Below are positions 1 through 64,000 of a DNA stretch of 64,000 bases, one piece after another (positions within the stretch are counted from its first letter, which is position 1; each line of letters starts with the position of its first letter). The stretch spans positions 62,001 through 126,000 of the forward strand of contig PDLQ01000013.1 of the NCBI GenBank assembly GCA_002591745.1. The letters are read 5' to 3'. Below the pieces are notes generated by a model. That model did not search any database, was not told the origin of the DNA, and worked only from the letters and a program-made list of their open reading frames with translations. The DNA comes from Lewinellaceae bacterium SD302. GTDB lineage: Bacteria; Bacteroidota; Bacteroidia; Chitinophagales; Saprospiraceae. A program made the position numbers and the translations under genes.

Positions 1-232
1 TCACTTCCTGCTTGTAACGGGCGTGTTGCTTATTGCCCTCGTGCGGGCTTGCGCAGCCTCCGGATACCGAAGGGACAACGCTGCCATCGTTACAGAACCA
101 GGCAATGTCGCGGTAAGGGCCGCGTGGCTCTTCCTTGAAGCGCTCGATCATGGCGGCGATATCGGTCTGGGCAGTCATTGACGATAGCAAGGCCAAAAGT
201 ACAAGTGAGCAGAAGATACGTGGGTTGAACAT
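1..232 (-). CDS. Secreted protein, N-terminal part only (possible PEP/pyruvate-binding domain protein)
   Basis: The gene starts at ATG 232 and runs off the left edge, so only about 77 residues are visible. The first 22 residues form a clear Sec signal peptide (hydrophobic LVLLALLSS, then a TAQ cleavage region). The mature part carries RGPYRDIAWFCNDGS followed by a Cys-rich stretch and KQHARYK. From memory this resembles the N-terminus of secreted proteins annotated as PEP/pyruvate-binding (pyruvate phosphate dikinase-like) in Bacteroidota and other phyla, but the diagnostic domain lies outside the window. The secreted assignment is firm; the family is a tentative inference. Confidence 0.5.
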   Translation of the reverse strand, partial: MFNPRIFCSLVLLALLSSMTAQTDIAAMIERFKEEPRGPYRDIAWFCNDGSVVPSVSGGCASPHEGNKQHARYKQEV

Positions 233-278
233 AAGTTTGAGTTAGGGATCCTAAAATCATTAGGTAATTAGGTAGAAT

Positions 279-316
279 CCTGGGTCGATCCCGATACGTA
301 TCGGGATCGACCCAGG
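279..316. repeat. Perfect 38-bp palindrome
   Basis: The two 19-base halves are exact reverse complements with no spacer; the centre is CCCGATACGTATCGGG. It lies about 47 bases upstream of the secreted-protein gene that starts at 232. There is no T-run on either side, so it does not look like a simple terminator. It could be an operator, a cruciform-forming site or a small mobile palindrome. Confidence 0.85.
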
Positions 317-431
317 GCTCCGACTGGAGAATTTAGTAATTTCTAAGGTATAAAAACTTCCAGTGTTCGGACTCGAGTGTAGTTTATTTTGGCTGACTAC
401 TCTGAGGATCAACTTTAGCATCAGATAAGAT

Positions 432-454
432 TTTGACTAGCAAAGTAGCAATGG
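432..454 (-). repeat. Dispersed TGCTACTTTG motif, copy 1
   Basis: Copy of the family with core GGCTARCAAAGTAGCARTG; here GACTAGCAAAGTAGCAATG. The strand given for all copies is the direction in which TGCTACTTTG reads. This copy points at the gene starting at 232. Confidence 0.8.
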
Positions 455-738
455 TAAGTTGAAACGGGAGAGACATCTTTTTTGCGACGATCACCGAAAG
501 TAAAGTAACAGTGCTGGTGGCAAGCTCGTCCGCCGAGGTGCGATGCTAGGAGCTGGTTCGTCGGCCGAGCGGATGATATGGCATTCTTGATGAATAAAAA
601 TTTTTCCAGATGAATTAATGATGAGTAACTCCCGCTCGGCGGACGAATCAGGCCCTACGGTCCGCTTCGGCCGACGAGCTAAGGCTGGCGGAAGAGTAAA
701 TCCATCGTATCTTCGAACTTTATCCCCTGAAAACCAAC

Positions 739-761
739 TTTGCTACTTTGCTAGTCCCAAA
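739..761 (+). repeat. Dispersed TGCTACTTTG motif, copy 2
   Basis: Reads TTTGCTACTTTGCTAGTCCC and overlaps the TTG start codon (748) of the following T9SS surface protein, so it would be both promoter-like and coding. Confidence 0.8.
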
Positions 762-2601
762 AATCCAGCTTACGGCCATCTTCCTGTTGATGACCTTCGC
801 CGTAACCGCCCAGTGTACCGGCAACCTCGGCGAAAATATCTTTACCGACGGCGATTTCGGCTCCGGCGTAGATAATATCCCGCCAACCGACCCCGGTATC
901 GCCCCAGGTTATACTTACACGACCTTTCCGCCGCCCAACGACGGCTCTTACGTGATCACCAATAATACGGCTCCCTGGGGTTCCTTCGCTTCCAACTGGG
1001 ATGATATCGGCGACAACAGTCCCGACCCCAATGGCTACATGATGGTGGTAAACGCCAGCTTTAGCCCCGGCCTTTTCTACGAACAGGAAGTGACGGGCCT
1101 TTGCGAAAACACGCTCTACGTGTTCAGCGCAGATATCTATAACTTGATTCCCGGCAGTCAGTGGATCCAGCCTAATGTGTCATTTTTGATCGATGGAAAT
1201 ATTGAATTCGAGACCGGAGACATCACGGCAGCCGGAGCATGGATCACCTACGGATTTACTTTCACTACTGCTCCCGGGCAAACCAGCGTGACGCTGGCCC
1301 TGGCAAACAATGCGCCCGGCGGTAACGGCAATGATCTGGCCCTGGACAACATCACTTTCCGCCCTTGCGGCCCCGAAGCATTGATCTTGCCGGACATAGT
1401 GGCCAACATCTGCGAGGACGGCGATCCGCTAACCCTGGACGCTACGGTCAATGGCGAACAGTACGATACCCCGGTCATCCAGTGGCAAGAGAGCCTGGAT
1501 GGTGGCCTGACCTGGATGGATGTGCCCGGTGCCAACGACCTGGAATTGATCTTTGATAACCTGGCATCCGGCGAATATCAATTTCGCTACCTGCTGGCCA
1601 ATGCACCCAGCAACCTGGCCAACAGCCGCTGCCGGGTGGTTTCCAATGTGAAAGTAGTGAACGTGATCCCTAAATTTTATACGATTACCGACACCCTTTG
1701 TGAAGGCTTAGGTTTCGACCTGAACGGAACCCTCTACACGGAAAGCGGGGTCTACGTCGATAGTTTATTCACCGTCCTGGGCTGTGATAGCGTAGTGACG
1801 CTGGAACTGACCATCGTACCCGACTCAGACATAACGGCAGACTTTACCACCGTCGATCCCGAATGTAACGGCTTTGGCTCCGGCTCAATATTTATCGATA
1901 CGGTTTTCAACGGAGCTCCGCCGCTGATCCTCACCCTTAATGACACTATGTTTGCGGATACGGCCCTGTTAAACGTAATGGCCGGTAATTACCATTTCGT
2001 CTTCACGGATCGTTTTGGCTGTACCTTTGAACGAACATTACAGTTAGAGGATCCACCGCTTTTTCAGGTGGAGATAGGAGAGGACATCATCGTGGAACTG
2101 GGCGATGTCGCCCGGTTATCGGCAGTTACTTCAGCACCCTATGACACCCTGATTTGGAGTGGAATAGACAGTTTCAATTGTCAGAATGATTGCGAAAGTA
2201 TCAACTTCCTGCCAAGTGCTTCCAGCTTCGTGACCATTAATGCTTTCAGCGCTGGCGTTGGCTGTCCATCGGTAGATTCGGTCTTTGTGATCGTACAGGA
2301 CGCTCGCCGGGTGTACATCCCAAATGCTTTTTCCCCGAATGGAGACGGTGTGAATGACGCCTTTACTGTTTTCGCCGATCAGCCCAATGTACAGTCTGTA
2401 CAGCTATTGGAAGTTTACGATCGCTGGGGTGGACAGGTATTCGTAGGAGAAAATCTGCCACCTAACGCCACGGCCAGTGGATGGGACGGTAGCAACCGGG
2501 ACGAACCCGCCCAGTCCGGTGTCTATCTCTACCGTGCCGAAGTCTTGTTTTTGGACGGGCGTACCATTTCCTATTCCGGCAACGTAAATCTGCTGAGGTA
2601 G
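748..2601 (+). CDS. Secreted surface protein with T9SS type B (CHU_C-like) C-terminal domain
   Basis: 617 residues. A signal peptide (residues 1-22, hydrophobic LTAIFLLMTFAVTA then Q) is followed by a carbohydrate-binding-like beta-sandwich region (about 30-205, many Gly/Asn/Asp, ending LALDNITFRPCGP), Ig-like segments with cysteine pairs, and a C-terminal gliding-motility/T9SS type B domain (about 525-617: PNAFSPNGDGVNDAF, YDRWGGQVF, SGVYLYRAEV). The domain order predicts export by the type IX system and display on the cell surface. The start is TTG 748; the signal peptide is lost if the next ATG is used. The stop overlaps the next start by one base, suggesting cotranscription. Confidence 0.85.
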   Translation: MLVPKIQLTAIFLLMTFAVTAQCTGNLGENIFTDGDFGSGVDNIPPTDPGIAPGYTYTTFPPPNDGSYVITNNTAPWGSFASNWDDIGDNSPDPNGYMMVVNASFSPGLFYEQEVTGLCENTLYVFSADIYNLIPGSQWIQPNVSFLIDGNIEFETGDITAAGAWITYGFTFTTAPGQTSVTLALANNAPGGNGNDLALDNITFRPCGPEALILPDIVANICEDGDPLTLDATVNGEQYDTPVIQWQESLDGGLTWMDVPGANDLELIFDNLASGEYQFRYLLANAPSNLANSRCRVVSNVKVVNVIPKFYTITDTLCEGLGFDLNGTLYTESGVYVDSLFTVLGCDSVVTLELTIVPDSDITADFTTVDPECNGFGSGSIFIDTVFNGAPPLILTLNDTMFADTALLNVMAGNYHFVFTDRFGCTFERTLQLEDPPLFQVEIGEDIIVELGDVARLSAVTSAPYDTLIWSGIDSFNCQNDCESINFLPSASSFVTINAFSAGVGCPSVDSVFVIVQDARRVYIPNAFSPNGDGVNDAFTVFADQPNVQSVQLLEVYDRWGGQVFVGENLPPNATASGWDGSNRDEPAQSGVYLYRAEVLFLDGRTISYSGNVNLLR

Positions 2602-3488
2602 TGTTGCAAAAATTCAAAAGATTGTTTTTACCACTGTTGATCTTCGGCTTACTGGCCGCCTGGGCGGGGCTGCATTTCTTCGCGCCCTACGTAATTTTGC
2701 AACCGACGCGGGTAGATCGGGTGCAGATAATGGAACGGGACGCACGCTTCGTGCCGGAGCGGGTAATCAGCAAAGAAGGACATGAATTGATCGGCTACCG
2801 GCGTAAAGTAGTAAAACCCAGGGCCGTCATCATTCTATTCCACGGTGTGGGCAGTTCCAAAGAGGTCAACGAAGAGCTTTCCAACCTTTTGGCCGAGCGA
2901 CTGCAAATTGTCAGTTTTGCTTTCGATAACCGGGGGCAAGGACAAAGTGAGGGTGAGTTCGTCACCTTCGGCTACCACGAAAAGGAGGACGTCTGTAGGA
3001 TCATCGACCTGGCTGAAAGGCGCTATCCGGGTTTGCCCATCGGACTATGGGGCTATTCATTGGGTGGGGCGGTTGCCTTACAGGCCTTAGCCATCGATGA
3101 GCGGCCTTCCTTCGCCGTTATCGAAAGTACTTTTGCCAGACTTGACGATACCATTCTGGCCTACCTCAAGCGGATCACCGGTGGCTTTGGCTACAAATGG
3201 ATGACTAATTATGCCTTGAAACAATCGGCGAAACTGGCCGAATTCGATCCTGATGCAGTTCAACCCGCCGAGGCAGCCAAATCCATCACCATCCCGGTCT
3301 TTTTAGCCCACGGAGACTCAGATATCCATATCGTTAAGTCTAACGGAGAAACTATCTTCGGCAACCTGGCAAGTGAGGATAAAGAACTGATGATTGTTGA
3401 AGGAGCAGATCATTCGGGGGTACATCACGTCGGTGGAGAGGCATTCTTCGAGCGGGCGTTTGCCTTTTTGGAAAGGCTTATCAATTGA
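2601..3488 (+). CDS. Membrane-anchored alpha/beta hydrolase
   Basis: 295 residues with an N-terminal membrane anchor (residues 8-30). Alpha/beta-hydrolase signatures are present: oxyanion region LFHGVGSSKE (79-88), nucleophile elbow GLWGYSLGG with Ser153, acid HGDSDIH (around Asp241) and a terminal His in GADHSGVHH (271-276). This pattern matches serine aminopeptidase/BAAT-like esterases of the ABHD12/13 type; the substrate cannot be told. The chosen GTG start overlaps the upstream stop by one base; TTG 2604 is an alternative. Confidence 0.8.
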   Translation: MLQKFKRLFLPLLIFGLLAAWAGLHFFAPYVILQPTRVDRVQIMERDARFVPERVISKEGHELIGYRRKVVKPRAVIILFHGVGSSKEVNEELSNLLAERLQIVSFAFDNRGQGQSEGEFVTFGYHEKEDVCRIIDLAERRYPGLPIGLWGYSLGGAVALQALAIDERPSFAVIESTFARLDDTILAYLKRITGGFGYKWMTNYALKQSAKLAEFDPDAVQPAEAAKSITIPVFLAHGDSDIHIVKSNGETIFGNLASEDKELMIVEGADHSGVHHVGGEAFFERAFAFLERLIN

Positions 3489-3495
3489 TCAGATC

Positions 3496-3864
3496 ATGGC
3501 AAGAACAGAATTCCTGGAGATTAGCCCGGTACTGCCGAGTCAGGATATCGAACGGGACGTAGCCTGGTACGAAAAACAGACTGGTTTTAAATTGTTGCAC
3601 CAGGACAAGATGTACGCCGTATTGCGCAGAGAGAATCTGTGTATTCACTTGCAGTGGCACGCAGATACCCCGGATGACCCGTTACTGGGTGGTTCGGTAA
3701 TCAAAATATTCGTCAAAAACCTGCGGCCTGTTTTTGATGAAATGGTCGCCAGAAAAACCGTAACGGAAAATACGTTGAGCTTGAGTACTCCCTGGGGTAC
3801 GAATGAATTCGGTTTCTTTGATTTGAATAAAAATGCGGTGTTTTTTGTGGAGGATATTGGCTAA
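3496..3864 (+). CDS. VOC (glyoxalase/bleomycin-resistance fold) family protein
   Basis: 122 residues from ATG 3496, seven bases after the hydrolase stop, so probably the third gene of the same operon. The N-terminal half has VLPSQDIERDVAWYEKQTGF, typical of a vicinal-oxygen-chelate beta-alpha-beta unit; the C-terminal half ends with WGTNEFGFFDLNKNAVFF, the usual closing strand. Single-domain VOC proteins work as dimers on small molecules or as resistance proteins; no specific substrate can be assigned. An upstream in-frame extension to 3394 would overlap the hydrolase and lacks family similarity. The last four bases overlap the convergent ppk gene. Confidence 0.8.
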   Translation: MARTEFLEISPVLPSQDIERDVAWYEKQTGFKLLHQDKMYAVLRRENLCIHLQWHADTPDDPLLGGSVIKIFVKNLRPVFDEMVARKTVTENTLSLSTPWGTNEFGFFDLNKNAVFFVEDIG

Positions 3865-5918
3865 TCCATCTTCCGCTCAAAATACCGGTACATATCCTCC
3901 TGCGCCCGGAAATTTCCACGCTCGCCATCCTGATTGACTTGGTATTCGTTATTCTTCCTTTCGTGAATAAGACGAGCCTTGGTATTGTCGCGCCACTGCA
4001 TATCCATCAGGTGGCGGAGTTCCAGTTGCAGGGTAGGATCATAGATAGGGGTGATCACTTCTACGCGGCGGTGGAGGTTGCGATTCATCCAGTCGGCACT
4101 GCCCATGAATACTTTTTCGTTGCCATTATTACCGAATATAAAAATACGGGCGTGCTCCAGGAATCGGTCGATGATGCTGATGATTTGAATGTTCTCGCCA
4201 TCGTCGGGCACCAGCCGGCAGATTCCCCTTACGATCAGCCGTACCTCAACACCGGCCGCAGCGGCTTCCCGGATTTTTTCAATCATGGTTTCTTCTTCCA
4301 GGCTGTTCATTTTCAGGAAGAGAAATCCATTGCCGCCATCTTTGGCGATTTTAATCTCATTGTCGATCATTTGCAGAAACTCGGACTGCATATTGAAGGG
4401 AGCCACCAGTAAATGATTGCAGTTCGGAAGGATCAACCTGCCACGGAGGAGGTCAAATACCTTTGCGATGTCTTCGCCGATACCGGGGTGGCTGGTTAAC
4501 AAGGCGTGGTCACCGTAGAGTTTAGCTGTCTTCTCGTTGAAATTACCAGTTCCCACGTAACTCAGGTGAATATTGGAACCGTCTTCATCTTTTTGGACGA
4601 TGTGCAACAGTTTGGTATGCACTTTAACGGCCGGAAAGCTGTACTGAACCCTGGCTCCGGCCTTTTCCAGTTCTTTACCCCAAAAGAGATTGCTGGCCTC
4701 GTCAAAGCGGGCCTTGGCTTCCACAAAAACTTCCACCTTTTTACCTCTCTTCAGGGCGTAGAGCAGGTTGGTTACTACGTTCGACTTGGAAGCCACGCGG
4801 TAGAGGGTGATTTGGATTCGCTTTACCGAAGGGGTATCGGCGGCTTCCCGGATGAGGGCGGGTACGTAGTCATAACGCTGGTAAGGAAAATGCAATAGGT
4901 GATCGGAACGCTGAATGGCTTTTATCAGGCTCTCCGCCCGTTCCAGCCGAGGATGAGGGAGCGGAGGGTATTCCGGATAAATGAGGTCTTCTCTTCCCTC
5001 CGGTAGTGGAAACCCGAAAAAATCCATGAAATTATGGTAGCGTGCGCCTGGAATCAGGTCGTACTTACTCAGTTCCAGGCGGTCTTTCAGTGCCTTGCGC
5101 ATCCATTTGGGCATATTGGCGTCGTAGAGGCAGCGGGTCGGCAGGCCGTCATCGCGATTGGAAAGACTCTTCTCAATCTTCTCTTTCAGGTCGCCATCAA
5201 ATTCATTATCGATGTACATCTCCGCATCCCGGCTCAGCTTGAAACTATAAGCCCCGTCGATCTTTAAACCCAGGTGACGTTCCAGGTTGGCGCGGATGAT
5301 ACTGTCGACGAAACACACACAATAATTGCCCTTCTTGTCTTTCGGCAGCACCACGAACCGACTGACCGGTGGGCTGGGTACGTTGACCAGCAACATCCGT
5401 TCGTCTTCGTCATTAGCCAGATCGACCGCCAGATATAAGTGTCGGTTTTTAATGAACGGAAAATCCGCTTCTCCTTCCACGGGCAGGTCTTTGCTTTCCA
5501 GATGGCTGGCGATCTCGTCGTCGAAATACTGGCGGGCGAAGTTTGATTGCTCTTTATTCAGTTCCTGGTAGTGAAGCAGCTTAATATTTTCTTCCTCCAG
5601 CCCCGGCAAGATCTCCTCCCGGAAAATGCGCCCGAATTCTTCCTGTTGCTTACTCACCATTTTACGAATGGCTTTCAACTCTTTCTTGGGTTTGAAATCA
5701 AAGAAACGGCGTCGCTCTTCCTTGGTCAGTTTTTTGAATTGACGCAGAGAGCTCACCCGCACCCGGTAGAATTCATCCAGGTTAGAACTATAAATAGCCA
5801 GGAACTTGATGCGTTCGTAAAGCGGCACGCTTTTATCCGTCGCCTCCTGCAAAACGCGGGCGTTGAAATGGAGCCAGGAAATATCACGGGCGATTAAAGA
5901 CATCTGCAAATTCAACAT
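3861..5918 (-). CDS. ppk1: Polyphosphate kinase 1
   Basis: 685 residues, close to the 688 of E. coli PPK. It reversibly polymerises the gamma-phosphate of ATP into polyphosphate at the membrane. The N-terminal domain begins RDISWLHFNARVLQEA and contains IYSSNLDEFYRVRVS; the two phospholipase-D-like catalytic halves carry KVHTKLLHI (His434, counterpart of the phosphorylated E. coli His435) and FLEHARIFIFG (His589, counterpart of His592), followed by SADWMNRN. Start at ATG 5918 or ATG 5903 (MSLIARDISWL); the second fits family N-termini better. A motif copy at 6064 points toward this gene. Confidence 0.95.
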   Translation of the reverse strand: MLNLQMSLIARDISWLHFNARVLQEATDKSVPLYERIKFLAIYSSNLDEFYRVRVSSLRQFKKLTKEERRRFFDFKPKKELKAIRKMVSKQQEEFGRIFREEILPGLEEENIKLLHYQELNKEQSNFARQYFDDEIASHLESKDLPVEGEADFPFIKNRHLYLAVDLANDEDERMLLVNVPSPPVSRFVVLPKDKKGNYCVCFVDSIIRANLERHLGLKIDGAYSFKLSRDAEMYIDNEFDGDLKEKIEKSLSNRDDGLPTRCLYDANMPKWMRKALKDRLELSKYDLIPGARYHNFMDFFGFPLPEGREDLIYPEYPPLPHPRLERAESLIKAIQRSDHLLHFPYQRYDYVPALIREAADTPSVKRIQITLYRVASKSNVVTNLLYALKRGKKVEVFVEAKARFDEASNLFWGKELEKAGARVQYSFPAVKVHTKLLHIVQKDEDGSNIHLSYVGTGNFNEKTAKLYGDHALLTSHPGIGEDIAKVFDLLRGRLILPNCNHLLVAPFNMQSEFLQMIDNEIKIAKDGGNGFLFLKMNSLEEETMIEKIREAAAAGVEVRLIVRGICRLVPDDGENIQIISIIDRFLEHARIFIFGNNGNEKVFMGSADWMNRNLHRRVEVITPIYDPTLQLELRHLMDMQWRDNTKARLIHERKNNEYQVNQDGERGNFRAQEDMYRYFERKMD

Positions 5919-6169
5919 TTAAAACTCAACATTTAATATTCAGCAATCTGCTCAAAAAAGTAAGCGCGTGATGAGTACGCAGACAGGGCAAATGCTAAAG
6001 AATAAACATTGAACTTTGAGGGCGAAGGACGATCACCGAAGGTAATCAGGATAGTTCAATGTTATGGCTAGCAAAGTAGCAAAGTTGAATTGATAAGCGA
6101 ATGTAAGCGGCCCTTGTTCGATTGGTAAGATCAAATTTCTCCAGACTTGACTTCGGGCGACCAAACAAC
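5919..6169. other. Intergenic region between ppk1 and the GntP gene
   Basis: About 250 bases without a gene. It holds GACGATCACCGAAGGTAA at 6028-6045, which differs by one base from 486-503, and a dispersed-motif copy at 6064-6085. These two elements lie within about 40 bases of each other in both places. Confidence 0.6.
6064..6085 (-). repeat. Dispersed TGCTACTTTG motif, copy 3
   Basis: ATGGCTAGCAAAGTAGCAAA, pointing toward ppk1, about 145 bases upstream of its start. Confidence 0.8.
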
Positions 6170-7546
6170 TTATCCGAGGAAGTGAAGCAACAACACTACC
6201 ACCAACGTAGTAAGCCCCATCAAACCCGTCAGGGGCGTATAACTACGGTATGCATCCTTAACCGATATCCCACTGAATTTAGTCACTACCCAGAAGTAGC
6301 TGTCGTTGGCGTGGGAAACCGTCATGGCACCGCCGCCGATGGCCAATACGACGAGCGCGAGATCATAAGCCTCGGCCAGCCCAGCCCCGGCAACCAGCGG
6401 AGCCATCATGCCCGCTGTAATAACCAGGGCATTCGTAGAACTTCCTTGAGCCGTTTTGAGCAGTGCCGCAATGAAAAAGGCCAACAGCAAAAGGACGGTA
6501 AGGCTCAGGGATTCTTCACCGACCCAGTTCTGAATATCGCTCTGGAGACTGGAGGCTTTCAGGATCGCACCAAATGCACCACCGGCTCCGGTAATGATCA
6601 GGATCGGTCCGCTGAGTTTGATGGCATCGGTTACCCAATCATTCCATTTGGCCGAACTGCTCCTTGCCAGGCCCAATGCCGGAATCAGTCCGAGTAGTAA
6701 GGCGACCAGCGGCTGACCGGTAAAGCGCAGGATTTGACTGATGTAATCATTTCCGTTCAGGAAACTGGCGATGGTCCCCGCCGCAATCAGAAAAATCGGC
6801 AATAGTAAAGGAGCAAAACTCCGGAACGTCGATGGTCCGAAAGCGTTAAGGTCTTGTGCTTCCATTTCCGCATTGCTACCCCGTCCGACCTGGCGTCTAG
6901 CCGGGCGGGTTTGATAGTCCAAATCTTCTGGAGTAGCGATCAGGTGGCGACCAAGTCGTTGGGCTGCGAAATAAGTCACCAGCAAAACCGGAATGGTCAC
7001 CAACCCTCCCAGCAACATGATGGTACCCAGAAATGCATCCGCCCCCAGCTGCCCCGCCGCCGCGATGGGGCCGGGCGTGGGCGGCACCAGGGTGTGGGTG
7101 GTGTACAACCCGCCGGCCAGGGCGAGGGAAAGAATACCGAGCGGTACACCTGTTTTTCGTGCCAATCCTTTGTTCAATCCGTTGAGGAGGATGAAACCAC
7201 TGTCGCAAAATACCGGAATACTTACCAGGGCTCCGATAATGCTAACGGCCAGCGCCGGACGCTTGGGCCCAAAAAAACTGAGCACCTTTTCGGCCACGAC
7301 CACCGCCGCCCCGGAGCGTTCCAGGGCTACCCCGATGATACTGCCGAACACCACGATCAGTCCGATACCGGCCAAAATACCCCCAAAGCCTGCACTGATG
7401 GTGGCTACGATTTCCTTAGCCGGTAAGCCGAAGCAAAAGCCGAGCACCACGGAGATGATGATGAGTGCCAGCACCGGATGAGCTTTTAAACGGGCGATGG
7501 CCAGGATAATGGCCAGCACGGCTAGCGCGATGTAGAGTAGGGTCAT
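6170..7546 (-). CDS. GntP family gluconate/organic-acid:H+ symporter
   Basis: 458 residues, almost wholly hydrophobic with about 12 predicted membrane segments, the usual size for the GntP family (E. coli GntP 447). Family-type stretches include IGLIVVFGSIIGVALERSGAA, VSIPVFCDSGFILLN (the conserved cytoplasmic/periplasmic loop), LVPPTPGPIAAAG and AGAGGAFGAILK. GntP proteins import gluconate or related sugar acids with protons; which one is used here cannot be read from the sequence. It stands alone on the minus strand between ppk1 and pnp. Confidence 0.88.
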   Translation of the reverse strand: MTLLYIALAVLAIILAIARLKAHPVLALIIISVVLGFCFGLPAKEIVATISAGFGGILAGIGLIVVFGSIIGVALERSGAAVVVAEKVLSFFGPKRPALAVSIIGALVSIPVFCDSGFILLNGLNKGLARKTGVPLGILSLALAGGLYTTHTLVPPTPGPIAAAGQLGADAFLGTIMLLGGLVTIPVLLVTYFAAQRLGRHLIATPEDLDYQTRPARRQVGRGSNAEMEAQDLNAFGPSTFRSFAPLLLPIFLIAAGTIASFLNGNDYISQILRFTGQPLVALLLGLIPALGLARSSSAKWNDWVTDAIKLSGPILIITGAGGAFGAILKASSLQSDIQNWVGEESLSLTVLLLLAFFIAALLKTAQGSSTNALVITAGMMAPLVAGAGLAEAYDLALVVLAIGGGAMTVSHANDSYFWVVTKFSGISVKDAYRSYTPLTGLMGLTTLVVVLLLHFLG

Positions 7547-7706
7547 ATAACAGGTCGTAGATTCAATGCACCAAATATACTCATCCGAATTTCATTACCC
7601 TGCTGCACGCTCATGATCGCATCATTCTTCATAGCGTTTAGATGACAACATGCCGGCAAGATTTTCCCGTAGCCACCGTGGGGCGAGGTACACAAACGCA
7701 TGAAAA

Positions 7707-7734
7707 AAGCCCGCCGGAAATTACCGACGGGCTT
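7707..7734 (-). terminator. Rho-independent terminator after pnp
   Basis: An 11-bp stem (AAGCCCGTCGG with CCGGCGGGCTT, one G-U pair) and a 6-base loop, followed on the minus strand by TTTTTT. It lies about 27 bases beyond the pnp stop codon. Confidence 0.9.
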
Positions 7735-7760
7735 AATTTTAGCTGTTCGCAGGAGATGAT

Positions 7761-10049
7761 CTAGTCATCATCACGGTTGCGGCGGTCACGCCCACCACGA
7801 CGCTCTCCGCGTCCGCCGCCGCCACGGCGGTCTCCACGGTCTCCACGGTCACGGCGTCCGCCGCCGCCTCCGCTGCGTCCTTCGTCGCTGCGCTTCATGT
7901 ACTCCTCTTTCGTCGGCATGGTGCCGTCGGCTTTGGGCATGATGGCTTTACGGCTCAGGCGTAGTTTGCCGGTACGCTCGTCGATGTCGATGAGCTTGAA
8001 TTTAACGGTATCGCCTTCGCTAAAGACGTCTTCTACGTTCTCGATACGGCTATGGCTGATTTCGCTGACGTGCAGCAGACCGGATTTGCCGGCGAAATCG
8101 ACAAACACACCGTATGGCATGATCGTGCGCACCTCGCCTTCGTAGTCTTCACCGACCTCTGGGGTAAAGGTGATCTTACGGATACGGGCTACGGCATCAT
8201 CGATGCTGGCCTTGTCGTTACTGGCCACGGAAACGTGTCCTTTACCGTCAACTTCCTCAATGTTGATGTTGGTTCCGGTAAGCTCCTGAAGTTCCTGGAT
8301 GATCTTACCACCAGGTCCGATAACGGCACCAATGTAGCTTTTCTCAATAATGAGTTTGACGATCCGGGGGGCGTGAGGCTTGAGATCTTCGCGGGGAGCA
8401 GCGAGGGTCTTATTCATCTCGCCAAGGATGTGCAGGCGGCCTTCTTTGGCCTGGTGCAAGGCTTGTTCGAGTTGCTCGTAGGGGAGGCCATCGATCTTGA
8501 TGTCCATCTGGCAAGCAGTGATACCTTCGCTGGTACCGGTCAGTTTGAAGTCCATATCACCCAGGGCATCTTCGTCGCCGAGGATGTCGGACAGGATAGC
8601 GATCTTACCATCTTCGGCGATCATACCCATGGCGATACCGGCTACCGGGCGCTTGATCTCAACACCACCGTCCATCATCGCCAGGGCACCGGCACAAACC
8701 GTGGCCATAGAACTGGAGCCGTTGGACTCCATGATGTCAGAAACGATCCGGATGGTGTGGGTCATATCATCGGGCAATACCTGCTTAAGTGAGCGGGCGG
8801 CCAGATTAGCGTGACCTACCTCACGACGGCCGGGGCCGCGCATGGGCTTGGTTTCTCCGACGGAATAAGCGGGAAAGTTGTAGTGCAGAATGAAGTCGTC
8901 GTAGCCGGTTTCGTAGGCGGTGTCGACCATCTGCTTATCAGTCTTGGTACCGAGGGTAAGACTGGTCAGGGCCTGGGTCTCACCACGGTTGAAGATGGCG
9001 GAACCGTGGGCGGCGGGCAGGTAATCTACCTCCGTCCAGATATCGCGCACCTGGTCGAAAGCACGGCCATCGAGGCGTTTGCCTTCTTCCAATACCATCA
9101 TGCGGATGGTATTCTTCTGTACTTTGTCGTAGTAGTAAGAGAGCAATTCCTTGTTCTCGGTCTGCCATTCTTCTCCCTTTTCTTCCAGGGTCTTGGCTTT
9201 GAAGTCCTCCTTTACCTTTTTGAAGGCATCTTTACGCTGCTTCTTGTTCAATTCGCCCTGGGCGACTTTGAGCACTTCGGCGCGGATAGCGTTATCTACG
9301 TACTGGTGTACTTCTTCGTTTTCGGGTTGGGCCTCTACCTCACGGGTGATGGCACGATCACCAACCATTTCTTTGAGGCGCAACTGCGCTTCACACATGG
9401 TCTTGATGGCTTCGTGACCTACTTTGAGGGCTTCGATGATGGCGCTTTCGTCCACTTCCTGGCCTTCGCCTTCCACCATCATGATGTTGTTGCTGTCGGC
9501 AGCTACGATGAGGTCTAGGTCGGCATCTTCCAGTTCGGTACGGCCGGGGTTAACGACGAACTCGCCGTTGATGCGGGCTACGCGACACTCGGCAATCGGT
9601 CCTTCGAAGGGAATATCGGAACAGGTCAGAGCAGCGGAAGCGGCCAGACCGGCCAGTGCGTCGGGTAGCACTTCTTCGTCCAGACTGATCAGGTTAATGA
9701 TGATCTGGGTGTCGAACATATAGCCTTTCGGAAACAGCGGGCGAATGGCACGGTCGACGAGACGAGAAGTCAGGATCTCGTAATCGTTGAGGCGGGCCTC
9801 GCGGCGGAAGAAGTTACCCGGGATGCGGCCGGCGGCGGCGAACTTCTCCTGGTAATCTACACTCAGCGGGAAGAAACTCTGTCCTTCGCGTACGCTGGTG
9901 CTGGAAACGGCGGAACAAAACAGCATCGTCTTGCCGCATTTGACGACCACGGAGCCGTCGGCCTGAGTGGCCAGTTTGCCGGTTTCAATCGTCACTTCCT
10001 TACCGGAAGGGAGTTCGAAAGAAACCGTCATTGGGGTCTTATTACCCAT
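7761..10049 (-). CDS. pnp: Polyribonucleotide nucleotidyltransferase (PNPase)
   Basis: 762 residues. PNPase degrades RNA 3'-to-5' with phosphate. Visible order: first RNase PH domain (GQSFFPLSVDYQEKFAAAG, FFRREARLNDYEILTSRL), alpha-helical linker, second RNase PH domain (YNFPAYSVGE, GRREVGHANLAARSL, DILGDEDALGDMDFK), KH domain (GPGGKIIQELQ, about 570-630) and S1 domain (YEGEVRTIMPYGVFVDFAGKSGLLHVSEISH, given in part here as GVFVDFAGKSGLLHVSEI). The last about 40 residues are an unusual disordered tail rich in Gly, Arg and Asp with GDR repeats. A long hairpin in the leader (10076-10132) suggests autoregulation as in E. coli. No rpsO is adjacent. Confidence 0.97.
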   Translation of the reverse strand: MGNKTPMTVSFELPSGKEVTIETGKLATQADGSVVVKCGKTMLFCSAVSSTSVREGQSFFPLSVDYQEKFAAAGRIPGNFFRREARLNDYEILTSRLVDRAIRPLFPKGYMFDTQIIINLISLDEEVLPDALAGLAASAALTCSDIPFEGPIAECRVARINGEFVVNPGRTELEDADLDLIVAADSNNIMMVEGEGQEVDESAIIEALKVGHEAIKTMCEAQLRLKEMVGDRAITREVEAQPENEEVHQYVDNAIRAEVLKVAQGELNKKQRKDAFKKVKEDFKAKTLEEKGEEWQTENKELLSYYYDKVQKNTIRMMVLEEGKRLDGRAFDQVRDIWTEVDYLPAAHGSAIFNRGETQALTSLTLGTKTDKQMVDTAYETGYDDFILHYNFPAYSVGETKPMRGPGRREVGHANLAARSLKQVLPDDMTHTIRIVSDIMESNGSSSMATVCAGALAMMDGGVEIKRPVAGIAMGMIAEDGKIAILSDILGDEDALGDMDFKLTGTSEGITACQMDIKIDGLPYEQLEQALHQAKEGRLHILGEMNKTLAAPREDLKPHAPRIVKLIIEKSYIGAVIGPGGKIIQELQELTGTNINIEEVDGKGHVSVASNDKASIDDAVARIRKITFTPEVGEDYEGEVRTIMPYGVFVDFAGKSGLLHVSEISHSRIENVEDVFSEGDTVKFKLIDIDERTGKLRLSRKAIMPKADGTMPTKEEYMKRSDEGRSGGGGGRRDRGDRGDRRGGGGRGERRGGRDRRNRDDD

Positions 10050-10075
10050 GTTTAAATAATTTTCTGTGAAAATGC

Positions 10076-10132
10076 GCTATTTGGTTGGGTCTCATCGTCG
10101 GCGGGGCCGGCAGTGAGACCCGACCAAATAGC
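10076..10132 (-). promoter_or_regulatory. Long hairpin in the pnp mRNA leader
   Basis: The 19-base arms 10076-10094 and 10114-10132 are complementary with a single G-U pair; the 19-base loop is GC-rich and contains GCCGGC. It lies 27 bases upstream of the pnp start. In E. coli a leader stem-loop of pnp is cut by RNase III and then used by PNPase to repress its own synthesis; the same logic is inferred here. Confidence 0.75.
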
Positions 10133-10472
10133 ACGGGTAGAAATGCTCCGTTTTGAAGCATTTCGGTTAAACAAAAGTGTTCAGCTCCGTCACCAGGGAC
10201 GAAAGCGGAAGTCGACAAAAGAGTTGGGAGGGGGTATGCTCACCTGGCCACACAATAGAATATTATGGCTTCGCAAGCGACTGTTCGTAATTGGCGAAAA
10301 TCGGGCTCCGGGATTTGCTATCAGAGCGAACGATCTGCCATAAAACTTCAATTGATTCTTCAAAATCTTTTCCCCACCGAAGGGACGCAGGTTACTTTTT
10401 CACTTGAAAAAGCGGATTCGGCGGTCGCCACGCATTCGCAGCACTTTTTCCTATACCTCTTTCATTTCGCTG

Positions 10473-10480
10473 CGAAGATA
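10473..10480 (-). promoter_or_regulatory. Possible pnp -7 box
   Basis: TATCTTCG on the minus strand, one base away from the Bacteroidota TAnnTTTG box. Position relative to the leader hairpin is plausible, but no clear -33 element was identified. Confidence 0.3.
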
Positions 10481-10597
10481 TGCATAATCTTGTATTTTTT
10501 CACAGAAAGATGTGAGACCGGCCTGACACCACGACCGGCATCAACCTCTGTTTTCTAAACAAAGATACTGTTATGCGCTACCTCTGCCTCTGGCTTG

Positions 10598-10744
10598 ATG
10601 GTAATGATTTTGGGCACCAGCTGCGACGATCAGGTCGGGTGCCCCCATACCAAAGTAGGCGACCTAATCATCATATCGGGCAGGAACCCGGCCTGCTTAT
10701 CGGGCATTGAAGACCAGCGTTGCCCAACTGCCTTGGAAAGGTAA
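10598..10744 (+). pseudogene. Tiny lipoprotein, probably frameshifted at its signal peptide
   Basis: From ATG 10598 the frame encodes 48 residues: MVMILGTSCDDQVGC, then a Cys-containing tail ending TALER, stop TAA at 10742. The first nine residues plus TSC look like the second half of a lipoprotein signal peptide. An ATG at 10573 in another frame encodes MRYLCLW, which joins perfectly to LMVMILGTSC if one T near 10595 is removed. So this is either a +1 frameshifted small lipoprotein of about 56 residues or a gene started at an internal codon. The mature part has four or five Cys residues. No family recognised. Confidence 0.45.
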
Positions 10745-10869
10745 CCACAGGAGAGTTTTGCCTCGAACTAGAGGTGCTTTAAAACGGATGCCCGGTTGGC
10801 GGTGTATAAATCAGTATGTCATCTTGTACCTTTCTCGAAATAATCACCGTCCATTCACGTTTTGCTAGC

Positions 10870-11589
10870 ATGAAATCAATACTTCGACTTTTTACACTTT
10901 TGTTGTTTTGTGGTTTGGCCTTTGGTGAGCTGGAAGCTCAGTTTGGGGTGAGTGGCTTTTACAAAGTCAGTCAGGATGATGTTGTTACAGAAGAATACCC
11001 AGATGGCAACTTTTTTGGCAATGGTTACGAAGTAGCCGCTGACTATTGGTTTAGACTCCCAAACAAACGAATTGAATTTTTGCCGACTGTGTTCTATGGT
11101 AGATACGAAAAGGAATATGAGATTCGGCGTGCTGTAGACTCACAAGTATTTCCAGTAGAGGCAAATCTCTCAGAATTCGGGTTTCAGCTTAAAACTAACT
11201 TTTACATATTTGATTTCGGTACTGATTGTGATTGCCCTACCTGGGGAAAGCAAGGACCTGCTTTACACAAAGGTTTTTTTCTGCAACTAGCACCCGGTAT
11301 AAGCAGGCTGACTAATAGCTTTACTATTCAAGATGAAGAACTGTTTGAGCGACGAACTGGCTCTACAAATTTCATACTGGGAGTTGGTGCTGGGATAGAC
11401 TTTGGCATCAGTAACTTGATCACTATTACGCCACAGGTAAGCTATCGACACAGATTTGGTGAATCAGATTTGTATTCTTCTGACTATGACAATACAGGGC
11501 TGATTAGTTTAGATTACTTTACGGAACAGCAACATAATTTTCTATTCGGTCTTCGCCTCGGTATTCGCTTAGATGAGCGACGTTACTAA
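10870..11589 (+). CDS. Outer-membrane beta-barrel protein of unknown role
   Basis: 239 residues from ATG 10870. The signal peptide (MKSILRLFTLLLFCGLAFG, cleavage near LEAQ) is followed by alternating amphipathic strands ending with HNFLFGLRLGIRLDERRY, the pattern of the small porin/OmpW-like barrels common in Bacteroidota. A short insert with CDCPTW separates strands. An upstream in-frame ATG (10816) would add 18 residues without signal-peptide character. Codon use is somewhat more AT-rich than the neighbours. The exact ligand or role is unknown. Confidence 0.7.
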   Translation: MKSILRLFTLLLFCGLAFGELEAQFGVSGFYKVSQDDVVTEEYPDGNFFGNGYEVAADYWFRLPNKRIEFLPTVFYGRYEKEYEIRRAVDSQVFPVEANLSEFGFQLKTNFYIFDFGTDCDCPTWGKQGPALHKGFFLQLAPGISRLTNSFTIQDEELFERRTGSTNFILGVGAGIDFGISNLITITPQVSYRHRFGESDLYSSDYDNTGLISLDYFTEQQHNFLFGLRLGIRLDERRY

Positions 11590-11903
11590 AAGCATCGTCA
11601 AAGAACCCCGGTACGAGTGTCGCTTTGGTAGTCCAATTCGCCGCTCTTACGAGTACCTCGGACCGGAGGTCCTCGACCCAGATATCTCTTTTGGCTTATA
11701 TAAACCCGCCATTGCCTTTTCTCCGGAAGGTTCAATCTTTTGGCTAGCAAAGTAGCAATGCTATTGTCAAGTCCGAGAGCAATCAAGTATCGGTACCCAA
11801 CCAACCTTACTACATTGTCAGCCATAAAAAATCTTTCTTACCCCCTTGTGCTCCTTAGTGGTCTTGTGGTTAATTTTACCCCCAATAACTACTTCAACCT
11901 CCC
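11590..11903. other. Intergenic region with repeats
   Basis: No gene supported. It contains the dispersed motif at 11738-11760 and, at about 11838-11880, a T-rich stretch whose minus strand reads as imperfect tandem CACAAGGA/CACTAAGGA units (NHKTTKEHKG if translated), a kind of low-complexity sequence that recurs in many environmental genomes. Confidence 0.5.
11738..11760 (-). repeat. Dispersed TGCTACTTTG motif, copy 4
   Basis: TTTGGCTAGCAAAGTAGCAATG; one of the best matches to the consensus. It points away from the next gene (11904, plus strand), so it does not fit a simple promoter role here. Confidence 0.8.
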
Positions 11904-12560
11904 GTGACCAAGCACCAGTTTGAAAAGCTTCTGTACCGCACCACTCACCGCCACCATTCCGACGAATGCCAGGCGTACGTAGAGCAGGAGCCGGATAAGC
12001 TGCTACCTGTTCTGTTGGATCATTTTTGTGGCACCAATCCTCAAACCATCGGCGTAGCTTCCATGGTGTTGGGAAATCTGGCGCGTGTTTACCCTCAATG
12101 GTTACAGCCACACCAGGAACGCATTTTCCGGGCCTCGGTCGCCCACTTTCACCCTGGCCCGCGGCGCAACGCTATCCGTTACTTTAGTGAGCTTCCGGTA
12201 GTGTTGGAAGCGGATCACCCGATTCCAGATTGGGTAACGCGCAAAGACTTTCTTTACTATTTACCACTAGCGAACAATAATCCGGGGCGCGTGGCCAAGC
12301 ACAGCCAGCCTCCTGAAGCTTACGTGGAACCCGAATTGGAAGGCTTGCTATTGGATCATGTGCTGGCCCGTATTGCCGACCCCCAGGAAACCGCCGCACC
12401 CAAAGCTTTTGGAATGTTGGTGGGCCAAAATCTGTGTCTGAAGTATCCGGAGATCGCCCCAGAACTCAGTGCCGTCATTGAAGAAGCTATTGAGTACGGT
12501 ACTGCCGGCATAAAAAACCGGGGTAAGAAGACCTTGATTCTGTTGGAAAAGCTCGGGTAA
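11904..12560 (+). CDS. Hypothetical protein, alpha-helical, possible HEAT-like repeats
   Basis: 218 residues starting at GTG 11904. The sequence is rich in Leu, Ala, Pro and His with amphipathic helices (PDKLLPVLLDHFCG, IGVASMVLGNLARVYPQWL, APKAFGMLVGQNLCLKYPEIA) typical of ARM/HEAT-type helical folds. There is no signal peptide or membrane segment, so it is probably cytosolic. It ends KNRGKKTLILLEKLG. No catalytic motif is seen and I do not recognise a named family. It is followed directly by the structured non-coding block. Confidence 0.65.
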   Translation: MTKHQFEKLLYRTTHRHHSDECQAYVEQEPDKLLPVLLDHFCGTNPQTIGVASMVLGNLARVYPQWLQPHQERIFRASVAHFHPGPRRNAIRYFSELPVVLEADHPIPDWVTRKDFLYYLPLANNNPGRVAKHSQPPEAYVEPELEGLLLDHVLARIADPQETAAPKAFGMLVGQNLCLKYPEIAPELSAVIEEAIEYGTAGIKNRGKKTLILLEKLG

Positions 12561-12647
12561 CCTCATCTCGGGAATTTATAGCAAAAAAAATGCTGGTTAT
12601 TTAATTCCGCTTAAATCGGGAAGCACCAAATTATTATTTTTTTTGGC

Positions 12648-12673
12648 CGCCCAAAACCATATGATTTTGGGCG
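12648..12673. terminator. Hairpin after the hypothetical gene
   Basis: Perfect 9-bp stem (CGCCCAAAA/TTTTGGGCG) with an 8-base loop; A/T-rich sequence follows. A weak terminator for the gene ending at 12560, or an RNA end. Confidence 0.5.
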
Positions 12674-12742
12674 ATTTAATTGCGTAAGCCCTTGTATATC
12701 AACGATTTACCATAAGTTAAGGCATTTTAACATACTACTAAC

Positions 12743-12820
12743 TATCGTAAAGGTGACGACTCGGCTTAATCACCGTCACAAGTGCGTATTTAACGATACA
12801 ACGGTCGGCAAACGAGCCGA
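12743..12820 (+). ncRNA. Candidate structured RNA with pseudoknot
   Basis: Outer stem TATCGT (12743-12748) with ACGATA (12793-12798); inner stem GTGACG (12753-12758) with CGTCAC (12774-12779); TCGGCT in the inner loop (12761-12766) is complementary to AGCCGA at 12815-12820. Nested stems plus a loop-to-tail pairing are typical of cis-regulatory RNAs. No known riboswitch class was recognised. Confidence 0.4.
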
Positions 12821-12849
12821 TAAGAATATGGGTTTTAGGTGTTTTTCAA

Positions 12850-12882
12850 GAGGAGCCGGGCAATCGTCTGGTTCCTCCTTTT
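12850..12882 (+). terminator. Hairpin of tandem unit 1
   Basis: 8-bp stem GAGGAGCC/GGTTCCTC with one G-U pair and a 12-base loop, followed by CTTTT. Confidence 0.7.
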
Positions 12883-12963
12883 AACTCGGAATCCCGGGCT
12901 CAGTGAGCCGCCCAAACGAATAAGGTTTTCATGATAGAATATGGGTTTTAGGTGTTTTTCAAA

Positions 12964-12998
12964 GAAGGGTCGAACGATCCCGTTCGACCCTTCATTTT
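12964..12998 (+). terminator. Hairpin of tandem unit 2
   Basis: Perfect 13-bp stem GAAGGGTCGAACG/CGTTCGACCCTTC with a 4-base loop ATCC, followed by ATTTTA. Confidence 0.75.
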
Positions 12999-13063
12999 AC
13001 CTCCCCATCTTGTGAGAACTATAAGATATTAAAGGTTTTCATGATAGAATATGGGTTTTTAGT

Positions 13064-13087
13064 GGGGAGCTTCGGCTCCCCTTTTTT
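13064..13087 (+). terminator. Strong terminator of tandem unit 3, just before xseA
   Basis: Perfect stem GGGGAGC/GCTCCCC closed by a TTCG tetraloop and followed by six T. It ends 10 bases before the proposed xseA GTG start, so transcripts entering from upstream should end here unless the structure is bypassed. Confidence 0.9.
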
Positions 13088-13097
13088 AATTTGCGGC

Positions 13098-14342
13098 GTG
13101 CAAGTCCATACCCTCCGTTCCTTCACTACTTTTTTGCGCCGCGTACTGGCGCTCAACCTGCCAGAAGCCATCTGGGTGACCGCAGAATTGGGGCAGGTCA
13201 GTCATTCGCGGGGGCATACCTACCTGACCTTGGTGGAAAAAGAAGCTGGTGGCGATCAACTCATCGCCCAGGTAGAAGCAGTACTCTGGGCCGGCCAGCT
13301 GAATCGGATCAAACGGGAGCACGGTCGTAAGATCGAAGACCTGCTACAAACTGGGTTCGAGGTGAAACTGCGGGTGACCGCTCAACTGCACGACCGCTTC
13401 GGCTTTAAATTGATCATCCAGGACATTGATCCGGTACATACCATGGGCAAGTTGGAATTGCAGCGGCAAGCCACCTTAGAGCGCTTGCGGGAAGCCGGAT
13501 TACTGGATCAAAACGCTCGACTCGAACTGCCGCCTAACGTGCAACGACTGGCGGTTGTCAGTAGTGAAACAGCGGCAGGATACGCAGATTTTCGCCAGCA
13601 GTTAGCCGAGAATCCTTACGGATATGCCTATGAAACGGAACTGTTTTCCACGTCCATGCAGGGCGAGCAGGCACCGAAAGAGATCATCGCGGCCCTTAAA
13701 CGCATCGAACGTCGTCGCCGTTATTTCGATGCTGTGATCATCATCCGGGGTGGGGGAGCGCGGATGGATTTGATCGCTTTCGACGACGAGAACGTTTGCC
13801 GACAAGTAGCCGCGGCTAGCTTGCCCGTACTCTCCGGCATCGGTCACGAAACCGACGAGGTCATACTGGATCATCTCGTGCATACCGCTTTAAAAACCCC
13901 CACGGCAGTAGCGGCCTTTCTGATTGATCGTAGCAGCCGCCTGGAAAGTGTCGTTATACAGTATGCTCACCGTATCGGTCAGTACGCTCGGGCCGAATTG
14001 ACAACCGCTGGCCACCATTTAGATCGGATCGTTAATGGTACGCAATTATCCAGAAATCAATTGCTGCAGAACGAGGAGCTGAAACTACTGGCCACCCAGC
14101 GAAATTTGCCGGTAATGGTAACTACGGCCATCAAGAGCGAGGAAACCCGACTGGAACATCTGGCCGCCTTACTGGAGGCCCACGATCCGGCTAGAATTCT
14201 GGCCAAAGGTTATGCGCTCTTGAGCCAAAGGGGTGAAATTATACGTTCGGTTAATGAGATTGAAAAAGGGAGTAGTGTAAAAGCAAAGTTAAATGATGGG
14301 GAGGTGACCTTGTCAGTACGCTCGACGAAGGAGGCGGGCTGA
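13098..14342 (+). CDS. xseA: Exodeoxyribonuclease VII large subunit
   Basis: About 414 residues from GTG 13098. XseA with XseB degrades single-stranded DNA to acid-soluble oligonucleotides. The N-terminal OB-fold (residues 1-100; IWVTAELGQVSHSRGHTYLT) is followed by the catalytic domain with RLAVVSSETAAGYADF, DAVIIIRGGGARMDLIAFDD and SGIGHETDEVILDHL, all characteristic. The frame stays open upstream to ATG 13041 through the terminator hairpin, which would add 19 residues; the GTG start matches family N-termini better. No xseB small subunit gene follows. Confidence 0.92.
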   Translation: MQVHTLRSFTTFLRRVLALNLPEAIWVTAELGQVSHSRGHTYLTLVEKEAGGDQLIAQVEAVLWAGQLNRIKREHGRKIEDLLQTGFEVKLRVTAQLHDRFGFKLIIQDIDPVHTMGKLELQRQATLERLREAGLLDQNARLELPPNVQRLAVVSSETAAGYADFRQQLAENPYGYAYETELFSTSMQGEQAPKEIIAALKRIERRRRYFDAVIIIRGGGARMDLIAFDDENVCRQVAAASLPVLSGIGHETDEVILDHLVHTALKTPTAVAAFLIDRSSRLESVVIQYAHRIGQYARAELTTAGHHLDRIVNGTQLSRNQLLQNEELKLLATQRNLPVMVTTAIKSEETRLEHLAALLEAHDPARILAKGYALLSQRGEIIRSVNEIEKGSSVKAKLNDGEVTLSVRSTKEAG

Positions 14343-14419
14343 AAAGTGTCTTCTTTCACAAATGGTTAGACCGTCACCGGGCGGAGATCTGAAGACAACG
14401 AAGCCCGAAGTATTTTGAG

Positions 14420-15361
14420 TCACTTTCTAGCTGAAATATTAATTTCTCCCTTACGAATATGTGCCGTCCAATCTCCCCCAACGGCCACCAACTCCGTACC
14501 GCCTTTGGCCGTCAGTATCTGACGGAACTGGTCGCCCTTGAATCCGTAATCCCGCAATTTATAGTAGAGCAATTGCAGGGCCACGGCGGGGTCATTGGGA
14601 AGCTTTTTACGGTCGATCCGGTCCGAAGCGATCAGTGCGTTTTCCCACAGGGCATCCAGCCCGGCGCGGAAAAGGGATTCGTCTTGTCTTAGTCGCTCGA
14701 AAGTAGTGGAAAGTCGGTTATAGCCGTCGGTCTGCAGTTCAGTCAGGTAGGGGATGACGTGGTGCCGCAGCCGGTTGCGATTGTATTTGTCCGTAGCATT
14801 ACTACCGTCTTCTCTCCAAGGTAGCTGATGGATACGGGCATAATTCTCGATTTCTTCCCGGGAGCAATTCAGCAAGGGTCTGGTCAGGCCGTTATCCAAT
14901 TTGGGCTGCATACCCGTCAGGCCGGTGAGCGAGGTGCCACGGGTCAGTTGCAGGAGAAGCGTTTCCAGATTGTCGTCCAGGTGATGAGCGGTGCAGATCG
15001 CCGCTGCTTCGCGCCGCTTTTTTAGTTCTTGTAGCCAGTCGTAACGAAGCTGGCGGGCGGTGGCTTGCAGATTTCCGGTCCTCAGAGCGGCGCTTTCATC
15101 AGCACTGCTACTTTGTAGCCAAAATGAACACCCAAATTGTTTGGCCAAGCCGGCTACGAACTCGGCATCACCCTCACTTTCTGCTCCCCGTAAACGATAA
15201 TTGTAATGGGCTACTTCCACTGGATAACCGGCAGCTTTTAAGGCGTGTAAAAGCACCACGCTGTCCAGCCCCCCGCTAACGGCTAGCAGCAGTTGGTCGC
15301 CGGGCTGAAAAAGCCGTTCTCGTTGAATTAAATCTGCCATTTTATCCGCCAGTTTGCTCAT
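14420..15361 (-). CDS. tilS: tRNA(Ile)-lysidine synthase (short form)
   Basis: 313 residues. TilS adds lysine to C34 of the tRNA-Ile with CAU anticodon so that it reads AUA codons. The PP-loop AVSGGLDSVVLLHAL (about 28-42), HYNYRLRGAESEGDAEF, ICTAHHLDDNLETLLLQL and GLTGMQ are diagnostic. Many Bacteroidota TilS proteins are about 430 residues; this one lacks most of the C-terminal TilS substrate-binding region, yet ends in a normal reading frame (HIRKGEINISARK). It overlaps rlmH by four bases, so the two are cotranscribed. A dispersed-motif copy lies inside the coding sequence at 15102-15126. Confidence 0.93.
   Translation of the reverse strand: MSKLADKMADLIQRERLFQPGDQLLLAVSGGLDSVVLLHALKAAGYPVEVAHYNYRLRGAESEGDAEFVAGLAKQFGCSFWLQSSSADESAALRTGNLQATARQLRYDWLQELKKRREAAAICTAHHLDDNLETLLLQLTRGTSLTGLTGMQPKLDNGLTRPLLNCSREEIENYARIHQLPWREDGSNATDKYNRNRLRHHVIPYLTELQTDGYNRLSTTFERLRQDESLFRAGLDALWENALIASDRIDRKKLPNDPAVALQLLYYKLRDYGFKGDQFRQILTAKGGTELVAVGGDWTAHIRKGEINISARK
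15102..15126 (+). repeat. Dispersed motif, copy 5 (inside tilS)
   Basis: GCACTGCTACTTTGTAGCCA, antisense to tilS and one base shorter than the consensus (CTTTG-TAGCC rather than CTTTGYTAGCC). Confidence 0.7.
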
Positions 15362-15831
15362 TCGTTGTGGTATTTTTCGCCGCGCAGAATGGTCATGCTG
15401 CGGTAGAGTTGCTCCAAAAAAAACAAACGGATCATCTGGTGGCTGAAGGTCATTTTGCTGAGACTCAGCTTAGCGTTCGCGCGTTGGTAAACAGTTTGGT
15501 CAAAACCAAAAGCGCCACCCACCAGGAAGACCAGTCTACCGTAGGGTTGCTGTAATTGCTTATCCAGCCAGCGGCTCATTTCCACACTGCCGAAGGTCTT
15601 GCCGGCCTCGTCGAGCAGGATCAGGCCATCGGTGTTTTTGAGTCGGCCCAGTACTAGTTCTCCCTCTTTTTGCTTGAGTTGATCGGGGCGCATTTTGCCG
15701 GCATTTTTGATGTCCGGCAGCACTTCCACACTGATGGGCAGGTAGTGTTTAAGTCGTTTTTCGTAGATGGCCTCACCGGTACGCAGGTAGGCTTGGTTGG
15801 TCTTGCCGATGTACCAAATGGCTACTTTCAT
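15358..15831 (-). CDS. rlmH: 23S rRNA (pseudouridine-1915 N3) methyltransferase
   Basis: 157 residues, the typical length of RlmH, a SPOUT-class enzyme that methylates pseudouridine 1915 of 23S rRNA on the assembled ribosome. Diagnostic stretches: IKNAGKMRPDQLKQKEGE, GLILLDEAGKTFGSVEMS, LVFLVGGAFGFDQTVYQRA and SHQMIRLFFLEQLYRSMTI, the knotted SAM-binding core and C-terminal helix. First gene of an operon with tilS. A TACTTTTA box lies only six bases before the ATG, suggesting a leaderless or very short leader mRNA. Confidence 0.96.
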   Translation of the reverse strand: MKVAIWYIGKTNQAYLRTGEAIYEKRLKHYLPISVEVLPDIKNAGKMRPDQLKQKEGELVLGRLKNTDGLILLDEAGKTFGSVEMSRWLDKQLQQPYGRLVFLVGGAFGFDQTVYQRANAKLSLSKMTFSHQMIRLFFLEQLYRSMTILRGEKYHNE

Positions 15832-15874
15832 GCGGTAAAAGTACTAACTACGGTAATTTGAAATCTCGGTTATG

Positions 15875-15882
15875 TATTTTTG
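15875..15882 (+). promoter_or_regulatory. -7 box for the lamin-tail surface protein
   Basis: TATTTTTG, an exact fit to the Bacteroidota TAnnTTTG box, 18 bases before ATG 15901. Confidence 0.6.
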
Positions 15883-15900
15883 GGCTACAATTCACTCCTT

Positions 15901-18492
15901 ATGCACCCGATTCGTGGTTTTTGCTGGCTGGCCGGCTGTTTGTTCTTCCTGCTTCCGCTGTCTGCCCAACTTATTGTCGATGATTTCTCCGACGGCGATC
16001 TGCTGAACCCGGATTACCAGGGTGATTTGGCCGATTTCGTTGTCGAAAACGATAGCTTACGTCTCATGGCTGACGGAGCGGGTACTAGCCAGCTTTTCCT
16101 GCCGCTGCTGACGGATACGGCTCAGTCCATCGCTTACGAACTGAACGTTTTTCTCGACTTCAGCCCTTCGGCCAGTAACTTCGCTGCCTTTTATTTTGAT
16201 GGGTTCACCCCGGCGGGCGATGCCGTGCGCTACGAATTGCGCGTTGGCGGGATCAGTGGAAGTGACGATGCGCTGATCTTCAGTCGTGACGGAGTAGAAT
16301 TGATCGTCGGGACGATTGGCGCGGTCGGCGGAGAACCCGTACAGGTTCGCTGGCGACTGGAACGGAGTGCTACCAATGAGTGGCGATTGTTGGCGGACTA
16401 TCAAGGTAGCAATGCTTTAGAGGAACAGGGGACTTCTCAGGATCCCGACGGCGAACAGCCAGCCCTGCTCAATACTTTCACCCTGGAATGCAACTATACT
16501 TCCACGCGCTCCGATAAATTCTGGTTCGATGAGCTCGAACTTGGTCCCGTAATTGTAGACAATGACCCGCCACAACTGCTGAGTGCCGCCGTCGGCGCAA
16601 GCGATAATCAGATCGTCCTGACTTTCAACGAAAGCGTTACCGGAGAATCAATTACTGAGTTGGACAACTACACTTTTAATCCTGAAAGCCTGGAGCTACA
16701 ATCCTTGGCCGTCAATGCTTCGGAGATCATTCTCACCCTGACTGATGAGATACCTACCGGTCAGGAAATCACCGTCACGGTCATCGACGTAGCGGATAAT
16801 TTCGGTAATGTGAGCGAGGACCTTAGTGCCAGCTTCCTACTGCCGCTAACCGTAACGCCGAATATGGAGAACCTGATCATCACAGAATTCATGGCCGACC
16901 CGACACCCGAGGTGGGTTTGCCCGATGCAGAATACGTTGAAATTTATAACCGGGGCGAGGCGACCATCCGCTTACGAGATCTCGGTATTGCCAGCGGCGG
17001 TGCTCCTTCCCTGCTTCCGGATGTCAACCTGGAGCCGGGAAGCTATGCTACCATCGTCCGTGCTAGTCTAGCCGAAGAATTCGAAGAATCAGCGAATGTC
17101 ATTGCCGTCGGAACCCTGCCTGCCCTGAGTAATAGCGGGGACGTAATCGAACTGATCTTCGATGGTGAAATCATCCAGCAACTGGAATACGACCTGAGCT
17201 GGTATAAAGACGATGAGCGTAGTGATGGCGGTTACAGCCTGGAACTGGCCGACCTTGACGCGAATGACTTAAACTGTGCCGGTTTATGGGCCGCCAGTAT
17301 CGATAATGATGGTGGTACGCCGGGAGCGCTAAACAGCAGAAATGGCGAAATATTGGACGATGAAGGACCGCAGTTATTGAGCGCTACCTTTGCTACCGGT
17401 GGTATCCGCCTGTTCTTCTCCGAAAACATTGACCTGGCATCCGCCGCTGGCTCCATCAGTGTGGAACCGGACCTGCAGAGCAACGGTGTTTTGCCGGATG
17501 CGAATGGCAGTTTTCGGCTGGTTACTCAGTCGGAGCCACAGGAAGGCATCATTTATACCGTCACCGTAGCCGAAGACATTCAGGATTGTGCCGGTAACTT
17601 CAGTGACACCATTTACGAAGTAGAACTGGGTTTGGCCGAAGAAGTGGCCATTGGCGACGTGGTGATCAACGAGGTGTTGTTCAACCCTGCTACCGGGGGA
17701 TCGGATTTCGTGGAACTATTCAACTGTTCGGACAAAATACTGAACGTCAACGGCTGGACGCTGGCCAATACGATTACAATGACCGGCAGCCCGCGTGAAC
17801 AGATTGAAGCTGACCGCTTGCTATTACCGGGCGGCTACCTGGCCTTTACCGAAGACCGCCTTGAAATACTGGCCGGCTACGAACAGGCCCAGGAGGCTTT
17901 CCTGATCGAAAATGATCTGCCGAGCCTGGCCAACGACCTGGGTAACGTCACCCTGGTTGCCCCCAATGGAGACACTCTGGATAGCTACGATTATACCGAG
18001 GAGCAACACAGCGCTCTGCTGGATGACGTTAACGGTGTCAGTCTGGAGCGGGTCAATGCCAAGGCAGCTACCCAGCAGGATGGCAACTGGTTCAGCGCGG
18101 CCTCCAGAGTTGGTTTTGCCACGCCCACGAGGGTGAACTCCCAGGCCCGTGCAGGCATTGTGCTCCCGGAAGAAGATGGTTTTTTCTTCCTGGACGAGGA
18201 TACTTTTAGTCCCGATGGTGACGGATTTCAGGATGCACTGTTCATCAACTACTCAACGCCGGGCCCGGGCTGGAACGCTCGTATTACGATCTACGACGCT
18301 AATGGCCGACCGGTAAGGTCTTTGCGTCGTGCCGAACCCCTGGCTGGCGAAGGCACTATTCTCTGGGATGGGGCAACGGATGAGCAGCAACTGGCCCGTA
18401 CCGGTATCTATATCCTGCTGATCGAACGCTTCGAGCCAAACGGAGAAACCGAGAACGAGAAGCTGGTTGCGGTATTGGTCAATCCAAAATAA
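15901..18492 (+). CDS. Secreted surface protein with lamin-tail and Ig-like domains
   Basis: 863 residues from ATG 15901. The signal peptide (residues 1-23, CWLAGCLFFLLPLSAQ) precedes a laminin-G-like N-terminal region, SbsA/Big_5-type Ig domains (VTLTFNES-like ILTFNESVTGESITEL and GGIRLFFSENIDL), two lamin-tail domains (IITEFMADPTP...EYVEIYNRG; VINEVLFNPATGGSDFVELF), and a FlgD-like C-terminal Ig domain (FSPDGDGFQDALFINYS, TRTGIYILLIERF-like). Such proteins are large T9SS-exported adhesins or enzymes' scaffolds in Bacteroidota; no catalytic domain is apparent. The upstream TTG 15880 would disturb the signal peptide. Confidence 0.85.
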   Translation: MHPIRGFCWLAGCLFFLLPLSAQLIVDDFSDGDLLNPDYQGDLADFVVENDSLRLMADGAGTSQLFLPLLTDTAQSIAYELNVFLDFSPSASNFAAFYFDGFTPAGDAVRYELRVGGISGSDDALIFSRDGVELIVGTIGAVGGEPVQVRWRLERSATNEWRLLADYQGSNALEEQGTSQDPDGEQPALLNTFTLECNYTSTRSDKFWFDELELGPVIVDNDPPQLLSAAVGASDNQIVLTFNESVTGESITELDNYTFNPESLELQSLAVNASEIILTLTDEIPTGQEITVTVIDVADNFGNVSEDLSASFLLPLTVTPNMENLIITEFMADPTPEVGLPDAEYVEIYNRGEATIRLRDLGIASGGAPSLLPDVNLEPGSYATIVRASLAEEFEESANVIAVGTLPALSNSGDVIELIFDGEIIQQLEYDLSWYKDDERSDGGYSLELADLDANDLNCAGLWAASIDNDGGTPGALNSRNGEILDDEGPQLLSATFATGGIRLFFSENIDLASAAGSISVEPDLQSNGVLPDANGSFRLVTQSEPQEGIIYTVTVAEDIQDCAGNFSDTIYEVELGLAEEVAIGDVVINEVLFNPATGGSDFVELFNCSDKILNVNGWTLANTITMTGSPREQIEADRLLLPGGYLAFTEDRLEILAGYEQAQEAFLIENDLPSLANDLGNVTLVAPNGDTLDSYDYTEEQHSALLDDVNGVSLERVNAKAATQQDGNWFSAASRVGFATPTRVNSQARAGIVLPEEDGFFFLDEDTFSPDGDGFQDALFINYSTPGPGWNARITIYDANGRPVRSLRRAEPLAGEGTILWDGATDEQQLARTGIYILLIERFEPNGETENEKLVAVLVNPK

Positions 18493-18497
18493 TCGAC

Positions 18498-19277
18498 ATG
18501 CGACCAATAGAAATCAGAACTGTTAACGTAATTCGCTATGTGCAGCCCTTGCGGGAGGGGGGCTCTATGCCAGCGATCGTAGAAGCCGATGATGAATTTT
18601 TCTACGTCATTAAATTCCGGGGAGCCGGTCAGGGTAAAAAAGCGCTGATCGCTGAACTGATCGGGGGGCTGCTGGCCCACGACATCGGACTCAAAGTACC
18701 CGAATTGGTCTTTATGCACCTGGACGACTCTTTCAGCAAAACCGAACCGGACGAAGAGATTCAGGACCTCCTCAAATTCAGCGTGGGCCTTAATCTGGGA
18801 TTGCACTACCTGTCCGGTGCCATCACTTATGATCCGCTGGTATCGGTTGCCGACCCCTTATCTGCTTCATTGGTCGTTTTACTGGACAGCATGATCAGTA
18901 ATATCGACCGTACCGCACGCAACACCAACCTGTTGAATTGGAAAAGAGAACTCTGGCTTATCGACCACGGTGCCAGCCTTTATTTTCACCACAACTGGAA
19001 CAACTGGGAAGGACACCTGGAGCGCACTTTTCCCGGAGTCAAGGACCACGTCTTACTCGAAAGGGCTGACAAGCTGGAAGAGGCTGCTGAGATCATTAAG
19101 TCCAGGGTGACCAGAGCGCGAATTGAAGAAATAGTAGCGACCATTCCCGAAGAGTGGTTGATCGAAGCGGCCAATCCGCTTGATCCGAAATCAACCAGGG
19201 CAGCTTACGTCAGCTTCCTCAATTCGCGATTGAGTAAGATCGATCAGCTGGTAAAAGAAGCCCGCGATGCAAAATAG
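18498..19277 (+). CDS. HipA-like kinase family protein
   Basis: 259 residues. The fold is that of the small HipA-like kinases: an N-terminal nucleotide-binding lobe (YVIKFRGAGQGKKALIAELIGG with a Lys pair), then catalytic-loop-like SNIDRTARNTN and metal-binding-like LWLIDHGASLYFH. HipA proteins phosphorylate protein or other targets; this subfamily lacks the HipB regulator found in classic toxin-antitoxin pairs. The next gene (DUF3037) overlaps it by 11 bases, and the two families are commonly paired, so they probably act together. It starts five bases after the preceding surface-protein stop but is likely functionally unrelated to it. Confidence 0.8.
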   Translation: MRPIEIRTVNVIRYVQPLREGGSMPAIVEADDEFFYVIKFRGAGQGKKALIAELIGGLLAHDIGLKVPELVFMHLDDSFSKTEPDEEIQDLLKFSVGLNLGLHYLSGAITYDPLVSVADPLSASLVVLLDSMISNIDRTARNTNLLNWKRELWLIDHGASLYFHHNWNNWEGHLERTFPGVKDHVLLERADKLEEAAEIIKSRVTRARIEEIVATIPEEWLIEAANPLDPKSTRAAYVSFLNSRLSKIDQLVKEARDAK

Positions 19278-19650
19278 AGCCACTTTTGAATACGCAGTGA
19301 TCCGTTACGTACCGCGGGTAGAAAGGGAAGAATTTCTCAACGTCGGGGTCATTCTTTTTTCCAAGCGCATGAAGTATTTAGGTGTGCGCTTTCAGATTGA
19401 TGAAGCCAGAATACTGGCGTTTTATCCCGAAGCCGACCTTGAGCAATTACGCAATTATCTGGCAGCCTGGGAAGATATCTGCGCCGGAGCTCCAAAAGGA
19501 GGTAAAATCGGTGAGTTCGATTTGCCCTCTCGCTTTCGCTGGCTGGTAGCCTCCCGCAGTACGATCATTCAAAGTTCGAAGACCCACCCCGGACTTTGTA
19601 ATGACCCCGAAACCGCATTAGACAAATTATTTGAAAACTACGTAGCATAA
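19267..19650 (+). CDS. DUF3037 domain protein, partner of the HipA-like kinase
   Basis: 127 residues. The sequence fits DUF3037: EYAVIRYVPRVEREEFLNVG, VILFSKRMKYLGVRF, and a C-terminal SRFRWLVASRSTIIQSSKTHPG segment. Translation is coupled to the HipA-like gene by an 11-base overlap. The function is unknown; it may be a regulator, substrate or antidote of the kinase, which is inference from the constant pairing. It has no signal peptide or membrane segment. Confidence 0.8.
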   Translation: MQNRATFEYAVIRYVPRVEREEFLNVGVILFSKRMKYLGVRFQIDEARILAFYPEADLEQLRNYLAAWEDICAGAPKGGKIGEFDLPSRFRWLVASRSTIIQSSKTHPGLCNDPETALDKLFENYVA

Positions 19651-19654
19651 AATA

Positions 19655-19678
19655 GCCCGCCCGGTAAACCGGACGGGC
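19655..19678. terminator. Hairpin between convergent genes
   Basis: 11-bp stem GCCCGCCCGGT/ACCGGACGGGC with one mismatch or wobble and a 2-base centre. A T-rich tail (CTATTTTA) follows on the minus strand, so it may end the subtilisin transcript, or both. Confidence 0.7.
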
Positions 19679-19758
19679 CAGACTAAGTCGCTTGAGGGGA
19701 GCCTTGTGGCTCTGAACCACTTACTTTAAGGAGAATAGCAGACTTAGTGCAGTTATAA

Positions 19759-21024
19759 CTATCGCTTGGCGATCGGGTAGTTCTCACCACGGTTATAGAC
19801 ATTACCTACTTTACGTGGAGCGGCATTGCGGGCGTGGCAGATGCCAGCCACAACCGGGGTGGCCATGGAAGTACCACTTAGGGTAGCGTAGCCACCGTTC
19901 AGGTAGGTGCTGTAAACACTACTTCCGGTAGCGATGTAGTCGACCGGATTCATGTTGTAATTGCTAAAGCTGCTGAAAGAATTGCCACAGGTCATACTGG
20001 ATACGGTGTAAACACGAGTTCCGTTAACACAGCCAGGGGCGTAGTAACTGGTATTGGCACTGCTGTTTCCAGCGGCAATACAAACGTAAGTACCTCCCTG
20101 ACCGAGTGAGAGGATCGGGTTGCGGTAAGGGGTATTGTTACTACAGCCGGAACCGTAGTAACCACCGAGGCTCAGGTTCGCAACGTCTCCGGGGTAATCG
20201 TAAGTCGCTACGTGGTTAATACCGTTGATAATGGTGCTACTGGCTGAACCGCCGGAGCAACCGAAAACACGTACGGGCACGACCGGTGCATTCGCCGCCA
20301 CGCCCCGCGAGCCGAAGCTGTTGTTCTTGGCACCAACGATACCGGCTACGTGAGTACCGTGGCCGTTGCAGTCATTGGCACTGCCACCCACGAAGCTGCG
20401 GGCGTAGGTGCCATTAGTGACCACATTCAGGTCGGGGTGATCCAGGTCGATGCCGGAGTCAATGATCCAGGCCCAGCGGCTCTGGTTGGCAGATACCGAT
20501 CCACCGGCATTATTAATGGCACAGGGAGTAGTTTGGGCGCGGCCGGTACCACCTCCTTCGATGCTTTCAACATTGAACGGTGGCAGTTCTACGATACGGT
20601 CGTATTCAACCGCAGCTACAGCTGGATTGGCGGAAAAGCGCGTATAAGTAGCCTCGTCCAGTTTGAGGGCTACCCCAGCTTCCAGGGCAGTGTACTTGGC
20701 GATCACTGCGGAAGGCAGGATGCCGGCTTGGGCCAGGACGTCGTCGATTTGTGCGGCGACCTGGGCGTTGTAGGTTTCCATCTGGCGAATTTTCTCTTCA
20801 CGATTTGCGATGGTATTCATGTCGAGGTAGGAGCGAGCTCCGGCGATGACGTCAGGGCGGAACGTAAATATATACTGATCGGCGATGATGTTGCCTTCAT
20901 CGCTGGCCGGTTTCAGGTCGGCCGCTGCTTCGGTGATGTCCGGTGAAAGATTTTCCTGTTCACAGCCAACGAAAACAATGGCGCAGCAGAGTAGTAGAAT
21001 AGCGTAATTTAAAACACGTATCAT
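19759..21024 (-). CDS. Subtilisin-like (S8) serine protease lipoprotein
   Basis: 421 residues. Lipoprotein signal peptide with lipobox VFVGC (Cys21), an I9-type propeptide region (about 48-145: YIFTFRPD ... VAAVEYDR), then the S8 catalytic domain with Asp189 (WIIDSGIDLDHPD), His222 (NGHGTHVAG), Asn320 (AAGNSS) and Ser386 (SGTSMATP). It is close in layout to the proteinase K group. Anchored in the envelope, probably a maturation or nutrient protease. It has no T9SS sorting domain, unlike other proteases in the window. It stands as a single gene. Confidence 0.92.
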   Translation of the reverse strand: MIRVLNYAILLLCCAIVFVGCEQENLSPDITEAAADLKPASDEGNIIADQYIFTFRPDVIAGARSYLDMNTIANREEKIRQMETYNAQVAAQIDDVLAQAGILPSAVIAKYTALEAGVALKLDEATYTRFSANPAVAAVEYDRIVELPPFNVESIEGGGTGRAQTTPCAINNAGGSVSANQSRWAWIIDSGIDLDHPDLNVVTNGTYARSFVGGSANDCNGHGTHVAGIVGAKNNSFGSRGVAANAPVVPVRVFGCSGGSASSTIINGINHVATYDYPGDVANLSLGGYYGSGCSNNTPYRNPILSLGQGGTYVCIAAGNSSANTSYYAPGCVNGTRVYTVSSMTCGNSFSSFSNYNMNPVDYIATGSSVYSTYLNGGYATLSGTSMATPVVAGICHARNAAPRKVGNVYNRGENYPIAKR

Positions 21025-21368
21025 GTGGTTATAGATTGCCCTTACGGCCCCATGTGATTAAAGGCCGTTCGGTAGTAACAGAATATGGATGATTGTCTGC
21101 TCGTGATTACGAAACAGCAATATCTAGTGAAAAAAATACAAGGAATGTCTATGTCGTTCTCCTAAAGAGGCTCCGGAGTTTGAGCTGTAATTAACTATAA
21201 TATCTGGGGGTGTAAATTACCTAGGTAACGTAGCTACGGTCTTTCTGGACACCCGCAACATACGCAAGAGAATTAGAAATTGCAATAATTTTGCGAATAA
21301 AAAATAACGCAAAATAAAATAAATTTTTTTGTTTAAGTTGACTAATGAATTACTTGAACGCGGTCTGC
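21025..21368. other. Intergenic region, AT-rich, two adjacent palindromes
   Basis: No gene seen. Two perfect palindromes abut at 21217-21228 (TTACCTAGGTAA) and 21229-21238 (CGTAGCTACG). The stretch 21270-21335 is strongly AT-rich. It may contain the promoter of the subtilisin gene and the end of the cysteine desulfurase transcript. Confidence 0.5.
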
Positions 21369-22493
21369 TTACAGCATTTTCTTTAACTCTTTCACCACGT
21401 AATCTATTTCTTCTTTGGTGTTGTGGTGGTTCAGGGAAAAACGAACAGTATGCCGCTCGCTATCCGGGTGTAAATGACCTACAACGTGGCTGCCCACGTC
21501 AATACCACTGCTGCAGGCTGATCCGCCACTGGCACTGATACCGGCCATGTCCAGATTCATGAGTAGCATTTCACCTTTCGGCGATTTTGGAAAAGAAACA
21601 CTCAATATTTTATAGTGGCCACCGATGGGGTCACCATTGTATTCGACACCCGGTACATTGTTTTCTAACTGAACGCCGAGGTAATCGCGCAATAGTCGGA
21701 TTTGTTTTTGCCTTGCTTCCAAGTTGACGTAAGCCAGTTCTAAGGCAGTTGCCATACCTACAATACCGTAGAGGTTTTCCGTGCCCCCGCGCATATTGCG
21801 TTCTTGGGCACCACCGTCGAGGTAGGGTTTAATAATGTTGTCGCCATTAATATATACGAAGCCGATACCTTTGGGGCCGTAAAACTTATGCGCTGACCCG
21901 GCCAGAAAGCTGATCGGGATTTTGTCCAGATCAATGGGGTAGTAGCCAATAGTTTGTACCGTGTCTGTATGAAAAAGTGCGCCATTATCCTGACAAATTT
22001 TACTTACTTCATCCAGCGGTAATAATGTCCCTACCTCATTATTGGCGTGCATCAGGCTGACCAGTGTTTTTTCATTTGCTGCTGCCAGAAGTTCCCGCAG
22101 GTGATCGAGATCTACTTTACCCTCCCGGTCGACCTTGACGAAACTGATCCGGGCCGCTCCAGACTCCTTGATGCTGTCCAGACTGTGCAGCACACAGTGG
22201 TGCTCCAGCGGAGAGCTGATGATGTGGCCAACCCCCAGGTCTCTTACGCTGTTTTTGAGTACCATATTGCTGGCCTCAGTTCCACCACTGGTGAAGAAAA
22301 TTTCGCCAATGCTACAATTCAACTGATTGGCAATACGCTTCCGTGCTTCTTCAATGGTGGCCCTCGCTTTGCGTCCTTCAGCGTGGATGCTTGAAGGGTT
22401 ACCGTAATTCTCGGTCATCGCTGTGGTCATACTTTCAAGTACCAGCGGATCGATGGGGGTCGTGGCGGAATTATCCAGGTAGATTCTTTTCAT
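21369..22493 (-). CDS. Cysteine desulfurase (NifS/IscS family)
   Basis: 374 residues from ATG 22493. A PLP enzyme taking sulfur from cysteine for Fe-S clusters or tRNA thiolation. Visible: YLDNSATTPIDP at the N-terminus, HHCVLHSLD, NNEVGTLLPL, the PLP-lysine region SAHKFYGPKG and the active-site cysteine loop GGSACSSGID. The GGTENLYGIVG stretch is typical of the group II (NifS/IscS) proteins. The longer frame to 22544 overlaps xthA and adds no family sequence. Twenty-three bases separate it from xthA upstream, so the two may be cotranscribed. Confidence 0.93.
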   Translation of the reverse strand: MKRIYLDNSATTPIDPLVLESMTTAMTENYGNPSSIHAEGRKARATIEEARKRIANQLNCSIGEIFFTSGGTEASNMVLKNSVRDLGVGHIISSPLEHHCVLHSLDSIKESGAARISFVKVDREGKVDLDHLRELLAAANEKTLVSLMHANNEVGTLLPLDEVSKICQDNGALFHTDTVQTIGYYPIDLDKIPISFLAGSAHKFYGPKGIGFVYINGDNIIKPYLDGGAQERNMRGGTENLYGIVGMATALELAYVNLEARQKQIRLLRDYLGVQLENNVPGVEYNGDPIGGHYKILSVSFPKSPKGEMLLMNLDMAGISASGGSACSSGIDVGSHVVGHLHPDSERHTVRFSLNHHNTKEEIDYVVKELKKML

Positions 22494-22516
22494 GGTCTGG
22501 TAGTCTGATAATGCCT

Positions 22517-23290
22517 CTAAATAAGTTCTAGAAGAATCGGACAATGATCACTGTGCTTCGCCCCGGTCAGATGCTCAACGGCTTTAATTCGTTCGGCGAA
22601 GGGTTTACTGAGGCTTTGATAATCGATGCGCCAGCCTTTGTTATTGTTGCGGGCGTTGGCACGGTAACTCCACCAACTGTAGACCACTTTTTCGGGGTGT
22701 AATAAACGGAGGCTGTCTACGAAGTCGCCTTCGTCGAACCATTTTGTCATCCAGGCGCGTTCGGCGGGCAGGAAACCGGTAGTGTTGTGGTTGCGCTTGG
22801 GGTCGTGGAGGTCGATCTCTTCGTGGGCAATGTTGTAGTCGCCAACCACCAGGACCTGAGGTCTTTCCTTACGCAATTCGGCGACGTAATCGAAGAAATC
22901 ATCCAGAAATTCATATTTGTACTGCTGTCGTTCGTCGCCCTGGCCGCCGTTGGGAAAGTAACAATTCAGGATGGTCAATTCACCAAAATCGGTACGGACG
23001 ACCCGGCCCTCGCAATCATACTTATCATCATTCAAGCAACCGCCTTGCTCAAAATTCGGTGCCGTCTTACTCAGGGTCAGTACGCCACTGTAACCCTTCT
23101 TGCGCTGACAGCTGAACCAGGAAGCGTTGGTAAAACCAATCTCTTCGAAAGGGGCCAGGTCAACTTGCTCCGGGTGGGCCTTTGTCTCCTGAATGCATAA
23201 TACGTCTGCTCCACTCTCGCCGGCCCATTCTGCCAGTCCTTTTTTCATGGCCGCACGAATGCCATTAACGTTGTAGGTGATGATTTTCAT
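22517..23290 (-). CDS. xthA: Exodeoxyribonuclease III
   Basis: 257 residues, standard length. An AP endonuclease and 3'-exonuclease for base-excision repair. Motifs of the EEP superfamily: TYNVNGIRAAMKKG (Asn), CIQETKAHPEQVD (Glu), LNCYFPNGGQGDERQQYK, VVGDYNIAHEEIDLHD, and the terminal KHSDHCPILLEL (Asp-His pair). The match to the ExoIII/XthA family (MKIITYNVNGIRA at the start) is strong. Upstream is a second EEP-superfamily gene (23322-24464) that is a different protein. Confidence 0.95.
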   Translation of the reverse strand: MKIITYNVNGIRAAMKKGLAEWAGESGADVLCIQETKAHPEQVDLAPFEEIGFTNASWFSCQRKKGYSGVLTLSKTAPNFEQGGCLNDDKYDCEGRVVRTDFGELTILNCYFPNGGQGDERQQYKYEFLDDFFDYVAELRKERPQVLVVGDYNIAHEEIDLHDPKRNHNTTGFLPAERAWMTKWFDEGDFVDSLRLLHPEKVVYSWWSYRANARNNNKGWRIDYQSLSKPFAERIKAVEHLTGAKHSDHCPILLELI

Positions 23291-23321
23291 GGCGCAAACC
23301 TAAGAATTTACAACTTAGGAT

Positions 23322-24464
23322 TTACGATTCGGCATCCGTTCCTGAGTCGACCAATAATGTATCTTTTTCACCATTCTTAGCCAATTCGGTTGTTCGGTCG
23401 GCGGTTTCCCGGTCGCCATCTTCCTTCTTGAGTTCTTCTTGTTCGCCAGATCGCGCCGGATCAAATGCAAGCTCTACGTAAACGGGGAAGTGGTCAGATT
23501 GAATAGTGTCCAGTCTTTCCAAACTTCTCAAAGTGAAATCTTTGCTGTGAAAAACGTGGTCCAGCGGCCACCGGGCAAACCAATAGTCAGCGTGGAAAGT
23601 GGCGAAGAACCCCCGCCCCCGACGTGGGTCCAACAAGCCACTGAGACGCTGAAAAAGCCGGGTGGAGTGAGACCAGGCTACGTCGTTCAGATCTCCCGCT
23701 ACGATGGTCCGGTCGCTGCCGGCTTCTTCTACCAATCGGCCAACTACGGCCAGTTCGCCGTCGCGCTCGGTGCTGCTGTCTTCTTCAGTGGGGCTGGGTA
23801 CGCTGGGGTGCACACCGTAGAGCTTGATCCAGGGGCCGTCGTTGGGTAACTTAACCTCTACGTAAATACTGGGCAGGTCATCGGAAACGTGGTAGTTCAC
23901 CGTCTCGTTGCGCAGTTCGAGCCGACTGTAAAGGTGCATACCGTAGCGATTTTCCTTGGGCACCTTAATGGTATGGGGGTAGTCCTGAATCAACTCGGCA
24001 TCCAGTTCATTTTGCCAGCGCTGGTTGGTTTCCAAGGTCAGGATCAGGTCGGGGTCTTTTGCACGAATGCGTTCGATGAGTAAATCCGACCGCTCGTTTT
24101 TTTGCAGGACATTAGACATCAGCAGACTAACAAAGTAGCCGTGCTCGTAGTCGGCCGCCGTGGTTTTTACCTGATGATTCCAAATGGGGGTATAGGGTAA
24201 TATCTTCGCTACCTGGTAAACGAGGGCGGCCCCGATAATACCGGTCAGTACCCAGTCGTCGGCGTCAAAGAAATAAGACTCCACCAATAATAGCCCGATG
24301 GCGGTCAACATAATGAAAACCAGCTGTACCCTCGGATAGTCAAATCCCCTGATCCACCAGTCGTCGTAGCGCAAAAACGGAATCAGCGTTCCGGCAATGC
24401 CGAAAAGACCAAATGACCAGGCGAGGATATCGAGGATGAGCAAGTTAATAATGAGTTGTTCCAT
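23322..24464 (-). CDS. Membrane-anchored endonuclease/exonuclease/phosphatase family protein
   Basis: 381 residues from ATG 24464. Three membrane segments at the N-terminus (about 3-25, 38-58, 67-87), then an EEP catalytic domain with LTLETNQRW, YGVHPSVPSPTEED, IVAGDLNDVAWS and TIQSDHFPVYVEL. The tail is acidic and low-complexity (EEQEELKKEDGDRE). Proteins of this layout are widespread in Bacteroidota and are called EEP family hydrolases; the substrate (DNA, inositol phosphate or lipid) is unknown. A copy of the dispersed motif (24125-24145) encodes GYFVS within the domain. Confidence 0.85.
   Translation of the reverse strand: MEQLIINLLILDILAWSFGLFGIAGTLIPFLRYDDWWIRGFDYPRVQLVFIMLTAIGLLLVESYFFDADDWVLTGIIGAALVYQVAKILPYTPIWNHQVKTTAADYEHGYFVSLLMSNVLQKNERSDLLIERIRAKDPDLILTLETNQRWQNELDAELIQDYPHTIKVPKENRYGMHLYSRLELRNETVNYHVSDDLPSIYVEVKLPNDGPWIKLYGVHPSVPSPTEEDSSTERDGELAVVGRLVEEAGSDRTIVAGDLNDVAWSHSTRLFQRLSGLLDPRRGRGFFATFHADYWFARWPLDHVFHSKDFTLRSLERLDTIQSDHFPVYVELAFDPARSGEQEELKKEDGDRETADRTTELAKNGEKDTLLVDSGTDAES
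24125..24145 (-). repeat. Dispersed motif, copy 6 (inside EEP gene)
   Basis: GACTAACAAAGTAGCCGTGC; sense direction of the motif's TACTTTG reads with the host gene, encoding GYFVS. Confidence 0.75.
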
Positions 24465-24631
24465 TACTATTACGGGGCTGGTACGACCTTGTTCGCTCCC
24501 AAAGGCAGATGAATGCATTTCCGGACCGTATTTCTTCCGTTTGAGTACAGCAGAGCTCTTTCAACTTCTATCTTTGTTACTTTATTTCGCTGATCGTCGC
24601 CAGGCATTATTGGCTCCGATTTGCACCAGAT

Positions 24632-24652
24632 CTTTGCTACTTTGAAGCCATA
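24632..24652 (+). promoter_or_regulatory. Dispersed motif, copy 7, promoter-like for RDD gene
   Basis: CTTTGCTACTTTGAAGCCAT, reading toward the RDD gene with its ATG 15 bases downstream, the position expected of a -7 region in Bacteroidota. Confidence 0.75.
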
Positions 24653-24666
24653 AACCTCATCACTAT

Positions 24667-25248
24667 ATGCCCATGTACGCCCTCGACGAAGAGCTGATCA
24701 ATCAACCCGACGCTCCAAAGCCGGTACTGGCCGCCGCCTGGTTTCGATTGGGGGCCTATCTGATTGACGGGGTGGTGTTAATGCCGATCGGCTGGCTCAA
24801 TGCCTACCAGGAAACCAACATCGGTTCAACCGCCCTGGCAGTCGGGCTAACACTACTGAGTTTTGCCTACAAACCCATGATGGAAGCTGAAAAGGGATTT
24901 ACCCTGGGTAAAAAACTGGTGGGCATTAAGGTTATCCGTACGGACGGTCATAACATCGGTTTCCGGGAAGCAATCATCCGCTATTTTCCCTGGTTTCTTC
25001 TGGTGGGCGGCATGTATTTACTGGCTTATTTGAACGGCATCGATTTAAGTGCTCCCGTCGAACTGAACGTTGAAGACATAAATGATCCGGACAAGGCCGC
25101 CTATCTCACCTTCGCCAGCCAAACCTCCATGCTGACGATCGGATTTCTGATCGCGGTTTGTAGTATGTTTTTCAACCGCCGTCGCCAGGGTATGCACGAT
25201 ATGGCGGCGGATACCGTAGTAATTATCGACCCTGAGCGGGTTCGATGA
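24667..25248 (+). CDS. RDD family integral membrane protein
   Basis: 193 residues. The RDD signature is visible: WFRLGAYLIDGVVLMPIGW (Arg and Asp of the motif) and EKGFTLGKKLVGIKVIRTDG, then RRRQGMHDMAADTVVI at the end (second Asp). Three or four membrane segments. RDD proteins are linked to ion or osmolyte homeostasis and stress but have no uniform role. Start at ATG 24667; ATG 24673 is an alternative. The 3' end overlaps the convergent VOC gene by 26 bases. Confidence 0.85.
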   Translation: MPMYALDEELINQPDAPKPVLAAAWFRLGAYLIDGVVLMPIGWLNAYQETNIGSTALAVGLTLLSFAYKPMMEAEKGFTLGKKLVGIKVIRTDGHNIGFREAIIRYFPWFLLVGGMYLLAYLNGIDLSAPVELNVEDINDPDKAAYLTFASQTSMLTIGFLIAVCSMFFNRRRQGMHDMAADTVVIIDPERVR

Positions 25249-25624
25249 GGTCCCAGAGATTTCCGTAAAGGTCTTCGAAAACCATCACTTTGCCAAAATC
25301 CTCGACCGAAGGCGGCCGGGCGATTTTGATGTCGTAACGCATCAGATTCTCATAATAGGCATCGAAGTTCTCAACGTGGAGCAAAAAGGCTACCCGCCCG
25401 CCGGTCTGCCGTCCGATATAAGCAGCCTGCTCATCATTTTTGGCCTTGCCCAGTAGAATGGCGCAGCCGTATTCACCAGCCCCCCTGGGGCGCAGACGGA
25501 CCCAGCGTTTGCCCGGGCTGCGCTGTTCGTCTTCGAGGAGTTCGAAGTCCATGGCTTTGGTGTAGAATTCGATGGCTTCGTCGTAGTCGCGTACGACAAT
25601 GGTAAGAGAGGACAGGTGGGGCAT
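25223..25624 (-). CDS. VOC family protein
   Basis: 133 residues from ATG 25624. VOC fold pattern: LSSLTIVVRDYDEAIEFYTK at the N-terminus, RWVRLRPRGAGEYGCAILLG, then VAFLLHVENFDAYYENLMR and FEDLYGNLWDLIEP. The C-terminal Glu of LWDLIEP and other ligand positions fit glyoxalase-like dioxygenase-fold proteins. No reaction can be assigned. An 11-codon longer start at 25657 (MSQPQATK) is possible. It overlaps the RDD gene convergently by 26 bases, so one transcript may antagonise the other. Confidence 0.85.
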   Translation of the reverse strand: MPHLSSLTIVVRDYDEAIEFYTKAMDFELLEDEQRSPGKRWVRLRPRGAGEYGCAILLGKAKNDEQAAYIGRQTGGRVAFLLHVENFDAYYENLMRYDIKIARPPSVEDFGKVMVFEDLYGNLWDLIEPAQGR

Positions 25625-25731
25625 ATTCTTGATTTTGGTCGCTTGAGGTTGGGACACGAATTAGCTTGTAACGGCTTCGCTTTATTCGTGGCCTTCAGCC
25701 ATTGTGCTTTAATTTCCTGATAGGTTGATAC

Positions 25732-26493
25732 TCAATACCCAAACACCGCCCGGAAATGTCCATCCACCACCGGTTGAATTTCTGCCAGACTGATTGCTCG
25801 GCCGAGCTCCTTGCTCAGGCTGGTTACGTCGCGATCATCCTCAGCGATGCCGCAGGGGACGATGTTTTTGAAATGACTCAGGTCGGGATTGACGTTAAAG
25901 GCCAGTCCGTGCATGGTCACCCAGCGGCTCAGGTGAACGCCGATGGCGCAGATCTTACGTTTAGGCAGCGTCTGCGTAGCCGGTAGCCAGACGCCGGTGT
26001 AACCCGCCTCGCGGTAGGCATCGGGGATACCGTAATCAGCGATGGTACGAATAATTACTTCCTCCAGACAACGCACGTACCGGTGAACGTCGGTGAAAAA
26101 CTCGTCGAGGTCAAAGATGGGGTAGACCACCAACTGTCCCGGGCCGTGGTAGGTAATGTCGCCACCCCTATTGATCTTATGGTAAGTGAAACCACCCTCC
26201 GCCAGTTGTTTTTCGTCCATTAACAAATGATCCACCGAACCACTCTTGCCCAGCGTATAGACTGGCGGGTGCTCTACGTAGAGCAAGTGATGGGTTTGCG
26301 GCAACTCCGGCTGTTCTGTTTTGCGGCGATCGCGGTTGCCGAGTTTGAGAGCGACCATTTCCTGGTGCAACTTGCCTTGTAAATCCCAGGCGTCCTGATA
26401 GCCGATGCGGGCCAGGGCGTGGGTGCTTACCGTGGGTAGGGGAGCGCCCGGTTCCGGGATTCTGACGATTCGTTCGGTGGCTGTCTTTGGCAT
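25732..26493 (-). CDS. lipB: Octanoyl-[ACP]:protein N-octanoyltransferase
   Basis: 253 residues from ATG 26493. LipB moves octanoyl from ACP to lipoyl domains for LipA. Diagnostic stretches: HHLLYVEHPPVYTLGKSG, INRGGDITYHGPGQLVVYPI, KICAIGVHLSRWVTMHGLAFNV (catalytic Lys in KICAIG) and FKNIVPCGI (catalytic Cys). An open frame to 26628 adds 45 residues without family similarity, so the internal ATG is preferred. It stands alone; the dispersed motif at 26548-26570 sits in promoter position. Confidence 0.94.
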   Translation of the reverse strand: MPKTATERIVRIPEPGAPLPTVSTHALARIGYQDAWDLQGKLHQEMVALKLGNRDRRKTEQPELPQTHHLLYVEHPPVYTLGKSGSVDHLLMDEKQLAEGGFTYHKINRGGDITYHGPGQLVVYPIFDLDEFFTDVHRYVRCLEEVIIRTIADYGIPDAYREAGYTGVWLPATQTLPKRKICAIGVHLSRWVTMHGLAFNVNPDLSHFKNIVPCGIAEDDRDVTSLSKELGRAISLAEIQPVVDGHFRAVFGY

Positions 26494-26547
26494 AATGAAA
26501 CTTAGTATCTTCGCGGGCCTAAAGAATGACCAACGAGTTTCTTTTTC

Positions 26548-26570
26548 ATGGCTAACAAAGTAGCGGTGCT
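26548..26570 (-). promoter_or_regulatory. Dispersed motif, copy 8, upstream of lipB
   Basis: CATGGCTAACAAAGTAGCGG; TACTTTG reads toward lipB, whose ATG is about 60 bases downstream. Confidence 0.7.
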
Positions 26571-26652
26571 TTTGGTTAATGGATGCCGGGTCGCATGCGG
26601 AGAACCTTACAATGATTGCTAAAATCAAGGCAACTACTAGCTCACTTAAAAA

Positions 26653-29352
26653 TCATCGGACCACGGTCAGGTCTCCGGCAAGAGTTATTTTGTTCCCCGC
26701 CTCATCCAGGTAATTGAGCACGTAGGCGAATACGGCAGGATCAACGGGTTTACCCCGATGGGTGCCGTCCCAGCCCTCAGACAGGGGATCGTATTGTTCG
26801 TTTCGATAGACGATGCCACCCCAGCGATCATAAATGAACAATGACAAAAATTGCCCAGTGAAATTGGTATAGGTATATGCCCGGAAAATATCGTTCACCC
26901 CATCTCCGTTAGGTGAAAATCCGTTAGGAAGGTAGACTTCACAAGCCAGGCTTTCCAGCGTTGCCGAAACAAGTAAAAAACAGCCGTCTTCATCTTCCAG
27001 TCGTAGATCATAGTTGCCCGGCGTCAGTCCACTGACGGGCACTTCGGTCGGATCGTCTGCTCCGTTGAGAAAGGCGGTGATCCTGTTTGCCCGATTGAGC
27101 TCTAGATCAATCACGCCATTGTCTACACCACACTCGGCGTCGGTAGTATTCAGGTTGAGAAGAACCAAGTCATCCGCCGCGGTAACTTCAGTGGATGCTT
27201 TATTGGTACAGCCAAGCTCATCAGTAACACAAATGGTATAATCGCCAATGCCGAGATCAGAAAACACCGGCGATGCCTGGTAGTTTATTTCGTCCAGCGA
27301 ATAGATCAGCGAAGTACTTTGATCTTGGACAATAACCTCGATAGCTCCGTCAGCCAGTCCGTTACAGGTAGCGTTCTCCGTTATGATGTCAATGATTTCG
27401 GGTGGCAGCGGTTCTAGGATATCGGCGGTCACGGAATCGATACAGTTATCCGGATCGGTGATGAAGATAGTATAGCTGCCCGCTGGCAAACCCGTGAAAA
27501 CCGATGAGTCCTGAAAATCGATGCCATTCAGTGAATAGGTGATTGGATTACCTGCTGTTTGCGCGAATACGATAAAACCCCCGGTTGCTGACTGACATTC
27601 AGTGTCCGTAACCTGTACAGAATCTATCTCAGAAGCGGCTGTAGCATCAACGCTAGCCGATCCGGTGACCATGCACCCTGACTCGCTCATAAGGGTGATG
27701 TTGTATATACCAGGAACTAAATCAATGAAAGTGGGATCAGACTGAAAATTGATTCCATCAAGACTGTATAAAAGTGTATTCATCGGCTCTCCGGCCAGAA
27801 CGGTCAGTTCTCCGCCTGTTCCCTGGCAATCTGCTGAAACGGTTGTGATACTGTCAATTAATAGCGTCTGCCCGGGGGCAATGATTACCGTATCCTGGTC
27901 GTAACAAAATTCATCATTACCTGCGGTAACTACGTAAGTACCGGCCGGCAGATCAGTGAATATGGAATCTTGTTGAAAAGTCAACGGCTCGATGCTGTCC
28001 AGTGAATAGAGGAGTTCTGTTCCTGATGGCGAGGTGAATACATTAATTGTACCACTGCCGCCCAGGCAAGCGATTGGGGTAACGTCAACGTCAATAATCT
28101 GTGTTGCCGCGTTTTCTGTCAGGACCGTAAACGACTGATCGCTACAAAGGTTGGAATCCCTTACGTATACCGTATAGCTGCCCGCCGCCAAATTGTTGAA
28201 AGACGGATCGGACTGGTAAACTTCGTCATCCAATGAATACTCCAGGGGCAGGACATTTCCGGCCGCAATTATGGTAATAATACCATCTTCATTCTGACAA
28301 CTAGCGGTATCAGTTAATACATCGATAATTTCGGGGGGATCGTCCTCTAGCGTTACCTGGGCAACTACCGTACAATTTCCCTGATCTCCGATAAAGATGG
28401 TATATAACCCATTTGCCAGGGAGTCGAAAACATTGGAAGCTTGAAATGTCACACCGTCCAGGGAATACTGAAAAGGTGGCAGTCCACCACTGACGATCAC
28501 CTCGATACGGCCATCGCTGGAATCACAGCGCCCGGGTGACGCCTGGATGTCGTACGTCAAAGATTGAGAGGAAACGAATTCCGACATACTCGTGGCACCC
28601 AATACACCCAGCTGATCAGACGTGCAGTTATAGGTCAGTTCAGAGGGAGTAACGCCAAAACTGAATACATTGGTGGTTGAAAAAAACGGGCCGGTGGAAA
28701 ACAGATATGTCTGAACGGAACAATCCGATGATGAGCGGGGAGCCAAGCCAAAAATTCGAAAATCACCATCATTGTTACTGAGTACCACCGAACTGTTCGC
28801 CAGGTTGTTGAGGTCAATTCTCACGATGTCCCAGTCGTATACGCTGACGTATAAATCTCCTGCTATCCAGATGAGATCCCCGGCAGGCTCATAATCAATG
28901 AACCCAAGGTAGTTTTCCGTGTCCGTAGATGGATTGTAGGTATAAAGATCACCTACCGTCGAGGCGATATATAATAATCCATCGACGTAACCGACCATTG
29001 AGGTGTAACCAATCAGGTCTAAGGGGTCTGGTTGTGGATAGAGAGGCAACTCGTGAACCAAATCGGTTAAACCCGAGATAGTGTCGATGCTATAAATACC
29101 GCCCAAAGGAGATAGGCCGTACAAAGTACCGGAAGGCAGAAATGCAATATCGGATACCGAAAAGAGTTCGGGAATATTGAAGTCAACGACGAACTCTTCG
29201 GTACAATCATCGGGATTGAAGCGATATAAGTCGTTTGAAAAGTTACTCACATAAATAGGCTGACCGTACAGTTGAGCGAATATGACGAGCAATAATGTCA
29301 GAGAACAAATTTTTTTCAAGAGAGAGGTTTTAGATCGGAATAAAATTATCAC
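26653..29352 (-). CDS. Large secreted protein with SprB-type repeats and T9SS type B domain
   Basis: 899 residues. Signal peptide (residues 1-30, KKICSLTLLLVIFAQLYGQ), an N-terminal beta-propeller-like region (about 32-260: YVSNFSNDLYRFNPDDC, FLPSGTLYGLSPLGG), seven SprB-like repeats of about 75-85 residues (pattern YSLDG.xFQxxxxFxxLPAGxYTIxVxDxxxC), and a T9SS type B domain (about 815-899: YLPNGFSPNGDGVNDIF, YDRWGGIVYRNEQ, DPAVFAYVLNYLD). SprB-repeat proteins are cell-surface adhesins moved by the gliding machinery in Flavobacteria; that role is inferred by analogy here. Stands alone. Confidence 0.88.
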   Translation of the reverse strand: MIILFRSKTSLLKKICSLTLLLVIFAQLYGQPIYVSNFSNDLYRFNPDDCTEEFVVDFNIPELFSVSDIAFLPSGTLYGLSPLGGIYSIDTISGLTDLVHELPLYPQPDPLDLIGYTSMVGYVDGLLYIASTVGDLYTYNPSTDTENYLGFIDYEPAGDLIWIAGDLYVSVYDWDIVRIDLNNLANSSVVLSNNDGDFRIFGLAPRSSSDCSVQTYLFSTGPFFSTTNVFSFGVTPSELTYNCTSDQLGVLGATSMSEFVSSQSLTYDIQASPGRCDSSDGRIEVIVSGGLPPFQYSLDGVTFQASNVFDSLANGLYTIFIGDQGNCTVVAQVTLEDDPPEIIDVLTDTASCQNEDGIITIIAAGNVLPLEYSLDDEVYQSDPSFNNLAAGSYTVYVRDSNLCSDQSFTVLTENAATQIIDVDVTPIACLGGSGTINVFTSPSGTELLYSLDSIEPLTFQQDSIFTDLPAGTYVVTAGNDEFCYDQDTVIIAPGQTLLIDSITTVSADCQGTGGELTVLAGEPMNTLLYSLDGINFQSDPTFIDLVPGIYNITLMSESGCMVTGSASVDATAASEIDSVQVTDTECQSATGGFIVFAQTAGNPITYSLNGIDFQDSSVFTGLPAGSYTIFITDPDNCIDSVTADILEPLPPEIIDIITENATCNGLADGAIEVIVQDQSTSLIYSLDEINYQASPVFSDLGIGDYTICVTDELGCTNKASTEVTAADDLVLLNLNTTDAECGVDNGVIDLELNRANRITAFLNGADDPTEVPVSGLTPGNYDLRLEDEDGCFLLVSATLESLACEVYLPNGFSPNGDGVNDIFRAYTYTNFTGQFLSLFIYDRWGGIVYRNEQYDPLSEGWDGTHRGKPVDPAVFAYVLNYLDEAGNKITLAGDLTVVR

Positions 29353-29418
29353 AATGCCGATTAAGGTAAAATGTTTTTGGCAAACTTGGGTTCTGCTGAA
29401 TATCCAGGGCCAGTTTCC

Positions 29419-29426
29419 TACTTTTG
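29419..29426 (+). promoter_or_regulatory. -7 box for TolB-like lipoprotein
   Basis: TACTTTTG, an exact TAnnTTTG match, 21 bases before ATG 29448. Confidence 0.65.
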
Positions 29427-29447
29427 CCGTCCCAAAATATCCAACCT

Positions 29448-30566
29448 ATGTCTAAATTCCTCTTATCCGTTATGCTGCCCTTCGTTGCGTTGGCCATGAC
29501 CGCCTGCGGCAGCGATTCCGGCACTGCTACTTTGAAGCCAGAAAAAACCGAAACTGAGACTCCGGTAGATACCCTGCGCTACTCCGCCGAGTCTCACCTG
29601 GAGAACCTCAGGCAATTGACCTTCGGGGGAGACAACGCCGAGGCATACTTCAGTTTCGACGACCGTAAACTGGTCTTTCAGGCCAGCAATGATGCCTGGG
29701 GGGCGGAGTGTGACCAGATCTACACCATGGGCTTCGACGGCACCGACCCCGCTAAAGCTCCGCAAATGTTGAGCACCGGTAAGGGCCGCACTACCTGTTC
29801 TTTTTTCTTGCCCGGCAACGAAGAGATCGTCTACGCCAGCACCCACCTGGCCGATGACGCCTGCCCCGAAGCACCCCGCGTACTAAATGGTAAATATGTC
29901 TGGCCGGTCTTTTCCAGTTTCGACATCTTCGTGGCCGATCTGGAAGGCAACGTGCTGCGTCAATTAACCGACGAGCCCGGTTACGACGCCGAAGCTACCG
30001 TGAGCCCCGACGGTAAAAAGATCGTATTTACCAGCGACCGCTCCGGCGACCTGGAACTTTATACCATGGACATCGACGGCTCCAACGTCAGGCAGATCAC
30101 CAGTGGCCTTGGCTACGACGGTGGCGCCTTCTTCAGCCCCGACAGCAAAAAACTGATCTTCCGCGCCAGCCGCCCCACCGCCGAAGAAGACGTGAAGGTG
30201 TACAAAGACCTGCTGGCCCAGGGTTTGGTGCAACCCACCAACATGGAACTCTACGTCTGCAATGCCGAAGACGGCAGCGAACTGCGGCAGATCACCGATT
30301 TGGGTAAAGCAAACTGGGCGCCTTACTTCCACCCCAGCGGTGAAAAGGTCATCTTCGCCAGTAACCACCACCAGCCCAGTGGTCGCGTTTTCAACCTCTT
30401 CATGATTGACCTCGACGGCGAAAATCTCGAGCAGATCACCCACGACGATACTTTTGATGCTTTCCCAATGTTCAGCTACGACGGTAAACAGCTGGTATTC
30501 TCCAGCAACCGTTTTAACGGCGGAACGCGGGCGACGAATGTGTTTTTGGCTGACTGGAAAGAGTAG
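29448..30566 (+). CDS. TolB-like beta-propeller lipoprotein
   Basis: 372 residues from ATG 29448. Lipoprotein signal peptide with lipobox MTACG (Cys20). Repeated PD40/WD40-like beta-propeller blades: DAEATVSPDGKKIVFTSDRS, DGGAFFSPDSKKLIFRASRP, NWAPYFHPSGEKVIFASNHH, DAFPMFSYDGKQLVFSSNR. These are the signatures of TolB-type propellers used for protein binding in the envelope. The strongest neighbour hints are none. A motif copy (29521-29541) lies just after the lipobox and encodes GTATLKPE, so part of the linker may derive from it. Confidence 0.88.
   Translation: MSKFLLSVMLPFVALAMTACGSDSGTATLKPEKTETETPVDTLRYSAESHLENLRQLTFGGDNAEAYFSFDDRKLVFQASNDAWGAECDQIYTMGFDGTDPAKAPQMLSTGKGRTTCSFFLPGNEEIVYASTHLADDACPEAPRVLNGKYVWPVFSSFDIFVADLEGNVLRQLTDEPGYDAEATVSPDGKKIVFTSDRSGDLELYTMDIDGSNVRQITSGLGYDGGAFFSPDSKKLIFRASRPTAEEDVKVYKDLLAQGLVQPTNMELYVCNAEDGSELRQITDLGKANWAPYFHPSGEKVIFASNHHQPSGRVFNLFMIDLDGENLEQITHDDTFDAFPMFSYDGKQLVFSSNRFNGGTRATNVFLADWKE
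29521..29541 (+). repeat. Dispersed motif, copy 9 (inside TolB-like gene)
   Basis: GCACTGCTACTTTGAAGCCA, in the flexible linker directly after the lipobox of the lipoprotein. Confidence 0.75.
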
Positions 30567-30653
30567 GCGGACGAAGCTCTTTTGTCTTTTGGGCTGACCA
30601 CCGCATCACTCACCTGACTGAAGGCGCATATCCAATACCCTTATATTGGGTCC

Positions 30654-32432
30654 ATGAATATACGCTGGTCAAGCTTTGTGTTAATCTTATTGATTGCGGG
30701 TTGTGAGCCGAGTGTACCTGATGCAGCCCGTCAGTCGATCACAACCCGGCCGGCTGCGATAGGCTCGGATAGTGTTCACTCGGGCTTTGCCGCCACCCGG
30801 CCAGATCAACGAACTTTAGCCAATCTGGAGTTGCTGGGCCGGGTTTGGGGCTACGTCAAGTATTATCACCCCGCCGTTGCCGGTGGTTGCTGCGATCTGG
30901 ATCAGGAATTATTCAAGTTGTTGCCACTGAGCAGGCAGGACAGTTTCGCTAAACATTTAGCCGATTGGGTAAAGTCTTTTCCTGAGCTTGAGCCAATTTT
31001 GGTTGGCAATGTAGCAGTGTTGGATGACGGGCAGAAGTACTCTACCTACGATCGTAGCTGGTGGGCTCCCGAAATTATCGGCACTGAGCTGGTCGAATCA
31101 CTGAAAAGTATTCCTCTGCCCATCGAAGTCGAGGAAGCTAACAGGGTGCTAGGTGCGGATGACGAAAATTTGCATCATTACATCAGCTTTGCGCCCCGCG
31201 TGGGCAATCCGATCTTCAAAAACGAATATCCTTATCCCGAAATAGCTGCTGACGATAGCGGTATGCGTATTCTGACCCTGTTTCGCTACTGGAATATGAT
31301 CGAATACTTTTTTCCTTACAAAGACCTGACGGACTTGCCCTGGAGCGAAGTCTTGCCCACCTATATACCGCTGGTCATTGCTGCCGAAGAACCTTTGGAG
31401 TTTCAAAAGGTTATCTATCGGTTGATCGGAGAGGTTAACGACAGCCACGCTGGCATGTGGTTCAAGCCCAAAGAAATGCAGGACTTTCTACCGTTGTTGC
31501 GGGTCTGCGCATTGCCGGTCTACCGGGATGGGAAAATGGTGATCGCCAAACTCGGAGAGAAAAACGACTCTCTGGACCTTGGGGATGTGATTCTAGCCGT
31601 AGATGATAGGACTACCGAGGAATTGATCGAACACTACCGGCCTTTTTGTCCAGGTTCTAACGAAACGGCCATTTACCGTGATATCGGACTATTGCTGTTA
31701 GGAAGTAACCAGGATAGCGTTACGGTGAAAGTAGATCGGCAGGGTAGAGTACTGGACCTGAAATGTAGTACCCACGGACCCATGTGGGGCAATTGGTTTG
31801 GCGATGACCGACGAGCGGGTTTTGAGTACATCGGCGGCCAGGACAGCATCGGATACATCTACGCAGCCAGTTTGAATAAGGGGGAGATCGATCGGGTAAT
31901 GCCCGAAAATCTGAACCTAAAAGGACTGGTGGTGGATTTAAGGAATTATCCCAGTAGGTTCATTGTGTTCTCCTTGGGTAAATACCTGGTACCCCAGCCT
32001 GAGCCATTCGCAAAATTTACCGTCGGGAGTATGGTTCGGCCCGGCGACTTTTACTGGACCGATCCGGTAAAAGTCGGAGATGGTAACCGCCCCGTATTCA
32101 AGGGTAAAGTAGTGATTCTGGTAGACGGGTTTACCCAAAGTCAACCGGAATACACGGCCATGGCATTACGGAAGCATTTTCGTAGTACCGTCGTAGGTAG
32201 TACCACGGCCGGAGCGGATGGAAACGTGTCTCAAATTATTCTGCCGGGAGGTATCGGTACCTCTATCTCCGGTATCGGCGTATTTTATCCCGATGGCAGT
32301 CCGACTCAGCGTATTGGCATTGTGCCGGACATTGAAGTTGTCCAGGATTTTGCGGCCATCCAAGCCGGACGGGATGCGCAGTTGGATATGGCCTTAGAAA
32401 TTATTCGGGAGAATGATCCGGGCGCTCTTTAG
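30654..32432 (+). CDS. S41 family peptidase lipoprotein
   Basis: 592 residues. Lipobox LIAGC (Cys17). The layout matches Bacteroidota S41 (C-terminal processing peptidase-like) lipoproteins: an N-terminal region containing LLGRVWGYVKYYHPAV, a second helical region with LTLFRYWNMIEYFFPYKD, a PDZ-like part (GDVILAVDDRTTEEL) and the peptidase domain (VVDLRNYPSRFI, VVILVDGFTQSQPEYTAM, GSTTAGADGNVS, PDIEV). The usual catalytic Ser/Lys pair would be in the TQSQPE and STTAGADG segments. Envelope-anchored protease of unknown substrate. Confidence 0.88.
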   Translation: MNIRWSSFVLILLIAGCEPSVPDAARQSITTRPAAIGSDSVHSGFAATRPDQRTLANLELLGRVWGYVKYYHPAVAGGCCDLDQELFKLLPLSRQDSFAKHLADWVKSFPELEPILVGNVAVLDDGQKYSTYDRSWWAPEIIGTELVESLKSIPLPIEVEEANRVLGADDENLHHYISFAPRVGNPIFKNEYPYPEIAADDSGMRILTLFRYWNMIEYFFPYKDLTDLPWSEVLPTYIPLVIAAEEPLEFQKVIYRLIGEVNDSHAGMWFKPKEMQDFLPLLRVCALPVYRDGKMVIAKLGEKNDSLDLGDVILAVDDRTTEELIEHYRPFCPGSNETAIYRDIGLLLLGSNQDSVTVKVDRQGRVLDLKCSTHGPMWGNWFGDDRRAGFEYIGGQDSIGYIYAASLNKGEIDRVMPENLNLKGLVVDLRNYPSRFIVFSLGKYLVPQPEPFAKFTVGSMVRPGDFYWTDPVKVGDGNRPVFKGKVVILVDGFTQSQPEYTAMALRKHFRSTVVGSTTAGADGNVSQIILPGGIGTSISGIGVFYPDGSPTQRIGIVPDIEVVQDFAAIQAGRDAQLDMALEIIRENDPGAL

Positions 32433-32748
32433 TGATCAAGTACCAGGGTTTAGCTATATTTTGCTATGATGAATTTCTGATATTAGATGACGATATACAT
32501 AAACTTTCAAAAATTTTTCTTTCGGGCATTCTGAGATGAGTGGCTGAATATAAGCTGTTTGAGCTGAGCTGAACAAATGATCTGTCGCTAAATTGTCCGT
32601 AAGCGAAATTTGACTTCGGCCTTTCCCGATATGTTTAGTAGTTTAGCCCTGCTTCGATTTTAAAAGGAGCACCCCTCGTTGGCGGGAAGTCACCAGCTTA
32701 CCGATCAACGAGATGCCTTAGCTTTTTTACTCACTAAACCTGTATTTT
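32433..32748. other. Region upstream of susC
   Basis: 316 bases with no gene seen. It presumably carries the promoter of the SusC/SusD operon; I could not pick a single convincing -7 box. No terminator hairpin was seen for the S41 peptidase gene. Confidence 0.4.
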
Positions 32749-35700
32749 ATGCGACTTAGTTTACGCAGGGTGCTACCGTTGCTGGTAGCCCTATTCATGG
32801 GGTCCGGCCTTTACGCCCAGTACACCCTAAACGGAACCATAACCGAATCCTCGGGAGAACCGCTCATCGGTGTCTCCATCCTTATCGAGGGTACCACCAC
32901 CGGCACGGTTTCCGATCTGGACGGTAAATTTACCCTCTCCGTTCCCGCTAATGCTGATGCATTGGTGCTAAGCTATACCGGCTTTGCCACCAAGTTGGTT
33001 CCACTGGATCCCAGCATGACCATCGTAGACATTACGATGGACGAAGACGTTGCCCGCCTGGACGAGGTAGTGGTGACCGGTCTTGCTTCGGGTGTTAAGC
33101 GGGCAAATTCCGGTAATTCCGTAGCGACGATAAGCAGCGCGGAATTGACTGGCCAAACTCAAATTCAAACCGTAGACGGTGCCCTGAACGGGAAACTCGC
33201 TGGGGTAAACATTGCCGCCAACGGTGGTGCGCCCGGTGGTGGTATTAATGTGCAGTTGCGGGGCGTTAGTACTTTGGGGTCGGGCTCTAGCCAGCCTCTG
33301 TATATCATTGATGGGGTTTATGTCAACAACAGCTCTATCCGTAATGGTCGCTCTCAGGTTAGTGGTGCTACGGGTGGAGCAAGTAGTTCCACCCAGGATA
33401 ATGCCGCTAACCGAATTGCGGACATTAACCCCGATGATATCGAGCGTATCGAAGTACTCAAGGGTCCTTCGGCTGCCGCAATTTATGGTACACGAGCAAA
33501 CTCTGGGGTGATTCTCATCACAACGAAACGAGGTAAAGCTGGTAAGACTCAAGTATCGTTTTCTCAGGATATTGGATTTGCTCAAGGGCAAAATTTCCAG
33601 AATTTTTCTGAATTTGATCGTGAAAATTTAACCGCCAGAGGTGTAGATCAATCAGAGTTTGACGCTTTGGCTGCCGCAGAGGCAGCAGGAACAATAGTTG
33701 ACTGGGAGGAAGAGATGTACGGTGAAACGCCAATCCTTTCAAATTCTCGCTTAAGTATTAGTGGAGGTAGTCAAAATACACAATTCTACGTGAGTGGTGG
33801 TGTCACAACCGAAGACGGTATCATTCAAAACACCGGATTTGACCGCTATACTATTCGAGCTAACATTGATCAGCGTTTGGGAAATAAAATTCGCATAGCC
33901 TTAAATACCAATTATGCCAAGTCAGACACGGATCGCGGATTCACTGGCAATCAAAATAACACTGGCGGTAGTTTGGGGTATGCAATTGCTTATACTCCGA
34001 CTTACGCTAGCCTACAACCAGATGCTGAAGGAAACTACCCAGATAACCCTTATTTCAACGATAATCCATATGCCATCCGTGATCTAGCGACTAACAATCA
34101 GGTAGTAGATCGTTTTATCACTGCCGCAGTATTGGACATAGATATCTTCAGCACTGCCAATAGCTTTCTGAAGTTTAAAGCTAATGGTGGAGTTGACTTT
34201 CTGGGAGCGACGACCCTGGTACATTTTCCGGAGATTCTTCAGCATCAACAGGCCAGAGCATTACCCGGTGACGTTACCCACGGTCGTACTGTAGCCAGAA
34301 ATACTAATTTGCAAGCTTTCCTCAACTTCAATACGAATTTGGGAACCATCAACTCCAACACCTCCGTAGGTGTTGTTCGTCTAGACCAGACCAGTGAGTT
34401 CCTGCTTCAGCGAGGAGAGGGTTTGACCGCTGGGCAAACCAACTTAGCTTTTGCACAGGTTAGCAGTACGCTTAGTCAGTTCGACGAAACTCAGTCTGAT
34501 CTCGGTTATGTATTACAAGAAGATTTGAATTGGGACGATAAAATTGCCGCTAGTTTTGGAATTCGATTAGACAAGTCTACTTTGAATCTACAACAAAATG
34601 AGTTGTATACTTTCCTTAAGGGTAGCCTAGCACTTAACTTACATAATTTTGATTTTCTGGCGGACGGACCATTCAGTCAATTCAAGTTGCGTTCAGCCTA
34701 CGGCCAAACGGGTGGATTACCACGTTTTGGAGAAACTTTTACAAGCTTGAACGGTGTGAATATCGACGGAAACCTGGGTGTAACCGCTGCACTTCAGGGA
34801 GTCGATCCTAATCTGGAGCCAGAAACGGCTAATGAATTTGAAATCGGTGCTGACATTGGTATAGTTGATAACCGTATCGTTTTTGAAGGCACTTATTATC
34901 AAAAAAATGTTAATGATCTTCTGTTGCGCCGTCAACTCGCTGAATCAGTTGGGGTAACCGACGTTATTACAAATGCCGCTGATTTACAGAACGAAGGCTT
35001 TGAACTCGGTCTTACCTTGAATCCGGTACGTGGTGCTAATTTCGATTGGACAAGCCGTATTCTTTACTGGCAAAATCGTAGTGAAATTACTCGATTGGAC
35101 ATTCCTGCTTTTACACAAGGTGGTTTTGGTCCTTCTTTGGGTACATATATTTTGGCAGAGGGGCTTTCTCCGACAACTATTGTCGGTAACCCCAATGACC
35201 CGGACCTGAACTCACGGTCTCTAGGATTTACCATACTGGGTGATCGCCAGCCCGATTATACGATGACTTGGTTCAACACTTTCCAAATTGCTAAGAACTT
35301 CGATTTGGGTTTCTTGTTGCACTATCAAAACGGCGGAAAAAATATCAACCTTTCCGCATTACTCTGGGATGATGGTGGGTCCACGCCAAATTGGGCCGGA
35401 GATGATGATGGAGACGGTGATCCTAACGGACTGGATCGCTTACTTGACTGGAGTGGAAGACCTGCTACGCCAGATCGAGATGCTATTCCAGGAAGAACTG
35501 AAGTTTACGTTCAGCCAACGGACTACGTAAAGTTACGTGAGGTCAGTTTGTATTATACGCTACCAAATGGCGTGATTGGTGGCGATTTGCTCAAGCGACT
35601 TAAGATTGGTGTCTCAGCCAATAATCTGCTTCTATGGACTGAATATGGCAGTTATGATCCTGAAGTATCCAACTTTGGTACCCAGGCTATTACCAGTGCC

Positions 35701-35763
35701 ATCGAAGTGACACCATACCCTAGTGCGCGTCGCATATTCTTTCACCTAAAGGCCGATTTTTAG
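32749..35763 (+). CDS. SusC/RagA-type TonB-dependent outer-membrane transporter (mosaic)
   Basis: 1004 residues, typical SusC length. It has a signal peptide (to GLYAQ), an N-terminal carboxypeptidase-like DUF4480 beta-sandwich (TLNGTITESSGEPLIG), the TonB-dependent plug with the family signature RIEVLKGPSAAAIYGTRA and GVILITTKRGK, and a barrel ending FHLKADF. It pairs with the SusD lipoprotein to import oligosaccharides or peptides. Base use changes sharply: the first ~800 bases (to about 33.5 kb) are GC-rich like the surroundings, the rest is AT-rich. The switch falls in the conserved plug motif, pointing to recombination. Confidence 0.93.
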   Translation: MRLSLRRVLPLLVALFMGSGLYAQYTLNGTITESSGEPLIGVSILIEGTTTGTVSDLDGKFTLSVPANADALVLSYTGFATKLVPLDPSMTIVDITMDEDVARLDEVVVTGLASGVKRANSGNSVATISSAELTGQTQIQTVDGALNGKLAGVNIAANGGAPGGGINVQLRGVSTLGSGSSQPLYIIDGVYVNNSSIRNGRSQVSGATGGASSSTQDNAANRIADINPDDIERIEVLKGPSAAAIYGTRANSGVILITTKRGKAGKTQVSFSQDIGFAQGQNFQNFSEFDRENLTARGVDQSEFDALAAAEAAGTIVDWEEEMYGETPILSNSRLSISGGSQNTQFYVSGGVTTEDGIIQNTGFDRYTIRANIDQRLGNKIRIALNTNYAKSDTDRGFTGNQNNTGGSLGYAIAYTPTYASLQPDAEGNYPDNPYFNDNPYAIRDLATNNQVVDRFITAAVLDIDIFSTANSFLKFKANGGVDFLGATTLVHFPEILQHQQARALPGDVTHGRTVARNTNLQAFLNFNTNLGTINSNTSVGVVRLDQTSEFLLQRGEGLTAGQTNLAFAQVSSTLSQFDETQSDLGYVLQEDLNWDDKIAASFGIRLDKSTLNLQQNELYTFLKGSLALNLHNFDFLADGPFSQFKLRSAYGQTGGLPRFGETFTSLNGVNIDGNLGVTAALQGVDPNLEPETANEFEIGADIGIVDNRIVFEGTYYQKNVNDLLLRRQLAESVGVTDVITNAADLQNEGFELGLTLNPVRGANFDWTSRILYWQNRSEITRLDIPAFTQGGFGPSLGTYILAEGLSPTTIVGNPNDPDLNSRSLGFTILGDRQPDYTMTWFNTFQIAKNFDLGFLLHYQNGGKNINLSALLWDDGGSTPNWAGDDDGDGDPNGLDRLLDWSGRPATPDRDAIPGRTEVYVQPTDYVKLREVSLYYTLPNGVIGGDLLKRLKIGVSANNLLLWTEYGSYDPEVSNFGTQAITSAIEVTPYPSARRIFFHLKADF

Positions 35764-35794
35764 GTCAACATTGTATCACTTAAATCAACTTACC

Positions 35795-37153
35795 ATGCGT
35801 AAGACATCATATAAAATACTGTTGGTAATCTTGCCAATGCTTTTCGCCTTTTCCGCTTGCGAGTTGGACGAGGTAACAGACCCAAATGCTCCGGATATCA
35901 CCGCTGTAACCAGTGACCCTGGACCAGCAGAACTACAATCACTGGTCACTGGATTAGAGTCTCGCCATCGTCTTTATTACGAAAACGCCACAGAAGCTTG
36001 GGGCTCTTTCGGCCGTGAGGTTTGGGCGTTTTTTGCCTCGGATCCCCGTTTCATCGACGAATGGTTAGCTGTTGGAGTAACGGAAACCTACCCGGATTTC
36101 TTTAATACCGCTGGAACGTATGTTAGCCCGTATCGTGCAATAAAACAGGCGAACATTATTATTGAAGGTGCGAGCAGTAGTAGTCGACTCACCGCCGAAG
36201 AAGCTGCTGCTTATACTGGTTTTGCCAAGACAATCAAGGGCTACCAACTACTTTGGCCACTACTGCAGCAGGGAGAAAATGGTATCCGTGTAAACGTTGA
36301 GGATGAGCTTAATCCTGGACCGATTGTCAGCTTTGACGAAGCACTGGCTGAAATTCGTAACATCCTTGACGAAGGCGCTGATGAATTGGGACGTGGAACT
36401 GTATCCTTCAACTTGTCTAGTGGTTTCGCTGATTTTCAGGATGCTGCCGGCCTGCTACGCTTCAACCGGGCCATAGCTGCAAAAGCTGCTATGTATGCCG
36501 AAGATTGGGGCGCTATGGAATCAGCTCTCGAAGCTAGCTATCTTAACTTGGAAGCCGGATCGGAGGCCGATCTAAATACTGGACCAACCCATCCTTATGG
36601 CAATTCGCCAGACATTAATAATCCACTCTTTTATCCATTAGGTGCTGCTACCAACACCTTGCTTATCGTACACCCTGCAGTGGTAGAAGACCTGCCTGAA
36701 GGTGATGGAAGAGCAGTTAAATTCTTTGAACGCAACGACACGTTGAATACTTCAACTGCAAACGGCGTTGATTTAAAAGGTGTTTTCCAAGATGCTCGTT
36801 ATAGTGGTGTGACAGATGCCATTCCATATTTACGCAATGAGGAACTTATCCTCATGTACGCCGAAGCACGCGCCCAACAAGATGGTGGTAGTAACGATGC
36901 AGTCGATGCTATCAATACTATCCGTAATATTTGGGGATTGGATAATTACGATGGTGATACCGACCGTGATAGCCTAATCGATGAAATTCTCTTTCAGCGT
37001 CGTTTTAGCCTTTGGGCAGAAGCGGGTCAGAGATGGGTGGACTTACGTCGTTACGACCGCTTAAATGCCGATAACGTAGACCTTCGTGATGGAGGTGGTT
37101 TGTTTCAGCAGGTTGCACGACGTACCAGTGAAATTGCCTGGGACGGCCAGTGA
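35795..37153 (+). CDS. SusD/RagB-type nutrient-binding lipoprotein
   Basis: 452 residues from ATG 35795, 31 bases after susC. Lipobox AFSAC (Cys). SusD proteins are the surface lids of SusC transporters. Typical parts: ITAVTSDPGPAELQSLVTGL, TPR-like helices (YRAIKQANIIIEGA), and the C-terminal RNEELILMYAEARAQQ, AINTIRNIWGLDNY, LIDEILFQRRFSLWAEAGQRWVDLRRYDRL. The last residues are VARRTSEIAWDGQ. It is AT-rich like the distal part of susC and was probably imported with it. A strong terminator follows (37188). Confidence 0.93.
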   Translation: MRKTSYKILLVILPMLFAFSACELDEVTDPNAPDITAVTSDPGPAELQSLVTGLESRHRLYYENATEAWGSFGREVWAFFASDPRFIDEWLAVGVTETYPDFFNTAGTYVSPYRAIKQANIIIEGASSSSRLTAEEAAAYTGFAKTIKGYQLLWPLLQQGENGIRVNVEDELNPGPIVSFDEALAEIRNILDEGADELGRGTVSFNLSSGFADFQDAAGLLRFNRAIAAKAAMYAEDWGAMESALEASYLNLEAGSEADLNTGPTHPYGNSPDINNPLFYPLGAATNTLLIVHPAVVEDLPEGDGRAVKFFERNDTLNTSTANGVDLKGVFQDARYSGVTDAIPYLRNEELILMYAEARAQQDGGSNDAVDAINTIRNIWGLDNYDGDTDRDSLIDEILFQRRFSLWAEAGQRWVDLRRYDRLNADNVDLRDGGGLFQQVARRTSEIAWDGQ

Positions 37154-37187
37154 TTTGCTATAACATATTCTGAAATATCTTCATGTA

Positions 37188-37235
37188 ATGTGACGATATA
37201 TCGCCACTTGTGTCGATATATCGTCACATTTTTAT
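37188..37235 (+). terminator. Terminator after susD
   Basis: Perfect 16-bp stem (ATGTGACGATATATCG and its complement) with a 10-base loop, followed by TTTTATTTTTA. It separates susD from the metzincin gene. Confidence 0.92.
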
Positions 37236-37427
37236 TTTTATAATTTATATTGTATTGGTTTGCAGCACTTTGTGTTTTGGTGTAGTTTTTGCAGTTAGCC
37301 TCTTGACATGTTGGGGTACGAGCGAATCGAACTTGGTCATATCTCAGCTAGCTATCTAACGTCATCCGTAAGTTCGATTTCATGAGCAGATGTGGCTCTT
37401 AATATTACGTGTGAAAATTGCAAAACT

Positions 37428-38636
37428 ATGAAACAGTTTTTATTTGTTTTTATGTTCCTGTTTTTTGTGTCGTGTACCAAAGACGAGCAAATTACGACTT
37501 CAGCCAATGAACATTTAGTTAATATTGTTCATGACGAAGAAAGCACATTGCCATCAAACAGAGCACCTTTTTACAATAGATTTAAAGATATTGTTGATGA
37601 GATGAACGAAATATTTGGCGACGTTAAATACGATCCTGCAATCAACTCATTAGTTGTATCAGGAGATTTAGTTTATGGGATTAATAATCTAATGTACATG
37701 GATTCATTAATTCAAAATGATACAACTACCAATTATAGTAGGCAAAGAGTCTATAATATCAATGGTAGATGGAACACCATTAATCGAGATAATGTGAGAA
37801 ACGTAAGAGTGCATGTTGAAGATGCTCCTACAAATTTCGGTACAGCTACACCCGCAGAAAAGGCTCAAGCAGTTGATGCGGTAGAAGAAGGCATTTTGCG
37901 TTGGAATAATATTCCGAACAGCGATATAGAAATAACAATCGTTGAATCAAATGAGTCTCCTGACTGTACAGTTTCTTGGTTTAATTTTGGAGTTAATTGT
38001 AACTTTGGAAGGGCTGCAGCTCCGTCTAATGGTGACGTAGGAATCTTTATTGAAATCGGATTAAAATTCTTAAACCAAGGAGATGGTCAGTTTTTAAATT
38101 TTGAAGGAATTAAATCTGTAGCAGCTCACGAAATGGGGCATGCGCTGGGCTTTCATCATAATGATAATCTTTTGCATGAATCAATCCACATATGCAATAC
38201 ACCAAATGTCACGACTAATTCTATAATGACTTGTTGTATTTTGAGAGATGGCCACAATGGTCCATGTATAATTCACGATATTGATGATATTATGACTGAC
38301 GACGATGAGAATGCCTTGTCCATTCTTTATCCTCGTTCTTTCCCTAACCCCAATGTGAGTGTAAGTCATTATAATAATGGTTTTCCAACTAATGGCATTA
38401 TAGAGATTAACTATTCTATGTCTAATGGATTTGACTACCCTAAAGCTAAGATTAAGATTAAGAATCTCTCTACTGGAGAAACACTTTACAATCAAATTGA
38501 CTGCTTCACAGGCTTTTTTGATTGGGCTGTACCTTACAATGGGGCGAGTACTACCTATGAATGCTCAGTACAAATTTTTAATTGGCGTCAAGACAAAGGA
38601 AGTAATACAATTAAAAAAACTATATACGTGCCATAG
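37428..38636 (+). CDS. AT-rich metzincin-type zinc protease lipoprotein
   Basis: 402 residues from ATG 37428. Lipobox FFVSC with Cys15 or so (MKQFLFVFMFLFFVSC). The zinc motif AAHEMGHALGFHH (HExxHxxGxxH) and a following SIMTC resembling a Met-turn define a metzincin, probably of the M10/M57-like group. After the catalytic domain a C-terminal Ig-like/sheet region ends KKTIYVP. Base composition is markedly lower in GC than any other gene in the window, so horizontal acquisition is likely. It lies between the susD terminator and the leftover susD 3' end, inside the imported segment. Confidence 0.82.
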   Translation: MKQFLFVFMFLFFVSCTKDEQITTSANEHLVNIVHDEESTLPSNRAPFYNRFKDIVDEMNEIFGDVKYDPAINSLVVSGDLVYGINNLMYMDSLIQNDTTTNYSRQRVYNINGRWNTINRDNVRNVRVHVEDAPTNFGTATPAEKAQAVDAVEEGILRWNNIPNSDIEITIVESNESPDCTVSWFNFGVNCNFGRAAAPSNGDVGIFIEIGLKFLNQGDGQFLNFEGIKSVAAHEMGHALGFHHNDNLLHESIHICNTPNVTTNSIMTCCILRDGHNGPCIIHDIDDIMTDDDENALSILYPRSFPNPNVSVSHYNNGFPTNGIIEINYSMSNGFDYPKAKIKIKNLSTGETLYNQIDCFTGFFDWAVPYNGASTTYECSVQIFNWRQDKGSNTIKKTIYVP

Positions 38637-38655
38637 CATAGTTGAAATTCTTTTC

Positions 38656-38703
38656 TCCGAAGTAGCTCGCCACGTCAGCGAGATCGCCTGGGACGGCCAG
38701 TAA
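38656..38703 (+). pseudogene. Remnant of an older susD 3' end
   Basis: Fifteen codons plus stop read SEVARHVSEIAWDGQ, matching the last residues of the intact SusD (QVARRTSEIAWDGQ) at 12 of 15 positions. The DNA differs mostly at synonymous sites except for the last 16 bases, so this is a diverged copy rather than a fresh duplication. It uses the GC-rich codons of the surrounding genome and is followed by a terminator at 38757. Interpreted as the tail of the susD that was replaced. Confidence 0.8.
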
Positions 38704-38756
38704 TTACCGGTCCGCGGTTTGCAGCCACGCCCTGTGATTTTACTAATACGAAAGAA

Positions 38757-38788
38757 GCCGGCTCCGCTTTACATGGGGCCGGCCTTTT
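38757..38788 (+). terminator. Terminator after the susD remnant
   Basis: 9-bp stem GCCGGCTCC/GGGGCCGGC with one G-U pair and a 9-base loop, followed by CTTTT. Probably the native terminator of the ancestral susC/susD operon. Confidence 0.8.
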
Positions 38789-38910
38789 AAGCCCCCGTCC
38801 GCCCGCTCCAAGCGGCCTGACGGTGGATGGCGATCAAATGTAACCGAACCAATATAGATTGAAACGAACTTCCAACTCTTCCAACTTCATGGCGGATGAT
38901 TAAAACTCAG

Positions 38911-38939
38911 CGGTCAGGCGGCTGAAAGCCGCCAGACCG
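38911..38939 (-). terminator. Hairpin after the isoaspartyl peptidase gene
   Basis: Stem CGGTC.GGCGGCT with AGCCGCC.GACCG, one internal mismatch, a 3-base loop; TTTTAAT follows on the minus strand. It begins ten bases past the stop at 38949. Confidence 0.7.
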
Positions 38940-38948
38940 TATCATCCC

Positions 38949-40010
38949 TCAATCCTCATAAAAGAAAATCCCCTTCTCTCCCGTACTCTTCAGGAAACCC
39001 CGATACATTCCCGGCGTATTAAAGGGCATGGTGATGTTTCCATTTTTATCCAGGGCGATAAGCCCCCCGGTGCCACCGGCTGGTTTTAGCTCATCAAAGA
39101 TCACTTGATCGGCAGCTTCTTTCAGGCTCAGGCTTCCGTAGGCCATGCGGGCGTGTACGTCGTGGGCTACGGCGTAACGGATGAAGAATTCACCGTGGCC
39201 CGTACAACTGATACCACAAGTTGCATTATTGGCGTAGGTGCCCGCTCCGATAATGGGGGAGTCGCCAATCCGGTTGTAACGCTTGTTGGTCATTCCACCT
39301 GTGCTGGTTCCCGCGGCGATGTTGCCATTTTTGTCCAGGGCTACGCAGCCGACGGTGCCATATTTTTCGTCCAGCTCACGGGCGTGGAGAAGAGTGGAAG
39401 ATTGCCTGACCTTTTCGGCCTCCATAGCAGCTTCTTCTTTAGCGCGTACGCGCTGTAAGCTCTGGTAGCGCTCCTCGGTATAAAAGTAGCGGGGATCCAC
39501 GATCTCCAGTTCCTGTTCTTCGGCAAATTGCTCGGCTCCCTTGCCGGAGAGCATGACGTGTTCGGATTTTTCGAGTACAGCCCTTGCCGCGCTGATCGGG
39601 TGTTTAACGTTGGTGATGCCACCTACCGCGCCGGCGTTCAAATCGTGGCCGGTCATGAAACTGGCGTCCATTTCGTTGGTGCCGTTACTGGTAAATACTG
39701 CTCCCTTGCCGGCGTTGAAATAAGGACTGTCTTCCAGCAGCCAGATGGTTTGCTCTACGGCTTCGGCGGCGGAGCCTCCGCTCGAGAGTACTTCTTCACC
39801 CTTTTGCATGGCGGTTTCCATAGCGTTGCGGATGGCGGCGGCCCGCTCGTCGGTCATGTTTTCTTTAAGGATGGTACCCGCACCGCCGTGAATTACGAGC
39901 GCGTATTCAGGGCGATCGATCTTGGTCTCTTCGGCGGGAGGTGTCTCGGTAGGGGCGGAGCCATTACAGGCGAAAAGGGGCAGAAGTAATAGTATGAAGT
40001 AGTAACGCAT
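38949..40010 (-). CDS. Isoaspartyl peptidase/L-asparaginase (Ntn-hydrolase) lipoprotein
   Basis: 353 residues from ATG 40010. Lipobox PLFACNG (Cys15). It is the plant-type asparaginase/isoaspartyl-dipeptidase family: ALVIHGGAGTILKE near the N-terminus, FNAGKGAVFTSNGTNEMDASFM, the autocatalytic cleavage site KYGTVGCVALD (Thr nucleophile) and GGMTNKRYNRIGDSPIIGAGTYAN. The enzyme is made as a proenzyme that cleaves itself before the Thr. It removes isoaspartyl damage or recycles peptides in the envelope. An upstream frame to 40115 adds no family sequence. Confidence 0.92.
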   Translation of the reverse strand: MRYYFILLLLPLFACNGSAPTETPPAEETKIDRPEYALVIHGGAGTILKENMTDERAAAIRNAMETAMQKGEEVLSSGGSAAEAVEQTIWLLEDSPYFNAGKGAVFTSNGTNEMDASFMTGHDLNAGAVGGITNVKHPISAARAVLEKSEHVMLSGKGAEQFAEEQELEIVDPRYFYTEERYQSLQRVRAKEEAAMEAEKVRQSSTLLHARELDEKYGTVGCVALDKNGNIAAGTSTGGMTNKRYNRIGDSPIIGAGTYANNATCGISCTGHGEFFIRYAVAHDVHARMAYGSLSLKEAADQVIFDELKPAGGTGGLIALDKNGNITMPFNTPGMYRGFLKSTGEKGIFFYED

Positions 40011-40139
40011 ATGCTGATTGATTAGCGAATCTTGAATCTCGATTAACGATTTATGATTTTGCTCAATACAGGTACACGCTGCTATGGCAAATTCAAAACG
40101 ACTAGGAACTGCCAATCAAGTGCATGAAGTACTGCGAAG

Positions 40140-40940
40140 CTAATCGCCAATCTTTATATCTCCCGAAAATACGAAAGTAGCCGGCCCTTCCAATTCCAGG
40201 TCCGTAAATCTATCCCCTTGCCTGGTCCCGCTTACGCTGAGTTGGCCACCAACTGCCTGAACCCGATAGTCAAAACGTCCACCGGATTTGTCTACTCCAT
40301 TTTTAATGGCGAGGCTGATGGCGGCGGCCGTTACTCCGGTTCCACAGGCCAGGGTTTCATCTTCTACTCCTCTCTCGTAGGTGCGGATGCCTAGCGAATT
40401 GTCGGAAAGTATTTCCACGAAATTCACATTTATGCCCTCGTCCCGGAAACGGTCATTATAACGGATAGCATGTGATTCAGAAATTAATTTTACTCCTCCA
40501 ATATTTTCTTGGTATTTAATGTAGTGAGGAGAACCAGTATCCAATATGAAACTGTCAGCACTGATCTCAATATCGTTCACGTTGCTCATTGCTAATACTA
40601 CATTTCCATTTTCCAACACCCGTGCGAGGTGAGGACCGTCTACGGCCAGAAAAGAGCATTCGTTTCCAATAATACCCAGTCGCTTAGCAAAGGCTACGAT
40701 ACAGCGCCCACCGTTACCACACATGCTGCTGGGGGCACCGTCAGCATTGTAGTAGACCATTTTGAAGTCGTAGTCGTCGTGATTACGGAGTAGCATCAAA
40801 CCATCGGCTCCGATTCCAAAGTGGCGGTCGCAGAGTTTTTGGATCGTAGCCTGGTCATTCAGGGGGAAGGGTAGAGTAGCGCGGGCATCGATAAGGATGA
40901 AGTCGTTGCCGGCCCCCTCGTATTTGTGGAAGTGGAGCAT
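40140..40940 (-). CDS. dapF: Diaminopimelate epimerase
   Basis: 266 residues. Converts LL- to meso-diaminopimelate for lysine and peptidoglycan synthesis. The start MLHFHKYEGAGNDFILIDA is canonical; the two catalytic cysteines are Cys74 in SSMCGNGGRC and Cys199 in DETLACGTG. No substitution at key sites. Single gene. A TACTTTTA box lies only four bases before the ATG and a dispersed-motif copy at 41101 points at the gene, so the true promoter is uncertain. Confidence 0.96.
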   Translation of the reverse strand: MLHFHKYEGAGNDFILIDARATLPFPLNDQATIQKLCDRHFGIGADGLMLLRNHDDYDFKMVYYNADGAPSSMCGNGGRCIVAFAKRLGIIGNECSFLAVDGPHLARVLENGNVVLAMSNVNDIEISADSFILDTGSPHYIKYQENIGGVKLISESHAIRYNDRFRDEGINVNFVEILSDNSLGIRTYERGVEDETLACGTGVTAAAISLAIKNGVDKSGGRFDYRVQAVGGQLSVSGTRQGDRFTDLELEGPATFVFSGDIKIGD

Positions 40941-41014
40941 GGGGTAAAAGTACGTCAGTATATGGAGGTCAGAAAGTGTGCATTGCTGCTTTGAATTCAG
41001 TGATCACTACAGGC

Positions 41015-41036
41015 CTTGCTACTTTGTTAGCCAATA
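41015..41036 (+). promoter_or_regulatory. Dispersed motif, copy 10, upstream of OYE gene
   Basis: CTTGCTACTTTGTTAGCCAA, pointing at the flavin oxidoreductase gene (41197). Confidence 0.75.
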
Positions 41037-41100
41037 AAAGTAGAGTAAGGTAGCAGAATCGCAATTCTCGGTGGGTGTGATAAATTGGTATAAGCCATTT

Positions 41101-41122
41101 ATGACTAGCAAAGTAGCAATGT
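41101..41122 (-). promoter_or_regulatory. Dispersed motif, copy 11, upstream of dapF
   Basis: ATGACTAGCAAAGTAGCAAT, pointing at dapF. Together with copy 10 it forms an inverted pair about 64 bases apart. Confidence 0.75.
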
Positions 41123-41196
41123 CTTTCTAAGACAGTCTTGCACTTGCTATCGAACGATCGCCAAAAATACATGTTGTAACATCAAATTCGAATATT

Positions 41197-42303
41197 ATGA
41201 AAAAGCTTTTTTCTTCTTACGATCTCGGACCCGTTTCCCTTGGCAACCGGATATTAATGGCTCCCATGACCCGCAGCCGGGCTATCGACAACGTTCCCAA
41301 TGATTTAATGGCAGAATACTACGGTCAGCGCGCCGGAGCAGGACTGATCATTACCGAAGGAACCTCTCCGAGTCCGAACGGACTGGGTTATCCCCGTATT
41401 CCCGGCAATTTTACCAAGGAACAGGCCGCAGGTTGGCGTAAGGTGACCGATGCCGTGCACGAGAATGGCGGTAAGATATTTTTGCAGATCATGCACACCG
41501 GTCGGGTGACCCATCCGGACAATCTGCCCGCTGGTGGACGCGTACTCGCTCCCAGCCCCGTGGCCTTGAACGATACTAAAATGTACGTCGATGGCAAGGG
41601 AGAACTGGAGATCCCCTTAGCTCAGGAAATGACGATCGAAGATTGTCGCGAAGCCATTGAGGAATACGTCACCTGCGCCAAACTCGCCTTAGAAGCCGGA
41701 TTTGACGGAGTTGAACTGCACGCCGCCAACGGATATTTACTGGAACAATTCTTGCACGCCGGAACCAATAAACGTAAAGACATTTACGGTGGTAGCATCG
41801 AAAACCGCCTGAAATTCGTGCGCGACGTAACCGAAGCCGTGGTAGCCGCCGTGGGTAACGAGCGCGTTGGGATGCGGGTGTCTCCCTACGGTGCCATGAA
41901 TGAAACCGGGGAATTCGAAGGGGTAGAAGAAACACACATCCGCCTGGCCGAGATACTCAATGAGATCGGCCTGGTTTACCTGCACGTCGTTGATCACGAA
42001 GCAATGGGTGCCCCCGCGGTTCCGGATAGTATCAAGCAGCAACTACGCGAAACCTTCAAAGGCACTTTGATTCTGGCCGGTGGTTACGATGAACAGCGTG
42101 CCCAGCAAGACCTGGAAGCCGGAAAGGCTGATTTGATCGCCATTGGTCGCCCATTCATTTCCAACCCGGATTTAGTTGATCGCTTTCAACAAAATGCTCG
42201 CCTGGCCACCTATAATATGGACACCTTTTACACTCCCGGCGCAGAAGGATATACCGATTATCCGGTGCTGAGTGAGGCGGAGAAGAAGGACTACGTGAGT
42301 TAA
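41197..42303 (+). CDS. NADH:flavin oxidoreductase (Old Yellow Enzyme family)
   Basis: 368 residues, the usual length. An FMN enzyme reducing activated alkenes or nitro groups. Family features: GNRILMAPMTRSRAID at the N-terminus, HTGRVTHPDNLPAG, GFDGVELHAANGYLLEQFLH (active-site His-Ala-Ala-Asn), YGGSIENRLKFV, and RVSPYGAMNET with the FMN-binding Arg. A long terminator (42327-42358) follows. Motif copy 10 sits 161 bases upstream. The exact substrate is not determinable; E. coli NemA-type activity is the closest description. Confidence 0.93.
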   Translation: MKKLFSSYDLGPVSLGNRILMAPMTRSRAIDNVPNDLMAEYYGQRAGAGLIITEGTSPSPNGLGYPRIPGNFTKEQAAGWRKVTDAVHENGGKIFLQIMHTGRVTHPDNLPAGGRVLAPSPVALNDTKMYVDGKGELEIPLAQEMTIEDCREAIEEYVTCAKLALEAGFDGVELHAANGYLLEQFLHAGTNKRKDIYGGSIENRLKFVRDVTEAVVAAVGNERVGMRVSPYGAMNETGEFEGVEETHIRLAEILNEIGLVYLHVVDHEAMGAPAVPDSIKQQLRETFKGTLILAGGYDEQRAQQDLEAGKADLIAIGRPFISNPDLVDRFQQNARLATYNMDTFYTPGAEGYTDYPVLSEAEKKDYVS

Positions 42304-42326
42304 ATTGAACTTACTTTTATGATAGC

Positions 42327-42358
42327 GACGGCGGAGAATTCATAAATTCTCCGCCGTC
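42327..42358 (+). terminator. Terminator after the OYE gene
   Basis: Perfect 14-bp stem (GACGGCGGAGAATT and complement) with a 4-base loop CATA; TTAGTTT follows. Confidence 0.88.
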
Positions 42359-42446
42359 TTAGTTTGAGAACCTGTAGTTGCGATCGGACAGTTTAGCGAT
42401 TGACAGGAGGCAACTGCAACTGCTTAAAAGGAAGATCTTCAAAGCC

Positions 42447-42659
42447 TTACTCAAACAAAGTATCCACCACCATCGTATCCACCGGCACCGGGCCGGCATT
42501 AGAGTCGGTTATTCCGAATGGAACGTCGAGGTAATAATGCCGCGCCACCGCCAAACCGATGAGCACCGCCAAAAATACGCCGGCGTAAAGCGTCAGTCTT
42601 TCTCCGAAGATGAGGCCCAGGTAATCTCCGTCCATCGGATCACGTTTGTCTGTACTCAT
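42447..42659 (-). CDS. Small single-span membrane protein
   Basis: 70 residues. A hydrophilic N-terminus (MSTDKRDPMDGDYLGLIFGE), one clear transmembrane segment (LTLYAGVFLAVLIGLAVA, about 22-40) and an acidic C-terminus (VDTMVVDTLFE). A perfect minus-strand box TAATTTTG at 42676-42683 lies 16 bases upstream of the ATG, supporting real expression. No family recognised. It is convergent with the OYE gene and back-to-back with the DegP-like gene. Confidence 0.65.
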   Translation of the reverse strand: MSTDKRDPMDGDYLGLIFGERLTLYAGVFLAVLIGLAVARHYYLDVPFGITDSNAGPVPVDTMVVDTLFE

Positions 42660-42675
42660 TTTGTTTATATTTATG

Positions 42676-42683
42676 CAAAATTA
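42676..42683 (-). promoter_or_regulatory. -7 box of the small membrane protein
   Basis: TAATTTTG on the minus strand, an exact TAnnTTTG match, 17-24 bases upstream of ATG 42659. Confidence 0.6.
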
Positions 42684-42798
42684 GCGAATTGTTGATATTT
42701 TTCCGCAGATATACGGAATGAAGGATAAATCCATTTAACCCATATATCCAGATTATCCTCAATAGTCTGAAATAAAACACCCGCTCTCAAATACAAAT

Positions 42799-42820
42799 AG
42801 CACTGCTACTTCGTTAGTCC
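42799..42820 (+). promoter_or_regulatory. Dispersed motif, copy 12, upstream of the DegP-like gene
   Basis: AGCACTGCTACTTCGTTAGT with one change in the TTTG core (TTCG); the DegP-like ATG is 11 bases downstream. Confidence 0.65.
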
Positions 42821-42831
42821 TATTACATCCC

Positions 42832-44253
42832 ATGACGAATAAACAACTTTTCACTTTAATTGGCTGCTGTCTCTTCAGCTCATTGCTCTCGGTAGCCATT
42901 TATGCCAGTATTGTTGGTCGTAACCAGCCTTCGGTAGATCCGTTTGCCGAACCGAATACAGAACTGAAGACCGAAAATACCGCCAGGCCTACCATGCCCG
43001 TAGATTTTACCCGGGTAGCCGAAAAAACAACCCCCAGTGTTGTTTATATCCGCAGCTTTTTCGACCGTGAAAGTCGTTGGGAACCCGCGCCCTCCAGTAG
43101 CTCCGGCTCCGGGGTGATCATTTCGTCCGATGGTTACATCGCTACAAATAATCACGTGATTTCCGGTGCCAGTCGTATTACCGTGATGCTGGATAATCAA
43201 TCCGAGTATGAGGCGGAAGTTGTTGGGGTTGACCAGACGACGGACCTGGCGCTGTTACGGATCGACGAAACCGCTTTGCCATATTTGTCTTTCGGGGACA
43301 GCGACAGTCTGCGCATCGGCGAATGGGTACTGGCCGGCGGTAATCCTTTTAACCTGGAAAGCACCGTAACGGCCGGTATCGTATCGGCCAAAGGACGCTC
43401 CATCGATGTACTGGAAGGGGAGGACCGCATCGAAAGTTTTATCCAGACGGATGCTTCCGTGAATCCTGGAAATAGTGGGGGAGCGCTGGTCAATGACCGC
43501 GGCCAACTCATTGGCATCGTCACGGCCATTTTAACGACCAGTGGTCGTCACGAGGGTTACGCATTTGCTATCCCCGGTAACCTGGCTCGCCGTATTTTTA
43601 AAGACTTACGGGATTACGGAGAGGTGAATCGTGCCGTGTTGGGGGTCTACGTTCAGAAAATCAATGCAGCTCAGGCCGAACGTCTTGAACTGGAAGAAAC
43701 CAAGGGCGCACTCATCGCCAGAATGCGTAAAGGTGGTTCGGCCGAGCGGGCCGGGATGCAGGAAAACGACGTCATTCGTTCCATCGACGGCACTTCCGTG
43801 GGGTCCCCGGCGGAGATGCAGGAAGCCATTAGTCGCTATCGGCCGGGGGATGAGGTAAACATCACTTTTATCCGTAACGGAGAACTACGTAAAATCAGGG
43901 TTTTACTCCTCGACAAAGAAAACCTGGTGCCCAATCGCCAACTGGTTAGTAGAAAGATAGAAGATGATTTACTCGATCAGTTGGGTATCGATTTGCGTCC
44001 GCTTTCCCATCGTGAACAACAAGAAAATGATTTGGAGGGGTTGCGGGTAACTGCGGTATTTCTCAATTCCATTGCCGCAGCAGCCAACCTGGAAGCCGGT
44101 TACTTGATTACGAAAGTCAATGACCAGCCCGTAAGCTCGATCGAAGGGCTTTTATCAAAGTTGGTTCCCGGAGAAGAAGTTCAATTCACGGGCTACTACC
44201 CTAAACTGAAAGAAGCTTTTTATTACCGATTCACGGTGCCGGGTAATTATTAA
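42832..44253 (+). CDS. DegP/HtrA-like serine protease with two PDZ domains
   Basis: 473 residues. Envelope quality-control protease. A membrane/signal segment (about 8-28) is followed by a trypsin-like domain with catalytic His108 (TNNHVISG), Asp138 (TTDLALLRID) and Ser215 (NPGNSGGAL), then PDZ1 (about 265-355, SAERAGMQENDVIRSIDG) and PDZ2 (about 390-470, GLRVTAVFLNSIAAAANL). Full length and intact. Motif copy 12 is in promoter position. It follows the small membrane protein on the other strand. Confidence 0.95.
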   Translation: MTNKQLFTLIGCCLFSSLLSVAIYASIVGRNQPSVDPFAEPNTELKTENTARPTMPVDFTRVAEKTTPSVVYIRSFFDRESRWEPAPSSSSGSGVIISSDGYIATNNHVISGASRITVMLDNQSEYEAEVVGVDQTTDLALLRIDETALPYLSFGDSDSLRIGEWVLAGGNPFNLESTVTAGIVSAKGRSIDVLEGEDRIESFIQTDASVNPGNSGGALVNDRGQLIGIVTAILTTSGRHEGYAFAIPGNLARRIFKDLRDYGEVNRAVLGVYVQKINAAQAERLELEETKGALIARMRKGGSAERAGMQENDVIRSIDGTSVGSPAEMQEAISRYRPGDEVNITFIRNGELRKIRVLLLDKENLVPNRQLVSRKIEDDLLDQLGIDLRPLSHREQQENDLEGLRVTAVFLNSIAAAANLEAGYLITKVNDQPVSSIEGLLSKLVPGEEVQFTGYYPKLKEAFYYRFTVPGNY

Positions 44254-44460
44254 AGCGTTCTGTATTCATTCTATCTGCCTGAATCGCAAGCCTAATGGAA
44301 TCTTGGATGTACTACACTTATGTCCGTATCTTTTGATACATACTTATACAAAATGGGCTCTTCAGCACCCGGTAGCCTTGCGATTTTCCGGTAAACAATC
44401 ATTCAAACCGCTTCAGTATTACGAGAGGTTTCTTATCTTGATTTTTGAAATCATCACCCC

Positions 44461-44919
44461 ATGCAGAAATTTACTTTCACCGTGAACGGTGAGCAAAAGA
44501 CCGTAGAAGCTTCTCCCGATACGCCATTACTTTGGGTATTGCGCGACGAACTCGACCTGGTCGGCACCAAATTCGGTTGCGGAATAGCTCAGTGCGGTGC
44601 CTGTACCGTCCACGCCGGTGGATTGGCCGTGCGCTCCTGCTCACTACCGATCTCAGCCGTGGGTGACCAAAAGATCACTACCATCGAGGGCCTTGACGCC
44701 GATGCCATGCACCCCCTCCAGCAAGCCTGGAGAGAACACGACGTACCCCAGTGTGGCTATTGCCAGGCCGGTCAGATCATGAACGCCGCCGCCCTCCTCA
44801 AAGACAATCCCGATCCTTCCGACGCCGACATCGATGACGCCATGTACGGCAATCTCTGCCGCTGCGGAACCTACAACCGGATTAAAGCCGCGGTAAAAAC
44901 CGCCGCTAAATTGAGCTAG
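44461..44919 (+). CDS. Molybdenum hydroxylase 2Fe-2S subunit (isoquinoline oxidoreductase alpha-like)
   Basis: 152 residues. Two 2Fe-2S clusters are marked by [13 protein letters not shown] (first cluster) and [10 protein letters not shown] with CRCGTYNRI (second cluster). This is the small subunit of xanthine dehydrogenase family enzymes that pass electrons from the molybdopterin subunit; the combination with the following Tat-signal gene resembles isoquinoline 1-oxidoreductase IorA. It starts an operon with the large subunit (66-base gap). Promoter unclear; TTATCTTG at about 44434 is a candidate. Confidence 0.92.
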
Positions 44920-44985
44920 GACGATGAGGCATTGTCGTATCGAAACATCTTATCATTTTATCATTCCCGTATTTAATCATTGACC

Positions 44986-47142
44986 ATGCAAAACCGTAGA
45001 AACTTCCTCAAAGTCTCCTCCCTGGCCGGTGGCGGATTACTCCTGGGCGTAAGCTGGTTAAGTGGCTGTAAGGAAGAAAAAATGGTGCAAAAGCTGCCGG
45101 AGATACTGGCAGAGATCAAGAAAATGCCCAACGGGCTTTCCTCTACGGTCAATGCCTATCTGCGCATTAATGAGAACGGAGCAGTAACCATTTTATCAGC
45201 TAATCCGGAGATCGGGCAGAACATCAAAACCTCGATGCCGATGATCGTGGCCGAGGAGTTGGACGTAGACTGGGCGGACGTCACCGTGGAACAAGCCGGG
45301 TTGGATACGGAGAACTTCAACCGCCAGGTCGCTGGAGGAAGTCAATCCATCCGCCAGGGCTGGGAAGGACTGCGCCGCGCCGGAGCTACGGCTCGCCACC
45401 TATTAGTTGCCGCAGCAGCTGAACAGTGGGGACTGGATGCTACTGAATTGAAAACCAGTAAGGGCGTTATCACTGCGCCCGATGGACAAACATTGTCTTA
45501 CGGTGAAGTAGCTGCTAAAGCCGCTACAATGGAGGTTCCGGAAGAAGTGGAATTCAAATCACCGGCATACTTCAGTATCATTGGCCAGAGCCAGCGAAAT
45601 GTCGACCTGGAGAATATAATCAGTGGAAAACCACTATTTGGCCTGGATTACGGCCGGGAAGGCATGGTTTACGCCGTTGCCTTACGCCCGCCTTCATTCG
45701 GCCATACCCTGAAAGACTTTGACGATAGCGACGCCAGAAAAGTTGAAGGCGTGGAAGACGTTGTTCGATTTGGCAACAAGATTGCCGTTATTGGTCGCAA
45801 CACCTGGTGCGCCATGCAGGGGCAAAAAGCCCTGAAAGCCGAATGGGAAGCGGGTGATAAGACTGAAGATACGGCCTACCACGAAGCTGAACTCAGTCGG
45901 CACCTGGATATGAAGGCCGAAGAACCCCGCCGGGTAGACGGAGACGTGGATGCGGCCCTGGCCGCTGCCGATGAGGTCTTTGAGCGCACTTACGCCGCTC
46001 CATATCTGCCACATGCCTGCCTGGAACCCATGAATTTCTTCGCTAACGTGACCGACGCAGGTGCGGAACTGGTTGGTCCCATTCAGACACCGGCCTGGAC
46101 CCAGCAAAGAGTAGCTGCCTTATTGGAGATCGAGCCGGAAAAGGTAAGTATTGACATGACCCGTATGGGAGGAGGCTTCGGCCGGCGACTTTACGGCGAC
46201 TTCGCACTGGAAGCAGCCGAAATATCTTCAAAAATCGGTAAGCCCGTTAAACTGGTCTTCAGCCGCGAAGATGATATGCTGGCCGGTACTTATCGCCCGG
46301 CATCCCAGTACAAGTTCAAGGTCGGTATCAAGGATGGCGACATCAGTGGCTGGCACCTGACCGAAGCTTGCTTTAACGGTCAGATGTTTGATCCCATGCC
46401 CAACAACTACCCAGCGGGCACCATTGCTGATTATCGCATCGATTCCCATCAACTGGAAAGTAACATCTCCACCGGAGCCTGGCGTGCACCTTACGCCAAT
46501 TTCCTGGCGTACGCCGAACAGGCTTTTATGGATGAACTCGCCGAATACCTCGGCAAGGACAAAGTGCAGTTTCGCCTCGATCTTTTCGAAAAGGCTCGTA
46601 CATCCCCGGTCGGTGAAAACAACAACTACGAAATCGATAAATACGTCGGCGTTATCAAACTGGCCGCTGAAAAGGCAGGCTTTGGTAAACCTATTGCTCG
46701 CAATACTTACCAGGGTTTCAGTGCCTACTTTAGTCATAACACTTACGTTGCCGAGGTCGCCGAAGTCGTTATGGACGGTGATACTCCTAGAGTGACCAAG
46801 GTGACTTGCGCCGTCGACTGTGGTATTGTCATTAATCCCGATGCTGCCCGTAACCAGATCGAAGGTGGGATCATCGACGGTATTGGCCACGCCATGTACA
46901 GCGATTTCAAATTCACCAATGGTCGCTCCGAAGCAGAAAACTTTCACCAATACCGGCTCATTAGAATGAGCGAAGCCCCGGAAGTGGAAATCCATTTCGT
47001 GGAGAGCGATAACGACCCCACCGGTTTGGGTGAACCTAGTCTGCCTCCCGCGGGTGGAGCAGTTGCCAATGCTTTGGCCGCGGCGCTGGGACAACGGATC
47101 TATCGTCAGCCCTTTGTAGAGGCACTGAAGATGCGCGGGTAG
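44986..47142 (+). CDS. Molybdenum hydroxylase large subunit, Tat-exported (IorB-like)
   Basis: 718 residues from ATG 44986. A twin-arginine signal peptide (QNRRNFLKVSSLAGGG) ending LSGC suggests periplasmic export and possible lipid anchoring. It contains the molybdopterin-binding domains: GRQ-like FNRQVAGGSQSIRQGWEGLR, MGGGFGRRLYGDF, STGAWRAPYANF, VTCAVDCGIVINPD, GEPSLPPAGGAVANAL, which fit the IorB/aldehyde-oxidase form split over one subunit. It oxidises aldehydes or N-heterocycles; the substrate is unknown. Downstream is an unrelated alpha/beta hydrolase. The upstream TTG 44980 is less likely. Confidence 0.93.
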   Translation: MQNRRNFLKVSSLAGGGLLLGVSWLSGCKEEKMVQKLPEILAEIKKMPNGLSSTVNAYLRINENGAVTILSANPEIGQNIKTSMPMIVAEELDVDWADVTVEQAGLDTENFNRQVAGGSQSIRQGWEGLRRAGATARHLLVAAAAEQWGLDATELKTSKGVITAPDGQTLSYGEVAAKAATMEVPEEVEFKSPAYFSIIGQSQRNVDLENIISGKPLFGLDYGREGMVYAVALRPPSFGHTLKDFDDSDARKVEGVEDVVRFGNKIAVIGRNTWCAMQGQKALKAEWEAGDKTEDTAYHEAELSRHLDMKAEEPRRVDGDVDAALAAADEVFERTYAAPYLPHACLEPMNFFANVTDAGAELVGPIQTPAWTQQRVAALLEIEPEKVSIDMTRMGGGFGRRLYGDFALEAAEISSKIGKPVKLVFSREDDMLAGTYRPASQYKFKVGIKDGDISGWHLTEACFNGQMFDPMPNNYPAGTIADYRIDSHQLESNISTGAWRAPYANFLAYAEQAFMDELAEYLGKDKVQFRLDLFEKARTSPVGENNNYEIDKYVGVIKLAAEKAGFGKPIARNTYQGFSAYFSHNTYVAEVAEVVMDGDTPRVTKVTCAVDCGIVINPDAARNQIEGGIIDGIGHAMYSDFKFTNGRSEAENFHQYRLIRMSEAPEVEIHFVESDNDPTGLGEPSLPPAGGAVANALAAALGQRIYRQPFVEALKMRG

Positions 47143-47331
47143 AGATTCATAAGTTTTTTCTGCAACAAGCGGTTAAGCAACTTCCGATTCGTGTTTGGCT
47201 ATTGGCTGCCCTAACGAGTACTTCGGATCGGAGGGCCTCGATCATTTTTATCGCTTTAAATTCTACATTTCCGGAGTTCTGTCGGCACTCGATTCATAAT
47301 CGAACATCCTCCAGCACGAATACGTATTAAT

Positions 47332-47368
47332 GGCATATTCAAAATGTTAATTAACAACGTATTATGCC
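47332..47368. promoter_or_regulatory. Candidate operator over the alpha/beta hydrolase start
   Basis: A perfect 12-bp palindrome TGTTAATTAACA (47345-47356) lies inside an outer inverted repeat GGCATA/TATGCC (47332-47337, 47363-47368); both are centred on about 47350. The right arm covers the ATG (47364). A dimeric repressor site is a reasonable reading. Confidence 0.55.
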
Positions 47369-48245
47369 TTTCATAGCAACCGAAAACAGTAATCCCAAAA
47401 CCGATATAGACCTTCATTATCAGGATTACGGCGAGGGCCGTCCGATTATCCTTATCCACGGCTGGCCGTTGAGCCACCGGATGTGGGATAAACAAACGGA
47501 AGATCTCGTCAACGCCGGCTATCGTGTTATCGCTTATGATCGCCGTGGCTTTGGCCTCTCCGATTTTCCGTGGAACAACTATGATTACGATACGCTCGCC
47601 GAAGATTTGCGGAGTTTAATTCTTGGACTTGATCTCCGCGACGTGACCCTGGTCGGATTCAGTATGGGAGGTGGTGAAGTAGTTCGCTACTGTACCAAAT
47701 ACGGTGATGATCGGATCAGCCAGGCGGTATTGCTCAGTTCTATCATCCCACTGGTCGCCCAAAAGGACGATAATCCCGACGGCGTGCCACAAGAAGCTCT
47801 CGACGACATCATGGAAAATCTAACGAGCGATCGGATGAAATTCCTCAAAGGTTTTACCCGTGATTTCGTCAACTACGAAGATAATAAGGACATCATTAGC
47901 GAAGAGATGCTACATTTCGACTGGACAGTAGCGGCTTACGCAAGTGATCGGGCTACGGTAGAAACAACCAAAGCCTGGGCCGGAACCGATTTTCGGTCTG
48001 AGTTGAAAAACGTGACTATCCCTACTATGGTGATCCATGGCACGGCCGATCAAATTGTACCGATCGAAACGTCCGGAGATCAAGCCGCTGCCGGCATCGC
48101 GGATAGCACTTATCACAAATTGAAAGGTGCGCCCCACGGTTGTGTGTACACCCACGCCGAGCAAGTAAACAAGCTCCTGTTGGATTTTTTTCGAACATCC
48201 AGTAGTGAGACCAGTTATAACAAAACAGCAGAGGCAAATACCTAG
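47364..48245 (+). CDS. Alpha/beta hydrolase, non-haem haloperoxidase-like
   Basis: 293 residues. It has the haloperoxidase/esterase-type signatures: ILIHGWPLSHRMW (oxyanion), YRVIAYDRRGFGLSDFPW, nucleophile Ser100 in LVGFSMGGGEVVRY, acid in HGTADQIVPIE and terminal His in GAPHGCVYTH. These enzymes hydrolyse esters or make peracids; the natural substrate is unknown. A candidate operator overlaps its start codon. A terminator (48282) follows. Stands alone. Confidence 0.9.
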   Translation: MPFIATENSNPKTDIDLHYQDYGEGRPIILIHGWPLSHRMWDKQTEDLVNAGYRVIAYDRRGFGLSDFPWNNYDYDTLAEDLRSLILGLDLRDVTLVGFSMGGGEVVRYCTKYGDDRISQAVLLSSIIPLVAQKDDNPDGVPQEALDDIMENLTSDRMKFLKGFTRDFVNYEDNKDIISEEMLHFDWTVAAYASDRATVETTKAWAGTDFRSELKNVTIPTMVIHGTADQIVPIETSGDQAAAGIADSTYHKLKGAPHGCVYTHAEQVNKLLLDFFRTSSSETSYNKTAEANT

Positions 48246-48281
48246 TCTGTAAAGAAAATCTAGAAATGATTACCTGAAATT

Positions 48282-48319
48282 CGTCCGCTTCGACACCAGT
48301 TGTTGCGGGCGTTTTTTTT
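48282..48319 (+). terminator. Terminator after the alpha/beta hydrolase
   Basis: 7-bp stem CGTCCGC/GCGGGCG with a G-U pair and a further inner pairing in the loop, followed by eight T. Confidence 0.85.
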
Positions 48320-48476
48320 ATACTTTTTAGTCATGTGAGGTAAAATTCCGGCTGAATGATCTTTTTGACCGAAGGAAATTATCCATAACTCATGTCAGAA
48401 AGTACGATCAGTGAAGCCGAGGAGCGGCTGTCAAAAATCATCTGGTGCAGCCGGGGAGAGTATAGCAACACCGATG

Positions 48477-48484
48477 TATCTTTG
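48477..48484 (+). promoter_or_regulatory. queE -7 box
   Basis: TATCTTTG, the textbook Bacteroidota -7 box, ends eight bases before the queE ATG; this implies a leaderless or very short leader mRNA. Confidence 0.75.
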
Positions 48485-48492
48485 CGCCTCCA

Positions 48493-49140
48493 ATGATAGA
48501 ACGTACTTACAAGGTCAAGGAAGTTTTCTATACCCTCCAGGGGGAGGGAGGCCAGGCTGGTCGGGCCGCCGTGTTTTTACGTTTCACCGGTTGTAACCTC
48601 TGGAGTGGCCGTGAAGAGGATCGACCCAAGGCCATTTGTAAGTTTTGTGATACCGATTTCGTAGGTACGGATGGTGAAAATGGCGGTCGCTACTCAGCGA
48701 GTAGTTTGGCTGACAAAGTAGCAATGCTTTGGCCAAGTCCTCGTTCTGGTAAGCCTTACGTTGTGTGTACGGGTGGAGAACCGCTACTACAACTCGACGA
48801 ATCCTTGATCAAAGCTTTACACGAAAAAGGATTTGAGATCGCCGTTGAAACCAACGGTACCATCCCCGCACCAGCAAGTATCGACTGGATTTGCGTAAGC
48901 CCCAAGGCCGGTTCCGAGGTCGTACAGCGTTCGGGCCACGAACTGAAATTGGTTTATCCTCAAAAGGAAGTGGAAGCTCAGCCGGAACTATTTGCCGATC
49001 TGGATTTTGAGCATTTTTACCTTCAGCCTCTGGATGGTCCGAACACCGCTCAAAACACTGTTGCTTGCGTCGAATATTGCTTGGCCAATCCCCAGTGGAA
49101 GGTTAGTTTGCAGACTCATAAGATTCTGGATATTCCATAG
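48493..49140 (+). CDS. queE: 7-carboxy-7-deazaguanine synthase
   Basis: 215 residues. A radical-SAM enzyme in queuosine synthesis. Key parts: YTLQGEGGQAGRAAVFLRF, the cluster cysteines in FTGCNLWSG and CKFCDTDF (a CX14CX2C arrangement, known for long-loop QueE proteins), VCTGGEPLLQLDE and VETNGT. The motif copy at 48706-48729 encodes SLADKVAML, which agrees with the family at this point (helix before the GGEP strand), so the motif is compatible with function. It is followed by a TauE-type permease 13 bases downstream. Confidence 0.95.
   Translation: MIERTYKVKEVFYTLQGEGGQAGRAAVFLRFTGCNLWSGREEDRPKAICKFCDTDFVGTDGENGGRYSASSLADKVAMLWPSPRSGKPYVVCTGGEPLLQLDESLIKALHEKGFEIAVETNGTIPAPASIDWICVSPKAGSEVVQRSGHELKLVYPQKEVEAQPELFADLDFEHFYLQPLDGPNTAQNTVACVEYCLANPQWKVSLQTHKILDIP
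48706..48729 (-). repeat. Dispersed motif, copy 13 (inside queE)
   Basis: TTTGGCTGACAAAGTAGCAA, antisense orientation of TACTTTG relative to queE; encodes LADKVAM. Confidence 0.75.
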
Positions 49141-49153
49141 AGTGCAAGAATTT

Positions 49154-49906
49154 ATGAGCTGGCTCCAACTTGACGGTAGCCACCAGTTGTACGCCTTGTT
49201 CGGTGCTGCCTTTATCATGGGGCTGGCGAAGTCCGGGATCAAAGGACTCACGATGTTAGCGGTACCTTTGTTGGCCCTGAATTTCGGTGCCAAGGCATCC
49301 ACGGGCCTACTGGTACCAATTTTACTGGCGGGGGATATACTGGCAGTCATCTATTATCGGCGAAGTGCCAACTGGAAATACGTTTTCAGACTAATTCCAG
49401 CGGCCGTAATCGGGGTTGTCGTTGCAGTTGTCGTGGGTGACTGGGTCAATGAGCGGACTTTTCAATTGATCGTTTCTATCGTTGTTCTCCTGAGTCTGGG
49501 ATTGATCATTTACCTGGAGCGCTACCCACTGGACCCCAAGATTACCCAAAACAGATTGCCGGCCTTTATCGCTGGCCTGGCCGGAGGATTCACGACAATG
49601 ATCGGTAATGTCGGTGGGCCGGTGATGAACGTATTTCTTCTGTCAATGCGCTTGCCTAAGTTAGAATTTCTCGGTACGGCGGCTTATTTCTTTCTGTTGA
49701 TCAATATTGTGAAGTTCCCCTTCCACTATTTTATTTGGAATACAGTGAGTGCCCGCACGCTGCTTCAGGACCTGATAACTTTCCCGGTTATTGCCATTGG
49801 ATTTTTCATCGGCATCCAGATCGTCAAGCGCATCCCGGAACGAGAATTTCGTTACCTGGTGATCGTGGTAACGGCGGTAGTAGCGGTACGTCTCTTATTG
49901 AGTTGA
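49154..49906 (+). CDS. TauE/SafE family sulfite or anion exporter
   Basis: 250 residues from ATG 49154 with about 7-8 membrane segments. Family signs: GLAKSGIKGLTMLAVPLLAL (repeat 1, the conserved G/S/K motif) and GLAGGFTTMIGNVGGPVMNVF (repeat 2). These permeases export sulfur oxyanions or other small anions. It lies just downstream of queE and may be transcribed with it; no functional link is known. Upstream in-frame starts inside queE lack family sequence. Confidence 0.88.
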   Translation: MSWLQLDGSHQLYALFGAAFIMGLAKSGIKGLTMLAVPLLALNFGAKASTGLLVPILLAGDILAVIYYRRSANWKYVFRLIPAAVIGVVVAVVVGDWVNERTFQLIVSIVVLLSLGLIIYLERYPLDPKITQNRLPAFIAGLAGGFTTMIGNVGGPVMNVFLLSMRLPKLEFLGTAAYFFLLINIVKFPFHYFIWNTVSARTLLQDLITFPVIAIGFFIGIQIVKRIPEREFRYLVIVVTAVVAVRLLLS

Positions 49907-50004
49907 TTATCGAACCAGGAAAAGACAAGCTACACAATAGGTAAGATCATTCATTATCTATTATACTGCTGCCGTTGCAGCCTCTCAAGTCAGACTGTTG
50001 TGTC

Positions 50005-51036
50005 TTAGACATGCCCTCGCCGCGATAAAAGTACCGCCACTGGCCGGCTTGATCTGAACTGCGCGAGAAATGTAATTATTATAAAAGTGATGGGTACGCA
50101 CAGCAGCATACCAGCAACGCCCCATACGAGCCCCCAGAAGATGAGGGAAAAAATGATGACAAAGGGACTGATGTTGAGTGCATCTCCGTAAAGCCTGGGT
50201 TCTAAAAGCCCGCCGATACAGAGCTGGATCGTTCCTACTCCGATGGCAACGATCATAAAGGGCGTCAGGTAATCGAATTGTACGAGAGCCATGAGGCTGG
50301 GAAAAATCGTGGCAATAATCGAACCGATAGTGGGGATGAAATTGAGGGCGAAAATGCTGAAGGCCCAAAAAATGGCAAAGTCTACGCCAGCGTATTCGAT
50401 CACAAAATAGCTGAGTAAACCGGTCGCGAAAGAGGCGGCAAATTTTACGCCGACGTATGCACGAGTAGCCCGATTCAGCCGGCCCAGTACCTCAAGGAGA
50501 TGATCGCGCTTTTTGCGTTGTAGCCGCAATGCCGCTAATTTTCGTGGGAAAGTGTGTTGTTCTACTAATAGAAAAAGAGTGTACAGCAGGACCAGTAAAA
50601 ATTGGCGTGTGGCACCGGTAAATCCGGTGAGTAAATTCAGGAGGTAACCGTTTACGTCTATTTCTTCGGATAGCGTACGGAGAGTCAGCTCTTCGTCGTA
50701 ACCAAATTTAGCCAGAACGCGCGCAAATTGCCTTTCGAGGTTCAACCAGTATTCTGGTGCGGTGGCAATCATTTCGTTGATCTGCTGACCAACCAAGCTA
50801 CCTGCCAGCACAATGACCGTCAAGACAAACATTGCCGCTACGCTTAGACTAACACCTTGCGGACTTCTCGAGCCGATCAACGGTACTTTGCGGATGACTT
50901 GGTCCACGGCGTTGATTAAGTACAAGAGTACAAATGACAATACTACCGGTACGAGCAGTGCTTTACCAAATACGAGCAAACAAACGAAGAGGCCGGCCAA
51001 AGCCAGGGAATAGGTGATTTTTTGTAAAGGCAGCAT
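50005..51036 (-). CDS. AI-2E family transporter (UPF0118)
   Basis: 343 residues with about 8 membrane segments. Typical parts: the N-terminal paired segments (TYSLALAGLFVCLLVFGKAL, VVLSFVLLYLINAVDQVIRK) and the long central loop, then GVKFAASFATGLLSYFVIEY, FALNFIPTIGSIIATIFPSL and a C-terminal GLVWGVAGMLLCVPITFIII. The family includes Na+/H+ antiporters and possible autoinducer-2 exporters; no substrate can be claimed. Stands alone, convergent with the TauE gene and upstream of the pseudo-HD operon. Confidence 0.9.
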   Translation of the reverse strand: MLPLQKITYSLALAGLFVCLLVFGKALLVPVVLSFVLLYLINAVDQVIRKVPLIGSRSPQGVSLSVAAMFVLTVIVLAGSLVGQQINEMIATAPEYWLNLERQFARVLAKFGYDEELTLRTLSEEIDVNGYLLNLLTGFTGATRQFLLVLLYTLFLLVEQHTFPRKLAALRLQRKKRDHLLEVLGRLNRATRAYVGVKFAASFATGLLSYFVIEYAGVDFAIFWAFSIFALNFIPTIGSIIATIFPSLMALVQFDYLTPFMIVAIGVGTIQLCIGGLLEPRLYGDALNISPFVIIFSLIFWGLVWGVAGMLLCVPITFIIITFLAQFRSSRPVAVLLSRRGHV

Positions 51037-51100
51037 AGAAACGTAAACCAGGTTAAACCTGGAAAGATTAGGTAAGCGACGTGAATTATGGCAGACTTTC

Positions 51101-52390
51101 CTAAAACAGATTGATCATATATACGATCAGGAAAGACAAAACACTCAGGGCCAGCCCACCGACGAAAGTATTATAGCTGATCGTCAGTAACAGGTACTTA
51201 CGATGGAGGACCTGACCTAAGTCGTAAAGGTCACGACTCAGGTCATCGTATAGACCGTCCAGGTCGTGCTTGATGTTGCTCATATAACCGACGAAATCCT
51301 GCTTTTCCAGTTTCAGAAAATTACCGAAATAAAGAAGGCTGGCCTCATCGCTTTTGATGAGTTTGCGTTTTTTAATGCGGTATTCGGTCACCTTGGGTCT
51401 GGCCGAAAATACGGCGAAGATTACTGCAGTCAGTGAACTGAGCAGCAAGGTGATAATGGGGAGTAGCATGAGGGGATTACTGAAGAATAGCTCTTCAAAA
51501 AAGCCCAGGCCAGCTCCGGACACTGCGATGATGATTGAAAGGATAATGGTATTGATACTGATCATCATATTGGCCTTGCCATCGGCGATCCGACTGAGGT
51601 TAATATGGTTACGAAAAGCGGTACGGTACATAGTATCGATGCCACGGCCGTAGTTCTTACCGGATTTTTGTTTGATGACTTTTTGCTCCAGCTTGAACAT
51701 ATCCTCGTGGATACTTGAAACGTTCTTGCGGCGGCGGCCTTCGTATTTTTTCTTACCCGCATCCGTGAGGTAATCGAATTTAAGCATTTGCTCTTCCAGC
51801 TCGCGGCCGAAGACGACGGGGTCTATCTCTTTGCCGCCTTTCAGAGCTTGTCGTTCCAGCCGGAGCAGTTCGCCACGGCGTTCGTAGCGTTTACGTCCGA
51901 GCCAGCTGTTGGCAGCATCGTAGAGTAACTGGGCTTCGATGGGGCCTTCTTCCGGTCGATCGGCTGCGGCAACGATCCAATCGGAGATCTCCGTTAATTC
52001 GGTTGTCGCCTGGCCTTGGTCTGCTGGATTTTCACCATCGGCACTGCTATCGCGTCCGACTTCGTCAGGCCGGACAGGCTTTTGGTAGTCAAAAAACTCC
52101 TGGAGAATAGTTACTGAAGCTTCCTGAGGGTTCTTGCGCTGACGGACGTAGCCAACCGGGTAAAAAAGCCCGGCTATTTTCAGATAAGGAATTTTGTCAT
52201 TCTCTACTTCCTCGGTTTTTTCGGCCAATTTTCCAACCTCTTCGGCGATAGCGTTGGCGTAGGCCCAATTGTGGAATAAGTAAACGGGGTCGAGTTCATC
52301 GTGGAATTTCTCCCGTACGAAAGCAGCGGCACGATCAAACAATCGTTCGCCGGCTGTAGGTTCTTTCTTTTCTTCTTTGTCTTTGCTCAT
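51101..52390 (-). CDS. Degenerate HD domain fused to Pycsar-effector-like (DUF5706/PycTM) membrane domain
   Basis: 429 residues. N-terminal HD-phosphohydrolase-like fold (about 25-170) in which the usual ligands are gone: the expected second His of the YHNxxH motif is Tyr44, the HD pair is Tyr77-Pro78 (GLFYPVGY), and the final Asp is Ala160 (YDAANSWLG). An acidic insert (105-130) and a charged linker follow. The C-terminal part fits DUF5706/PycTM: YRTAFRNHINLSRIADGKAN, then membrane segments at about 275-297, 307-329 and 407-427. In Pycsar defence such TM effectors respond to cyclic nucleotides; here no cyclase gene is adjacent. Last gene of a three-gene operon, two bases from its neighbour. 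Confidence 0.8.
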   Translation of the reverse strand: MSKDKEEKKEPTAGERLFDRAAAFVREKFHDELDPVYLFHNWAYANAIAEEVGKLAEKTEEVENDKIPYLKIAGLFYPVGYVRQRKNPQEASVTILQEFFDYQKPVRPDEVGRDSSADGENPADQGQATTELTEISDWIVAAADRPEEGPIEAQLLYDAANSWLGRKRYERRGELLRLERQALKGGKEIDPVVFGRELEEQMLKFDYLTDAGKKKYEGRRRKNVSSIHEDMFKLEQKVIKQKSGKNYGRGIDTMYRTAFRNHINLSRIADGKANMMISINTIILSIIIAVSGAGLGFFEELFFSNPLMLLPIITLLLSSLTAVIFAVFSARPKVTEYRIKKRKLIKSDEASLLYFGNFLKLEKQDFVGYMSNIKHDLDGLYDDLSRDLYDLGQVLHRKYLLLTISYNTFVGGLALSVLSFLIVYMINLF

Positions 52391-52392
52391 GC

Positions 52393-53337
52393 TTATTGGT
52401 CGGCGGGTTGTTCAGAGTCTTCAACGGCAGTCATCCGGGGGACAAATCGGGTGATGGTTGGTTTGGTGCCTTTACCTTCGCTGCTCAAAAGTAACTCATT
52501 GTCAGCCGTAAAAGTTATGCCTTCGGGCTGGCTGAACACTTTTTTATCCAGTAACTCGACTTGTAAGATATTACTTTCGCGGTCAAGAACTACGAGAATT
52601 TTGCCAACTGATGCTATGACGTAGATATTTCCGGTTTCCGGATGTACAGCGACGCCGGAAGGTTTCATCAGGTAGCGTTCCCGCTTGCCGTAGATTACTT
52701 CTCCGAGTTGGTATTGATCGATGATGTAAGCCGGCTGATCCAGGATCTGACCGGTAGCCGGATTCATTTGATAAATACCTAAAAGGTGTTCTTTCTCTTC
52801 TACCGGGTCAAGTTGCTCCCCCTTGGGAACGATGAGAAGCATCCCGCTTCTGTCGTCGTAGCAAATGCCTTCGGTGTCGTTTCGGTAGCTAAAGATGGAT
52901 TCAAATTTATCGGCCTTGTATTCGTCTTTGCCACCGCGGTAGTTGAAGTAATGAACGTCACCGTCCTTTTCCAGGACGAAGATGGTAGAATCCCGACGGG
53001 CGATGCCTTCGTAGTCGCGGTCTTTATTGAATTTGATTTCCTTGACGATGGCCTGGCGGTCCATATCATAGATGAACACCTCCCCGTCTTCGTCCTGGAT
53101 GGTAAGTACCTGATTGCCTTCCCAGAAGGTGAGTCCGCTGATTTCGTCCAGATCGTTGGGCAATACATAAGTTTGGTCGGGTCTTTTGAGATCGTACAGT
53201 GGCTTTTCGGCACCTGAGATCATGAAGCTGCTGTTGTCGGGTGCCTCCCGCCAGGTAATTGCGGCGTAGATGACGGCGAATACTGCGATGCCACTCAGAA
53301 TGAGCAGCGATATTGTATTGGGATGTTTAATTTCCAT
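52393..53337 (-). CDS. SdiA-regulated family beta-propeller protein
   Basis: 314 residues. An N-terminal signal-anchor (about 9-27) leads into a beta-propeller typical of the SdiA-regulated family: LDEISGLTFWEGNQVLTIQD, RDYEGIARRDSTIFVLEKDG, NDTEGICYDDRSGMLLIVPK, MKPSGVAVHPETGNIYVIAS, FSQPEGITFTADNELLLSSE. The family is linked to NHL-type extracellular or periplasmic propellers; a possible phosphodiesterase activity has been suggested for relatives but cannot be judged here. It sits between the phosphoesterase-barrel gene (6-base gap) and the pseudo-HD gene (2-base gap), so it is clearly cotranscribed. Confidence 0.85.
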   Translation of the reverse strand: MEIKHPNTISLLILSGIAVFAVIYAAITWREAPDNSSFMISGAEKPLYDLKRPDQTYVLPNDLDEISGLTFWEGNQVLTIQDEDGEVFIYDMDRQAIVKEIKFNKDRDYEGIARRDSTIFVLEKDGDVHYFNYRGGKDEYKADKFESIFSYRNDTEGICYDDRSGMLLIVPKGEQLDPVEEKEHLLGIYQMNPATGQILDQPAYIIDQYQLGEVIYGKRERYLMKPSGVAVHPETGNIYVIASVGKILVVLDRESNILQVELLDKKVFSQPEGITFTADNELLLSSEGKGTKPTITRFVPRMTAVEDSEQPADQ

Positions 53338-53343
53338 GGTGGA

Positions 53344-56300
53344 TTAGAATGGGTATCCGGCACCGACGTCAATTCGGCTACCGTCGCTGCTCGTGAAATA
53401 GGTGGCACGAATAACCACGGCGTTGGCTGGGGTGAACCACAGTCCCCCACCGTAGGCAACGTGCCAGGTGTCTCCGTCGTCAACGCCTTCTCCGCTGTCG
53501 TCTTCCAACCATACCCGGCCGTAGTCGGCCCCGATCAGAAAGCCTGCTGTGGCGGAGGCTGCTTTTTTATTGAAGGAGAAGCCCTTGATTCGAATGTCCG
53601 TATTGTGATAAAAAGCAGAGTTGCCCAGAAAGCGCTCACTACGAACGGCGCGAAAGTTAGTACGGCCACCGAGCTGGGCGGCCTGGTAGAATTCAAATTC
53701 ACCTTCGATCCTTTCGTAGCCGATTCGGCTGGCAAGTCCCAGCCATTGATTGCCGAAGAACTGATAATAGGTGAAGGCCCCGCCGTAACGGAAATAGGAA
53801 CGATCAGCATCATTTAAGCTGAAATTCTGTTCCAGTTTAATATCCAGTTTCAGGCCGTTGTCGGGAATGAGTGGATAGGCGAGATTGTTAAGGTGGAATG
53901 CGGCCTTTATACCGGCAAACTCCTGGCGGTCAAACACCCGATCCGGTACAATACCGGTGCTGATCAGGCTTTGTTCTTCCTCGGCGGTTTCCCGGTCTAC
54001 CTGGAAGGACTCGTAAAAGGGTTTGATGGTAAAAAAGGTCTGATTGTTTCTTCCCCGGAGACGAAGGCCCGGACTGATGCTGCGTCTTTCCTGACGAGTT
54101 CGGTTGAATTCACGATTATCGATATCGAGTTCATCGGTGTCGTTGCCCAAACCGAAGAAGTTGACCACGTAATCCGGACTCCGATAAAGTACGTCGAATA
54201 ACAGGTCTTTATGGCGGCCAAAAGTATTATTGTACTGACCTTTATAATCGGCCCGTATCGTTCCGTTGGTACTGATGCTGCCTCCAATGAAGTGGTTTAT
54301 AGCAAAGGGCTCGGGGCGAAACCCGTGGCGGCGGATAGTCAACCCTAAACCGAAGAAAAGGCCATCGTCAACGTTAAAACCGAAAGTGGGGAAGGGGACC
54401 GTGTAATCCGGCTTGTAGCTTTGGAACTGGTATTGGTTCATGATGGGGAAACGGTCACTACGACGGTCCTTGATCTTGCCCTTGTTCCCTTTTAATTCCA
54501 TGCCGTCGCGGCCATCGTATACTTTGGCGGCCAGTTTTCCCTGAGCATCCACCTCGTCTCCATCGGTACCACCGATGAGGCGGAGGCGAATTTTACTGTT
54601 CCGCTCACCGAGGAGCTCAAAACGGTCGTCCCCGTCCATACCGTAAAGGCGTACTTCGCGAGTTTCAGGGTAATGAAAGGTACGCTCGTAAAATTTCTCG
54701 TCGGCTTCACCATCCTTGTCGGCATCAAAGAGCTGGACCAATAAATCGCCGTTTTCCAGTGCGGTAGCCCGGAGTACGTCGTCCTTGTTCGTGGCATTAA
54801 CCGTAACGACTTCGGCCAAGTGTTCGTAATAATCCATGGCAAAATCCAGCATCTGTTCACGACGCTTCTTTAATTTGCCGTCAATGTCTTCTTTTTCCAG
54901 ACTGTACTCCCTGATCTCGGTTGGAAAAGCAAGCATGGCTTCGTCAATCACCTCGTCAGTCAGCTTTTCCTGGAGGAATTTGGCTACTTCCTCATAGTCC
55001 TCCCTGGTCATTTCATTCAGGAAGAACCGGTCATTCCACTTACCGTTAACGGCCCGCCAGCGGGCTTTACCCATTTCGTAATCGAAGGGCTGTAGCTTAC
55101 GGGCGTCGGCCACCATCATTCCGGCTACATTTAGTAGTCCACCATCAAAATTGCTGTAGACCTGGTCGCGGTCGCGGGCTACGGGTAAATAGGTTTTAAA
55201 GCCATCGGGCTGATCGATCTCGGCCCAACGCCACTGGTCACGGTGGCGATCCCAGTCGCCGATGAAGAAGTCGAATAACCTGGCGAGCAGAAAATTTTTC
55301 TGATCTGGCCGGTGTTTCCAGTCGTCGAGCACTTCTTCGCGCATATCGCTGTTACTGATGATATTTTTGCTGTTTGCGTACATTCCGGTACTACTCCAGT
55401 CTTCGTCAGGGCGCTGCTCGAGATAGTACATTTCTCCTCCGAAACTGCTATTGTAACTACCGAGGCCCGGTTGTTTGGGTACGAAATACATACCGGGGTC
55501 TGCTCCTAGCAAGCCCAACTCGCGTTGCATCCGCGGTAGGGTCAGGGGAGCATAGGGGTGTAAGGCGGTGAACTGATCCCTTGCCAGATCGGCAGCAAAG
55601 GTTTGCTCCAGCACGTTTGGCAGTAACTGCGCGGGGTTTTTGCGTACCGAACGCAGTTGATAGAGCCTTCCGTTTCCGGCCCGGGTATGGAGGGATTGAG
55701 TGGTTTGTCCACCTCCCCGGCGGTAAGGATTCAAACCACCGTGAATGGTATCGATGTACAGTACCGGTACTTCGACTTCAATATTGTAGAGGTCGCGATA
55801 GTGGCGGCCGAAGATGCTGTTGAACAGACCCGATTTACCCTGGTTGTCAATAGCGTAAACCGGCGTTTTTACGGTCTTGCTGGTGATGGGCTCGTCTAGT
55901 ACCGGAGGGAGATCGGCCTTGGCAGCTTCGAAGCGATTCTCAATGATCTTATGACGGAAGGTCTCGTTAACTTCTCCACCGGGGCCGACGGTAAAGAAGC
56001 GGAGGAAAACGTTGCCGTTTTTTAGAAAGTCCAGTCGGCCATAGCCAATTTCACCCTGCACAAAATCTGCCCCGGATGTACCGATGGCCGGTCCGCGCAA
56101 ACTGCCGGTGCCAGCGGTGACTGAGTGGTAATTTCCGTGTGCTCCGTAATGAAGATTATGTTCGTGACCGGAAATGAAAATGATGTTGTCCTCATCCTCA
56201 GTCCGGGCGATCATTTGACGGATAAAGTCTTTATAGCGCAGGCTCGTCAGGTCATGACGTCCACCACCGGCGGATTGTAGGGCACGAGCCAGACTACCTA

Positions 56301-57087
56301 CGATTGGCAACGGAAGATAGAGGTTGGGTACCACATCTGCCAAGGGGAACAGGTGCTCGGTGGCTGAGTAACTGCCGCCACGGTTACCACTGCTTTCCAG
56401 CGGATGGTGCATCATTACTATTTTGACCTTGTCGCGGTAACCCTTGATCTCATCGGCGGCGGCGAAGAGGAAGTCGTGGCGATCGTTAAAGTCACAACCC
56501 TCACTGACCTCGGCCTCATTGTTCCAGTCGGCCATGTACCAAGCGGTGTTGAGTCCGATTAGCCCGATACCTTCGAATATCTCGTCGTCGTCCGGGCCAC
56601 TACAGGCTTTGTTGGGCATGAACTTCACTTTTTTGTCGCAGTGGTCGTCGAAGTAATCTTCCAGGTCGTCCAGGCGACTGAAATAGCCCCGGCGGCCCAG
56701 TTCATTCTCGCCGGGCGTATAGAATACTTTACCCTTTACCTTTTCCAGGACCTCGATGAACCCGTCCATTTGTTTTTTGCTGTTCACATTATCTTTCTCG
56801 AAGCCCTGCTTACCGGTAATGTCACCGAGTAGCAACAGCGACTTTTTATTATCCGTCCGGGCCATCTCTTCCTGAATGCTCGTAAGGGTTACCACCCCGC
56901 GGGCAGGTTCGTAACCCAGGTCACCGACAAAAAAGCTGCTGTATTCAGTGGGGGAGGGCAAGATCTCTAATTCCGAAGATTGATCGGACCCATAGTGGGC
57001 CTTGTAATTGGCGCAGCCCATTAGACTGAACAGGCAGAAAAGGCCAAATAAGCGGATAAAAGCTGAGCTTTTGATAAGTCGGTACAA
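53344..57087 (-). CDS. Metallophosphoesterase - kinase-like - outer-membrane beta-barrel fusion lipoprotein
   Basis: 1247 residues. Lipobox SLMGC (Cys25). Region 1 (about 48-340) is a calcineurin-like phosphoesterase: VGDLGYEP, LLLGDITG, TPGENELG, MMHHPLES, ISGHEHNLHYG. Region 2 (about 440-760) contains FFIGDWDRHRDQWRWAE (around 607-623) and ARDRDQVYSNFDGGLL, reminiscent of the catalytic loop and metal site of CotH/HipA/Fam20-type kinases. Region 3 (about 880-1247) is an Omp85/BamA-like barrel ending DVGAGYPF with a terminal Phe. Predicted to span from the outer membrane into the periplasm. First gene of a three-gene operon. Similar fusions occur in Bacteroidota; their function is unknown. 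Confidence 0.82.
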   Translation of the reverse strand: MYRLIKSSAFIRLFGLFCLFSLMGCANYKAHYGSDQSSELEILPSPTEYSSFFVGDLGYEPARGVVTLTSIQEEMARTDNKKSLLLLGDITGKQGFEKDNVNSKKQMDGFIEVLEKVKGKVFYTPGENELGRRGYFSRLDDLEDYFDDHCDKKVKFMPNKACSGPDDDEIFEGIGLIGLNTAWYMADWNNEAEVSEGCDFNDRHDFLFAAADEIKGYRDKVKIVMMHHPLESSGNRGGSYSATEHLFPLADVVPNLYLPLPIVGSLARALQSAGGGRHDLTSLRYKDFIRQMIARTEDEDNIIFISGHEHNLHYGAHGNYHSVTAGTGSLRGPAIGTSGADFVQGEIGYGRLDFLKNGNVFLRFFTVGPGGEVNETFRHKIIENRFEAAKADLPPVLDEPITSKTVKTPVYAIDNQGKSGLFNSIFGRHYRDLYNIEVEVPVLYIDTIHGGLNPYRRGGGQTTQSLHTRAGNGRLYQLRSVRKNPAQLLPNVLEQTFAADLARDQFTALHPYAPLTLPRMQRELGLLGADPGMYFVPKQPGLGSYNSSFGGEMYYLEQRPDEDWSSTGMYANSKNIISNSDMREEVLDDWKHRPDQKNFLLARLFDFFIGDWDRHRDQWRWAEIDQPDGFKTYLPVARDRDQVYSNFDGGLLNVAGMMVADARKLQPFDYEMGKARWRAVNGKWNDRFFLNEMTREDYEEVAKFLQEKLTDEVIDEAMLAFPTEIREYSLEKEDIDGKLKKRREQMLDFAMDYYEHLAEVVTVNATNKDDVLRATALENGDLLVQLFDADKDGEADEKFYERTFHYPETREVRLYGMDGDDRFELLGERNSKIRLRLIGGTDGDEVDAQGKLAAKVYDGRDGMELKGNKGKIKDRRSDRFPIMNQYQFQSYKPDYTVPFPTFGFNVDDGLFFGLGLTIRRHGFRPEPFAINHFIGGSISTNGTIRADYKGQYNNTFGRHKDLLFDVLYRSPDYVVNFFGLGNDTDELDIDNREFNRTRQERRSISPGLRLRGRNNQTFFTIKPFYESFQVDRETAEEEQSLISTGIVPDRVFDRQEFAGIKAAFHLNNLAYPLIPDNGLKLDIKLEQNFSLNDADRSYFRYGGAFTYYQFFGNQWLGLASRIGYERIEGEFEFYQAAQLGGRTNFRAVRSERFLGNSAFYHNTDIRIKGFSFNKKAASATAGFLIGADYGRVWLEDDSGEGVDDGDTWHVAYGGGLWFTPANAVVIRATYFTSSDGSRIDVGAGYPF

Positions 57088-57363
57088 AGCTGATAAGTTT
57101 ATGTTAAATCCATAACCCTTAGAAAGGGGGCAGGTTCAGTAGGGTAGAAAGATAGGTGATTAGTAGTTCATTGACCAGATTCTACTTTCGTTCAACCCGA
57201 TTTACAGATTGGGTTCAGCTGATCGTCTGTATCTTGTTCCGGACTTAGCATTAGTAGCGACCTGAAGAATCACCCCGGTCGACAACAATCCCGCTTCGGA
57301 CGAAAACTATCCACTCTTAATCTTTATTTGCTTAAATTGTAACCTGAACCTAAAATATAAATC

Positions 57364-58311
57364 ATGCCAATAATCGCAATCCTTGCCGTAATCGCCCTTC
57401 TGGTCCTGACGGGCAGTTTTTTTACCGTGCGTCAGCAAACGGCCGCCGTTCTGGAGCGGTTGGGTAAGTTCACTTCAGTCCGCGGACCGGGTTTCCACGT
57501 CAAAGTACCTTTGATCGATAAGGTGGCCGGTAAACTCAGCTTGCGGGTACAACAACTGGACGTACTGGTAGAAACCAAGACCAAAGACAATGTTTTCGTT
57601 AAACTGAAAGTAAGTGTTCAGTTCGTCGTCGATCCAGATAACGTTTACGATGCTTTTTACAAATTGGAAAACCCCTACGAGCAGATCAACGCCTACGTTT
57701 TCGATGTGGTGCGTGCCGAGGTGCCCAAGTTGAAACTGGATTATGTCTTCGAACGTAAGGATGACATCGCCAACGCTATCAAACACGAACTCGACGAGGC
57801 CATGTCCAATTATGGCTACAACATCGTTAAGGCACTGGTAACGGACATCGATCCGGACATTACCGTTAAAAACTCCATGAACCGGATCAACGCCGCAGAG
57901 CGCGAGAAGCAAGCCGCCGAGTTCGAAGGTGAGGCCGACCGCATCCGTATTGTCGCCAAGGCCAAAGCCGAAGCCGAAAGCAAGCGCCTCCAGGGACAGG
58001 GTATTGCCGACCAGCGTCGTGAGATTGCCAAGGGACTTGAAGAGTCCGTGGATATTCTGAACAGCGTAGGCATCAATAGCCAGGAAGCCTCCGCCCTGAT
58101 CGTGGTTACTCAACACTACGATACGCTACAAAGTATGGGTGAAAATGCCAACTCCAACCTCATCATGCTGCCCAATGCTCCAACCGCCGGCTCCGATATG
58201 TTATCCGATATGACGGCCAGTTTTGTTGCCAGTCAGCAACTGGGCGAGCAAATGAAAGCCGATGCAGCGAAGGCCAAGGCCAAAAAGGAAAAGATTACGC
58301 TGAAGCGGTAA
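57364..58311 (+). CDS. SPFH-domain (stomatin/prohibitin-like) membrane protein
   Basis: 315 residues. One N-terminal membrane segment (residues 3-22), then the SPFH domain (TVRQQTAAVLERLGKF, GPGFHVKVPLIDKVAG, VFVKLKVSVQFVVDPDNVYD) and a long helical Ala/Glu/Lys-rich stretch (INAAEREKQAAEFEGEADRI) with coiled-coil character. Scaffolding of membrane microdomains and protease regulation are typical roles. No nfeD-like partner is adjacent. A strong terminator follows at 58363. Confidence 0.92.
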   Translation: MPIIAILAVIALLVLTGSFFTVRQQTAAVLERLGKFTSVRGPGFHVKVPLIDKVAGKLSLRVQQLDVLVETKTKDNVFVKLKVSVQFVVDPDNVYDAFYKLENPYEQINAYVFDVVRAEVPKLKLDYVFERKDDIANAIKHELDEAMSNYGYNIVKALVTDIDPDITVKNSMNRINAAEREKQAAEFEGEADRIRIVAKAKAEAESKRLQGQGIADQRREIAKGLEESVDILNSVGINSQEASALIVVTQHYDTLQSMGENANSNLIMLPNAPTAGSDMLSDMTASFVASQQLGEQMKADAAKAKAKKEKITLKR

Positions 58312-58362
58312 TTTTTCACGAGACATGGTTTTAGCGCCTTAAAACTAAACGTATTGAACCAG

Positions 58363-58390
58363 AAGTGCGGTCAGCTTGCTGACCGCACTT
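58363..58390 (+). terminator. Terminator after the SPFH gene
   Basis: Near-perfect 13-bp inverted repeat AAGTGCGGTCAGC/GCTGACCGCACTT with a 2-base centre, followed by TGTATTTT. Confidence 0.88.
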
Positions 58391-58446
58391 TGTATTTTAG
58401 CCTGGTGACCAAATATTTGAAAAGGCTGCGCGTACTGCCCGGAAAA

Positions 58447-58935
58447 TCAGGTGAGTAGAGCCGACTCTTCCCCCTCCAGGTTCACCAATACATCACTACC
58501 GATCGTAGTACTCAGTTCCATCCCCACGTAGGTAACCTGCACCGGGAAGGCCTTATGCTGGCGGTCGACTAAAACAGCCACCTCCAGTTTGCTGGGCAGG
58601 ATTTCCAGGATAGGGCGTAGTGCGTAAAACAGGGTGCGGCCGGTATTGGCTACGTCGTCGACCAGCAGCACGGCTTTACCGGCAAGTTGCTGAACATCGT
58701 GGTTTATTTCCGCCGCTTTCTCCATCGGGTCGGCCGGATTGAGGCGGACGTTCCAAAGGTGGATCGGGGCCTCAGCCATCTGACTGATTCGCTCCTGTAA
58801 ACGACGGCCCAATTCCAGTCCACGGTTGTTGATCCCGACGATGAATAGCTCGTTTTCCTCCGTATTCCGTTCCATGATCTCCATTGCCAAGCGGTCGATC
58901 TTCTGACGAATCTGTTCCTGGTTCAGTAGTTCCAT
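58447..58935 (-). CDS. PyrR-like phosphoribosyltransferase family protein
   Basis: 162 residues. The PRPP-binding motif VLLVDDVANTGRTLFYAL and the flanking LFIVGINNRGLELGRRL, VLVDRQHKAFPVQVTYVGME resemble PyrR, the uracil phosphoribosyltransferase/pyr-operon attenuation protein, and hypoxanthine-type PRTases. No pyrimidine genes or anti-terminator are near, so a pyr-regulating role is unproven. It lies 28 bases after the thioesterase and may be cotranscribed with it. Confidence 0.85.
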   Translation of the reverse strand: MELLNQEQIRQKIDRLAMEIMERNTEENELFIVGINNRGLELGRRLQERISQMAEAPIHLWNVRLNPADPMEKAAEINHDVQQLAGKAVLLVDDVANTGRTLFYALRPILEILPSKLEVAVLVDRQHKAFPVQVTYVGMELSTTIGSDVLVNLEGEESALLT

Positions 58936-58963
58936 CTCAGTAGTATTGTCGGTGAGTGGTAAG

Positions 58964-59497
58964 TTAAAAAATCTCTTTGATGTGGATGGCTTCCTCCGGT
59001 TTCATGCGCCCGGCCAACACCAACCGCAACTCGCGGCGGCGGATGGCGCTTTCGTAGCGTTGCTGCTCAATCTCGGTCAGCGGCAGCACGTCCGGCGTTG
59101 GCACGGGGCGGCCGTTGTCTTTATTTAGCGCCACGAAAGTGAAGTAGGCACTGTGGGTTTTACGCGGGTTGGTACCCTGCATACTGGCGGCGAATACCTC
59201 CACGAAAACTTCCAGGCTGGTGTTGAAGCCCCTGGTTACTGAAGCTTCCAGCGTGATCACCTCACCCACCTTAATGGCTGAGCCAAAAGCCACGTTGTCC
59301 ACCGAAGCGGTCACTACGGCCCGGCCGGAATGTTTACCGGCACAGATGGCGCAGGCGATGTCCATCCAGCGCAGCATATTGCCGCCCATGAGGTTGTTCA
59401 TGGGGTTGGTATCGTTGGGCATCACCAGCTCGCACATAGTGGTGAAGCTGTCGGAAACGCGTTTGGCGGGTGGGCGTTGGTCTTTAGATTGGGGCAT
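58964..59497 (-). CDS. Acyl-CoA thioesterase (hotdog fold, YciA/BFIT-like)
   Basis: 177 residues from ATG 59497. Hotdog-fold thioesterase: TNPMNNLMGGNMLRWMDIAC (the NPxGxxFGG-like loop), AVVTASVDNVAFGSAIKVGE, GEVITLEASVTR, TNPRKTHSAYFTFVALNKD. Hydrolyses acyl-CoA esters of short or medium chains. A longer start at ATG 59515 adds MTNKVA, which is exactly the translated dispersed motif, so the shorter start is preferred. The motif copies flank the start on both sides. Confidence 0.9.
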   Translation of the reverse strand: MPQSKDQRPPAKRVSDSFTTMCELVMPNDTNPMNNLMGGNMLRWMDIACAICAGKHSGRAVVTASVDNVAFGSAIKVGEVITLEASVTRGFNTSLEVFVEVFAASMQGTNPRKTHSAYFTFVALNKDNGRPVPTPDVLPLTEIEQQRYESAIRRRELRLVLAGRMKPEEAIHIKEIF

Positions 59498-59517
59498 GGC
59501 TACTTTGTTAGTCAAAA
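59495..59517 (+). repeat. Dispersed motif, copy 14, over the thioesterase start
   Basis: CATGGCTACTTTGTTAGTCA; the complementary strand encodes the optional N-terminal MTNKVAM of the thioesterase. Confidence 0.75.
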
Positions 59518-59539
59518 TGGCTGCGAAGATAGGGGGGGA

Positions 59540-59560
59540 TTGGCTAGCAAAGTAGCAGTG
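59540..59560 (-). promoter_or_regulatory. Dispersed motif, copy 15, upstream of the thioesterase
   Basis: TTGGCTAGCAAAGTAGCAGT, pointing at the thioesterase; inverted pair with copy 14, 22 bases apart. Confidence 0.75.
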
Positions 59561-59645
59561 TAGCAGAGTAACACCTTAAATTTTGTCGGTTTAAAAGTTT
59601 CGGCGAGATTTAAGGCATCAATCAACAAACAACGATAATTTGTTG

Positions 59646-61166
59646 CTATCTAATGACTATCCGCTTGGTCGCTAATCTGCCTCCCTGAACCAGACGCAAG
59701 AAATATACGCCTTGCATCAGATTAAGAGCGGGTAATTCGTAATCCAGCTTTCCGTTACGAATGCTCAATTCACTTTGTTGAAAAACCCGGCGGCCGGCCA
59801 GGTCGATTAATTCCACATTGAGCTGCTCATTGCCGTAAATTCCGCTGGCAGTTAAGCGCAGAGAGTTAAGACCTGCTTCAACTGGATTTGGATAAACGGT
59901 GACTCGCTCGGCTAGCAACCGTTCTTCACTGGTAGAGGAAATAATCTCACCCAATAGAATCAGGTTCACCGGAGTGAATTCACCCAATGTATTAAAACGG
60001 TTGACGGGGCGTACCCGCCAGTAGTAACGCTGGGGAGCCTGGATATAGGGGTCGCTGGCGGGAATATTGAGGCTGTTCTGGCCGTAGACGATGTAGTTCT
60101 GTGCCCCGGCAAAAAACTCATTGCCCGAGAAGTTAACGATATAAAAGTCTGCGTTATCAACTTCCGTCCATTCGAGGGTGAGGCCTTCGGATTCCTGAAT
60201 TTGGATCAAGGCACTGTCTTCGGGGTAGACGAGAGCCATTTGTTCGCCAACGGCGGCCTCATACTCGGGGGGAAGACCACTTTCCAGGTTACCCCGGGAG
60301 AAAATGTTGGTGCGAACGGCCGTCGTTTGCTCGTCGCTGAAGCCTACCATACAATCGTCCGAGGCGTAACTCATGATCGGCCAGCCCTGGACTTCGAAGG
60401 TGACACCATCCGGGTCGAGTAGTGGGTAAACGTAGGTGTTATCATCCTGGCAACTCCAGCGAAAGGACAGGTAATCCGGCGGAGTATCGCAGAATCCATC
60501 TCCGGCGATACCGTCACAGTTACTGCCGTCGGTTCTTTCTACCTCCCGGCCGAAGATGGTGCTGGGCGCGGGATCGTTGATGGGCGTTACGGGGTCGTCG
60601 CCGAATTCCCAGCCGAAGAAGGTGTGGGGCAGGGTGAAGAAGTGGCCCAGTTCGTGGCTCCAGGTTCGGTCGGTAGCACCTACGCAAGCATCGGCCATGG
60701 CTACGGCGTCTCCCTGCCCGGTGTAGTATCCACAGGCACCGGCGGCGGTAGTCACGAAGTAGTTGTTAACTACGTTTGGAGCGTTATATTCCAGCATTTT
60801 GGCGATGCCGACACCGAAGTCGTGGTTGTCGAATTCCGAATCGGCGATGTAATTAATGTCACCGTCTACGTGGAAAACGATGTTCGAAGCGGCGAAGTCA
60901 TCGTTCACCTGCTTCAGGTTATCCAGGATACGGCCGACCTCCAAAAAGCTGCCGCCCAGGTTATTACCGACAATATGAATACGTAATGGAACAACGATCG
61001 TATCCGTACTACGCACGGCGGCAATCTCTCCTCTTTGGTAAGCATCCAGCCAATCACTTTTGCCGGTATGGGCGCAGGGCAGGAGGTCTTCCTTGGGCGT
61101 TTGGGCAACGACTAGATTGAAGACTGCGAATAGTAAGGTCGAAATTAGTAGTAGCGGTCTTAACAT
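59646..61166 (-). CDS. Secreted M43-like zinc metalloprotease with T9SS type A sorting domain (copy A)
   Basis: 506 residues from ATG 61166. A signal peptide (to VVAQ) leads to a pappalysin-type (M43) catalytic domain with the zinc motif TWSHELGHFFTLPHTFF and a Met-turn-like YPIMSYASDD-type segment, two Ig-like segments and a C-terminal T9SS type A sorting domain (TVYPNPVEAGLNSLR, GVYFLRLVQGGRLATKRIVI). It shares about half its sequence with the next gene (DAYQRGEIAAVRSTDT against DAYQRGEIAAVRTTDT), so the two are tandem paralogues. Exported to the surface or medium. Confidence 0.9.
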   Translation of the reverse strand: MLRPLLLISTLLFAVFNLVVAQTPKEDLLPCAHTGKSDWLDAYQRGEIAAVRSTDTIVVPLRIHIVGNNLGGSFLEVGRILDNLKQVNDDFAASNIVFHVDGDINYIADSEFDNHDFGVGIAKMLEYNAPNVVNNYFVTTAAGACGYYTGQGDAVAMADACVGATDRTWSHELGHFFTLPHTFFGWEFGDDPVTPINDPAPSTIFGREVERTDGSNCDGIAGDGFCDTPPDYLSFRWSCQDDNTYVYPLLDPDGVTFEVQGWPIMSYASDDCMVGFSDEQTTAVRTNIFSRGNLESGLPPEYEAAVGEQMALVYPEDSALIQIQESEGLTLEWTEVDNADFYIVNFSGNEFFAGAQNYIVYGQNSLNIPASDPYIQAPQRYYWRVRPVNRFNTLGEFTPVNLILLGEIISSTSEERLLAERVTVYPNPVEAGLNSLRLTASGIYGNEQLNVELIDLAGRRVFQQSELSIRNGKLDYELPALNLMQGVYFLRLVQGGRLATKRIVIR

Positions 61167-61271
61167 GAGAAGGATTGAAATTGATAAGAAGAAGTGCGTA
61201 TACAATGGTGTCGAAACGAGAAATGTGATATTTGGTTTATCACTTCAGGGTGGCATGCCGGCGTGATACCA

Positions 61272-61307
61272 GAACGGGGAGCCGAATAAGCATCCGACTC
61301 CCCGTTC
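61272..61307. terminator. Hairpin between the two M43 protease genes
   Basis: 10-bp stem GAACGGGGAG/CTCCCCGTTC with an inner CG pair and a 16-base loop. A-rich sequence follows on the plus strand; no long T-run on the minus strand, so it may be a weak terminator or an mRNA stabiliser. Confidence 0.55.
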
Positions 61308-61328
61308 AGAGATCAAAAATTATAAAAT

Positions 61329-62876
61329 TTAGCGGCCAATGACCAGGCGACGGGTCAATTGACGATCGCCCTGACGGATGCGAACGAAATAGACACCGGC
61401 GGGAACATTGGCTACGTCTAGGTCATGACGGAAGGTTCCGGCTGCTACGTTCAACCCGGCTTCGTTAACCAGTACCTGACCGGTCATATTAACGAGTTGA
61501 ATATGTACATCATCGTTGGCACTAAGGCCATTGGCGGCGATGCGAACGGTTTTCTGGCTACCGTTGACAGGGTTAGGGAAAATGTTGACGGCACGGTCGA
61601 GGTCATTGTCTTGAGTAGAAGAAACCACGCCTAGCACCCGGAAGGTGAATTCTTGATCACCAAAATCACCGGCAACGTTGCATCGGTTGATCGGGCGAAC
61701 GCGCCAGGCGTTAAGAACCGTGTCAATGAGTCCATTGGCTTCGGTGAGGGTAAATTCGCTTTCGTCATACACAATGAACTCTCGTGCGCCGGCGAATTGA
61801 GCATTATAAGCTACCTGAACCAGGTACATGTCTGCATCGGGTACATCTTCCCAATCAAGGGTAACTTCGAATTCATCGATCGCGAAAAAGATCTCACCAT
61901 CTTCTGGAGTTAGCAACTCCATTTCAGCTGGGTCGGGAGCACTGTAATCGATCGGAATGTTCTGGATGAGTCCTGGACGTCCGGTGGCATTGGTGACCAT
62001 GGCGGTTCTTTGCTCATCGGTGAAGCTGGAAACACAGTTGTCGAAAGCGTAACCCATGATAGGGTAGGCTTGTACGTCGAGTGCCTGGCCATTACGATCA
62101 AGCAAAGGCTGACCGTATACACCGCTTCCATTACAACCCCAGCGATCACTGAGGTAATCGGCGGGAGTGTCACAAAAACCGTCACCGGCAATGGTACAAT
62201 TGCTGCCATCGGCCAGTTCCGTGAAACGGCCACCCACAGCAAAAGGTGCATTCTGTGAAGCGTAAGTGTTCAATGGACGAATCGGCGTGCCATCGGGTTC
62301 CGTGTAATGGAACTCAAAGCCATCGAAGGTGTGGGGTAATGACAGGAAGTGTCCCATCTCATGGCTCCAGGTGCGGTCGCCGGATCCGGTACAATCGTTG
62401 TTAATCGCCAGGGCATCTCCACCGAAGCTGTAGTAGCCACAGGCACCGGCCGGGTTTTCGACGAAGTAGCAGTTGATTACGCCAGGATCGTTATTAACGC
62501 TCATCATGGCTGATCCCTGGGCCTGGTTGTGGTCCCACCAGGTGGTATTATTCAGGAAATCGATTTCACCGTCGATGTAAAATTTGATGTTGGCGGTGGC
62601 GAAATCCTGATTCATGAGGACCATGGTCTCCAGGACCGTTTCTACGGGGATACCAAAGGTGCCGTCGGACTTGCGGACAATATGAATGCGCAGGGGCAGG
62701 AGTAGCGTATCGGTGGTACGTACGGCGGCAATCTCACCGCGTTGGTAAGCATCGATCCAGTCGCCACGGTGGGTCACACCGCAGGGAATGAGCCCTTCTT
62801 TGGAGTCGGGGGTGGATTGGGCGGTCAGAAAGCCCATACAGGCGATCAGCGCCAGGGAAAGGAGGAAACGAGTCAT
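61329..62876 (-). CDS. Secreted M43-like zinc metalloprotease with T9SS type A sorting domain (copy B)
   Basis: 515 residues. A signal peptide (MTRFLLSLALIACMGFLTAQ) is followed by the M43 catalytic domain with TWSHEMGHFLSLPHTFDGFE, the extra YPIMGYAFDNCVSSFTDEQ segment, Ig-like parts and a T9SS type A domain (VNIFPNPVNGSQKTVRI, AGVYFVRIRQGDRQLTRRLV). Tandem paralogue of the preceding gene; order of transcription suggests copy B is first. It may act on extracellular protein. No transmembrane segment. Confidence 0.92.
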   Translation of the reverse strand: MTRFLLSLALIACMGFLTAQSTPDSKEGLIPCGVTHRGDWIDAYQRGEIAAVRTTDTLLLPLRIHIVRKSDGTFGIPVETVLETMVLMNQDFATANIKFYIDGEIDFLNNTTWWDHNQAQGSAMMSVNNDPGVINCYFVENPAGACGYYSFGGDALAINNDCTGSGDRTWSHEMGHFLSLPHTFDGFEFHYTEPDGTPIRPLNTYASQNAPFAVGGRFTELADGSNCTIAGDGFCDTPADYLSDRWGCNGSGVYGQPLLDRNGQALDVQAYPIMGYAFDNCVSSFTDEQRTAMVTNATGRPGLIQNIPIDYSAPDPAEMELLTPEDGEIFFAIDEFEVTLDWEDVPDADMYLVQVAYNAQFAGAREFIVYDESEFTLTEANGLIDTVLNAWRVRPINRCNVAGDFGDQEFTFRVLGVVSSTQDNDLDRAVNIFPNPVNGSQKTVRIAANGLSANDDVHIQLVNMTGQVLVNEAGLNVAAGTFRHDLDVANVPAGVYFVRIRQGDRQLTRRLVIGR

Positions 62877-62941
62877 ATTTTCGAGCTGTTCGTGGAGTGA
62901 CTGACAGGTCCGGAAGCAGGAAGCTCGGTCGATGAAACGTC

Positions 62942-62965
62942 CGCATTGCTACTTTGCTAACCAAA
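62942..62965 (+). repeat. Dispersed motif, copy 16, upstream of mdh
   Basis: CGCATTGCTACTTTGCTAAC, pointing at mdh about 200 bases upstream of its start; a nearer -7 box probably serves mdh. Confidence 0.75.
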
Positions 62966-63085
62966 AGCCTGTTTAGCCACCTTGAATATAATAAGGTAGA
63001 TAATTCAGGAGCCAAAAGTAAGCAAATCGGAACGGTATAAAAGTCCTGATGGCGGCAATTCCGTCCGGAGAAGACAAAAAATGGC

Positions 63086-63093
63086 TACTTTTG
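63086..63093 (+). promoter_or_regulatory. mdh -7 box
   Basis: TACTTTTG, an exact TAnnTTTG match, 67 bases upstream of the mdh ATG. Confidence 0.6.
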
Positions 63094-63159
63094 CCAAACT
63101 TTTGACGGTGTATCCGTTAACAATCAACATAACCTGACTTTAAAAATCAGCCAAACCAA

Positions 63160-64000
63160 ATGAGTAAAGTAACCGTAGTAGGCGCCGGCAACGTAGGCGC
63201 GACCGTAGCCAATGTGCTGGCCCACAAAGACATCGTTAAAGAAATCGTCCTGCTGGACATCAAAGGCGACGTAGCCCGTGGTAAGGCCCTCGATAGCTGG
63301 CAGCAAGCCCCGGTGGATTACTACAGCACCCAACTGAAAGGAACTGATGATTACGCCGATACGGCCGGTTCCGACATCGTGGTGATTACCGCCGGTATCC
63401 CCCGCAAACCGGGGATGAGCCGCGACGACCTGATCAGCACCAATGCCAAGATCGTCACCAGTGTGACCAAGTCCATCATGGAGCATAGCGATAACCCGAT
63501 CATCATCGTGGTATCCAATCCGCTGGATGTCATGACCTTCGCTGCCTACAAGGCCAGCGGACTGCCCAAGACCCGTGTCTTCGGTATGGCCGGCATCCTG
63601 GACACGGCTCGCTACCGTGCCTTCCTGGCCACTGAACTGGAGGTAAGCCCTAAAGACATTCAGGCTGTGCTGATGGGTGGTCATGGCGACACTATGGTGC
63701 CGCTGCCCCGTTACACGACCGTAGCCGGAATCCCCGTCACCGAAATGATCGAGGAAGATAAGCTGGATGCCATTGTGGAACGCACCAAAAAAGGTGGAGG
63801 CGAACTGGTGAAACTGATGGGAACTTCCGCCTGGTACGCCCCCGGAGCCGCTGCAGCTCAAATGGTGGAAGCCATTTTGAAGGATGAAAACCGCATCTTC
63901 CCTTGCTGTTCTTTGCTGGAAGGTGAGTACGGGCTGAACGACATTTTCCTGGGGGTACCCGTCAAGTTGGGTGCCAAAGGTATCGAGCAGCTGATCGAAC
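63160..64000 (+). CDS. mdh: Malate dehydrogenase (3' end outside the window)
   Basis: At least 280 residues, open to the right edge. Interconverts malate and oxaloacetate with NAD in the citric acid cycle. The N-terminal Rossmann motif [15 protein letters not shown] binds NAD; catalytic and substrate residues lie in [35 protein letters not shown] and [17 protein letters not shown] (active-site His in GGHGD). This is the LDH-like MDH form common in Bacteroidota. It is only a few residues short of the usual end. Confidence 0.95.

Follow-up and report, generated by a model that had tools for sequence, protein, structure and literature searches.

A dialect-forming DNA tag with strand-specific spacing in a marine bacterium of the Lewinella/Neolewinella group

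The window, a 64,000-nucleotide stretch of contig PDLQ01000013.1 of Lewinellaceae bacterium SD302, was analyzed together with the 5.48-Mb genome from which it came (G000; marine, Lewinella/Neolewinella group). A weight matrix located 19 copies of a sequence tag in the window (Table 1). At least 16 copies on both strands had been reported in the preliminary description; all 16 were recovered and three were added. Every one of the nine neighboring pairs closer than 2 kb had opposite orientations. The Rfam search of the window at gathering thresholds gave no match, and the tRNA search of the window found none.

Table 1. Tag copies in the window, with weight-matrix scores
Feature	Position	Strand	Score (bits)	Remarks
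Tag copy ACCATTGCTACTTTGCTAGTCAAAA	431..455	-	34.3	intergenic
Tag copy	736..760	+	36.4	opposed to 431 copy
Tag copy	6062..6086	-	37.0	
Tag copy	11738..11762	-	39.0	
Tag copy	11803..11827	+	26.3	divergent pair with 11738; newly added
Tag copy	15101..15125	+	33.3	one-base-spacer form; within called gene
Tag copy	16392..16416	-	27.5	within called gene; newly added
Tag copy	24121..24145	-	24.6	within called gene
Tag copy	24630..24654	+	24.9	AAGCC form (spacer A)
Tag copy	26546..26570	-	31.4	
Tag copy	29520..29544	+	30.3	AAGCC form; within called gene
Tag copy	30997..31021	-	26.2	within called gene; newly added
Tag copy	41012..41036	+	36.7	
Tag copy	41099..41123	-	31.0	convergent pair with 41012
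Tag copy	42799..42823	+	27.9	
Tag copy	48704..48728	-	33.6	within called gene
Tag copy	59493..59517	+	27.7	
Tag copy	59538..59562	-	28.0	convergent pair with 59493
Tag copy	62942..62966	+	31.2	

The tag was non-palindromic, with a length of approximately 25 bp and an information content of about 30 bits, mostly within some 25 columns, and its consensus was RRCAYTGCTACTTTG-(NY or A)-AGYC-AAAA. Downstream of CTACTTTG stood either two bases (any base, then mostly a pyrimidine) or a single A, followed by AGYC and an A-rich segment; the part given earlier as constant is therefore not limited to TAGC or TAAC. In the window, GGCTARCAAAGTAGCARTG with up to three mismatches occurred 15 times, compared with 0.05 expected from dinucleotide shuffles, and none of 100 shuffles reached 15. 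Genome-wide, TACTTTGYTAGYC was found 480 times (1 in the reversed control) and TGCTACTTTGN{1,3}AGYC gave 1,066 exact core matches (532 forward, 534 reverse; 1 in the control), far above the level set by composition. Synonymous-codon shuffling inside called genes left 7–12 matches in five replicates, compared with 162 in the real genes. The consensus was strong, with 324 exact cores against 77 carrying one substitution (2 in the reversed control). A total of 1.646 Mb, 30% of the genome, contained 503 sites scoring 16 bits or more, a density of about one per 3.3 kb, from which about 1,700 sites were extrapolated for the whole genome. The abundance of the tag was thus confirmed as genuine and exceeds the number first reported. 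Base composition was rejected as its cause, and site density did not vary with GC content (Spearman 0.07, p 0.35; 164 windows of 10 kb).

Among 408 copies examined for gene context, 233 were intergenic, although intergenic DNA made up 15% of the sequence, and 175 lay in coding sequence (77 on the same strand as the gene, 98 on the opposite strand), as the preliminary description had also noticed. The copies were densest in divergent gaps (73 in 43 kb), and convergent gaps held 20. TACTTTG within the tag resembles the Bacteroidota -10 box, and the favored earlier reading was an extended promoter, with 10 of 12 copies said to read toward a gene. This likeness, the intergenic preference and the density in divergent gaps would suit an extended promoter or the operator of one regulon. 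Genome-wide, however, co-directional gaps showed no preference (71 copies pointing at gene starts, 69 at gene ends), coding copies occurred in both orientations, and copies were also present in convergent gaps; a promoter would also predict no exclusion between copies on one strand, such as that described below. The promoter reading is therefore very improbable.

The 20 other genomes of the genus examined contained only 0–2 exact copies of the G000 tag. A GC-rich counterpart, ACCYGCGN{3,7}CGCC, was present in all 20, at 464–1,691 copies (controls 58–268), while G000 itself had 39 (33 in the control). A de novo k-mer search covered five relatives, 80 kb each; genera beyond this genus were searched with the known dialect patterns only. 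The AT-rich and GC-rich forms appear to be one signal in two dialects: their similarity was matched in 6 of 400 permutations when G013 was used and in 11 of 400 with G009, but was not significant for G001, G007, and G015. As to whether site positions are shared between the dialects, nine of 32 mapped sites lay near a G000 site, compared with 49 of 716 random shifts, a control uncorrected for the intergenic preference; orientation agreed in only five of the nine, and a stricter run gave 6/15 and 2/8.

Alignment of coding copies with relatives showed that 7 of 10 alignments were gapless within 6 residues of the tag (9 sites, most at 36–41% identity). In PDB alignments, the FecCD, SDF, and carotenoid-desaturase proteins were gapless over the tag-encoded residues, with a 1-residue gap directly after the site in SDF, where the tag encodes AATLPVTM, common to the PDB homologue. 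One further PDB alignment had a 2-residue gap beside the tag; this protein carries another site which, like that in a fifth protein, fell outside the PDB alignments. The reading frames of coding tags were non-random (52/44/18/9/3 of 126), and the flanks of the copies were not conserved. The computation showed that tag copies were built in place by point substitution, not by insertion. Like REP/BIME elements, the tag has hundreds of scattered copies, intergenic enrichment, and some inverted pairs; unlike them, it has no hairpin shared between the dialects as judged by visual inspection, its flanks are unconserved, and its coding copies are substitution-built. A small mobile repeat, raised earlier as one of the possibilities, or a REP-like repeat, in either case multiplied by copying, would account for many near-identical scattered copies, but the mostly gapless coding copies, the chosen reading frames, and the lack of conserved flanks or of a shared insertion length make such an origin most unlikely.

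Spacing was analyzed in 1.246 Mb of G000 with the 393 sites that scored 16 bits or more; the 15 of the 408 sites that scored under 16 bits were omitted. The coefficient of variation (CV) of same-strand gaps was 0.46, compared with 0.83 after shuffling of the strand labels (minimum of 1,000 shuffles, 0.70). Neighbors closer than 2 kb were opposite in 138 of 149 cases (random mean 74, maximum 92 in 2,000). Same-strand pairs occurred at 0–0.23 of expectation at 150–2,000 bp, while opposite pairs occurred at 0.58–0.97 of expectation at 300–4,000 bp and were in excess below 300 bp (57 compared with about 31 under an intergenic-aware null). Copies in the same orientation thus exclude one another within about 3 kb, and the opposite orientations are nearly independent. 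In the set-aside contigs (400 kb), 41 of 43 close neighbors were opposite (random maximum 33 in 5,000).

The GC-rich form was spaced similarly in four other species, less clearly in one of them. In G013, 25 of 26 neighbors were opposite, with a CV of 0.53 (random maximum 21). In G001, 13 of 15 were opposite with a CV of 0.59, and the support was weaker because the random maximum was also 13. Among the matches listed for G002, 27 of 32 neighbors under 2 kb were opposite, with a CV of 0.56 compared with 0.86; 2 of the 100 listed places were left out, each being the only one listed on its contig. Among those listed for G019, no plus-strand gap was below 2 kb, compared with 7.7 of 49 expected. Pairs were too few for a comparison in the 80-kb samples from G007, G009, and G015; in G007, one of the three under 2 kb had the same orientation.

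In G000, convergent pairs were mildly depleted at 300–2,500 bp (41 compared with 70 expected) and divergent pairs were not (68 compared with 70). The set-aside data contained 12 convergent and 14 divergent pairs, and G013 and G001 were likewise without asymmetry. Directional coverage as a reading of the convergent/divergent asymmetry was dropped, as the asymmetry was absent from the set-aside contigs.

A strand bias relative to replication, which the preliminary description had proposed to examine, was not seen: 249 tags were oriented with the net GC skew of their contigs, a crude proxy for replication direction, and 254 against it. KOPS, Ter, and parS/matS are oriented or repeated chromosomal protein sites, of which the KOPS and Ter types show polarity; unlike these, the tag had no GC skew polarity and its sequence forms differed inside one genus. 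A site for a chromosome-organizing or replication protein (nucleoid protein, fork barrier, or segregation), kept by selection for regular spacing, would explain the regularity on each strand. This explanation is improbable, given the lack of orientation bias, the difference of the entire set within one genus, and a density that does not change with GC content.

Published work describes dialects, substitution origin, intergenic preference, and strong consensus as properties of USS and DUS (PMC1626085, PMC3630211, PMC1939737). The tag resembles the DUS of Neisseriaceae and the USS of Pasteurellaceae in being a short motif without palindromic symmetry that occurs throughout the genome on both strands and shares these four properties, its dialects following clades. 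It differs in being longer and sparser, and the PF00437 search gave no full-length match. Its spacing is strand-specific to about 3 kb, whereas the DUS measured were strand-blind: with the same script, the DUS of G215 repelled each other only mildly and equally, with pair ratios of 0.36–0.74 in all three orientation classes at 48–476 bp. Their same-strand CV of 0.83 was likewise lower than after label shuffling (1.02, minimum 0.94); hairpin pairs, whose two members always face opposite ways, explain this at least in part.

The tag could be a DNA-uptake signal for natural transformation that acts directionally or on single-stranded DNA, with plus and minus copies serving different substrates and copies accumulating through a molecular drive, in which uptake and recombination are biased. 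The species forms, substitution origin, intergenic preference, and strong consensus favor this, and ComEC was present in 12 of 13 genomes, G000 among them. The strand-blind spacing of neisserial DUS speaks against it, as does the report in PMC1939737 that the orientation of DUES makes no difference to uptake. In G000, PF00437 (type IV pilus/T2SS ATPases) matched only partially: the two matches covered 83 and 46 positions of the 370-position profile, and the better one (24.9 bits, at the family cut-off) lay in a 946-aa frame; the machinery of known uptake receptors is therefore not evident in G000. Directional or single-strand uptake is possible as a close rival, but is not the preferred explanation. 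The two largest site-free gaps in G000 (25.6 and 19.4 kb) contained genes for defense and for efflux, as seen from 10 ORFs examined, and had ordinary GC contents (0.51 and 0.53), so that they look acquired from their gene content alone. The earlier suggestion of an uptake-like signal or protein site thus named the right class, in view of the species forms, the strong consensus, and the absence from these two acquired-looking stretches; the strand-specific spacing unlike that of neisserial uptake sequences and the missing link with net GC skew did not agree with it.

The strand-independent spacing suggests that the tag is read in an orientation-dependent manner. Very probably, its reader is a single protein or complex, specific to the species, that works in one direction only; a single correctly oriented copy per several kilobases suffices, and a second copy close by that faces the same way is redundant and therefore lost by decay. 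Known Chi sites have 5–8 bases, and those of E. coli are usually biased with replication. As with Chi (RecBCD/AddAB), the tag provides a site every several kilobases per strand, and orientation-dependent action would make the strands independent. Unlike Chi, it is about 25 bp long with a variable spacer; unlike E. coli Chi, which showed a CV of 1.36 and same-strand clustering (70 sites, 300 kb), it is evenly spaced and without GC skew bias.

Of the mechanisms considered, an orientation-dependent self-DNA signal working like Chi is the likeliest, although its probability stays somewhat below even. An AddAB-type helicase-nuclease would enter at a DNA end and move along one strand; on passing a tag in its direction, degradation would stop and the DNA would be handed over to recombination. 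At both arms of a break, and likewise at both ends of a fragment entering the cell, the opposite orientations would be needed, each independently of the other. Its length and species specificity would let the tag mark self DNA as well. The lack of net GC skew bias fits the Chi-like mechanism, because two-ended breaks would give none. The strong consensus and the defense and efflux genes in the two largest site-free gaps also speak for it. A PDDEXK_1 nuclease domain was found in 13 of 13 genomes examined, its proteins being candidate AddA/AddB only, and RecC was found in none of nine genomes examined. The differences from known Chi sites count against the Chi-like reading, as do the excess of opposite pairs below 300 bp and the convergent-pair depletion in G000, the latter because strict strand independence does not predict it. 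A dialect switch over about 1,700 sites is also easier to picture under transformation drive.

In the open PMC papers, no described element of this kind was found for Bacteroidota or Lewinella. The chances are nearly even that the tag represents a new class of Bacteroidota self-DNA signal, neither uptake sequence nor classical Chi, in which a long, dialect-forming site is read by a direction-reading machine, its two orientations form independent, evenly spaced sets, and DNA exchange or break repair is tied to species identity. Dialect-forming self-DNA signals are documented for two proteobacterial families (PMC1626085, PMC3630211); a further case spanning a genus in a different phylum would mean that they evolved anew. 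The strand-specific spacing provides a quantitative signature missing from the measured neisserial DUS and E. coli Chi sets, by which mechanisms can be told apart using only sequence. It suggests a machine that works in one direction, whose recognition protein becomes a tractable target. The AT-rich form in one species and the GC-rich form in its sisters would be a natural experiment in which more than 1,000 sites and their reader changed together.

In the window, the ~25-bp non-palindromic repeated site (the tag) was matched 15 times at up to three mismatches (0.05 expected). A weight matrix located 19 copies, including 16/16 of those listed in the preliminary description. The first matrix was trained on 464 kb (145 sites), and 141 of the 145 sites scored at least 19 bits, clearly separated from background; the rebuilt matrix yielded 408 sites in 1.246 Mb, whereas the reversed control gave 11. 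Read in the present orientation, the consensus is RRC-A/Y-YTGCTACTTTG, followed by a single A, or any base plus mostly a pyrimidine, and then by AGYC and an A-rich tail. Its information content was ~30 bits, declining at the margins of the ~30 columns. Exact cores numbered 324 and one-substitution cores 77 in 1.646 Mb; the reversed control contained 2 one-substitution cores.

Repeats of other kinds were also present in the window (see the table). The direct repeats spaced 110-113 bases lay upstream of the 13041 ORF and overlapped its start. One copy of the 30-base repeat overlapped the end of ORF 35771-37153, and the other lay 40 bases beyond the end of ORF 37392-38636. The two 92-base copies fell within two adjacent, possibly paralogous minus-strand ORFs of 519 and 515 aa.

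The genome holding the window (G000; the window is C35:62001-126000) was 5.48 Mb in size and was placed in the Lewinella/Neolewinella group from the relatives of one window gene, whose three best matches were Lewinella sp. W8 and two Neolewinella spp. The genome-wide count proposed in the preliminary description gave 480 copies of TACTTTGYTAGYC, against 0-2 per genome in 20 others of the genus, and 1,066 copies of TGCTACTTTGN{1,3}AGYC, against 0-3 per genome among 148 further members of the order, including 5 of the genus. In five relatives, k-mer counts and inspection of 80 kb each revealed other dispersed motifs. The common GC-rich pattern ACCYGCGN{3,7}CGCC occurred 464-1,691 times per genome in 20/20 other genus genomes (controls 58-268), and 39 times in G000 (control 33). 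In an order-wide sample of 149 genomes, the related pattern CACCYGCGN{2,8}GCSCC had 131-1,321 copies in the 5 other genus members and 0-16 in 143 genomes of other genera. The GC-rich motifs were alike, the score being reached by 0-29 of 400 column permutations. The AT-rich G000 motif resembled those of G013 (6/400) and G009 (11/400), and its likeness to those of G001, G007 and G015 was not significant in the same 400 permutations. From the likeness to the G013 and G009 motifs, the replacement of the GC-rich form in G000 and the common spacing rule described below, we infer that the AT-rich and GC-rich motifs are dialects of one signal.

Tag-free gaps, dispersed motifs of relatives (G001 to G015, same genus) and other repeats in the window
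Feature	Genome or positions	Sequence	Extent
Largest tag-free gap	G000:C60:29243-54844		25.6 kb
Second tag-free gap	G000:C71:75007-94384		19.4 kb
Dispersed motif	G013	~GCACCYGCGNCAGCGCCC	matrix: 76 sites in 280 kb
Dispersed motif	G009	~GCACCTGCGTNCCCGCCC	matrix: 9 sites
Dispersed motif	G007	~GCACCCGCGCNCCGGCGCCC	matrix: 14 sites
Dispersed motif	G015	~GCACCTGCGCKCCGTYGCCC	matrix: 14 sites
Dispersed motif	G001	~TACCTGCGCTCCGCCGCC	matrix: 53 sites in 280 kb
Direct repeats	window 12823-13064 (12823/12936; 12922/13032)		
Direct repeat	window 37126-37155; 38676-38705		30 bases, 87% identity
Repeat	window 60964-61055; 62671-62762		92 bases, 76% identity

Genes were predicted with a simple caller (coding fraction 0.85), which left 233 of the 408 tag sites between genes. 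The extended promoter favoured in the preliminary description was rejected, since tags in co-directional gaps aimed at gene starts 71 times and at gene ends 69 times, and 77 and 98 tags lay within genes on the coding and opposite strands, respectively. The small mobile repeat, its alternative, was rejected because coding tags mostly aligned gaplessly with homologues: at nine sites (most at 36-41% identity), 7 of 10 alignments with relatives were gap-free within 6 residues. Against solved structures, the alignment was gapless at the tag site of a FecCD permease and a carotenoid-desaturase-like protein. In an SDF transporter it was gapless over the tag-encoded residues (AATLPVTM, the same in the structural homologue), with a 1-residue gap immediately past them. 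A phosphorylase showed a 2-residue gap adjoining one tag site; its second site, and the site in a MiaB-like protein, fell outside the alignment. Three of six reading frames dominated among the 126 coding tags examined (52, 44, 18, 9, 3 and 0), and the encoded peptides included KVA, ATL and QSS. Synonymous-codon shuffling, the proposed codon-preserving control, left 7-12 tag matches, compared with 162 real ones. These alignments, the frame use and the shuffling indicate in-place substitution as the most likely origin of the copies.

Spacing was analyzed in 1.246 Mb of G000, with the 393 sites that scored 16 bits or more. The variation (CV) of same-strand gaps was 0.46, compared with 0.83 after strand-label shuffling (minimum 0.70 in 1,000), and 138 of 149 neighbours closer than 2 kb were opposite, where 2,000 randomizations gave a mean of 74 and at most 92. 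Same-strand pairs at 150-2,000 bp reached 0-0.23 of expectation, recovering by ~4 kb; opposite-strand pairs reached 0.58-0.97 at 300-4,000 bp and were enriched below 300 bp (57 vs ~31, intergenic-aware null). The rule held in 400 kb unused for rule discovery or matrix training (110 sites), where 41/43 close neighbours were opposite (random maximum 33 in 5,000), though the same-strand CV was 0.61. For the GC-rich motif, 25/26 neighbours were opposite in G013 (random maximum 21) and, more weakly, 13/15 in G001 (random maximum 13; CV 0.59, random minimum 0.60). Among the matches listed for two further genus members, the loose GC-rich pattern in G002 had 27/32 neighbours within 2 kb opposite and a CV of 0.56 (shuffled 0.86, minimum 0.66), and G019 had zero plus-strand gaps below 2 kb (7.7 of 49 expected). 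The 80-kb samples of G007, G009 and G015 were too small for the rule.

The tag is very probably a dispersed, substitution-built, dialect-forming and orientation-dependent signal. Since the spacing rule handles each orientation separately, it suggests a machine reading one strand or one direction. The strand bias relative to replication raised in the preliminary description was assessed by net GC skew of the contigs, a crude proxy for replication direction: 249 tags were oriented with the skew and 254 against it, and this lack of bias argues against a replication-linked function. The strand rule favours Chi-like control of an end-processing enzyme by the tag, a tentative candidate; a PDDEXK_1 nuclease domain was found in 13/13 genomes and RecC in 0/9. 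In E. coli K-12, however, Chi clusters on one strand (CV 1.36, label-shuffled 1.03; 70 copies, 300 kb), whereas the tag is evenly spaced. A directional or single-strand uptake signal also fits and is a close, somewhat less likely rival. Dialects and the strong consensus favour drive of the uptake kind, and ComEC was found in 12/13 genomes, but the type IV pilus/T2SS ATPase family gave partial matches only, the stronger G000 match lying right at the cut-off, and the strand rule points to Chi-like action instead. Neisserial-type DNA uptake sequences (DUS; 336 copies in 400 kb of G215, a DUS-bearing genome) showed mild depletion of pairs at 48-476 bp in all three orientation classes (0.36-0.74 of expectation), whereas the tag was depleted on the same strand. 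Convergent DUS pairs were enriched below 48 bp, as hairpins would give; these always-opposite pairs explain, at least partly, the DUS same-strand CV of 0.83 (label shuffling 1.02, minimum 0.94). One report describes uptake as independent of DUES orientation (PMC1939737), and another describes USS distribution as relatively even (PMC7811141).

In the window, 10 kb (31021-41012) lacked tags on either strand; the lowest-GC blocks (0.465 and 0.456) and a TonB-dependent receptor gene (32749-35763) fell within this stretch, which was possibly acquired more recently. Ten ORFs were examined in the two largest tag-free gaps of G000. In the larger, the part examined (40.9 kb onward) held an RND efflux operon together with genes for a type III restriction subunit, an OLD-family nuclease and a GmrSD-like protein; in the second, perhaps a metal-resistance island, the part examined held RND/HlyD efflux genes and the gene of a P-type ATPase. 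Under the Chi-like or the uptake model, both gaps are consistent with newly acquired DNA without the self mark.
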